Below, one piece after another: positions 1 through 33,824 of a stretch of 33,824 nucleotides of DNA. Source of the DNA: Steroidobacter sp. (GTDB taxonomy: Bacteria > Pseudomonadota > Gammaproteobacteria > Steroidobacterales > Steroidobacteraceae); NCBI GenBank assembly GCA_025929585.1, contig JAICPY010000041.1, positions 1-33,824 of the forward strand, in the 5' to 3' direction. The position numbers were made by a program, and so were the translations under genes. The notes under the pieces were generated by a model. That model saw only the letters and a program-made list of their open reading frames with translations, had not been told where the DNA came from and made no database searches. Numbering within the stretch: position 1 is the first letter of the stretch; every line of letters starts with the position of its first letter.

Positions 1-2
1 GA

Positions 3-29
3 TGGTCCTTCAAGGGAGCCGGACGATGA
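3..29 (+). CDS. 3' end of an unidentified upstream gene (partial)
   Basis: Frame 3 is open from the window edge and ends in TGA at 27-29, giving the tail WSFKGAGR. That TGA overlaps the ATG at 26 of the next gene in an ATGA arrangement, which is common for translationally coupled genes. Only nine codons are visible, so neither the family nor the reality of the gene can be judged. The inference rests on the overlap alone. Confidence 0.3.
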   Translation, partial: WSFKGAGR

Positions 30-1633
30 GTACCGTATTTCGTATCGCGATGGCGACACTCGCCTGTGTGTTCGGCGCAAACGCCTTCGCCGCACTTGGA
101 ACCTCTGCTGCAATGGATCAGCGCGGCCAGTTGTGGATGGCGTATGCAGAGCAAGACGGTGGCGCTGCCAACGTACGCGTCGCGCGTTTCGACGCGCCGA
201 GCGAGAAGTGGCTCCCACCTGTGCTCGTCAACGCCACGCCCGAGCCAGTCTCTTCCGACGGCGAGAATCGGCCGAAACTCGCGTTTGGGCCAGAAAATGA
301 AATCTACGTGAGCTGGACATCACCGACCTCGGCGAAATACACCGGCGACATTCGATTTGCGCGGTCGCTCGATGGCGGGAAAACATGGAAGGCGCCGACC
401 ACGATCCATAGCGATCGCCAGCGCATTGCGCATCGTTTCGAATCGCTCATCGTGGATCGTTCGGACCGACTGTGGGCCACTTGGATCGACAAGCGAGATT
501 TGCGCCGGGCTGAGCAATCCAATTCGCCTTATGCAGGGGCTGCGGTCTATTTCACTTACTCGGATGATCGCGGCGCCTCGTGGCAAGGCGACTTCAAGCT
601 CGCGGACAATTCCTGCGAGTGCTGCAGGATTGCGCTAGCCCTCGATGCAAGAGGGCAACCTGCCGCAATGTGGCGGCATGTCTTCGAACCGAATGAGCGT
701 GATCATGCATTTGCTTCGCTGAGTCCCGAAGGTGGCACAAAGCCGGCTCGAGTGACGTTCGATCGTTGGGCGATCGACGCATGTCCGCATCACGGTCCGA
801 GCCTCGCGATTGCGAACGACGGAACTCGACATGCTGTTTGGTTTACTCAGCGCGACGGCAAAGGTCGGGTTTTCTACGGTCAACTTGGTGATCCAGGCCC
901 GACGAATGTGCGTGAGCTGCCTGCCGGCGCTTCGCATGCGGACATTGCTGTCGACTCGGATTCCCTAGCGATCGCCTGGAAACGCTTTGATGGTGAGACT
1001 ACGAGAGTCGAAACGTGGTTATCCCACGATGCCGGCAAAAGCTTCGTTCCTGGGCCAGTACTGCGTACGGCCGTTGAATCCGATCAACCACGCGTGGTTG
1101 CGGCGAGAGGCCGCACTTATCTGCTTTGGCGTCAGGCCGACAAAACTTCCGTTACGCTGCTAGGGCAACGCCGGTTGAGCACGGAAGCTGCGCATGCACC
1201 TGCCGCCGCGGGTATTAGCTCGCGCGTACAAGCAGTGCGCCCGTTCGAGCGTAAGACCCTTGGTGCGATCGAGCGCGAGCATGAAGGAGAGCCGTTCTGG
1301 CTGATTTTGTGGGATCTAGAGTGCACGTACTGCGTGAAGTCCCTGCAGCACGCGGCTGAGGCCCAAAAGCGCCGTCCGGGCCTCAGAATCGTCACGATTG
1401 CGACCGATCCGGTTCGCGAGGGGCCGGCTCTCAGCAAGCGCCTCGCTTTGCTCGGACTGCGCGGCGACGCGTTCGCGTTCTCGAATGCTCCCACTGAAGC
1501 GCTCAGCTACGCCGTCGATCCGACCTGGGCCGGCGAGAAACCGCGCGCGTATCGCTACGATGCCTCGGGCAAGAGGCAAAGTTTCAGTGGCGTGCTCTCT
1601 GTCGAGCAACTCCTCGAGGGGGGTTCAGACTGA
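26..1633 (+). CDS. Exported sialidase-fold (BNR-type) protein with C-terminal thioredoxin-like segment
   Basis: The start at ATG 26 is chosen because AAGGGAG (12-18) lies seven bases before it; an in-frame ATG at 2 has no such site. The 535-residue product begins with a Sec signal peptide (MSTVFRIAMATLACVFGANAFA). About 370 residues of beta-propeller-like sequence follow, with repeated Asp-box-like pieces such as SLDGGKTWK, SDDRGASWQ and SHDAGKSF, as in sialidase/BNR proteins. The propeller carries a Cys-rich CECC (residues 197-200) and a CPHHG (from residue 253), either of which could bind metal or haem-like ligands. After about residue 415 there is a thioredoxin/TlpA-like stretch with WDLECTYC (Cys433, Cys436), a possible redox CxxC. 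Sialidase activity is not implied: BNR folds serve many roles. Periplasmic or outer-membrane location and a redox or metal-handling role are inferences. Confidence 0.7.
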   Translation: MSTVFRIAMATLACVFGANAFAALGTSAAMDQRGQLWMAYAEQDGGAANVRVARFDAPSEKWLPPVLVNATPEPVSSDGENRPKLAFGPENEIYVSWTSPTSAKYTGDIRFARSLDGGKTWKAPTTIHSDRQRIAHRFESLIVDRSDRLWATWIDKRDLRRAEQSNSPYAGAAVYFTYSDDRGASWQGDFKLADNSCECCRIALALDARGQPAAMWRHVFEPNERDHAFASLSPEGGTKPARVTFDRWAIDACPHHGPSLAIANDGTRHAVWFTQRDGKGRVFYGQLGDPGPTNVRELPAGASHADIAVDSDSLAIAWKRFDGETTRVETWLSHDAGKSFVPGPVLRTAVESDQPRVVAARGRTYLLWRQADKTSVTLLGQRRLSTEAAHAPAAAGISSRVQAVRPFERKTLGAIEREHEGEPFWLILWDLECTYCVKSLQHAAEAQKRRPGLRIVTIATDPVREGPALSKRLALLGLRGDAFAFSNAPTEALSYAVDPTWAGEKPRAYRYDASGKRQSFSGVLSVEQLLEGGSD

Positions 1634-1787
1634 TTGTTAAGTGAGACATACACTCTGGCCCGGCGCGGTATATGGGAGGCGGGTCGTACAACCACCGAAG
1701 TTTCAACAGCTTAAAAGCGATCGAGGCGCGCTTTGCGTTGGCGAACCCTTCACACGCGCTGAAAACGCAGCACTTTGTTGCCGGCGG

Positions 1788-1807
1788 AAGCCTCGGGGCT
1801 TGTTTTT
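1788..1807 (+). terminator. Intrinsic terminator candidate
   Basis: AAGCC (1788-1792), loop TCGG, GGCTT (1797-1801), then G and five T. The stem is short but closed by a stable-looking tetraloop. It lies 155 bases after the sialidase-like gene and 60 before the promoter-like site of the next gene, so it could end the upstream transcript or a small RNA encoded between them. Confidence 0.45.
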
Positions 1808-1866
1808 CGGCAGATACAGCCCATTCATGCGATCGGGAACCTCCCCACTTGCGCGGCAATCTGGAC

Positions 1867-1872
1867 TATAAT
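1867..1872 (+). promoter_or_regulatory. Promoter -10 element with GC-rich discriminator
   Basis: A perfect TATAAT is followed by CCGCGCCCCCC, the kind of GC-rich discriminator seen at growth-rate or stringently controlled promoters. No good -35 is visible: TTGCGC at 1849-1854 is only 12 bases away. It lies 40 bases before the GTG at 1912, which supports that start over upstream ones in the same frame. Confidence 0.45.
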
Positions 1873-1911
1873 CCGCGCCCCCCGATTTTCCCCAACCCAA
1901 AGGTACGCAAT

Positions 1912-2670
1912 GTGGATCAAGCGCAATTAGAGCTGCAGTTGAAAGTTTGGAAAGAGCTTGCGATCAGCAAGCAGGTGTTGATGCGGGGTGCCGCCGAGGC
2001 CTTGAAGCTGGACCCCAATTGCTCACACGACGAGCTCAAGAATGCGCTTGAAGCGGTGATGAAGAAAATCGCGGCCGCGGAAACCAGTGTGGCCGAAACG
2101 CGCGAGCAGGCGAAACAGCAAGTCGCCACCTTGGAAAAGAAGCTTGGAGCCGCCGTGAAGGCGCAAACCGCAGCGGAGACTCAGGTTGCCGAGCTCCTGA
2201 AGGCGCAGGAGAACACGGCCCAGGCGAATGCGACCGAACGTGCTTCCGCGGCGAACGAGCTGAAGAAGATCAGGGACAAGCTCGCCGAGAAAGAGAAAGA
2301 GATCAAGGCAATCAACACTGCCCTCTCGGACACGCCAGACAACGTGTTGAAGAAGATGAACGCGCTCAAGAAGGAAAAGCGCGCTGAGGCGGAGTTGCGG
2401 CAGAAGGAAGAAGCCACGGCCAATGCTCTGCGCGCCGACAAGCGCAAGCTCGAGCAGCAGCTCAGCGAAGCCAAGAAGAACAGCACGAGCTTGGTCACGC
2501 AATATCGCGACCTGCATGCGCTCACGGTAAAGCTGCGCGATCAAGCGAACGAAGTAGCCGCGGATCTCAAGCTTCCCGATGTGCCGGAGCTCGACACGAA
2601 GCTGATCGAAGCGATCGAGCAGGACGAATCAGATTCCAAGGATTCCAAGGACTCCAAGAAGAAGAAATAG
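1912..2670 (+). CDS. Coiled-coil protein of unknown function
   Basis: I do not recognise this family. The reading frame is open back to 1672, but the promoter-like TATAAT at 1867 and an AAAGG at 1899-1903 favour GTG 1912, giving 252 residues starting VDQAQLELQL. After a short N-terminal region (about 45 residues, one Cys) nearly all the rest is Ala/Lys/Glu/Gln-rich heptad sequence to about residue 215, predicting a long alpha-helical coiled coil. A less charged piece (LPDVPELDTKLIEAIEQ) precedes a low-complexity tail of DSK repeats ending in KKKK, encoded by near-identical GATTCCAAG units. No signal peptide or membrane segment is present, so it is probably cytoplasmic or nucleoid/cytoskeleton-associated. 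It is monocistronic, ending at a hairpin shared with the convergent luxR gene. Confidence 0.65.
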   Translation: MDQAQLELQLKVWKELAISKQVLMRGAAEALKLDPNCSHDELKNALEAVMKKIAAAETSVAETREQAKQQVATLEKKLGAAVKAQTAAETQVAELLKAQENTAQANATERASAANELKKIRDKLAEKEKEIKAINTALSDTPDNVLKKMNALKKEKRAEAELRQKEEATANALRADKRKLEQQLSEAKKNSTSLVTQYRDLHALTVKLRDQANEVAADLKLPDVPELDTKLIEAIEQDESDSKDSKDSKKKK

Positions 2671-2697
2671 CCGAAAGAAATCGAGCTAGAACGATAT

Positions 2698-2720
2698 GAG
2701 GGGCGCGTGGAGCGCCCCTC
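2698..2720. terminator. Hairpin between convergent genes
   Basis: A perfect nine-base stem (GAGGGGCGC / GCGCCCCTC) with loop GTGGA lies between the coiled-coil gene and the luxR gene. The T run after it is weak on both strands, so it may act as a bidirectional terminator or only as an mRNA 3' end stabiliser. Confidence 0.55.
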
Positions 2721-2733
2721 GTGCTTTGGGCGC

Positions 2734-3852
2734 TTAGAACTGATTGATGCGAGCCACTAGCTCTAGCTGACGGCTCAAGCCCGCCTTCGCGAGCAACGCC
2801 TTGATCTGGGCGCGCACGGTACCAATCGACACGCCGCGGTTACAGGCAATTGCCTCCGGCGTTTTCCCGGCACACAGATGCATGGCGATGTCGACTTCTG
2901 CCGCAGTCATTCCGTACAGCGATTGCAGAATGGCGGCTCGACGCTGATTGCCGCCCTCACCTCCTCGAACGGCGATGAGCACTCGCGCACAAGGATTGAG
3001 ATCCAGCTGCCGAGCTGGAAGAGCGATGACGTCGAGAACCAGCGGCGAGTGATCTTCCTCGGCCTTACGAACTAGCACCGTCGCCAGCAACGTCCCACCG
3101 ACACTACGTGGCCCAGCGGCTCGCTCGATTGCATCACCGAGCGACTTCGCATCGATCGGGATTGCGGCACACAGTCGACCGAGCCTGAGGCTCAAACCAT
3201 TGGCGGACGCGCATACCAGTTTTTCGGCGGAAGGGGTCAGCTTCACGACCCGGCCGTAGCGATCACAAATGAATGCTGGAATAGATAGCGCTTCCATTGT
3301 GCCGCTGAGCACCGCTTCGGTTTGTCCACGCAACGCTGAATGCGTACGCACCGCAGCGCGCACGTGGGGCGCTATGGATGAGAAAACTCGTCTTTCGTCC
3401 GGGGTGATATGCCCTTGATCCCGCGTGCGGACCACGGCCAGACCGATCAGATTGTCTTCACCACGCTCGAGTGTCGTAAGGCAGATGTATGGGATATTCC
3501 ACTGCTGTGCGAACTCACGATAGTGCGGATGAACGCGATACTCTTCAGGCGTTATGAAGTCCGATTCGGCGAGAGTCTTCAAAACCGGTGCGTGCATGCC
3601 CGCCTTCACTCGCGGGTTCAGCTCGGGGTCGCCACCGCGGACCTGTTCGAATGCAGGATGAAAGGCTGGATCGATGTCCGTCACGATATTGAAAGGTACG
3701 CTGGCGTTAGCGCCGATCCCGATCAATTCACCGTGAGTGGATCCGGTCGCTCGCGCGAGATCTTGTAGAGCTGCATACCAGGGCGCACCGCCAAGCGCAG
3801 CCGTATGGAAGGCATCGCTCAATGCGAGCCACTGCGTCTCATCACGAATCAT
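2734..3852 (-). CDS. LuxR-type helix-turn-helix transcriptional regulator
   Basis: The start at ATG 3852 (MIRDETQWL, 372 residues) is preceded by GGAGAAGG eight bases upstream. A longer form from TTG 3921 is possible but lacks a ribosome site. The last 60 residues (LYGMTAAEVDIAMHL, GVSIGTVRAQIKALLAKAGLSRQLEL) form the LuxR/GerE four-helix DNA-binding domain. The first 300 residues have no receiver aspartate pattern and resemble the PAS/GAF-like sensory regions of stand-alone regulators. It is the last of a minus-strand run after two glutamate-family symporters, 161 bases behind the nearer one, so it could control them. No ligand can be assigned. Confidence 0.8.
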   Translation of the reverse strand: MIRDETQWLALSDAFHTAALGGAPWYAALQDLARATGSTHGELIGIGANASVPFNIVTDIDPAFHPAFEQVRGGDPELNPRVKAGMHAPVLKTLAESDFITPEEYRVHPHYREFAQQWNIPYICLTTLERGEDNLIGLAVVRTRDQGHITPDERRVFSSIAPHVRAAVRTHSALRGQTEAVLSGTMEALSIPAFICDRYGRVVKLTPSAEKLVCASANGLSLRLGRLCAAIPIDAKSLGDAIERAAGPRSVGGTLLATVLVRKAEEDHSPLVLDVIALPARQLDLNPCARVLIAVRGGEGGNQRRAAILQSLYGMTAAEVDIAMHLCAGKTPEAIACNRGVSIGTVRAQIKALLAKAGLSRQLELVARINQF

Positions 3853-4013
3853 TTCTTTGGCCTTCTCCAGCCGCGGAGCGTGGCCGCAGCATTTATCAGA
3901 TAGGGCGCTAATGGACCACAAGCGAGCCGAATGATGAACCGGGGAGAGCTTGATTGTTTCAAAACTGCCAACGGCGTCGTGATCTGTCTGATCTGCCGCG
4001 CGGAACTTCGGAC

Positions 4014-5258
4014 TCAGGATTGAGTTGTGTCCGCCTCCGGCGTCAACTCACCTTCCCACTTCGAGACGACGGCCGTTGCAATACTATTGCCGAGGACGTT
4101 CATCGCAGAACGTCCCATATCGAAGAACTGATCGATCCCTATGAGCAAGATCAGGCCTGCCTCGGGGATGTCGAATTGGATCAATGTCGCCGCGATCACG
4201 ACGAGCGAGGCACGAGGCACGCCGGCGATGCCCTTCGATGTAACCATCAGTACCGCCAGCAACAATATTTGCTGTCCGAAGCTCAGCTCAATCCCATAAG
4301 CCTGCGCGATGAACATCACACCGAATGCGCAATACATCATCGAGCCGTCCAAATTGAAGGAATAGCCGGTTGGCAGCACGAAGCTCGCAACGCGATTGCT
4401 ACAGCCAAAACGCTCAAGCTCTTCGAGCGTCTTCGGATATGCAGCTTCGGAGCTGGCCGTGGAGAACGCAAGAATCGCTGGCTCTCGAATTCGCCGCATC
4501 AACGCCATTACCCGTTTGCCGATCACGAGCCTGCCCAGGCCGATCAGCACCGCTGCGAGTACCAGCAAGCCGAGATAGAACTCGCCGATGAAAACCCCGT
4601 ACACACCGACAATCCTCAAGCCTTGATTCGCGACCGTGCTGGCGAGCGCACCGAAGACCGCCAAAGGCGCGAACAACATTACATAGGAGGTCACTTTCAA
4701 CATGATGTGCGATACGGCATCCAGCACAGTGATCACGATGGTGGCCCGCTCTCCCAAGGCGGCCATTGCTGTTCCGAAGAACACCGCGAACACGACGATT
4801 TGCAGAATTTCGTTGCGACTCATCGCATCGAGAATGCTGGTCGGAATCATGTGCTCGATGAACGTCTTGATCGAAAGTTCGCTCGCGGCGACGCCGGAGG
4901 TCGCATCGGCCGCTGGAATGCTCAACGCCATCGCGCGACCGGGCTCGAACAGTTCGACCAGCGCGAAGCCGATCGCCAAAGAAATCAGCGATGCGAATAG
5001 GAACCAACCAAGTGCCTTACCGCCGACTCGACCGACCGCGGCGATATCACCCATCTTGGCGATGCCTACGACCAACGTGGAAAACACCAGAGGCGCAATG
5101 ATCATCTTGATCAATCGCAGGAAAGCGATCGGCGCAAGCGACACGATCGAAGAAAACGATGCGCTGTCTTGAGGAAAAAACTGGAAGCAAACAAAGCCAC
5201 TGGCAATGCCGAGCACGAGTCCGATGACGATGAAGCGCGTCAAGCGCTTGGATTCCAT
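4014..5258 (-). CDS. Dicarboxylate/amino acid:cation symporter (SDF/DAACS family), probably glutamate/aspartate
   Basis: The product of 414 residues imports acidic amino acids or C4-dicarboxylates with Na+ or H+ through the inner membrane. Family marks are the serine-rich hairpin SSEA (269-272), NLDGS (302-306, the NMDGT sodium motif), the second hairpin GIAGVPRAS (343-351) and DMGRSAMNVLGN (380-391). In archaeal GltPh the Asp and Arg of the equivalent DMGR contact the substrate amino group and side-chain carboxylate; both are present here (Asp380, Arg383). This favours glutamate/aspartate over plain dicarboxylates, though that is an inference. GAGGAT lies about ten bases before the ATG. It starts 30 bases after gltS, so the two are very likely co-transcribed. 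Confidence 0.88.
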   Translation of the reverse strand: MESKRLTRFIVIGLVLGIASGFVCFQFFPQDSASFSSIVSLAPIAFLRLIKMIIAPLVFSTLVVGIAKMGDIAAVGRVGGKALGWFLFASLISLAIGFALVELFEPGRAMALSIPAADATSGVAASELSIKTFIEHMIPTSILDAMSRNEILQIVVFAVFFGTAMAALGERATIVITVLDAVSHIMLKVTSYVMLFAPLAVFGALASTVANQGLRIVGVYGVFIGEFYLGLLVLAAVLIGLGRLVIGKRVMALMRRIREPAILAFSTASSEAAYPKTLEELERFGCSNRVASFVLPTGYSFNLDGSMMYCAFGVMFIAQAYGIELSFGQQILLLAVLMVTSKGIAGVPRASLVVIAATLIQFDIPEAGLILLIGIDQFFDMGRSAMNVLGNSIATAVVSKWEGELTPEADTTQS

Positions 5259-5288
5259 AGGCGATCCTCAACGAGCTCTGCGAAAGTT

Positions 5289-6530
5289 TCAGGTCAGCAG
5301 GTTCAGGAACACAGTGATGATCAGCGCATTCGTGAAATCGATGAAAAACACCCCAACCATCGGAGCGACGAAGAACGCTTTCGGCGCAGGTCCATACCGC
5401 TCGACGAGCGTGCGCATCACAGCCATTGCGTTTGCAGCCGTACCGAGCATGAAGCCGATGAACCCGCCACTCATTACCGCTGATTCATAGTCGCGCCCCA
5501 TCAATGGAAATACCGGCCAGGCGGCGATCAAAGCCACGCACACCATTTGTGCGATGAGGATCGTAATGAGCGGCGCCGCGAGCGAAGCGAGCTCCCATAG
5601 CTTCAATGTCATCAGTGCCAGAACCAGGAACAACGAAAGGGCAACGGCACCGAATTGATTGATGAAACGGATTGAAAGGCCGAACCAACCGGTAGCATCG
5701 TCGACGTTGCGAATCACCGCCGCCACGATCATCGCACCGATATACGCCGGCAGCGTGAGCCCAAGTCCTGAGAAGCCCTCGCTAACCCACGCGCCCGCCC
5801 ACATCGCAACCAGGATCGCTACCAAGTTCTTGAGAATCGGCAAGACGCTGGCTTCTTCATCTTCTTCTATGACCGATGCCAGTGGCGCCACGGGCGTGTC
5901 GTTGTCGGTCGCCACAGGCGCAAACTCGGTGCGCTCCCCTTTTACTTCCCGCGGGGGCGTCGTTCGCGGCCGATTGCGTTCGATGAGGAATGTGCTAACA
6001 GGTCCGCCAATGATTCCGCCAAGCACGATGCCGCCCATGGCGACCGCGATCGCGATTGAACTCGCAGCAGGCACTCCGGCTTCTTCGAACAACGGTGCGA
6101 AGGCAAGACCCGTTGCTGGGCCACCGGTCAGCGTCACTGAACCCGCGAGCACTCCAAACAATGGATGCAAGCCAAAGGGAAGCGCGACCAGGATACCGAT
6201 CAAGTTTTGGATGACCGCGTAAATGCTTGCGATCAGAAAGAAGCGCGCGACCTGCGGACCGCCGACGCGCAACAACGAAAGACTGGCACCGAATCCGATC
6301 GTCGTAAAAAAGGCAATCATCAACGGCGATTGCAGTGTCGTATCGAACTTGAAAAGAGTAATGCCTTGATTTCTGGCGATCAGAATTACGAGTGCAACAA
6401 CCAAACCGCCGACGACGGGTGCAGGAAGATTGTAGCGACCTAAGATTGGTATGAAATGACACAGCGCGTAGCCGAGCAGCAGTGCCACACCACCGAAGGC
6501 GAGAGTGTGAATCAGGTCGAACTCGAACAC
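5289..6530 (-). CDS. gltS: Sodium/glutamate symporter GltS
   Basis: GltS is an inner-membrane Na+-coupled glutamate importer. The 413 residues match its length (401 in E. coli) and pattern: an N-terminal hydrophobic block, LPAPVVGG (35-42), the re-entrant signature SVTLTGGPATGLAF (131-144), a hydrophilic central loop (about 184-230, Pro/Glu-rich) and a second half ending GVFFIDFTNALIITVFLNL. The start is GTG at 6530, with GAGGAGAG just upstream. It lies 47 bases after uppP and 30 before a second, unrelated glutamate-type symporter on the same strand. Two structurally different transporter families for a similar substrate in one probable operon is unusual. Confidence 0.92.
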   Translation of the reverse strand: MFEFDLIHTLAFGGVALLLGYALCHFIPILGRYNLPAPVVGGLVVALVILIARNQGITLFKFDTTLQSPLMIAFFTTIGFGASLSLLRVGGPQVARFFLIASIYAVIQNLIGILVALPFGLHPLFGVLAGSVTLTGGPATGLAFAPLFEEAGVPAASSIAIAVAMGGIVLGGIIGGPVSTFLIERNRPRTTPPREVKGERTEFAPVATDNDTPVAPLASVIEEDEEASVLPILKNLVAILVAMWAGAWVSEGFSGLGLTLPAYIGAMIVAAVIRNVDDATGWFGLSIRFINQFGAVALSLFLVLALMTLKLWELASLAAPLITILIAQMVCVALIAAWPVFPLMGRDYESAVMSGGFIGFMLGTAANAMAVMRTLVERYGPAPKAFFVAPMVGVFFIDFTNALIITVFLNLLT

Positions 6531-6577
6531 ACTTCTCTCCTCTACCTTCGTTTGGCCGTCGTGTTGTTAGTGGCCGC

Positions 6578-7360
6578 TCAGACCAGCGCAAGCAAAGCAG
6601 CGCCGAGAATGAGCCGATACCATGCAAACGGCGTGAATCGATGGGTCTGGATATAGCGCAGCAACCATTTGACTGCAATGAATGCGACGACCGCGGAGAC
6701 GACGAATCCAACCGCCAACTCCGTCCAGTTCTCGTCGCCGACGTGCCCATCCGCGTACAAGTCATACGCTTCATAGGCGGTCGCCGCGAACATCGTCGGA
6801 ATACCCACGATGAATGCGAACTCAGCAGCGGCAGGACGTGAGGTCATACCCGCAAGCATCGCTGCGAAAATGGTCGCCGCGGAACGAGATGTGCCCGGAA
6901 AAACTGCGGCGATGATCTGACCGATTCCAACCCAGAACGCAACTTTCCAGGTCAACGTGTCTCGATCGGGCTGTCGGCCGGCATAGGCTTCCACGGCAAA
7001 GATCGCGAGACCACCGAGAATGAGCGCCCACGCGACCGGGGCGACGGTTTCCGGCAACTCCAGGCCCATCTGCTTCGCGATGAAACCGCCCGCCACGGTG
7101 ATCAGGAATGAAACCATGAGCTTGTACAAATAGTCGCGGTTTTCGGCTTGCGCGACATGCGCCGTCATATCCCACAGCCGGCGCCAATAGATCACCACGA
7201 CAGCGAGGATTGCTCCCGCTTGAATCGCTACGGTGAAGAGATCGGAGCGTCGACCCAACCAGTGTTGGGCAATCAGCAAATGACCCGTGCTCGAGATGGG
7301 AAGGAATTCGGTGACGCCTTCAATGATTCCCAAGAGGATGACTTGCAGCAGTGTTTCCAT
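6578..7360 (-). CDS. uppP: Undecaprenyl-diphosphatase
   Basis: UppP (BacA) recycles undecaprenyl pyrophosphate to the monophosphate carrier for peptidoglycan and other wall polymers, in the inner membrane. The 260 residues carry both family signatures: EGVTEFLPISSTGHL near the N-terminus (catalytic Glu and SSTGH) and PGTSRSAATI in the middle. Multiple hydrophobic helices fill the rest. The start at ATG 7360 (METLLQVILLG) matches the family N-terminus; an in-frame ATG at 7387 adds nine atypical residues. No strong ribosome site is visible. It lies 170 bases behind corC and 47 before gltS, so it may head the transporter operon. Confidence 0.93.
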   Translation of the reverse strand: METLLQVILLGIIEGVTEFLPISSTGHLLIAQHWLGRRSDLFTVAIQAGAILAVVVIYWRRLWDMTAHVAQAENRDYLYKLMVSFLITVAGGFIAKQMGLELPETVAPVAWALILGGLAIFAVEAYAGRQPDRDTLTWKVAFWVGIGQIIAAVFPGTSRSAATIFAAMLAGMTSRPAAAEFAFIVGIPTMFAATAYEAYDLYADGHVGDENWTELAVGFVVSAVVAFIAVKWLLRYIQTHRFTPFAWYRLILGAALLALV

Positions 7361-7530
7361 TGATCGCGCGGTACCGGCACAAAACATTCAGGGGCCGGTG
7401 AATCACATCGTATTGTTTGTGTTCTGCCGGACGAAAACGAATCATAAAGCAAGCACTCGCCCGCTTCTAAGTCTTTGAGCTTACTGCCCGAGCGCGAATA
7501 CGCTGCGTCCGTTGCAGCATGGCGCTGCGT

Positions 7531-8382
7531 TCAGTGCTCTTCTCTAACGATGTCCTGAGGGGTGATGACTCGCAGCGAATCCAGTCGGCGGCGATCGGAT
7601 CTGAGCACTCGAAATTCCAAGCCGCTCATCACGAAGGCTTCTCCGCGACGCGGCAATCGCCCGAGAAAATTAATCGCCAGGCCGCCGATCGTATCGAACT
7701 CCTCGTCACTGAACTCAGAACCGAAATACGAGTTGAACTCAGAGATCCGCGTCTGTCCTTTCACTGTGAATTGCCGTTCCCCTTCGCGGCGAATGTCGAG
7801 GTCTTCGTCGGTGTCGTACTCATCGCCGATGTCACCGACGATCTGCTCGAGCACATCTTCGATGGTGACAAGTCCGGCCACACCGCCGTACTCGTCAACC
7901 ACGATCGCCATGTGGTGATGGCTCACTCGAAATTCTTTGAGCAGGACATTCAGACGTTTGCTCTCGGGGATGAAAGCCACCGGTCGCAGGCATTCTTTGA
8001 TATCGAAGTCTTCGCGCCCGCCTTCGACGAAGTAACGCAACAAATCTTTCGCGAGCAGAATGCCGACCACCTCATCGCGATCCTCCCCGATCACTGGAAA
8101 GCGCGAATGACCGGACTCGATCACGGCAGGCAGAATCGCTTCGGGAGGGTCGTCTCGATTGACCACGACCATCTGCGATCGAGCCACCATGATGTCCCTG
8201 ACCTGCAGCTCCGCCACTCGGAGAACCCCCTCGAGCATCTCGGAGGCGTCTTGATTGATGATGCCGCGCTCTCTGGCGTGCGTGATGACCTCGGAAAGGC
8301 CCTCCACATCCTTGGGCTCGCCGCTGAAAGTTTCGGCGAGCCGCTTGAACCAACGTCCTGATGAGCCATTGTCCTCAGACAT
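7531..8382 (-). CDS. corC: CorC/YbeX family CBS-domain protein
   Basis: CorC-type proteins pair two CBS domains with a C-terminal HlyC/CorC domain. They have been linked to Mg2+/Co2+ efflux and, more recently, to ribosome-related phenotypes. The 283 residues show CBS1 starting around VRDIMVARSQMVVV, CBS2 around LRPVAFIPESKRLNVLL with EYGGVAGLVTIEDVLEQIVG, and a C-terminal domain from about residue 200 (GLAINFLGRLPRRGE). No transmembrane segment is present. It follows ybeY by 58 bases in the conserved miaB-phoH-ybeY-corC order. The lnt gene, the usual next gene in many gammaproteobacteria, does not follow here. Confidence 0.92.
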   Translation of the reverse strand: MSEDNGSSGRWFKRLAETFSGEPKDVEGLSEVITHARERGIINQDASEMLEGVLRVAELQVRDIMVARSQMVVVNRDDPPEAILPAVIESGHSRFPVIGEDRDEVVGILLAKDLLRYFVEGGREDFDIKECLRPVAFIPESKRLNVLLKEFRVSHHHMAIVVDEYGGVAGLVTIEDVLEQIVGDIGDEYDTDEDLDIRREGERQFTVKGQTRISEFNSYFGSEFSDEEFDTIGGLAINFLGRLPRRGEAFVMSGLEFRVLRSDRRRLDSLRVITPQDIVREEH

Positions 8383-8440
8383 ATCTAATCGCTAGCTAAG
8401 TGCGCGCCCTGTCGGTAGTGAATATGATGGTGCCTCACCT

Positions 8441-8995
8441 TTATATCGATCTTGTTTGGTAGGCGTAAGGGTTGCCGAAACCCAACTGCTCCAAAACTTT
8501 GACTTCGATCCCTTCCATCGCTTGTGCGTCGCGCTCGTTCTCGTGATCGTATCCTAAAAGATGCAGAACTCCGTGAACGACCATGTGAGCCCAGTGCGCG
8601 CGGGAAGTTTTTCCTTGTTCACGGGCCTCACGACTGACGACAGGCGCGCAAATAGCCAAGTCTCCCAGCGGTAAGCGCTCACCGCTCGCCACCAGACGCT
8701 TTGTCTCGGATGCTGTCTCGAGCAAGCCCGGAAAGCTGAGAACGTTGGTCGGCTTGTCCTTACCGCGCCAATCACGATTCAATCTTCGGCTCTCGGCGGC
8801 ACCCACCACCCGGATGGTGAGATCAAAGGCTTTATGTCTAAGCTTGCCAATTTGGCGCGCATGTCCATAGGCTGCCTCTGCCCACGATGCAAGCGAATGC
8901 ACAGCAGGCACGTGACGGCGACTGGTCGCGAATTGCACTGCGACATCCAACTCACGAACGCCGATGCTACCGCCGCCTCGCCCGGAAATTTCCAT
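8441..8995 (-). CDS. ybeY: Endoribonuclease YbeY
   Basis: YbeY is a zinc-dependent single-strand endoribonuclease for 16S rRNA 3' maturation and ribosome quality control. The core is clear: [19 protein letters not shown], and the metal triad in [12 protein letters not shown] (His141, His145, His151 for this start). The frame is open back to a TTG at 9031, which overlaps the phoH stop and would give 196 residues. ATG 8995 (184 residues) has GAGCGGAG directly before it, too close to be ideal. E. coli YbeY is 155 residues, so the true start may be later still, for example TTG 8950. In any case there is tight coupling to phoH. Confidence 0.92.
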
Positions 8996-9027
8996 CTCCG
9001 CTCGCGCCGTAGAGGAGCGTCGGCTGA

Positions 9028-10038
9028 TCAAGTTTCGCCGCCCTCTCGCGCATCATTTTGGTCGCGCGAAGACGTCGCGGTATTCCGCTCGTACGCCTCG
9101 ACGATCCGCTGCACCAAGGGATGACGCACGACGTCTTTGGAGGTGAAGAAAGTAAAAGCGACGCTATCTACGCCTTGCAGCACTTTGATCACATGCTTCA
9201 AACCGGACATCTGTTGTTTAGGCAGATCGGTCTGCGTGACATCGCCGGTCACCACTGCCCTGGAGCCGAAGCCGATGCGCGTCAAAAACATCTTCATCTG
9301 CTCGATCGAGGTGTTCTGACCCTCATCCAGAATGATGAACGAATCGTTGAGCGAACGGCCGCGCATGAATGCAAGCGGCGCAATCTCGATGACTTGACGC
9401 TCGATTGCACGAGCAACCCGATCGAATCCCATCATGTCATAAAGCGCGTCATACATGGGCCGCAAATAGGGGTCCACTTTTTGCCCAATGTCGCCCGGCA
9501 AGAATCCCAATCTTTCACCCGCCTCGACCGCTGGACGTACCAACACGATGCGCCGCACGCGGTCGGTCTGCAATGCTTCCACGGCGCACGCGACGGCTAG
9601 ATACGTCTTGCCGGTGCCTGCGGGGCCGATTCCGAACGTCAGATCCGACGTGCGGATGTTATGTAGATACTGCCTTTGATTCGGACCTCGACCGCGAATG
9701 CCGCCGCGCTGGGTGTGAATCATGACCTCATCGGGCGAGCGCGCCACGATGGCTGGAGCAGTGTCCATTCCTGCCTCTTGCACGACCAGATGCACTCGAT
9801 CGGGCGTAAGTGCCTCGGATGCAGACAACTCAAACAACCGGCGGAGCACGTGCTCGGCAGTTACAGCTGCGTCCTCGGGTCCGGAGACCTCGACCCAGCC
9901 GCCGCGCCTTCGAACCTGTACGTTCAAGCGCTTTTCAACGTGACGCAAGTTCTCGTCCATCGGTCCGACGAAGTTGGCCAATCGAGCGTTATCCACTGGC
10001 TCGAACGCCAGATCACGGGTCGCAACTGGTGCGTTCAT
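9028..10038 (-). CDS. ybeZ: PhoH-like ATPase (YbeZ/PhoL)
   Basis: PhoH-family proteins are P-loop ATPases with RNA-related roles; YbeZ interacts with YbeY. The 336 residues have an N-terminal region resembling a small RNA-binding domain (about 30-90). The P-loop is GPAGTGKT (139-146) with a Walker B-like ILDEGQN (236-242), then the conserved [21 protein letters not shown]. The stop overlaps or abuts ybeY, and miaB lies 116 bases upstream, keeping the order known from many proteobacteria. The start is ATG 10038 (MNAPVATRD). Confidence 0.93.
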
Positions 10039-10154
10039 GCGATAGAGCGGCGCCCGGCGTGAGGCATGCGGCTTGCACAGCTACGAACACCTACGTGGTG
10101 CTCGCGAGAACCATCGTGGAGCTGAAAAGCAAATAGGCAAGAAAACATAATTGA

Positions 10155-11519
10155 CTAGATTGAGAGAGCTTCGGATTCCGACGCATGCCGCAGACCGCGT
10201 GCCACCAGCTTCCCTCGCAGCGAATTCGGGAGCGCCTCCGTAATCAATACATCCGCGAACTGGTTGATTAACGTTTCGGGTCCGTCAAAGTTCACCCAGC
10301 GCATATTCTCCGTGCGTCCTGCGAGTTGGGAAGGTTTCTTCTTGGAATGACGTTCGACAAGCACGCGTTGCACGGTACCGATCATAGCTTCACTGATCGT
10401 CATGGCGTGCTGGCTGATACGCGACTGCAGCAAAGTCAGCCGCTGGTGTTTTTCTTCCGATGTAACGTCATCGGGGAGAGACGCGGCAGGCGTCCCCGGC
10501 CGACGGCTGTAGATAAAACTGAAAGATTGATCGAAGCCAACATCCGCGATCAAGTTCATCGTTGCCTCGAAATCTCGAGCTGTCTCACCGGGAAATCCCA
10601 CGATGAAATCCGAGGAGACACTGATGCCAGGACGCACCGCGCGCAGCTTGCGGATCTTTTGCTTGTATTCGAGCGAGGTGTAGCCGCGTTTCATTGCCGC
10701 CAAAATACGATCAGAGCCGGATTGCACCGGCAAGTGCAGATAGTTCGCGAGCTGCGGCACGTCTCGATACGCCTCGATCAATGCGTCGCTGAACTCCACC
10801 GGATGAGAAGTCGTAAATCGAATCCTTTCGACACCGTCGATTTCCGCCACATAGAAGATCAACGTCGCGAGGTCACAGATCGTGCCGTCATCCATAGGAC
10901 CGCGATAAGCGTTCACGTTTTGTCCGAGCAGATTGATTTCGCGTACACCTTGCTCGGCGAGCGCGCGTACTTCGCTCATCACATCTTCAAATGGACGGCT
11001 GACTTCATCGCCGCGCGTGTAGGGTACGACGCAGAACGTGCAGTACTTGCTGCAGCCTTCCATGATGGAAACGAACGCAGTGGCACCTTCGGCACGAGGC
11101 GCAGGCAAAGCATCGAACTTCTCGATCTCAGGAAAGCTCACATCGACGACGGAATGCCCGCTTTGTTTCAACTCGGCGATCATGGTCGGCAGACGATGCA
11201 ACGTTTGCGGACCGAACACCAGATCAACGAACGGGGCACGACGCGTGATGCCCGCACCCTCCTGACTCGCAACGCAGCCACCCACGCCGATGAGCAAGTG
11301 CGGTTTCTGCCTCTTCAACTCGCGCCATCCACCAAGCTGCGAGAACACCTTCTCCTGCGCCTTCTCGCGCACCGAGCAGGTATTCAACAACAGCAGATCG
11401 GCCGCAGCCGGATCCTCGGTCAGCTCGTATCCGGCAGCCTCGCGCAGTACGTCCACCATCTTGGCGGAGTCGTACTCGTTCATTTGGCAGCCAAAGGTTC
11501 GGATGTAAACGAGGGGCAT
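10155..11519 (-). CDS. miaB: tRNA-2-methylthio-N6-dimethylallyladenosine synthase
   Basis: MiaB is a radical-SAM methylthiotransferase that converts i6A37 to ms2i6A37 in tRNAs reading UNN codons. The 454 residues show the three-part family plan. The N-terminal domain holds the second cluster (Cys11, Cys48, Cys82). The radical-SAM motif CSKYCTFC (Cys156, Cys160, Cys163) follows, and a C-terminal TRAM domain ends the protein (from about residue 375). [10 protein letters not shown] and PYTRGDE are typical. Its start is preceded by the inverted heptamer element at 11529-11655, whose spacer must hold any promoter. It is the first gene of the miaB-phoH-ybeY-corC run. Confidence 0.97.
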
Positions 11520-11528
11520 AGGAGAGAA

Positions 11529-11655
11529 GGCGATAGGGGATAGCGGATAGCGGATAGGGGATAGTGAGACTGGACAGGGATGATGATCGACGGTCGGATT
11601 GTTATAGAGTCCGGCGCCAGCTCCGAACTATCCCCTATCGCCTATCCTCTATCGC
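11529..11655. repeat. Inverted heptamer arrays in the ssb-miaB gap
   Basis: The left array (11531-11565) is five seven-base units of type GGATAG followed by C, G or T. The right array (11628-11655) is four units of the reverse complement (CTATCSC or CTATCCY). Read on the minus strand, the right array starts GGAAG then GCGATAG. The left array starts AGAAG then GCGATAG on the plus strand. The two arms match over about 33 bases apart from one extra unit and a few changes, and enclose about 62 bases of ordinary sequence with a TATAAC (minus strand, 11606-11601) that could serve miaB. The outer part begins 11 bases after the ssb stop. Confidence 0.85.
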
Positions 11656-11665
11656 CTTCCCTCGT

Positions 11666-12118
11666 CTAGAACGGAATATCGTCGTCGAACTCGCCCACAT
11701 CGGCGGCCGGAGGGGCGCTTCGATCCTCAGCAGGAGCTGATCGGGCCGGGCGAGGCTCGCCGCCACCCGCGCTTGCGCCGCCTCGACCACCGAGCATCTG
11801 CATGTCACGCGCGACGACCTCGGTCGAATAACGGTCTTTACCCTCTTTGTCCTGCCATTTGCGCGTTCGAAGGCTTCCCTCGATATAGACCTGAGAGCCC
11901 TTTCTGAGGTATTCGGCGGCGATCTCGCCCAATTTGTCGAACAATACGACGGTATGCCACTCAGTGCGTTCCTGCTGGTCGCCCGTTTGACGGTCTTTCC
12001 AAGACTCACTGGTGGCGATTCGAATATTGGTCACAGCCTTGCCGCTCGGCATATAGCGGGTATCCGGGTCCGCCCCCAAATTACCGACAAGGATGACTTT
12101 ATTGATGCCGCGAGCCAT
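11666..12118 (-). CDS. ssb: Single-stranded DNA-binding protein
   Basis: SSB binds single-stranded DNA as a tetramer during replication, recombination and repair and recruits partners through its C-terminal tip. The 150 residues begin [22 protein letters not shown], carry the OB-fold through about residue 110 ([20 protein letters not shown]), then a Gly/Pro/Ala-rich linker and the conserved acidic tip DDDIPF. It is divergent from uvrA, as in E. coli. I see no LexA-type SOS box of the E. coli form in the gap between them. Confidence 0.97.
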
Positions 12119-12207
12119 GTAGGACCCCTATTCCCAGGAAAGCCGCGATTGTAGACGGGGGAGGCCCGGCATAACAGGCGAATATCCGGCGCCTTATGCC
12201 ATAAACG

Positions 12208-12394
12208 CTAGCGGCTTTGCCGCAGGCGAGCCTATCGACAGGCAAGCGGGAGGACCCGCAGGCGAGCTGACGCTGTCAGCGGGCCGGAGCTGTGACGCCG
12301 TACCTCCAACCCTTCAAACACGCCCTCTGACCTAGTCTGGCCTGCCGTCAGGCTCGCCTGCCGTAGGCTCGCTGGCCGGCAAAGCCGGCTCGCC
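12208..12394. repeat. GC-rich inverted repeat with AGGCGAGCC / GGCTCGCCT copies
   Basis: The left arm (about 12208-12243) contains GCGGCTTTGCCGC and GCAGGCGAGCC. The right arm (about 12351-12394) contains the reverse complements GGCTCGCCTG (12351-12360), TAGGCTCGC and CCGGCAAAGCCGG. A second direct copy GCAGGCGAGC lies at 12258-12267, and a third inverse GGCTCGCC at 12387-12394. The arms pair imperfectly over some 35 bases around a spacer of roughly 110 bases. The layout is like that of the heptamer elements, but the word is longer and richer in GC; it could instead be a REP-type palindromic repeat. Confidence 0.7.
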
Positions 12395-12404
12395 CTCCTC
12401 GCCT

Positions 12405-12434
12405 TTGCCCCGCCCTGCTCCACCCGCTTATAGT
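12405..12434 (+). promoter_or_regulatory. Candidate uvrA promoter
   Basis: TTGCCC (12405-12410), an 18-base spacer and TATAGT (12429-12434) lie about 42 bases before the uvrA ATG. Both boxes fit the sigma-70 pattern moderately well. The leader then has no good Shine-Dalgarno sequence. Confidence 0.4.
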
Positions 12435-12475
12435 GTTCGGTCCTCCATTCGGACGGGCTTTCGGGCCCCGCCACT

Positions 12476-15331
12476 ATGTCCTCTTCCATTCTGATTCGCG
12501 GCGCACGCACTCATAACCTACGCAACGTCAATCTCGAATTGCCGCGCGAGAAGCTGATTGTCTTCACGGGCCTATCGGGTTCGGGAAAATCCTCGTTGGC
12601 ATTCGACACGATTTACGCAGAAGGGCAGCGCCGCTACGTCGAGTCTTTGTCGGCGTACGCGCGGCAGTTTCTCTCGGTAATGGAAAAGCCCGATGTCGAT
12701 ACGATCGAAGGATTGTCGCCCGCAATCGCGATCGAACAGAAATCGACCTCGCATAATCCTCGTTCGACAGTCGGCACTGTCACGGAGATTTACGATCATC
12801 TACGCTTGTTGTTTGCGCGTGTCGGTCAACCACGATGCCCGGATCACGGCGTGCCGCTGGAAGCACAAACGGTAAGTCAAATGGTCGATCAAGTCGTGCA
12901 GCTACCGGAAGGTACACCTGTGCTGTTGCTGGCGCCGATGATCGATGCCCGCAAAGGCGAGCACGCTCAAGTACTGGATCAGTTGCGCAGCCAAGGTTTC
13001 GTGCGCGCGCGCATCGACGGCAGAGTGGCGGAATTGGATGATGCGCCGAAGCTCGATCCGAAGAAGAAACACACGATCGAAGCGGTGGTCGATCGATTCA
13101 AAGTTCGTCCCGACGCCGCACAGCGAGCAGCCGAGTCCTTCGAGACGGCTTTGCGACTTTCAGATGGCATCGCACGCATCGCGTTCATGGATGAGCCGAA
13201 GCGCGAGGAGCTCGTCTTCTCGGATAAATTCGCATGCACGATTTGCGGCTACAGTCTCTCCGAGCTGGAGCCACGGCTTTTCTCGTTCAACAATCCTGCG
13301 GGCGCCTGTCCGGTCTGCTCCGGTTTGGGTGTGCAGCAATTCTTCGATCCGAATCGCGTCGTTCACCATCCTCACGTTTCGATCGCAGGCGGTGCGATCC
13401 GGGGCTGGGATCGGCGCACCACTTACTACTTCGCTTTGATGCAGTCGTTGGCGAAGCATTACAAGTTCGATGTCGAGACGCCCTGGGAAGAACTGGCCGA
13501 GAAGCACAAAAAAGTCGTCTTGTATGGCAGTGGCGAGGACAAGATCGATTTTCGCTATGTGGATGCGAAAGGCGGAACGATGCGCCGATCTCACAAATGG
13601 GAAGGCGTCATCCCCAATCTCGAGCGTCGTTATCGAGAGACCGAGTCCGTTGCGGTGCGCGAAGAGCTCGCAAAGTATCTAAGCAACCAGCCCTGCCCAG
13701 AATGTGGCGGTACGCGACTGAACAAGGCAGCCCGGCACGTCTTCGTCGCAGAGCGAACGCTGCCTGAGATCGCAGCGTTGGCCGTGGGCGATGCGCTGCA
13801 GTTCAGCCGTGATTTGGTGCTCGAAGGATGGCGCGGAGAAATTGCGGCAAAGATCATCAAAGAGATCTCTGAGCGGCTACGGTTCTTAAGTGATGTGGGA
13901 CTCGACTATCTGACGCTCGATCGCAGCGCCGAAACTCTCTCGGGCGGTGAAGCTCAACGTATCCGTCTGGCCAGCCAGATCGGCTCCGGACTAGTCGGCG
14001 TCATGTACATCCTCGATGAGCCCTCGATTGGCCTGCACCAGCGCGACAACGATCGACTATTACGCACACTCAATCACTTGCGAGATTTGGGCAACACGGT
14101 GATCGTCGTGGAGCATGACGAAGACGCGATCCGCCACGCCGATCATGTCGTGGATCTCGGTCCGGGGGCCGGAGTTCACGGCGGGCAGGTCATCTCGCAA
14201 GGCTCCCCCGAGCACATCGCGTCCGATCCAAACTCGATCACCGGGCAATATCTATCCGGGCAGCGATCGATCGCGGTGCCGGCAATGCGAACTCCGCCGC
14301 AGAAGGGCAATCATCTGCGCATCCTCAATGCGCGCGGCAACAATCTTCGCGGCGTGACGGTCGAGATACCGCTGGGCATCATGACGTGCGTAACAGGAGT
14401 CTCGGGTTCGGGTAAATCGACACTGGTGAACGACACGCTATATAGATATGTGGCCAGGACATTGAACGATGCATCGACGGATCCGGCGCCGAGCGATGGT
14501 GTCGAGGGATTGGATCAAATCGATCGAGTCATCGACATCGATCAAAGCCCGATTGGCCGCACTCCGCGCTCGAATCCCGCGACCTACACAGGATTGTTTA
14601 CGCCGATACGCGAGATTTTCTCTGCTGTACCGGAAGCACGAGCGCGAGGGTATGAGCCAGGCCGCTTTAGCTTCAACGTCAAGGGCGGACGATGCGAGGC
14701 CTGCCAGGGCGATGGCGTCATCAAGGTCGAGATGCATTTTCTTCCCGATGTGTACGTTCCTTGCGATGTGTGCAAGGGCTGCCGATACAACCGCGAAACG
14801 CTCGAAATCCGATACAAAGGCAAGAACATCAACGAAGTGCTCGAGATGACTGTCGAGGATGCGATGGAGTTCTTCCGCAACGCGCCCGTGATTGCGCCAA
14901 AGCTGCAAACTTTGATCGACGTTGGGCTCTCCTATATTCGCTTAGGCCAGAACGCGACGACCTTATCTGGCGGAGAAGCGCAGCGGGTGAAGCTTGCGAA
15001 GGAACTCTCGAAGCGCGCGACGGGCCGGACCCTTTACATCCTGGATGAACCCACCACAGGTCTGCACTTCCACGATATCGAACAGCTCCTGGGCGTCTTG
15101 CATCGTCTTCGCGATGAAGGAAACAGCATCGTTGTCATCGAACACAATCTCGATGTGATCAAGACGGCTGATTGGGTCATCGACTTGGGACCCGAAGGCG
15201 GCAACGGCGGCGGCATGGTCGTGGCAACGGGAACGCCCGAGGACATCGTCGCGAACCAAGATTCCTATACGGGCAAGTATCTAAAGCCGGTACTCGATAA
15301 GCTCCCCGCACCGAAGCGCAAGACTGCCTGA
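12476..15331 (+). CDS. uvrA: Excinuclease ABC subunit A
   Basis: UvrA is the damage-sensing ATPase of nucleotide excision repair; as a dimer it loads UvrB on DNA. The 951 residues match the family (940 in E. coli). In order: first Walker [10 protein letters not shown] (about 32-40), a zinc module with CTIC and CPVC (about 254-283), first ABC signature [16 protein letters not shown], second Walker [10 protein letters not shown] (about 641), second zinc module CEAC and CDVCKGC (about 740-770), and second signature [16 protein letters not shown] with [10 protein letters not shown]. It is divergent from ssb. The start at ATG 12476 ([13 protein letters not shown]) fits the family although no ribosome site is visible. 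Confidence 0.98.
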
Positions 15332-15373
15332 ACGATCGCGCTGTACTCCGTTCACTCGCTAGGACCCGTGTCA

Positions 15374-16036
15374 ATGCATGCACTCTGCTCTTTCAGCGGC
15401 GGGAAGGATTCCTGCCTCGCGCTCTGGCGCGCACAGCTACAAGGCTACGACGTGCGCGCTCTGCTGGTAATGTTCGAGGAAAGTGGCGAGCGTAGCCGTT
15501 CGCACGCGCTGCCGCTTTCACTGCTGAGCAAACAAGCGGACGCTTTGAATCTCGAGCTGGTGACACGACAGGCAAGCTGGTCGAGCTATGAAGCAGAGTT
15601 CACGAGCGCGCTACGCGAGTTCCGCTCCCGCAACTTCTCCACCGCAATCTTCGGCGACATCGATCTGCAACCGCATCGCGACTGGGAAGAAAAAGTGTGC
15701 GCGTCTGCGAATATCGAACCAGTATTGCCTCTATGGCACCAAGATCGACGCGAGCTCGCTCTGCAAGTGATCGACGCTGGATTTCGAGCCGTAGTCGTCT
15801 GCATCGATTCGCGCTACTTGGGCGACGAATTCTGCGGCCGTGAATACGATGCGGCCTTTATCGCGGATCTTCCCGAGGATGTAGACGCTTGCGGCGAAAA
15901 TGGCGAGTTCCACACTTTCGTTTACGACGGGCCGAATTTCAGCCAGCCAGTGCCGTTCGCAATCGAGGGTTTCGAGCCGTACGTGGCGCCCGCGGAGTTT
16001 GGGGGGACGAGGTATGTCTTCGCGAAGCTCAGGTGA
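15374..16036 (+). CDS. Dph6-related PP-loop ATP pyrophosphatase (DUF71 family)
   Basis: The fold is that of diphthine-ammonia ligase. Bacteria lack diphthamide, so the bacterial members have another, largely unsettled role; some are linked to cobalamin handling. The 220 residues show the PP-loop SGGKDS (8-13) for ATP and the family's C-terminal mark GENGEFHTFVYDGPNF. AGGA at 15361-15364 is nine bases before ATG 15374, so this is preferred to GTG 15368. It follows uvrA by 42 bases on the same strand and could be co-transcribed. Adenylating amide-forming activity is a family inference only. Confidence 0.85.
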   Translation: MHALCSFSGGKDSCLALWRAQLQGYDVRALLVMFEESGERSRSHALPLSLLSKQADALNLELVTRQASWSSYEAEFTSALREFRSRNFSTAIFGDIDLQPHRDWEEKVCASANIEPVLPLWHQDRRELALQVIDAGFRAVVVCIDSRYLGDEFCGREYDAAFIADLPEDVDACGENGEFHTFVYDGPNFSQPVPFAIEGFEPYVAPAEFGGTRYVFAKLR

Positions 16037-16050
16037 AGGAGCGATGGGAA

Positions 16051-16134
16051 GTGATGAAGGTGATGAAGGTGATGTAAGTGATGGAGGTAAGAGAGGCGCA
16101 TCTCCCTCTAACCTACATCACTTACATCACCTTC
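16051..16134. repeat. Inverted 9-bp arrays between convergent genes
   Basis: The left array (16051-16095) is five nine-base units: GTGATGAAG twice, GTGATGTAA, GTGATGGAG and GTAAGAGAG. The right arm (16105-16134) is the reverse complement of the last part, with GTGATGTAA and GTGATGTAG. About 29 bases pair with only two or three changes around a loop of ten bases. The left array starts 14 bases after the stop of the Dph6-like gene, and the right arm ends seven bases from the stop of the GNAT gene, so it may act as a two-way 3' end. The same word recurs at 20058. Confidence 0.85.
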
Positions 16135-16140
16135 AGTTCG

Positions 16141-16644
16141 TCACCTTGCCTTGCCCGACTTAAACACTTGCCGCACTTCTCCGTGCGCCACGGTTTCTCG
16201 GAACTGTCCGTTCGTGTATTCGGCGACAGTGGCACGCCAGAATTCGACGGCGGGTTTGTTGTAGAGGAATTCGGTGACCTGCCAAGTGCCGGCGAAGCGG
16301 TTGAAAATGAGCTTTGCAGCATCACGACCGACGCCAATTCGACGTGAACGCGAGGTAATGAAAAATTCAGCCATGCAAAAGTCCACGTGCTCGCGCTGAT
16401 TGCGCGGGGGGCGACTGACGAGGGCGAATCCCACAGGACGCTCCTCTTTGAGGATCACGAGGGGGTGCGCGCTGTCATCGGCGAACCAGCGGGCCATCAG
16501 CTCGGCTTCGCGCTCGCGATACGCCGGGAACATCCCGGTGTTCATGCTCAGATCGGACAAGTCGCTGAGATATTCCGGATACTGGCGCTGGATCCACAGG
16601 CGGTCCTGCGGGGAATTCTGGGCGTCTCGAATACTGACGGGCAC
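16141..16644 (-). CDS. GNAT-family N-acetyltransferase
   Basis: The 167 residues fit the GNAT acyl-CoA fold: an N-terminal helix pair, beta strands at HPLVILKEERPVGFALVSRPP, the central MAEFFITSRSRRIGVGRDAAKLIF whose RRIGVGRDA resembles the acetyl-CoA pyrophosphate loop, then FLYNKPAVEFWRATV as in motif B (N-x-x-A-x-x-F-W). The substrate is unknown. The start is GTG at 16644, the only start that keeps the first strand; an AGGAGG lies 25 bases upstream, farther than usual. It is convergent with the Dph6-like gene. Confidence 0.8.
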   Translation of the reverse strand: MPVSIRDAQNSPQDRLWIQRQYPEYLSDLSDLSMNTGMFPAYREREAELMARWFADDSAHPLVILKEERPVGFALVSRPPRNQREHVDFCMAEFFITSRSRRIGVGRDAAKLIFNRFAGTWQVTEFLYNKPAVEFWRATVAEYTNGQFRETVAHGEVRQVFKSGKAR

Positions 16645-16661
16645 CGCACTACCGGCTTGAC

Positions 16662-16838
16662 CTAGCCGCCTCCTGCCTCGGGATTTACTCCCGCTTCATC
16701 TTTCACGTCCAGGGTTTCGTTAACCTGCGACGCGGAGACGTTCTGCATGAGCCTACGCGAGTAGACGACTCTTGCACAATCAACAATAACATCACCTCTA
16801 AAGCGATCAGGCGGGCTTTCGCCCGCCTGATCTATCAT
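16662..16838 (-). CDS. Possible 58-residue small ORF
   Basis: A frame from ATG 16838 to TAG 16662 gives 58 residues, including DVIVDCARVVYSRRLM and SASQVNETLDVKDEAG. It begins eight bases after the lipoprotein stop and ends 17 bases before the GNAT start. Against it: no ribosome site, and the first 11 codons run through the terminator-like stem at 16805-16832. A shorter form from ATG 16748 has 28 residues. I do not recognise it. It may be chance. Confidence 0.18.
   Translation of the reverse strand: MIDQAGESPPDRFRGDVIVDCARVVYSRRLMQNVSASQVNETLDVKDEAGVNPEAGGG
16805..16832 (-). terminator. Terminator of the lipoprotein gene
   Basis: A perfect 12-base stem GATCAGGCGGGC / GCCCGCCTGATC with a four-base loop, 14 bases after the lipoprotein stop. 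On the minus strand it is followed by GCTTTAG, a poor T run, so it may depend on stem strength. Confidence 0.65.
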
Positions 16839-16846
16839 CACTGCAA

Positions 16847-17095
16847 TTACTGAGCAGGAGTCGGCTCAGTTGCATCGCCACCTTCAGCAGGCGCGGTTGC
16901 ATCAGGAGCCGTTCCATCGGCAGGAGGCGTGGTGCCGTCCATCGGAGCCGCGTCAGCTGGAGGTGCATCAGCAGGAGCGACATCGGCCGGAGGTGCAGTG
17001 TCAGTCGTTGCCTCGGCAGGAGCTTCGTCCTTCTGTCCGCAAGCGGCCAGCGACAGCGACATCATCAATGCAGCAAGAATTAGCTTCGTGTTCAT
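16847..17095 (-). CDS. Small Pro/Ala/Asp-rich lipoprotein
   Basis: The 82-residue product starts MNTKLILAALMMSLSLAACGQ: a short positive N-terminus, a hydrophobic core and a lipobox LAAC with Cys20, so it should be lipidated and membrane-anchored. The mature part is unstructured: repeats of APAD, PPAD and DGT with Pro, Ala, Thr and acidic residues, no Lys or Arg after residue 23. ATG 17095 is preferred to an upstream GTG-type start at 17158 because of the signal peptide and a GGGGTGG upstream. No function can be named; such peptides are often periplasmic spacers or stress-induced lipoproteins. Confidence 0.75.
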   Translation of the reverse strand: MNTKLILAALMMSLSLAACGQKDEAPAEATTDTAPPADVAPADAPPADAAPMDGTTPPADGTAPDATAPAEGGDATEPTPAQ

Positions 17096-17308
17096 GTGGT
17101 CTTCCACCCCTGTGAGTTTAATAACTGGCGAGTTGATAACGATGTATATAACACTCAAAGCGAAGGACAGTTCCTCCGTTAACAGCGCTATCGATTCTAG
17201 TGCGTTTCAGTTTCGTTTGAAACCAGTTATGAAGTCATCAGATCGAATCGATCGTCGATCATTTCGCGCGCCATTATTGCGCAAAGCTCGAAAATCGCTT
17301 TATTTACA

Positions 17309-18100
17309 GTGTATTTAGGGCTTGTCGCCTGCGCGCACACATCGCACATCGAACGAAGTATCGAAAATGCATGGCAAACAAATTCATCTATTCCACTTGC
17401 TCATGTTGTTGACGAAACATTGACAATTGAGCGCGCGTACGAGATTCAAACTCGCATCGTGCGCCGTGCTTTGCGCGATGCTAAGCCTGCTGGCTTCAAA
17501 GCTGGACTGACCTCCGCGCCATCTCGCGCGCGCTTTGGAGCAACGAATCCAGTCGCCGGCGTCTTACTCAAACCCGCGCACCTCACGCCGAGCAAGCTCG
17601 ATCTGAACGTACTGAAGGGCCTTTACATCGAAGTCGAAGTCGCGATGCGCCTTCGCACACCGGTCCGCACACGGCTCGCAAGCATCGATGAGCTCAAGTC
17701 GCACATCGATGGCATTGCACCGGCGATCGAGTTGCCGAATCTCGACTATCAGGATGCGCAGAAGCTCAATGCGTTGGATATCGTTGCCTCGAACGTCGCT
17801 GCCGCCTACTTCATTGTCGGATCGTTCGCGCCTGTTGAGGAACGCGATCCAAACGCAGTCAGCGCCACTCTCGAATGCGACGGTAAGGAGCTCAACGTGG
17901 GACAAGGTCACGACGCCATGGGCGATCAATGGGCTGCAGCGTTGTGGCTCGTAAATACGATGCTCGATCAAGGCTGGACCCTGGAATCCGGCCAGATACT
18001 GCTCACCGGCGCTTTGGGAAAAATGATTCGCGCACAACCGGGGCGTTGCTTGGCGGATTTTGGCGATTGGGGACGCTTGAACGTGCAAGTTTCGCAGTAG
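17309..18100 (+). CDS. 2-keto-4-pentenoate hydratase/fumarylacetoacetase-fold protein
   Basis: The sequence resembles the MhpD/HpaH hydratases and oxalocrotonate decarboxylases of aromatic meta-cleavage: KPAGFKAGLTSAPSRARFG, GLYIEVEVAMRL (the metal-ligand Glu pair), IAPAIELPNLDY, VASNVAAAYFIVG, and GQILLTGALGKMIRAQPG. The usual substrate is a 2-oxo-4-enoate. No other catabolic genes are near, so substrate and role are open. The start is uncertain. GTG 17309 gives 263 residues and begins YLGLVACAH. The frame stays open upstream to 17201 with KIALFTVYLGLVAC, which looks like a lipoprotein signal, but no standard start codon is found there. It is divergent from the lipoprotein gene. Confidence 0.72.
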   Translation: MYLGLVACAHTSHIERSIENAWQTNSSIPLAHVVDETLTIERAYEIQTRIVRRALRDAKPAGFKAGLTSAPSRARFGATNPVAGVLLKPAHLTPSKLDLNVLKGLYIEVEVAMRLRTPVRTRLASIDELKSHIDGIAPAIELPNLDYQDAQKLNALDIVASNVAAAYFIVGSFAPVEERDPNAVSATLECDGKELNVGQGHDAMGDQWAAALWLVNTMLDQGWTLESGQILLTGALGKMIRAQPGRCLADFGDWGRLNVQVSQ

Positions 18101-18189
18101 CAGGATTCTTGCCGTAGGAATCCCCGCGCTCGCCTGTTCTTTCCAGAATCTCTACACTGCTGGCGATCTCACGCGGCGAGCGCACCTTT

Positions 18190-19506
18190 ATGCTCGATAC
18201 ACTCTATACGGCGCACTTGGCAGTTCAGCGACAGCGTACCGATGAGGCTTTAGCGGCCGCGGGGCTGGATTCGTTGGCGATCTATGCCGGCGGCACGAGA
18301 ATGCAATTTCTCGACGACCAGCCCTACCCGTTCAAAGTGAACCCGCATTTCAGGCTCTGGGTGCCTCTTGCCGACCCACTGCATTGTTGGATCATCTACC
18401 AACCGAACACGAAGCTGAAGCTCGTCTTCTGGCAACCGGTGGACTATTGGCACAAACCGCCTGCGCTGCCGGCCGGCTATTGGACCGATCATTTCGACAT
18501 TCAGGTCGTCCGCGACCCTAGCGATGCAAAATCACATTTCGAGAATCTGTCGCGCTGTGCGTTCATCGGAGAGTGGCAAAGCGAATTCGCCGACTGGGGA
18601 TTCGCGCACGCCAATCCCAAGGGGTTGCTCGATCGTCTGCACTTCTCGCGAGCGATCAAGACCGAGTACGAAGTGGAGTGTATGCGTCGAGCCTCCAAGC
18701 TCGGCGCAAGCGGACATCGTGCTGGCGAAGCTGCTTTCCGTGCGGGAGGATCCGAATACGAGATCCATCTGGCTTACTTACAGGCCACGGGGCACACAGA
18801 AAACGAATTGCCCTACCCCAGCATCGTTGCGCTGAACGAAAACTCTTCTGTGCTTCACTACCAACATCAAGAACGCACCGCCCCGGCACAGCGCTTTTCG
18901 CTCTTGGTCGATGCCGGCGCGCAGTTTGCAGGTTACGCCTCGGACATTACGCGAACATACTCTTGGGCCGATGATGAATTCGACTCGCTCGTGGAAGAGA
19001 TGCACAAGTTGCAACTCGCCTTGTGCGCACAAGTTCGAAATGGGGTCGAGTATTCGAGCATCCATTTGGACGCCCATCTGAGGATCGCCAATCTCCTGCA
19101 TGCTGCCGATTTCATTTCGCTGGCAGGCGAAGATGCGGTGGCCTCAGGGCTGTCCGGTATCTTCTTTCCGCACGGCATCGGACACTTGCTGGGATTGCAG
19201 GTGCACGACGTCGCGGGCTTCATGATCTCGCCTGACGGTTCGACCAAAGCTCGGCCGGAAGGTCATCCGTACCTTCGACTTACGAGAACGCTGTCGCCCG
19301 GATTTGCCGTGACGATCGAGCCCGGCATTTACTTCATCGACATGTTGCTCGAGTCCGCCCGCACCTCACCTCATGGAAAGCACATCAACTGGAGCACAGT
19401 GGAACGCTTCAAACCATGCGGCGGCATTCGCATCGAGGACGATGTCGTATGTACTGAGGGCGCACCCGAGAATTTGACGCGCGATGCGTTCGCGGCATGC
19501 CTTTAG
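18190..19506 (+). CDS. pepQ: Xaa-Pro dipeptidase
   Basis: PepQ is a cytoplasmic dinuclear-metal pita-bread peptidase that cleaves dipeptides with C-terminal proline, and in E. coli also some organophosphate triesters. The 438 residues match E. coli PepQ (443). The five metal ligands are in place: Asp241 and Asp252 (LVDAGAQFAGYASDITRTY), His332 (FFPHGIGHLLGLQVHD), Glu377 (TIEPGIYF) and Glu416 (GGIRIEDD). ATG 18190 is 89 bases after the hydratase-fold gene. The gap includes GGATTC/GAATCC, a weak stem at 18103-18123. Confidence 0.95.
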   Translation: MLDTLYTAHLAVQRQRTDEALAAAGLDSLAIYAGGTRMQFLDDQPYPFKVNPHFRLWVPLADPLHCWIIYQPNTKLKLVFWQPVDYWHKPPALPAGYWTDHFDIQVVRDPSDAKSHFENLSRCAFIGEWQSEFADWGFAHANPKGLLDRLHFSRAIKTEYEVECMRRASKLGASGHRAGEAAFRAGGSEYEIHLAYLQATGHTENELPYPSIVALNENSSVLHYQHQERTAPAQRFSLLVDAGAQFAGYASDITRTYSWADDEFDSLVEEMHKLQLALCAQVRNGVEYSSIHLDAHLRIANLLHAADFISLAGEDAVASGLSGIFFPHGIGHLLGLQVHDVAGFMISPDGSTKARPEGHPYLRLTRTLSPGFAVTIEPGIYFIDMLLESARTSPHGKHINWSTVERFKPCGGIRIEDDVVCTEGAPENLTRDAFAACL

Positions 19507-19520
19507 CGGATGCGTTGAAA

Positions 19521-19637
19521 GACGTGTAGAGGTGGGATGTAGGCGTCCGAGGCGCTTCGCGCAGCGGTGCGTACACCCTCAAGCGCAACGCGCGGTCCGG
19601 CCTCTAGCGTCTACACCCTTTTACACCCCTACACGTC
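19521..19637. repeat. Inverted repeat arms between pepQ and mscL
   Basis: The left arm (19521-19546) begins GACGTGTAGAGGTGGG; the right arm (19602-19637) reads on the minus strand GGACGTGTAGGGGTGT, then TGTAAAAGG and GTGTAGACG, with a period near nine. Each arm follows the stop codon of one of the two convergent genes: 14 bases after pepQ and one base after mscL. The arms match with several changes around a 55-base spacer. Confidence 0.7.
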
Positions 19638-19638
19638 C

Positions 19639-20043
19639 TTACTGCCTCTTCAAAAGATCGCGAATCTCCTCGAGCAGCACCTCTTGCCTGGATGGCGGAG
19701 GCGGCGGTGCCGTCGGTGCAACCTCTTCCTTGCGTTTCAGTCGATTGATCATCTTGATCACCAGGAATATCGCGAATGCGACGATGATGAAGTCGAATGC
19801 GGTTTGAATAAACGCACCGTAATTGATCGTCACCGGATCCCGCCCTTCCTGCATCGCAGGTAGGGTCGCTTTCAAATCGATGAAATCCACTCCGCCGATC
19901 AAATATCCGAGTGGAGGCGTGATGATGTCGTTCACGAATGAGCTGACGATCTTGCCGAACGCAGCGCCGATGATGATACCCACCGCCATGTCTACAACGT
20001 TGCCTTTGACCGCAAACTCGCGGAATTCCTTTACGAAGCTCAT
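19639..20043 (-). CDS. mscL: Large-conductance mechanosensitive channel
   Basis: MscL forms a pentameric inner-membrane pore that opens under hypo-osmotic tension. The 134 residues (136 in E. coli) show the amphipathic N-terminal helix and TM1 ([36 protein letters not shown]), a periplasmic loop, TM2 ([18 protein letters not shown]), a Pro-rich linker (TAPPPPPS) and the C-terminal helix bundle ([14 protein letters not shown]). GAGGAA nine bases before ATG 20043 sets the start. Upstream in-frame codons are only the translated 9-bp repeat. It lies behind sthA on the same strand, separated by repeat sequence. Confidence 0.97.
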
Positions 20044-20057
20044 GGGTGAGATTCCTC

Positions 20058-20145
20058 GTGATGAAGATGATGGAAGTGACGAAGGTGATGAAGATGATGA
20101 AGCCAAGACGAGCAGCCAAGCTTCTTGGCCCATCGCTTACATCAC
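20058..20145. repeat. 9-bp arrays between sthA and mscL
   Basis: The left array (20058-20102) has five units: GTGATGAAG, ATGATGGAA, GTGACGAAG, GTGATGAAG, ATGATGAAG. The facing part (20128-20145) has two inverse units (GTGATGTAA, GCGATGGGC on the minus strand). Between them GCCAAG-CTT-CTTGGC (20115-20129) is a perfect small stem. The inverse units start seven bases after the sthA stop. The word is that of the element at 16051, four kilobases away. Confidence 0.8.
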
Positions 20146-20151
20146 CTTGTT

Positions 20152-21540
20152 CTACGTCAACCTATTTATCCCGTTGTACGCCGCTACTCTATACGCCTCT
20201 GCCATGGTCGGATAGTTGAATGTCGTTCGCGTGAAATAGCGAACGTCGTTCAGATCGCGACTGGCCATGACGGTTTGGCCGATATGCACGATCTCCGATG
20301 CGTTGTCGCCGAAGCAATGCACGCCCAGCACTGCCATGGTCTGCGCATGAAAGATGATCTTCAGCATTCCGACCTTTTCGTCCGTCATCTGTGCGCGGGC
20401 CAAATTCTTGAAGGCGCAATGGCCGACCTCATACGGCACCTTCGCGTCCTGCAACTCGCGCTCTGTTTGACCGATCGAGGATATTTCGGGAATCGTATAG
20501 ATACCGCTAGGAATCATTTCCGGATGATGTGGCTCGATCCCGGAATTCAGAACGTGCTGCACCGCGTGCGATCCTTGCACATAGGCTGCGCTGGCGAGCG
20601 CGGGTGGGCCGACGATGTCGCCAACTGCATAGATATTCGGCACGGCTGTCTGATAGTGGCCATTGACCGCGATTTGGCCGCGAGAATTGCTGGCTAGACC
20701 AACCGCCTCGAGCTGCAATCGATCCGAGTTCCCGGTGCGACCGTTCGCCCACAGCACGACATCGGACTTGATCTTGCGGCCCGATTCCAAATGCATCACC
20801 ACATCGTGCTCTCGCGCCTGAAGCTCTTTGAATTGCTCGTTGTGGCGGATCACGCAACCTTGCTCTCGCAGATGATAAGAAAGCGCTTCGGTGATCTCGT
20901 CATCCAGGAAAGACAGCAGTCGATCCTGCGTATTGACGAGCGTAACCTTGGCGCCCAAGTTGATGAAGATCGATGCGTACTCGCAGCCGATGACGCCGGC
21001 GCCATAAATCGTCACGGCGAAAGGATTCGAGCTGTAACGCAAAATGGAGTCGCTGTCGCAAATGCGGGGGTGGGTGAAATCGATTTGCGGCGGGTGATAG
21101 GGGCGCGATCCCGATGCGATGATGATGTGTTTACCTGCGATCCGAACGGCCTGTCCTGCGCTCTTGTGTATTTCGAGTGTATTTCGATCGACGAACTTCG
21201 CCTCACCGTCGATGATCGGAACACGATTGCGTTCATAGAAGCGGCGTCGGCTCGCGACCTGTGTCTCCACTACCTTCGTGGCCGAAGCGAGCAATTGAGG
21301 ATAGGTAAGCTTAGAAGCATCGCGAAATTCCCGCAGCAGTGGATTGCGCCGTAGGTCATGCAGAATCTTTACAGCGTGGCGCAGCGCTTTGGATGGAATG
21401 GTGCCCCAATGCGTGCATCCGCCGCCTACTTCGAAGTAGCGCTCCACAACCGCAACGCTGCGGTGATTTTTCGCCGCCATCATTGCGGCACCTTCTCCCG
21501 CGGGTCCGCTTCCAATCACCACCACATCGAATTGCTCCAT
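20152..21540 (-). CDS. sthA: Soluble pyridine nucleotide transhydrogenase
   Basis: SthA (UdhA) is a cytoplasmic FAD enzyme that moves hydride between NADPH and NAD+, mainly lowering excess NADPH. The 462 residues show the FAD GSGPAGEGA (11-19) and the family's GGGCTHWGTIPSKALRH, which has one Cys (Cys42) where lipoamide dehydrogenases have a redox pair. The NAD(P)-binding YGAGVIGCEYASIF, AVGDIVGPPALASAAY and a C-terminal dimer domain follow. AAGGTGGAG before ATG 21540 sets the start. An inverted repeat in its leader (21562-21583) is listed apart. Confidence 0.96.
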   Translation of the reverse strand: MEQFDVVVIGSGPAGEGAAMMAAKNHRSVAVVERYFEVGGGCTHWGTIPSKALRHAVKILHDLRRNPLLREFRDASKLTYPQLLASATKVVETQVASRRRFYERNRVPIIDGEAKFVDRNTLEIHKSAGQAVRIAGKHIIIASGSRPYHPPQIDFTHPRICDSDSILRYSSNPFAVTIYGAGVIGCEYASIFINLGAKVTLVNTQDRLLSFLDDEITEALSYHLREQGCVIRHNEQFKELQAREHDVVMHLESGRKIKSDVVLWANGRTGNSDRLQLEAVGLASNSRGQIAVNGHYQTAVPNIYAVGDIVGPPALASAAYVQGSHAVQHVLNSGIEPHHPEMIPSGIYTIPEISSIGQTERELQDAKVPYEVGHCAFKNLARAQMTDEKVGMLKIIFHAQTMAVLGVHCFGDNASEIVHIGQTVMASRDLNDVRYFTRTTFNYPTMAEAYRVAAYNGINRLT

Positions 21541-21561
21541 CGTGCTCCACCTTACTGTTGA

Positions 21562-21583
21562 GCAGGGCCACCAAATGCCCTGC
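21562..21583 (-). promoter_or_regulatory. Inverted repeat in the sthA leader
   Basis: GCAGGGC and GCCCTGC are separated by eight bases (CACCAAAT), 21 bases before the sthA ATG. It may be an operator for a dimeric regulator or an RNA hairpin controlling translation. Nothing else in the sequence tells which. Confidence 0.45.
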
Positions 21584-21930
21584 ATGATACTTATCCACGT
21601 GTCAGCAATTGCGAGCGTTGTGCGCTCGGCTTGTTTCCTGCTGGAACCCCATGGCACTCAATTAGCGAGTTCACGGTCAAAAAAAGACGCCTATTCGGGC
21701 TGTCAAGCGACCGGTTGACTCAGCGGCATCGAGTTCTAGTGTGCATCAGTTGCATACAAGTGACGAAGCTACCCACGCTTGTACGTGGTAATACGTTGCG
21801 CACGCGCAAAACGCTTCCGCTGGCGGAACAAAGACAGTACGCTTTGTGCAACGTAGGCAAGTCTAATTGATTCCACAGCGCAGCACGCATGATGCGCCGT
21901 GCCTTACGAGACTTGCACGAGACGCATCGG

Positions 21931-21958
21931 TTGCACCGGAATCGCCTGCGAATATTAA
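21931..21958 (+). promoter_or_regulatory. Candidate promoter of the TonB receptor gene
   Basis: TTGCAC (21931-21936), 16 bases and TATTAA (21953-21958). The inferred transcript would have a leader of only about 12 bases, including the ribosome site AGGGGG (21967-21972), which is short but possible. Confidence 0.35.
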
Positions 21959-21976
21959 GAGTCACGAGGGGGATCC

Positions 21977-24523
21977 ATGAGATCTGAAAGCATTTCATTG
22001 CGAGTTGCCGTCGCGATCATCTTGGGAAGCACTGCGCTGCCGTTGGCAGCTCAGGAAACGGGAGACACATCCGAAAGCGATCGCCAGATCGATACGATCG
22101 TTGTCACCGCGCAAAAGCGCGAGCAGAGTCTGCAAGACGTTCCTCTTGTCGTCACTACGATCTCCGAGCAGCTGCTACAAGATGCAGGTATCAGAGACAT
22201 CAAGGATCTTACGCTCCTCACGCCCGGCTTGATTGTCACGTCGACGACGAGCGAGACGGTTACGACAGCGCGTATTCGCGGCATCGGGACCGTGGGTGAC
22301 AACCCAGGATTGGAATCCTCGGTCGGTGTGGTGATCGACGGCGTATACCGACCTCGCAACGGCGTGAGCTTCGGTGACCTCGGCGAGTTGGAGCGAATCG
22401 AAGTCCTGAAAGGCCCGCAAGGCACGCTGTTCGGGAAGAACACTTCGGCGGGCGTGATCAATGTCGTGAGCAAGCGTCCCTCTTTCGATTTCGGTTCGCA
22501 GATCGAACTCACCGCAGGTGACTATGGTGATCTTGGCGGCTCGGCTTCCATCACAGGTCCAATCGCAGGGGACACGGTAGCAGGTCGACTGTATGTCGCC
22601 GCACGTGAGCGCGATGGTTACCTCGATGTTGAAACCGGTCCCGGCCCTCGCACGGCAGATGAGGATTTCGATCGCAGCTTCCAAACCGTGCGCGGACAGC
22701 TGCTTATCGAAGCCTCCGATTCCCTGGACTTCCGCTTGGTCGCCGACTACACGGACCGTGACGAGAACTGCTGCCTGGGAAATCAGATCGTATTGAGTCC
22801 GAATCCAGCGGTACTCGGAGTGCTGAATGCGATTCAACCGGGTTCGTTCCCGAGCCCGGCCGACCCGTTTGAGCGTCGTGCGTACGCGAACCGTTCCACC
22901 GAACAGCAGATCGAAGACATGGGCGCCTCGCTGGAGATGAACTGGGATCTCAACGGTCTGGGCGGCGCCACGTTCACGTCCATCACCGCTTGGCGCAACT
23001 GGGAATCGATCAACGGTCAGGACTCGGATTTCACCACCGCAGACATTCTGTATCGCGCTCCGGACGGCGGCTTCGCCAACGAGTTCACGCAGATGAGCGA
23101 GGAGTTGCGACTGGCGGGTGAAACCGAGCAGCTCAGCTGGCTGGTCGGAGCGTTCTACGCGAAAGAGGATTTGGACTCTGCGAATCAACTTACCTACGGC
23201 GCGCAGTTCGATGACTATTACGGCGGTCTGCTCGGAAATCCGGCAGCGCTTGCACCGATTCTCGCGACCTATGCGCCCGGCACAGGTCAATCCGACACGT
23301 TCGAGCAGGATTCCAAGAGCTGGGCTCTCTTCACCAATAACAGCATCCGCTTCACTGAAGCGCTCGAGCTGACCCTTGGCCTGCGATACACCGACGAATC
23401 GAAGGACTTGGACTCGCGGTATGTAAACACGAGCGCGCCGGGTATTCCGGCTGGCTTCGGCTGCACAGCGTTGCGAGCCAACTTAGCGGCCCTCAGCGGG
23501 CTGGTGGGAATGCAGTTGCAGCAGCAGTTTCCGACGCTTCCCCCAGACCAGCTTGCGCCGCTCGTGCAAAGGACACTTGGCCAGATCTACGGCATCGGCT
23601 GCGCCACGTACGCAGACCCTGTGTTCAACAATCTCCTTACCAGCCAGACCATCGACGAGAACGAGTGGAGCGGCACGGCGAAGCTGGCCTATCGCTTCAC
23701 CGACGACGTGATGAGCTATGTCTCGTTTGCGCGCGGTTACAAGGCAAGTGGATTCAACTTGGACCGCGAGCGCACCAACAACAACGTTGCCAACAATCCC
23801 CTCGATCCCGCAGGTCCGATCGCTGCGGACGCGAACACCCGCTTCGATAAGGAGATGGTCGACTCGTACGAGCTCGGCATCAAGACCGAATGGTTAGACA
23901 ACACGCTGCTGTTGAACGGCGCAGTGTTCTACCAGGATTACGAGAACTTCCAGCTCAACACGTTTACCGGCATCTCCTTCGTCGTAACTTCGCTCCCTCA
24001 GGTAGTCTCTCAAGGCGTCGATCTGGATTTCCTCTGGAACACACCGCTCGAACAACTCAGCCTCCAAGGTGGTTTCACATACGCGGAAACGGAGATCGAA
24101 GAATTCGGTTCGGCGATCGCATTCTTCAGACCCGAGCGCGAGAACGATCGACTGTCGTTCGCACCCAAATGGTCCGGGAGCCTAGCCGCCACATTCGAGC
24201 AACCCGTGGGCGCCACACTGCTTTTCCGCGGCAACGTGGGCGCGAAGTACACATCCGAGTACAACACAGGATCGAATCTGGATCCGCGCAAGAAACAGGA
24301 TGCGCTGACACTTGTAAACGCGCGTCTGGGCATCGGTGCAGAGAACGAGTCGTGGATGGTCGAGCTGTGGGCCCAAAACCTAACAGACGAGGAGTACTAC
24401 CAAGTCGCGTTCGATGGGACATTGCAAGGCTCCTCAGCCGATGTGCCGCTGCCGACCAGCACAGTGAATGCATTCTTAGGCGCACCACGCACGTATGGTG
24501 TGACCGCGCGTTTCAAGTTCTAG
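21977..24523 (+). CDS. TonB-dependent outer-membrane receptor
   Basis: This is an outer-membrane 22-strand barrel with plug that imports a scarce ligand using TonB energy. The 848 residues have a signal peptide to Ala25 (LPLAA, then QETG), a TonB box-like DTIVVTA (39-45) and the plug (DVPLVVTTIS to NVVSKRP). A barrel follows, ending ARFKF with the C-terminal aromatic expected for BAM-dependent insertion. Possible extracellular Cys pairs occur: Cys265-Cys266, and Cys496 with Cys542, which flank a 45-residue loop. The class resembles the broad receptors annotated for siderophores, vitamins or plant/steroid compounds; the ligand cannot be told. AGGGGG precedes ATG 21977. No TonB, transport or regulatory gene is adjacent except apbE downstream. 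Confidence 0.92.
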   Translation: MRSESISLRVAVAIILGSTALPLAAQETGDTSESDRQIDTIVVTAQKREQSLQDVPLVVTTISEQLLQDAGIRDIKDLTLLTPGLIVTSTTSETVTTARIRGIGTVGDNPGLESSVGVVIDGVYRPRNGVSFGDLGELERIEVLKGPQGTLFGKNTSAGVINVVSKRPSFDFGSQIELTAGDYGDLGGSASITGPIAGDTVAGRLYVAARERDGYLDVETGPGPRTADEDFDRSFQTVRGQLLIEASDSLDFRLVADYTDRDENCCLGNQIVLSPNPAVLGVLNAIQPGSFPSPADPFERRAYANRSTEQQIEDMGASLEMNWDLNGLGGATFTSITAWRNWESINGQDSDFTTADILYRAPDGGFANEFTQMSEELRLAGETEQLSWLVGAFYAKEDLDSANQLTYGAQFDDYYGGLLGNPAALAPILATYAPGTGQSDTFEQDSKSWALFTNNSIRFTEALELTLGLRYTDESKDLDSRYVNTSAPGIPAGFGCTALRANLAALSGLVGMQLQQQFPTLPPDQLAPLVQRTLGQIYGIGCATYADPVFNNLLTSQTIDENEWSGTAKLAYRFTDDVMSYVSFARGYKASGFNLDRERTNNNVANNPLDPAGPIAADANTRFDKEMVDSYELGIKTEWLDNTLLLNGAVFYQDYENFQLNTFTGISFVVTSLPQVVSQGVDLDFLWNTPLEQLSLQGGFTYAETEIEEFGSAIAFFRPERENDRLSFAPKWSGSLAATFEQPVGATLLFRGNVGAKYTSEYNTGSNLDPRKKQDALTLVNARLGIGAENESWMVELWAQNLTDEEYYQVAFDGTLQGSSADVPLPTSTVNAFLGAPRTYGVTARFKF

Positions 24524-24534
24524 ACGGACTACTG

Positions 24535-24564
24535 CTCTCTCCCTCCAAAACGGGAGGGAGAGAG
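24535..24564 (+). terminator. Strong hairpin after the TonB receptor gene
   Basis: A perfect 12-base stem (CTCTCTCCCTCC / GGAGGGAGAGAG) with a six-base loop starts 11 bases after the stop. No T run follows, so it may protect the mRNA 3' end or terminate with help. Confidence 0.6.
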
Positions 24565-24660
24565 TGTGGACGCAGCATGTTGGCAGTTGACGGCCGACAC
24601 CCAGGGTAGGCGCTTCTGACCAACAGCGAACCCCCAATTCCCACTAAGTGCGATTCGTGT

Positions 24661-24674
24661 AGAGTTTTAACTCT
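24661..24674. promoter_or_regulatory. Perfect 14-base palindrome before apbE
   Basis: AGAGTTTTAACTCT lies 34 bases before the apbE start. It reads the same on both strands and could be an operator half-site pair for a dimeric repressor. The surrounding region has no clear -35/-10 pair, so this is tentative. Confidence 0.3.
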
Positions 24675-24708
24675 GTTCTCGTTGCATCAATCGCATCTCA
24701 CTAACACC

Positions 24709-25725
24709 ATGCGGGCACTTCTTCCTCTCTTAGATTCGCGCTCCTATCGCGACCGCATTCTTGCTTGCGCTCTCTTCGTGTTCGCTACCTCTAGCGTCCG
24801 GGCCGAATGGGTCGAGCACGTCGAAGACGGCATCATGGGCACGCGCATCGTCGTCGAGCTTTGGAGTGAAGACAGGGCGCAGGGCGAGGAAGCAGTTCAA
24901 GCCGTACTGGCCGAGATGCGGCGCGTTGACCAAGCGATGAGCACCTATAAACCGACGAGCGAGGTTTCGTTGGTCAATGATCGAGCAGCAAAGGAGCCGA
25001 TCAAGATCTCATCTGAGCTGTTCGATCTACTCGCAACTTCGATCGAGTACTCCAAGGTGACCGGCGGGGCGTTTGACATCACCTATGCGAGCGTCGGCTT
25101 CATGTACGATTTCCGAGAACGCGTGCGTCCGGACGAAGAGCAGATTCGAAGTGCACTGCCGGGCATCAACTATCGACATTTGATTCTGGATCCAAAGTCG
25201 AGGACCGTGAAATTCGCCCGCCCCGGAGTGCGAATCGATCTGGGCGGCATCGGTAAAGGCCATGCAGTCGACCGCGGCATTGCCGTCTTGCAATCGCGCG
25301 GTGTCGAGCACGCATTGGTTACCGCGGGAGGCGATAGTCGCATCATAGGCGATCGCTTCGGTAATCCGTGGGTCGTCGGCATCCGCCACCCAGACCGCAA
25401 GGAAGAAGTCATTGCACGCATCCCGTTGGAAGACGCCGCGCTCTCGACCTCAGGGGACTACGAGCGCTACTTCGATGAAAACGGCGTGAGATATCACCAC
25501 ATCATCGATCCTAAGACCGGCCACTCGGCAAGCAAGGTCCGCAGCGCCACCATCATCGGTCCAACCGCAACGCGCACCGACGGTCTATCGAAAACTGCCT
25601 TCGTGTTAGGGCCTGAGCGCGCCATCGAGATCTACAACAAGCTCGAAGACATCGATGCCATTCTCGTCACACCAGACGGGCATGTGCTGTACACGAAGGG
25701 GTTGGAGCCGGGAGAGGAAGACTAA
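24709..25725 (+). CDS. apbE: FAD:protein FMN transferase
   Basis: ApbE covalently attaches FMN from FAD to a Thr or Ser in target flavoproteins such as Nqr/Rnf subunits, on the outer face of the inner membrane. The 338 residues begin with a signal peptide (RILACALFVFATSSVRA). Family marks include GTRIVVELW, AEMRRVDQAMSTYKPTSEVSLVN, the FAD/metal motif DLGGIGKGHAVDRG, TAGGDSRIIG, HIIDPKTGHSA and ATRTDGLSKTAFVLG. ATG 24709 is used because it fits the signal peptide; a TTG at 24682 adds nine residues. No ribosome site is clear. No target flavoprotein gene is in the window. Confidence 0.95.
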   Translation: MRALLPLLDSRSYRDRILACALFVFATSSVRAEWVEHVEDGIMGTRIVVELWSEDRAQGEEAVQAVLAEMRRVDQAMSTYKPTSEVSLVNDRAAKEPIKISSELFDLLATSIEYSKVTGGAFDITYASVGFMYDFRERVRPDEEQIRSALPGINYRHLILDPKSRTVKFARPGVRIDLGGIGKGHAVDRGIAVLQSRGVEHALVTAGGDSRIIGDRFGNPWVVGIRHPDRKEEVIARIPLEDAALSTSGDYERYFDENGVRYHHIIDPKTGHSASKVRSATIIGPTATRTDGLSKTAFVLGPERAIEIYNKLEDIDAILVTPDGHVLYTKGLEPGEED

Positions 25726-25726
25726 G

Positions 25727-25806
25727 TCCGTGGTCTACAGTCTGCAGTCTGTGGCCAGAAAGACCGCATAAGACCCGCGCTTGCTCGCTCCCTGCGGACC
25801 GCGGAC
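25727..25806. repeat. Heptamer arrays after apbE
   Basis: Directly after the apbE stop are four seven-base units, GTCCGTG, GTCTACA, GTCTGCA, GTCTGTG (25727-25754). Two inverse units lie at 25793-25806 (GTCCGCA, GTCCGCG on the minus strand). The arms pair imperfectly over about 15 bases. The inverse units run into the terminator that precedes the rplQ stop. Confidence 0.75.
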
Positions 25807-25815
25807 TAAAAAAAA

Positions 25816-25838
25816 GCCGGGCTAGGCCCGGCTTTTTT
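25816..25838. terminator. Bidirectional intrinsic terminator between apbE and rplQ
   Basis: GCCGGGC-TAG-GCCCGGC is followed by six T on the plus strand and preceded by eight A, which become eight T on the minus strand. It should end both the apbE transcript and the ribosomal-protein transcript after rplQ. Confidence 0.93.
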
Positions 25839-25839
25839 C

Positions 25840-26448
25840 TCACTTCTTCGTGCTCTTCTTCTTCGCTGCGGCCTTTTTCTTCGGCGCTGCAGCTTTCTTG
25901 TGTGTCTTGGTTTCGGCTTTCTTGGCCTTCGCTTCGGCTTTCTGTTCGGCCTTTGCCTTCTTCGCCGCTTTCTCTTCGGCCGTCTTCACGGTCTTTTTCT
26001 TCGGCGACGCCTTCTTCGCGGCAGCCTTCTTCTTCGGAGCCTTCTTCTCGCCGTCCGCCTCGGCCGAAGCCTCGGACTGCTCCGCCATCGCAGGCTGATC
26101 GAGCAATTGCATCAAAGCCATTGGAGCCGCGTCGCCGGGACGAACATCCATACGCAGAATACGCGTGTAACCGCCCGGGCGAGCCTTGAAGCGCGGACCC
26201 AGATCTTCGAAAAGCTTGACCACCACTTCCGCATCACGGAGCTGCGAGAAGGCGCGGCGGCGGTTAGCGTCGCTATCAGCCTTACCCAATGTGATCAGCG
26301 GCTCGACGATACGGCGCAGCTCCTTCGCCTTCGGCAAAGTCGTGCGGATCGTTTCGTGCCGAATCAGCGAAGCTGCCATGTTGCGAAGCATCGCCCAGCG
26401 ATGCGGTGCGTTGCGGCTAAGCTGCCGGCCGGAGAGTTGGTGACGCAT
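25840..26448 (-). CDS. rplQ: Ribosomal protein L17 with long Lys/Ala-rich C-terminal tail
   Basis: L17 is a 50S protein at the exit-tunnel side of the large subunit. The first 120 residues are a normal L17 ([47 protein letters not shown]). From about residue 121 to 202 follows a low-complexity extension of about 80 residues made of KKAAAK, PKKK and [12 protein letters not shown] pieces, very basic and alanine-rich, similar in style to histone H1-like or AlgP-like tails. Most bacterial L17 proteins end near residue 120-130. It is the last gene of the alpha cluster, with a strong terminator eight bases or less after its stop. Confidence 0.95.
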
Positions 26449-26455
26449 TTTCTTA

Positions 26456-26538
26456 GTGACTCGTGAATCGTGATTCGTGATTCGCGGCGAATGCTGCGCA
26501 TTCTGACTAACCGCTAACCGCTAACCGCTAACCGCTTC
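26456..26538. repeat. Two different heptamer arrays between rpoA and rplQ
   Basis: In the transcribed (minus) sense the rpoA TGA is followed by AGAAG and four CGGTTAG-type units (26507-26534), ending TTAGTCAGA. Then a perfect small stem GAATGC-GCA-GCATTC (26489-26503) precedes four units of another word (GTGACTC, GTGAATC, GTGATTC, GTGATTC on the plus strand, 26456-26483). The second array stops just before the rplQ start. The arrays are not complementary to each other. Confidence 0.88.
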
Positions 26539-26539
26539 T

Positions 26540-27544
26540 TCAGATCAGATCCCTATCGTCGTCCCGCTTCAGACTAACTGGGGGCCAGTTGTCCAAACGC
26601 ATGCCGAGCGACAAGCCGTGACTTTCCAGAACTTCCTTGATCTCGGTGAGCGATTTCTTGCCCAGGTTTGGTGTACGCAGCAATTCCACTTCCGTACGCT
26701 GCACGAGATCGCCGATGTAGTGAATGTTCTCGGCCTTGAGGCAGTTCGCACTGCGCACGGTGAGCTCGAGCTCATCGACGGGGCGCAACAAGATCGGATC
26801 GAACTGTTGCTCCGCGGCCTTGGAAGCACCTTCATCTTGACCTTGCAGGTCGACGAACACGGACAGCTGATCTTTCAGAATTGAGCCGGCGCGGCGAATT
26901 GCTTCTTCCGCATCGATCGTACCGTTCGTCTCGATATCCAAAATGAGCTTGTCGAGGTTCGTGCGCTGCTCGACGCGCGCGCTTTCAACCGTGTACGTGA
27001 CGCGGCGAATCGGGCTGAACGAAGCGTCGAGCTGCAAACGGCCGATGGGCCCGCTCGATTCTTCGAACGTTGCACGCTGCACAGCCGGACGATAGCCGCG
27101 ACCGCGCTCGACTTTCAGCGTCATGTTGAGCTCGCCCGCTTTGGTCAAATTCGCGATGACCAAATCGCTGTTCAACACTTCCACGTCGTGGTCGAGCTGA
27201 ATGTCTCCTGCAGTGACAGGGCCAGGCCCCTTCTTGTGCAGGCGCAATTCGGTTTCTTCGCGCGCATTCAAGCGAATCGCGACTTGCTTCAAGTTCAATA
27301 GAATATCTACGACGTCTTCTTGCACACCTTCAATGCTGGTGTACTCGTGCAATACGCCATCGATCTCTGCCTCGGTGATTGCGCAGCCGGGCATGGAGGA
27401 CAGCAGCACTCGACGCAATGCGTTGCCCAAGGTGTGCCCGAAACCGCGTTCGAACGGCTCGATCACGACTTTCGCCTGCCGGGCGGTCGTGGGCGTAACT
27501 TTGACGACGCGCGGCTTCAGGAATTCGCCAACGGATGCCTGCAT
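26540..27544 (-). CDS. rpoA: RNA polymerase alpha subunit
   Basis: Alpha dimerises to start polymerase assembly and contacts UP elements and activators. The 334 residues (329 in E. coli) show the N-terminal dimerisation domain ([36 protein letters not shown]), an acidic linker, and the C-terminal domain with [44 protein letters not shown]. This includes the DNA-contacting Arg of [13 protein letters not shown] before ATG 27544 sets the start. A hairpin lies in the leader between rpsD and rpoA. Confidence 0.99.
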
Positions 27545-27580
27545 GGACCATTCACCTGCTTGTGTGCCGTAACGGCTGAC

Positions 27581-27602
27581 GCACTCGTCTTATTACGAGT
27601 GC
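27581..27602 (-). promoter_or_regulatory. Intercistronic hairpin between rpsD and rpoA
   Basis: GCACTCG and CGAGTGC pair perfectly around an eight-base loop 36 bases before the rpoA start, followed by a smaller stem GCCG-TTA-CGGC (27576-27566). The 99-base gap could host a processing site, an internal promoter or S4-dependent control. Confidence 0.4.
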
Positions 27603-27643
27603 AAAGAAAACCAGACCCAAACTAACCGACAAAAACCCAAGAA

Positions 27644-28267
27644 CTACTTCGAATACAGTTCCACAACCAGGTTTTCATTGATGTCCGGGAGAATCTCATC
27701 TCGATCGGGCAGTTGCTTGAACGTGCCGGAAAACTTCTTCTCGTCGACTTCGACCCAATTCGGGAAACCGACCTGAGCCTTGATCTGCATCGCTGTCTGG
27801 ATGCGCAACTGCTTCTGTGCCTTCTCGCGAACCGCGACAACGTCACCGGCCTTGCACTGATAAGACGGTATGCTGACCGTTTCGCCATTCACCGAAATCG
27901 CTTTGTGGCTGACCAGCTGACGCGCTTCGTTGCGAGTCGCGGCGAAACCCATGCGATAAACGACGTTGTCCAAGCGGCCTTCCAGCATCTGCAACAAGAG
28001 CGAGCCTGTCGCGCCTGGACGGCCCGAAGCCTTGATGTAGTAGTTGCGGAACTGACGCTCCAAAACACCGTACATGCGGCGCAGCTTCTGCTTCTCGCGC
28101 AGCTGCAATCCATAGTCGGACAGACGTCCGCGGCGCTCGCCCTTGATACCACCCGGCGGCACTTCGAGCTTGCACTTCGACTCGAGAGGCTTCACGCCGC
28201 TCTTCAAAAACAAGTCCGTACCTTCGCGGCGCGAGAGCTTGCATTTCGGGCCTAAATAACGAGCCAT
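27644..28267 (-). CDS. rpsD: Ribosomal protein S4
   Basis: S4 nucleates 30S assembly on 16S rRNA and in enterobacteria represses the alpha operon. The 207 residues (206 in E. coli) show the N-terminal [23 protein letters not shown], the S4 RNA-binding domain from about residue 95 ([31 protein letters not shown]) and the C-terminal [10 protein letters not shown]. The gap to rpsK is 18 bases without repeats. Confidence 0.99.
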
Positions 28268-28285
28268 GAATCTTCCTCGAAAAAA

Positions 28286-28705
28286 CTAGACGCGACGCTT
28301 CTTGGGCGGACGGCAACCGTTATGCGGTATGGGCGTCACGTCAGCGATATTTGTGATCTTCAATCCACAGCCGTTGAGCGCGCGCACTGCCGATTCACGG
28401 CCGGGTCCTGGACCCTTGACGCGCACTTCGACCATCTTCACGCCATGCTCTTGAGCCGCATTGCCAGCCTTCTCGGCTGCGACCTGCGCAGCGAACGGCG
28501 TGCTTTTGCGCGAGCCGCGAAAACCACAGCCACCGGAAGTGGCCCATGACAACGTGTTGCCTTGGCGATCCGTGATCGTGATGATCGTGTTGTTGAAGGA
28601 TGCGTGCACGTGCGCGATCGCGTCGGTCACGTGCTTCTTGACCTTCTTGCGGCCTTTCGTGCCGCCGGCGGCGGCGCCCTGTTGACCCTGTTTCTGCTCA
28701 GCCAT
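28286..28705 (-). CDS. rpsK: Ribosomal protein S11
   Basis: S11 lies on the 30S platform. The 139 residues include the conserved [48 protein letters not shown] and the tail [18 protein letters not shown]. The N-terminus is about ten residues longer than in E. coli and is Gln/Gly/Ala-rich ([18 protein letters not shown]). AGGAGAAG lies upstream of ATG 28705 and is also the flank of the heptamer array in front of it. Confidence 0.99.
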
Positions 28706-28718
28706 GTGTCTCTCTAGG

Positions 28719-28817
28719 AGAAGTGACTCGTGACTAGTGATTCGTGACTAGCAAGAGTGCTTCGGTTAATCGCTTTGCTGTTGACTAGCCACTACGATGA
28801 GCAACTAGCCACTTCTG
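28719..28817. repeat. Facing heptamer arrays between rpsM and rpsK
   Basis: On the plus strand AGAAG is followed by GTGACTC, GTGACTA, GTGATTC and GTGACTA (28723-28750). In the transcribed sense, just after the rpsM stop, AGAAG is followed by TGGCTAG twice (within 28783-28814) separated by TTGCTCATCGTAG. The array unit near rpsK overlaps its ribosome site (GGAGAAG). Between the arms lies about 30 bases with a weak GCAAG/CTTTGC stem. Confidence 0.82.
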
Positions 28818-28819
28818 TG

Positions 28820-29200
28820 TTACGCCTTGCCCGGCGGTGCGTTCATCTTCACGGCTGCCTTGCGCGGACCCTTGCGAGTACGTGCATTCGTGCGTGTGCG
28901 TTGTCCACGCAACGGCAAACCGCGGCGATGACGGATGCCGCGGTAGCAGCCTAGGTCCATCAATCGCTTGATGTTCATCGACACTTCGCGGCGCAGATCG
29001 CCCTCGACCGTGAGCTTGCCGATCTGCGTACGCAGAGCGGTGACTTCAGCCTCGGTGAGATCCTTCACCATGGTGTTGAGCTTGATGCCTGCGGCCTCGC
29101 AAGCCTTCTTGGCCTGCGTGTTGCCTACACCATAGATATGGGTGAGTCCCACCCATACATGTTTGTTCATCGGTATGTTGATACCGGCAATACGGGCCAT
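28820..29200 (-). CDS. rpsM: Ribosomal protein S13
   Basis: S13 forms an intersubunit bridge at the 30S head. The 126 residues begin [26 protein letters not shown] and end in the basic [35 protein letters not shown] about nine bases before ATG 29200 sets the start rather than the GTG nine bases further. It is the first alpha-operon gene in E. coli; here it lies 172 bases behind rpmJ, with a large hairpin element in the gap. Confidence 0.99.
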
Positions 29201-29272
29201 TGCGAGCACTCCCCGCGACGAAAAGCGCGGAACTGTAAACCAAAAAACCTAGTAACTCAATGCCTTAAGAAA

Positions 29273-29361
29273 GAAGCGGTTAGCGGTTAGCGGTTAGCGG
29301 TTAGCAAGGACGCCTTTTCGGGTCCTTATCTGACTAACCGCTAACCGCTAACCCCTGATCA
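29273..29361. repeat. Cruciform heptamer element between rpmJ and rpsM
   Basis: Four CGGTTAG units (29277-29304, preceded by AGAAG) face three CTAACCG-type units (29334-29354). A 20-base perfect stem (29285-29304 with 29334-29353) encloses an inner perfect stem AAGGAC / GTCCTT (29306-29311 with 29322-29327). In the transcribed sense the array follows the rpmJ stop after AGAAGTGATCAGG and ends TTAGTCAGA, as in the rpoA-rplQ element. It lies exactly where the spc and alpha operons meet. Confidence 0.93.
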
Positions 29362-29372
29362 CTTCTCGCCCT

Positions 29373-29486
29373 TTAGCCCTGCCTCTGCTTGTGGCGCGCG
29401 TCAGAGCAAATGACGTACACGACGCGGCGGCGACGCACGATCTTGCAGTTCTTGCAGATCTTTTTGACGGAAGCACGGACCTTCAT
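29373..29486 (-). CDS. rpmJ: Ribosomal protein L36
   Basis: This short gene encodes 37 residues, [20 protein letters not shown] to RHKQRQG. It is the zinc-binding (C+) type of L36: Cys11, Cys14, Cys27 and His32 form the ribbon. L36 binds 23S rRNA domain V/VI and stabilises the 50S subunit. GGGAGAG lies just before the ATG, itself preceded by a perfect hairpin (29499-29515). Its place between secY and rpsM is that of gammaproteobacteria. Confidence 0.97.
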
Positions 29487-29498
29487 GACTCTCTCCCA

Positions 29499-29515
29499 CG
29501 ATCGCCTTGCGATCG
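29499..29515 (-). promoter_or_regulatory. Hairpin in front of the rpmJ ribosome site
   Basis: CGATCGC-AAG-GCGATCG is a perfect seven-base stem ending 12 bases before the rpmJ ATG, directly before GGGAGAG. It could influence translation or mRNA processing. Confidence 0.4.
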
Positions 29516-29529
29516 CACCAAACCCTAGC

Positions 29530-29608
29530 TGCAGGCTCGAGGCTGGGGACTAGGTAGAGCGGTGTGCGGCTCTTCCCAGTCCCCAGCCCCTAGATCCTCC
29601 AGCCCCTA
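29530..29608. repeat. Inverted repeats between secY and rpmJ
   Basis: In the transcribed sense the secY stop TAG is the first part of TAGGGGCTGG (29599-29608), repeated at about 29583-29592. The arm GGGGCTGGGGACTGGG (29575-29590) faces GAGGCTGGGGACTAGG (29539-29554, plus strand), differing at two positions, around a 20-base loop. The period is mostly seven. It belongs with the other intergenic elements although the word is different. Confidence 0.78.
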
Positions 29609-30952
29609 TTGCGTCTGTCCTGGACGGCCGTAGCCGCGCAGATTCGCTTTCTTCATCAAGCCCTCGTATTGGTGCGACATCAGGTGCGCCGCGACCTGGG
29701 CTTGGAAATCCATGACCACCACCACGATGATCAGCAACGACGTGCCACCGAAGTAAAAAGGCACGCTGAAACGAGAAATCAGAAATTCGGGCAGCAAGCA
29801 CACGATGGTGACGTACAGGGCGCCCCAGACCGTGAGCCGTGTTAGCACCTTGTCGATGTATTCGCCGGTCTGCTGGCCTGGACGAATACCCGGAATGAAG
29901 GCACCTGACTTCTTCAGGTTCTCCGCCGTCTCACGCGAGTTGAAGACCAGCGCGGTGTAGAAGAAGCAGAAGAAAATGATCAAACCGCCGTACAGGACCA
30001 TGTGCGCCGGTTGTCCGGGCGTCATTGCTGCCGACACGCTTTGCAGCCACCCCATGCCGTCAGCCGTCCCCGACCAGCTGGCAATCGTTGCCGGAAACAG
30101 CAGCAAGCTCGACGCGAAGATCGGAGGGATCACGCCCGACATGTTCAGCTTGAACGGCAGATGAGTGCTCTGACCCGCGAACATCTTGCGGCCCTGCTGA
30201 CGCTTCGCGTAGTTCACTTGGATGCGACGCTGGCCCCGCTCGACGAATACGACGAACGCCGTGACCGCGATCACCATCGTGAACAGAATCAGCGCGAGAG
30301 CTGCGTGAATCTCACCCGTGCGCACCAATTCGAGCGTCCCGCCGATCGCCGAGGGCAGGCCAGCCACGATACCGGCCAAAATGATCATCGAGATGCCGTT
30401 ACCCAATCCGCGCTCAGTGATCTGCTCACCTAGCCACATCAAGAACATCGACCCGGCAATCAGCGTCGTAACCGCGACGAATACGAACTGCGGACCGGGA
30501 TTGATCACAACGCCCTGATTCTGAAATGCCACGGCAGCCGAGGCACCTTGCACCAACGCGAGAAACACAGTGCCGTAGCGCGTGTACTGCGTCAGCTTAC
30601 GTCGACCGGATTCGCCTTCTTTCTTGATCGCTGCGAGTTGCGGCACGACCACGGCCATCATCTGTACGATGATGGATGCGGAAATGTAAGGCATGACTCC
30701 CAAGGCGAAGATCGACAGTCGCTCGAGCGCACCGCCCGAGAACATGTTGAACATGTTGAGAATCGTGCCTTGCTGGTCCTGGAAGAACCGCGCGAGCGCC
30801 ACGGGATCGATGCCCGGCACTGGGATGAATGTGCCGACTCGATAGACGATCAAGGCGCCGATCAAGAAGAACAACCGCTGTCGCAGCTCTGCGAAGCGGG
30901 TCATCTCGCCGAAGGCCGAGATCGGTGCTGCGGTGGCGGACTTAGTGGCCAC
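29606..30952 (-). CDS. secY: Preprotein translocase subunit SecY
   Basis: SecY is the ten-helix channel of the Sec translocon. The 448 residues (443 in E. coli) show the plug-side start [40 protein letters not shown], the cytoplasmic loop with [30 protein letters not shown]-like [23 protein letters not shown], and a C-terminus ending [18 protein letters not shown]. The start is GTG at 30952. It follows rplO by 36 bases without a repeat. Confidence 0.99.
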
Positions 30953-30988
30953 GGATTCCTTACGCTGATGGATTACCGATGGGAGAAA

Positions 30989-31426
30989 TTAGGCTGTCTC
31001 GACCTTGCCGCCGGCAGCTTCGATAGCCGCGCGGGCACCTTTGGTGACATGCACGCCTTTGACAGTGATCGCCTTGCCGAATTCACCGGACGCAACGATG
31101 CGGGCGCGCAGAGCTTGAAGTGGGACCACATTTGCGGCCTTCAAGGACTCCAGATCCACCACGTCGGCTTTCACCTTCGCTAGTTCGGACAAACGCACCT
31201 CTGCGACGGTCGGAGCCACTTTGGAGCGAAAACCGCTCTTCGGCAAACGGCGCTGCAAAGGCATCTGACCGCCTTCGAAGCCGACCTTGTGATAGCCGCC
31301 CTTACGAGCGCGCTGACCCTTGACGCCGCGGCCGCAAGTCTTGCCCTGCCCGGCCGATGCACCGCGGCCGACGCGCAAACGCGTCTTCTTGCTGCCCGGT
31401 GCTGGAGAAATGCTGTTTAACTTCAT
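30989..31426 (-). CDS. rplO: Ribosomal protein L15
   Basis: L15 is a late-assembling 50S protein. The 145 residues (144 in E. coli) have the Gly/Arg-rich extended N-terminus ([39 protein letters not shown]) and the globular C-terminal part with [21 protein letters not shown]. The ATG at 31426 follows the repeat element behind rpmD. Confidence 0.99.
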
Positions 31427-31440
31427 AACTCGATTCTCTG

Positions 31441-31520
31441 GTTGACTGTTGACCGTTGCAGTTGGCGGTGGGAGCAGAAATCCTCTTCCTGCCGTTAACC
31501 GTCAACGACAACCCTCAACC
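31441..31520. repeat. Facing heptamer arrays between rpmD and rplO
   Basis: The plus-strand array is GTTGACT, GTTGACC, GTTGCAG (31441-31461). The facing array (31493-31520) reads in the transcribed sense GGTTGAG, GGTTGTC, GTTGACG, GTTAACG. The rpmD stop TGA (31515-31517) lies in the first of these units, so the last codons of rpmD are part of the repeat. Confidence 0.82.
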
Positions 31521-31712
31521 CTGTTCTTCCACCTTCAACAAGTGGTTCGATGCACGAATCATCCCGCGCACTTCCGGCGTGTCCGTGAGGACAGCGGTAT
31601 CGCGAATTCGGCGCAGGCCCAATCCACGGACCGTCGCGCGATGTGACTTGAGCTGACCGAAGGCGCTCTTCACGAGCGTGACCTTTACCGTTTTAGCTTT
31701 GGCGTTTGCCAT
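31515..31712 (-). CDS. rpmD: Ribosomal protein L30
   Basis: L30 is a small 50S protein of the alpha-beta fold. The 65 residues contain [54 protein letters not shown], slightly longer at the N-terminus than E. coli L30 (59). It lies between rpsE and rplO in the usual order; the gap to rpsE is 27 bases. The final QG and stop are inside a heptamer array. Confidence 0.98.
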
Positions 31713-31739
31713 GATCAGTTAGCCTCTCGTGCGGCGCAA

Positions 31740-32246
31740 TTAAGCCACGATCTCTTCGACGCGCTTACCGCGCTTCGCTGCGATATCGTCGGGTGATTGC
31801 GTGCTCGTCAATGCGTTCATCGTGGCGCGAACCACGTTGATGGGATTGCGAGAGCCATAGCTCTTCGCCAGAACGTTGCGCACGCCCGCACACTCGAATA
31901 CGGCGCGCATGCCACCGCCGGCGATCAGGCCGGTACCGTCTGCAGCCGGTTGCATGTAAACGCGTGTCGTGCCGTGACGCCCGCGTACCGCGTAATGCAG
32001 CGTTGCATTCTTGAGCGCAACCGTGGAGAGGTTCTTGCGGGCAGCTTGCATGGCCTTCTGGATGGCGACCGGCACTTCGCGAGCCTTGCCGTAGCCAAAG
32101 CCCACTTTGCCGCGGCCATCGCCGACGACCGTAAGCGCTGTGAAGCCGAACTGACGTCCGCCCTTCACGACCTTCGCCACGCGATTCACAGCAACCAACT
32201 TCTCGATGAACTCGTCGCTCGATGCTGTCTTTTCAACTCTGGCCAT
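31740..32246 (-). CDS. rpsE: Ribosomal protein S5
   Basis: S5 is a 30S protein with a role in decoding accuracy and RNA unwinding at the entry tunnel. The 168 residues (167 in E. coli) show the N-terminal double-stranded RNA-binding-like domain ([48 protein letters not shown]) and the C-terminal [42 protein letters not shown] 32246 lies about 45 bases after the repeat behind rplR. Confidence 0.99.
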
Positions 32247-32290
32247 TGCCTATTTCCTAACTTCAGAAAATGGAGCGGTAGCGACTCTGC

Positions 32291-32325
32291 CTATCCGCTA
32301 TCCGCTATCCGCTATCCGCTTCTAA
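32291..32325. repeat. Heptamer array between rplR and rpsE
   Basis: Four CTATCCG units (32291-32318); in the transcribed sense, AGAAG followed by four CGGATAG units and GCAGA, five bases after the rplR stop. It differs from the CGGTTAG array by one base per unit and has the same flanks. The opposite arm is reduced to AGCGGTAGCG (32275-32284). Confidence 0.88.
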
Positions 32326-32327
32326 AC

Positions 32328-32678
32328 CTAGAACTCCAACCCGTTCTCGCGCGCCGCATCGGCCAGCGCCTTGATGCGGCCGTGGAACTTGAAGCCCGAA
32401 CGATCGAAGGCCACTTGCGTAATGCCCGCTGCCTTCGCTCGTTCTGCGATCGCCTTGCCTACAGCGGCTGCTGCGGTCGCATTTCCCGTGTTCTTCAGTC
32501 CCTCGCGAACGTCCTTCTGCAAGGTCGACGCCGACGCGAGCACCTTCGATTGCGTGTCGAAAATCTGCGCGTAGATATGTTGCGGCGTGCGATGCACCGA
32601 CAATCGCAGAGCTTTGAGCTCGCGAATCTTGGCTCGGCTGCGCACTGCGCGTCTCAACCGTTGGGCGTTCTTGTTCAT
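32328..32678 (-). CDS. rplR: Ribosomal protein L18
   Basis: L18 binds 5S rRNA in the central protuberance. The 116 residues (117 in E. coli) show [39 protein letters not shown] and the C-terminal [24 protein letters not shown]. It lies between rplF and rpsE, with a heptamer element on each side. Confidence 0.99.
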
Positions 32679-32684
32679 AACTCA

Positions 32685-32760
32685 GTGACTCGTGACTAGT
32701 GACTAGTGACTCGTGATGGGTTGCTCATCTTTCGACCCGCGACCCGCGATTCTCGAATCA
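32685..32760. repeat. Facing heptamer arrays between rplF and rplR
   Basis: The plus-strand array is GTGACTC, GTGACTA, GTGACTA, GTGACTC, GTGATGG (32685-32719). The facing array (32733-32760) reads in the transcribed sense TGATTCG, AGAATCG, CGGGTCG, CGGGTCG, directly after AGAAG. The TGA of its first unit is the rplF stop codon, and AAGAAG encodes the last two lysines. A weak GATG/CATC stem lies between. Confidence 0.85.
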
Positions 32761-33294
32761 CTTCTTCTTCGCTTCCTTCAACTCGATCTTCTCGCCGGCG
32801 TAGCGCACGCCCTTGCCCTTGTAAGGCTCGGGTGGGCGGAACGCGCGGATGTCCGCCGCGACCTGACCGATCTTCTGCACATCCGAGCCCTTCAACACGA
32901 TTTCAGTCTGCGAGGGCGTCTCGATGGTGATGCCTTCGGGCGCCACATAGACGACTGGATGCGAAAAGCCGAGCGTCAGATTCAAGTTCTTACCTTGAGC
33001 CTGCGCGCGATAACCGACGCCGACGAGCTCGAGCTTGCGCTCATAGCCCTTGCTCACGCCCTCGACGATATTCGCCAAATGCGCGCGTGTGGACCCGGCG
33101 ACCATATCTGCTTCGCGGGCTTCGCTTGCCTTCTGGATCTTCAGCTCATTGCCGTCTTGCACGACCTTCACGTGAAGGCTGTTCAACGTCAGGCTGAGCG
33201 TCCCCTTGCCACCTTTCACGGTGACCGAGTCCGCGCTGATCGTTGCAGTGACGCCTTGCGGCAGTGGCACTGGTTGTTTAGCTACTCGAGACAT
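32758..33294 (-). CDS. rplF: Ribosomal protein L6
   Basis: L6 supports the factor-binding site of the 50S subunit. The 178 residues (177 in E. coli) start [19 protein letters not shown], with [30 protein letters not shown] and the C-terminal signature [20 protein letters not shown]. The start at ATG 33294 matches the family; the frame extends upstream into rpsH sequence. Its stop codon is inside the following heptamer array. Confidence 0.99.
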
Positions 33295-33313
33295 GATCTT
33301 GCGATTCCTATGA

Positions 33314-33709
33314 TCAGGACACGATGCACAGCACTTCGCCACCGTGACCGGAGGCGCGTGCTTGGCGATCCGTCATCACACCTTGCGAGGTAGAGACGAT
33401 GGCGACGCCCAAACCACCCAGAATGGATGGCAGCTCATCTTTCCCCTTGTACACGCGCAGGCCTGGACGGCTAACGCGCTCGAGGCGATCGATGACAGGG
33501 CGGCCCTGGTAATACTTGAGTTGCACGGCAAGCGTCGGCTTGCCGTCCTGCACACTCGCGGAAAAGTCTTCGATGTAGCCTTGTTCCTTCAGCACCTGCG
33601 CAATCGCAATCTTCACTTTGGAAGTCGGCACGTGAACTTCGGTTTTACCCGAAGACTGGCCATTGCGAATGCGAGTCAGGAAATCGGCAATCGGATCCGT
33701 CATGCTCAT
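33314..33709 (-). CDS. rpsH: Ribosomal protein S8
   Basis: S8 is an early 30S assembly protein and, in E. coli, the repressor of the spc operon. The 131 residues (130 in E. coli) start [18 protein letters not shown] and end [33 protein letters not shown]. It lies 25 bases after rpsN and 19 before rplF, without a heptamer element in either gap. Confidence 0.99.
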
Positions 33710-33734
33710 GTCTTAGCTCCAGTGGTTCCAGCTG

Positions 33735-33824
33735 TTACCAGCTGGCCTTTCTGAGTCCCGGAACTTCGCCGCGCATGGTCGCTTCACGCAGCTTAGTACG
33801 CCCTAGTCCGAACTTGCGGTAGAA
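33735..33824 (-). CDS. rpsN: Ribosomal protein S14, 3' end (partial)
   Basis: Twenty-nine codons are visible, FYRKFGLGRTKLREATMRGE and then VPGLRKASW, the standard C-terminus of S14, a 30S head protein. The 5' part lies beyond the window edge. Its last codons and stop form AGCTGGTAAC, followed at once by AGCTGGAAC, a small direct repeat containing the stop codon. Confidence 0.97.
   Translation of the reverse strand, partial: FYRKFGLGRTKLREATMRGEVPGLRKASW

Follow-up and report, generated by a model that had tools for sequence, protein, structure and literature searches.

What are the short runs of 7-bp and 9-bp words, often facing one another, that lie in the intergenic gaps of this Steroidobacter contig? 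The original prediction, made from a stretch of 33,824 nucleotides (hereafter the window, meaning the whole stretch that was analysed), listed twelve such places and suggested 3'-end or processing structures, terminators, or a non-autonomous replicating element. Our best explanation, to which we assign a probability of about 0.6, is that the arrays belong to one dispersed palindromic intergenic repeat family whose arms drift by mutation and unit copying.

Short-word arrays in the window and across the genome

The window belongs to a genome (G000) of 5,131,029 bp in 297 contigs. To score arrays, we looked within the gaps between called genes for stretches that match themselves at a fixed lag. 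Genes were called with a home-made hexamer scorer, so that gene starts are approximate; gene names are Pfam-based for the genes scanned, and the names rpsH and uvrA are presumed. The first set, of 433,824 bp in total, comprised the window and 20 stretches of 20 kb each and contained 269 gaps of at least 40 bp, and a held-out set of 20 further stretches (392,600 bp) was fetched once the rules were formed.

The arrays are real and genome-wide. At a score of 11, the 269 gaps of the first set held 60 period-7, 16 period-8 and 6 period-9 arrays, against 0, 0.2 and 0 in Markov shuffles (mean of five) and 0.3, 0.1 and 0.4 in coding DNA scaled for length. The held-out set gave 61, 9 and 4, against 0, 0 and 0.1 in shuffles, and the predicted family is thus not confined to the window. 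In both sets the enrichment over shuffles was confined to periods 7-9 and their multiples, and in the first set periods 4-6, 10-13, 15, 17, 19 and 20 yielded 0 or 1 array apiece. Both predicted word lengths are therefore enriched, but period 8 had been missed. Period 7 accounted for 98 of 138 period 7-9 arrays in the first set and 85 of 109 in the held-out set, and the median array had 3.7 units (first set). Genome-wide, the pattern GGATAGCGGATAG matched 113 times, compared with 34 for the same pattern read backward; three units of GGTTAGC matched 89 times (overlapping matches counted), and a 9-bp word family occupies at least 40 loci by hand count from 71 matches, with 40 of 60 candidates scored. 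On other genome contigs, 5 of 80 named loci carried a period-7 or period-8 array of other words at score 12, and six matches lay on viral contigs.

Arrays had been expected in most long gaps. We found them in 97 of 257 gaps of at least 50 bp in the first set and 77 of 244 in the held-out set, so that roughly one third of the longer gaps carry short-word runs, a density that may be somewhat high because contigs already matched by a repeat word supplied most of the stretches in both sets. By length, the array gaps of the first set were 16 of 59 at 50-99 bp, 52 of 103 at 100-199 bp and 29 of 95 at 200 bp or more. The expectation that most would hold two facing arrays also fell short: 62 of 98 array gaps in the first set had one array over threshold and 36 had two or more. 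In single-array gaps a weaker partner arm can often be made out by eye. A coding repeat in rpmJ (about 29440) is included in these one-versus-two-array counts, as it is in the counts of gap placement, stop codons, arm sharing and partner matches given below.

Within the window, nine of the twelve places (11529, 16051, 20058, 25727, 26456, 28719, 29273, 32291 and 32685) reached a score of at least 9; the other three, at 19521, 29530 and 31441, were under this cut-off but look like degenerate elements by eye (fold z -4.0, -5.4 and -2.6, respectively). Five of the twelve lie outside the gaps between ribosomal-protein, rpoA and secY genes, and their folds range from z -3.2 to -5.9. The gap between ssb and a miaB-like gene (both named by Pfam) holds an element at 11528-11653 with the word GGATAGC/GGGATAG in arms at 11528-11564 and 11628-11653 (z -5.9). 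Between two convergent genes, at 16051-16131, the 9-bp word GTGATGAAG forms arms at 16051-16088 and, by eye, at about 16114-16131; for the adjoining gene (16141-16644), Pfam gave no match at 1e-5. The degenerate element at 19521-19637 has a CGTGTAGA-like word and a long hairpin. A 9-bp word is also found between mscL and a pyridine-nucleotide oxidoreductase gene (20058-20149), with a left arm at 20058-20102 and a short right one, by eye, at about 20136-20149 (z -4.4), and the element between apbE and rplQ (25733-25808; z -3.2) has the word AGTCTGC, with a right arm that is degenerate by eye. A separate T-tailed hairpin, also seen by eye, follows the latter at about 25808-25840.

The remaining seven arrays or array-like hairpins sit between co-directional ribosomal-protein, rpoA or secY genes. 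In the rpmJ/rpsM gap, presumably the spc/alpha operon boundary as in E. coli, GGTTAGC arms at 29275-29305 and 29334-29353 form the strongest hairpin among the 12 elements folded (29275-29353; z -10.2; rpmJ named by Pfam). The rpsM/rpsK gap (28723-28815; z -2.0) has a GTGACTC left arm at 28723-28751 and a degenerate GTGGCTAG right arm at about 28783-28815 (by eye), and the secY/rpmJ gap (29534-29593) a degenerate GGGGACTAGG-like hairpin (by eye). A degenerate GTTGACC element lies between rplO and rpmD (31440-31521), with one arm scoring 8 rather than 9, and between rplR and rpsE there is one GGATAGC array in minus-strand reading (32291-32320; z -2.9), with no partner arm seen. In two gaps the arrays do not surround a short hairpin as predicted: at rpoA/rplQ (26456-26536), GTGATTC (26456-26484) faces GGTTAGC in minus-strand reading (26507-26536), and at rplF/rplR (32680-32757) a GTGACTC arm (32680-32716) faces a CGGGTCG arm (about 32733-32757), so that the arms differ in word, and they fold no better than shuffles (z -0.32 and -0.44). 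Five of the seven thus fold weakly or not at all (z -0.3 to -2.9) and two strongly (-5.4 and -10.2), although this contrast with the other elements was noticed post hoc among 12 elements.

A constant layout with a changing vocabulary

The layout of the arrays is uniform, as the original prediction had it. Gaps with exactly two arrays ran G-rich then C-rich in 54 cases (29 in the first set and 25 in the held-out set) and in the reverse order in one, while six had arrays of one polarity (two GG and four CC, both sets); the G-rich word therefore reads inward. The counts of polarity by strand, motif and stops omit those arrays in which G and C are equal in number (6 of 138 and 2 of 109). At the inner end of the arm, a GYMAGA box was found in 50 of 131 arrays of the first set (51 of 132 with the coding rpmJ repeat, which was dropped here) and in 44 of 107 of the held-out set, a fair test given that the motif had been picked on the first set (94 of 238 in total). 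On the outer side it occurred in 3 of 131 and 6 of 107 (9 of 238), and about 60% of arrays have no exact box. Period-7 arms have a median length of about 26 bp, with 3-4 tandem copies of the word; words such as GAAGG and GAGAG are over-represented in the outer flanks, the outer edge being purine-rich and often AGAAG, and whole elements measure, by eye, about 60-150 bp.

Arrays occurred in 28 of 46 convergent gaps of at least 50 bp in the first set and 23 of 40 in the held-out set, an enrichment, compared with 61 of 159 and 45 of 154 co-directional gaps and 8 of 52 and 9 of 50 divergent gaps, in which they are depleted. Array starts also lie close to stop codons, and their distances from start codons are more scattered.

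The words themselves vary from gap to gap. Taking both sets together, the 176 period-7 arrays have 40 dominant words, 35 of which are linked through single-base steps into one component (42 edges). Null word sets drawn from base composition gave a largest component of 8.6 words on average and 18 at most; dinucleotide-like sets gave 9.2 and 21, and 0 of 100 sets reached 35. Since most words are one-letter relatives of one another, we read the arrays as a single dispersed repeat family with a drifting spelling and a fixed format. Change within arrays is also patterned: variant bases cluster in blocks (a mean of 2.5 runs, against 3.2 expected, in 28 columns), and one array shifts from GGGAATC to GGGAGTC to GGGAGTT along its length. 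Such blockwise change is the pattern expected from mutation followed by unit copying, for which slippage would be a plausible source.

Where both arms of a pair were detected, they shared a word in 22 of 32 cases (a count that includes one coding repeat), compared with 11% of random pairs. Hairpin-templated correction of one arm by the other was considered and rejected as a local explanation, as the partner is no nearer in sequence than the remaining arms with that word: it was the single best match for just 3 of 69 arms. With the partner so rarely the best match, the two-arm copy looks like a trait of the family and not the product of local correction.

We propose that the elements reach new gaps as non-autonomous palindromic repeats and that their arms then change in place, by point mutation and the subsequent duplication of entire units in replication slippage. 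The word would drift in spelling one base per step, while the period, polarity and box would persist. Each copy would thus follow one format, namely a purine-rich outer edge, a tandem-word arm, a GYMAGA inner box (in about 40% of arms), a variable spacer and then the mirror image. Insertions may survive where they do least harm, after stop codons and between convergent genes, and only rarely in divergent promoter gaps. Some of the sequence evidence sits uneasily with active slippage: old copies in ribosomal-protein gaps keep equal lengths between genomes in which four-fold sites are about half identical. Our search found no mobilising enzyme, target-site duplication or spreading mechanism for the arrays.

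Transcript ends, stop codons and transposases

A role at the RNA level would also explain some of these features. If the arrays were bidirectional transcription terminators or RNA 3'-end hairpins, strong RNA folding would be in keeping with that role, and it is found in seven of the twelve window elements (z -3.2 to -10.2); the enrichment of convergent gaps would also suit a terminator. However, a run of six or more T within the 10 nt after a strong inverted repeat was present in 1 of 46 cases in array gaps, one canonical terminator overlaps an array, and Rfam 15 gave no window matches above its gathering score. The seven elements inside co-directional ribosomal-protein, rpoA or secY gaps, five of them with a weak hairpin or none, also speak against termination. 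Moreover, of 29 co-directional inverted repeats counted, the 25 that lie in array gaps were used for a restricted count of arm mismatches on the sense strand, which gave 24 G.T and 30 A.C; as G.T is not above A.C, there is no excess of G.U and no sign of selection on RNA pairing. We have therefore set aside both the terminator role, given the near absence of T-runs after the stems, and a processing or other role of RNA pairing, and consider either very unlikely. Among the interpretations first proposed, it is the non-autonomous dispersed element that fits best, with its many-copy word families and one gap that is empty in three relatives.

A second possibility lies in translation. Many words contain TAG or TGA, and an array might act as a barrier that halts, in all frames, ribosomes entering the gap from either side. 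The G-rich strand was indeed stopped in three frames in 65 of 132 and 64 of 107 arrays, against 37.4 and 34.9 for randomly permuted words (together, 129 of 239 arrays on the inward strand, against about 72 expected), and the C-rich strand had no stop in 111 of 132 and 95 of 107. Nevertheless, 36 of 239 arrays lack stops altogether, none of 15 period-9 arrays stops all three frames, and single arrays in co-directional gaps show no bias toward the 3' side of the sense strand (14 sense, 22 antisense and 2 undecided). The stop bias may merely follow from the common descent of the words. With a strong strand bias and no preference for the sense side, we rejected the barrier as an explanation and regard it as highly improbable.

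A third candidate is mobilisation by a RAYT (Y1) transposase, as for REP/BIME elements. The arrays resemble BIMEs in their palindromic pairs, intergenic placement and convergent bias, as described for REP dimers (PMC3733652). A search of 30 genomes for Y1 genes, with the flanks retrieved for 11 matches, gave matches in G000, G002, G005, G006, G008 and G010, and a Y1 gene of G008 is flanked by palindromes with 8-bp doublets. In G000, however, the one Y1 gene found sits on a contig of 4,285 bp and is not flanked by such arrays; the single array found on that contig is a 24-bp, 9-bp repeat about 1.5 kb from the gene. G013 has arrays in its sample and no Y1 match, and G010 has two Y1 matches yet one period 7-9 array, a coding one, in its sample. 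GTAG and CGTC, the tags that accompany a short stem-loop in REP elements, were not among the most enriched 4-mers of the flanks, a count that covers flanks only, some words themselves containing GTAG. Y1 genes do not track the arrays, and we have rejected a RAYT/REP origin as most improbable.

Relatives and known heptamer repeats

How old are these elements, and are any of them kept by selection? Three-unit matches to GCGGTTR (overlapping ones counted) were found in 7 of 14 genomes of the genus: 212 in G008, 158 in G000, 51 in G012, 20 in G006, 11 in G007, 8 in G003 and 1 in G011. The other seven genomes had no match to three GCGGTTR units, which makes "one family" a reading and not a phylogeny. 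Sampled stretches of G003 and G012 contained no period-7 arrays, their 8 and 51 matches being whole-genome counts. GTGACGR units occurred in 3 of the 14 genomes, and in an order-wide draw of 196 genomes, which G008 is outside, three GGTTAGC units were found in G000 only. The GYMAGA box accompanies arrays in G008 as well (12 of 24, or 13 of 26 before a coding repeat and a gap counted twice were removed), including those of words outside the dominant set of G000, such as CTGGCTG; a GGGAATC array set in a distant genome, G394, had it in 0 of 3.

At the level of single gaps, the gap at 16040 provides the clean presence/absence that was looked for between orthologous gaps, measuring 104 bp in G000 and 1, 10 and -26 bp in G008, G002 and G013, so that the site is empty in three relatives. 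The miaB-ssb gap has scored arrays of different words in G000 and G008, and the mscL-sthA and rplF-rplR gaps have other words in other species, partly by eye. At the window's other gaps, most of the relatives compared had no scored array. In G008 the rpoA-rplQ gap has a word pair similar to the unusual one of G000, but renewal is possible there, since GGTTRGC is a common word in that genome. Support for the order of the main groups was weak (0.175 and 0.371) in a tree of 11 proteins (nine ribosomal, SecY and RpoA), so that the differences between gaps may reflect gain or loss.

Three gaps of the ribosomal-protein cluster tell a different story from the empty site. Between G000 and G013, rplF-rplR, rpsM-rpsK and rpmD-rplO have equal lengths (79, 114 and 88 bp) and align with identities of 66/85, 93/120 and 67/94, the first with no indel. 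In the rplF-rplR gap the arms are 22/25 and 27/30 identical, against 8/18 for the loop and 501 of 1073 (47%) for the four-fold sites of the cluster genes. Gene conversion from a pool is unlikely to have produced this similarity, because G013 has one further match to the gap, and a weak one (26 bases). Perhaps, then, purifying selection maintains the arrays as functional intercistronic elements, such as spacers that shape translation or transcript handling, with the format conserved throughout and the sequence conserved in old copies. We regard this as possible but less likely than the dispersed-repeat reading. The case comes from few orthologous gaps, all of one gene cluster, and the right arms abut start codons, where constraint is expected anyway; in addition, only rplF-rplR among the three aligned gaps still scores as an array in G013, and relatives mostly do not have the G000 element at five other window gaps. 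Under the dispersed repeat family that we favour, a few old copies in ribosomal-protein operons would look retained by selection, which may likewise be the cause of their conservation. One might also speculate that what is selected is the format itself, a rule of period 7-9, inward G-rich polarity and inner GYMAGA box that is conserved while the vocabulary drifts, serving as a general two-strand insulator between genes and long kept even in ribosomal-protein operons; this we find unlikely.

Tandem heptamers are not unprecedented in bacteria. The STRR elements of heterocystous cyanobacteria are dispersed tandem heptamers with several words, and we know of no facing arms or inner box in them. 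The nearest known system is that of the G-rich heptameric repeats of Xanthomonas (GGGAATC) and Nostoc (GGGGA(C/T)T) (Rehm et al., 2015, PMC4692102). The Xanthomonas family is reported there to form 70 and 75 convergent pairs and to lie close to stop codons and rarely between divergent genes, so that the prediction of no named element with this structure has to give way to facing heptamer arrays of one word family. As here, the Xanthomonas repeats have a 7-bp tandem unit, are mostly intergenic (coding occurrence is close to zero in our data), run to about four units and form convergent facing pairs. They differ in spelling, as GGGAATC/(GGGANTN)n is not the usual word here, AATCGGG being dominant in 2 of the 176 period-7 arrays. 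They also represent, in that account, one word family chosen for quadruplex runs, whereas we find 40 dominant words, periods of 8 and 9, and the GYMAGA box. Words such as GTTGACG and AGTCTGC show no GGG run.

Other systems share single features. The TAACTGA repeats of marine Beggiatoaceae are intergenic, 7-bp direct repeats with three-frame stops on one strand, some of them by ribosomal-protein genes (MacGregor, 2015, PMC4679880); unlike the present arrays they have one word, lie mostly upstream of start codons and are not built of facing arms, a single indirect repeat being reported beside 169 direct sets. In the Nostoc tRNA-Leu intron the P6b stem has 7-bp units on both sides, and one heptamer class can be replaced by another in place, but this is a single locus within a group I intron and is discussed as RNA structure (PMC4476775). 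REP/BIME elements with RAYTs are likewise dispersed intergenic palindromic pairs, both homo- and heterodimers (PMC3733652), whereas the present arms consist of tandem repeats, and the search revealed no transposase linked to them. A satellite survey (PMC6749651) and a triplex paper (PMC4666352) belong to the related literature. In a literature search with most subscription papers outside its reach, no description of a many-word facing family was found, and such a family might, very tentatively, be new to the literature. It is best read as adding drifting tandem-word arms to the heptamer repeats already known.

If our reading is correct, about a thousand gaps of one genome would record the birth and drift of tandem-repeat words, a figure scaled to 5.13 Mb from 175 array gaps in 826,424 bp, on contigs mostly pre-matched by a repeat word. 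The conserved copies in ribosomal-protein operons would also call for explanation. In addition, the preference of bacterial tandem repeats for seven bases would become testable in a genus with both array-rich and array-poor species.

Elements of other kinds

The gap between ssb and a putative uvrA holds an inverted-repeat element of another kind (window positions 12190-12420), which is rich in GGCGAGCC, carries a 16-bp doublet and lacks the 7-bp-word arms of the array family. Palindromes of the form GGTGCCGGGCCGCGGGTTCGCGGGTT...AACCCGCGAACCCGCGGCCCGGCACC were found in the surroundings of the gene for a Y1 transposase, the type associated with RAYT/REP systems, in another genome of the genus (G008, locus L192), where they form a REP-like pair with an 8-bp doublet inside (1735-1805, 3060-3105, 4080-4105, 4550-4650 and 7075-7190). 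A further relative (G002, L196) carries a similar pair. On the single Y1 contig of the window's own genome, a portion of the transposase gene, together with its flanking DNA, appears by eye to be present in a second, partial copy (L191, 676-873 and about 2560-2760).

Period-7 arrays near rplO in other taxa

Among the 80 named loci from other taxa, five (L030, L032, L061, L062 and L077) also have period-7 arrays no more than about 8 kb away from rplO. These are built from words that differ from those of the window's genome; Litchfieldella, for example, has CGAGCTT, and one Alcaligenaceae genome has GCAACAG.

Contig ends and viral contigs

In the window's genome, long arrays of the word GTGACGG lie at or near contig ends (the end of C35, the start of C38 and near the start of C44), and the assembly may therefore have broken at such arrays. 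The same word was found in six IMG/VR contigs filed as viral (L185-L190), which may represent prophage edges or mis-binned host DNA.
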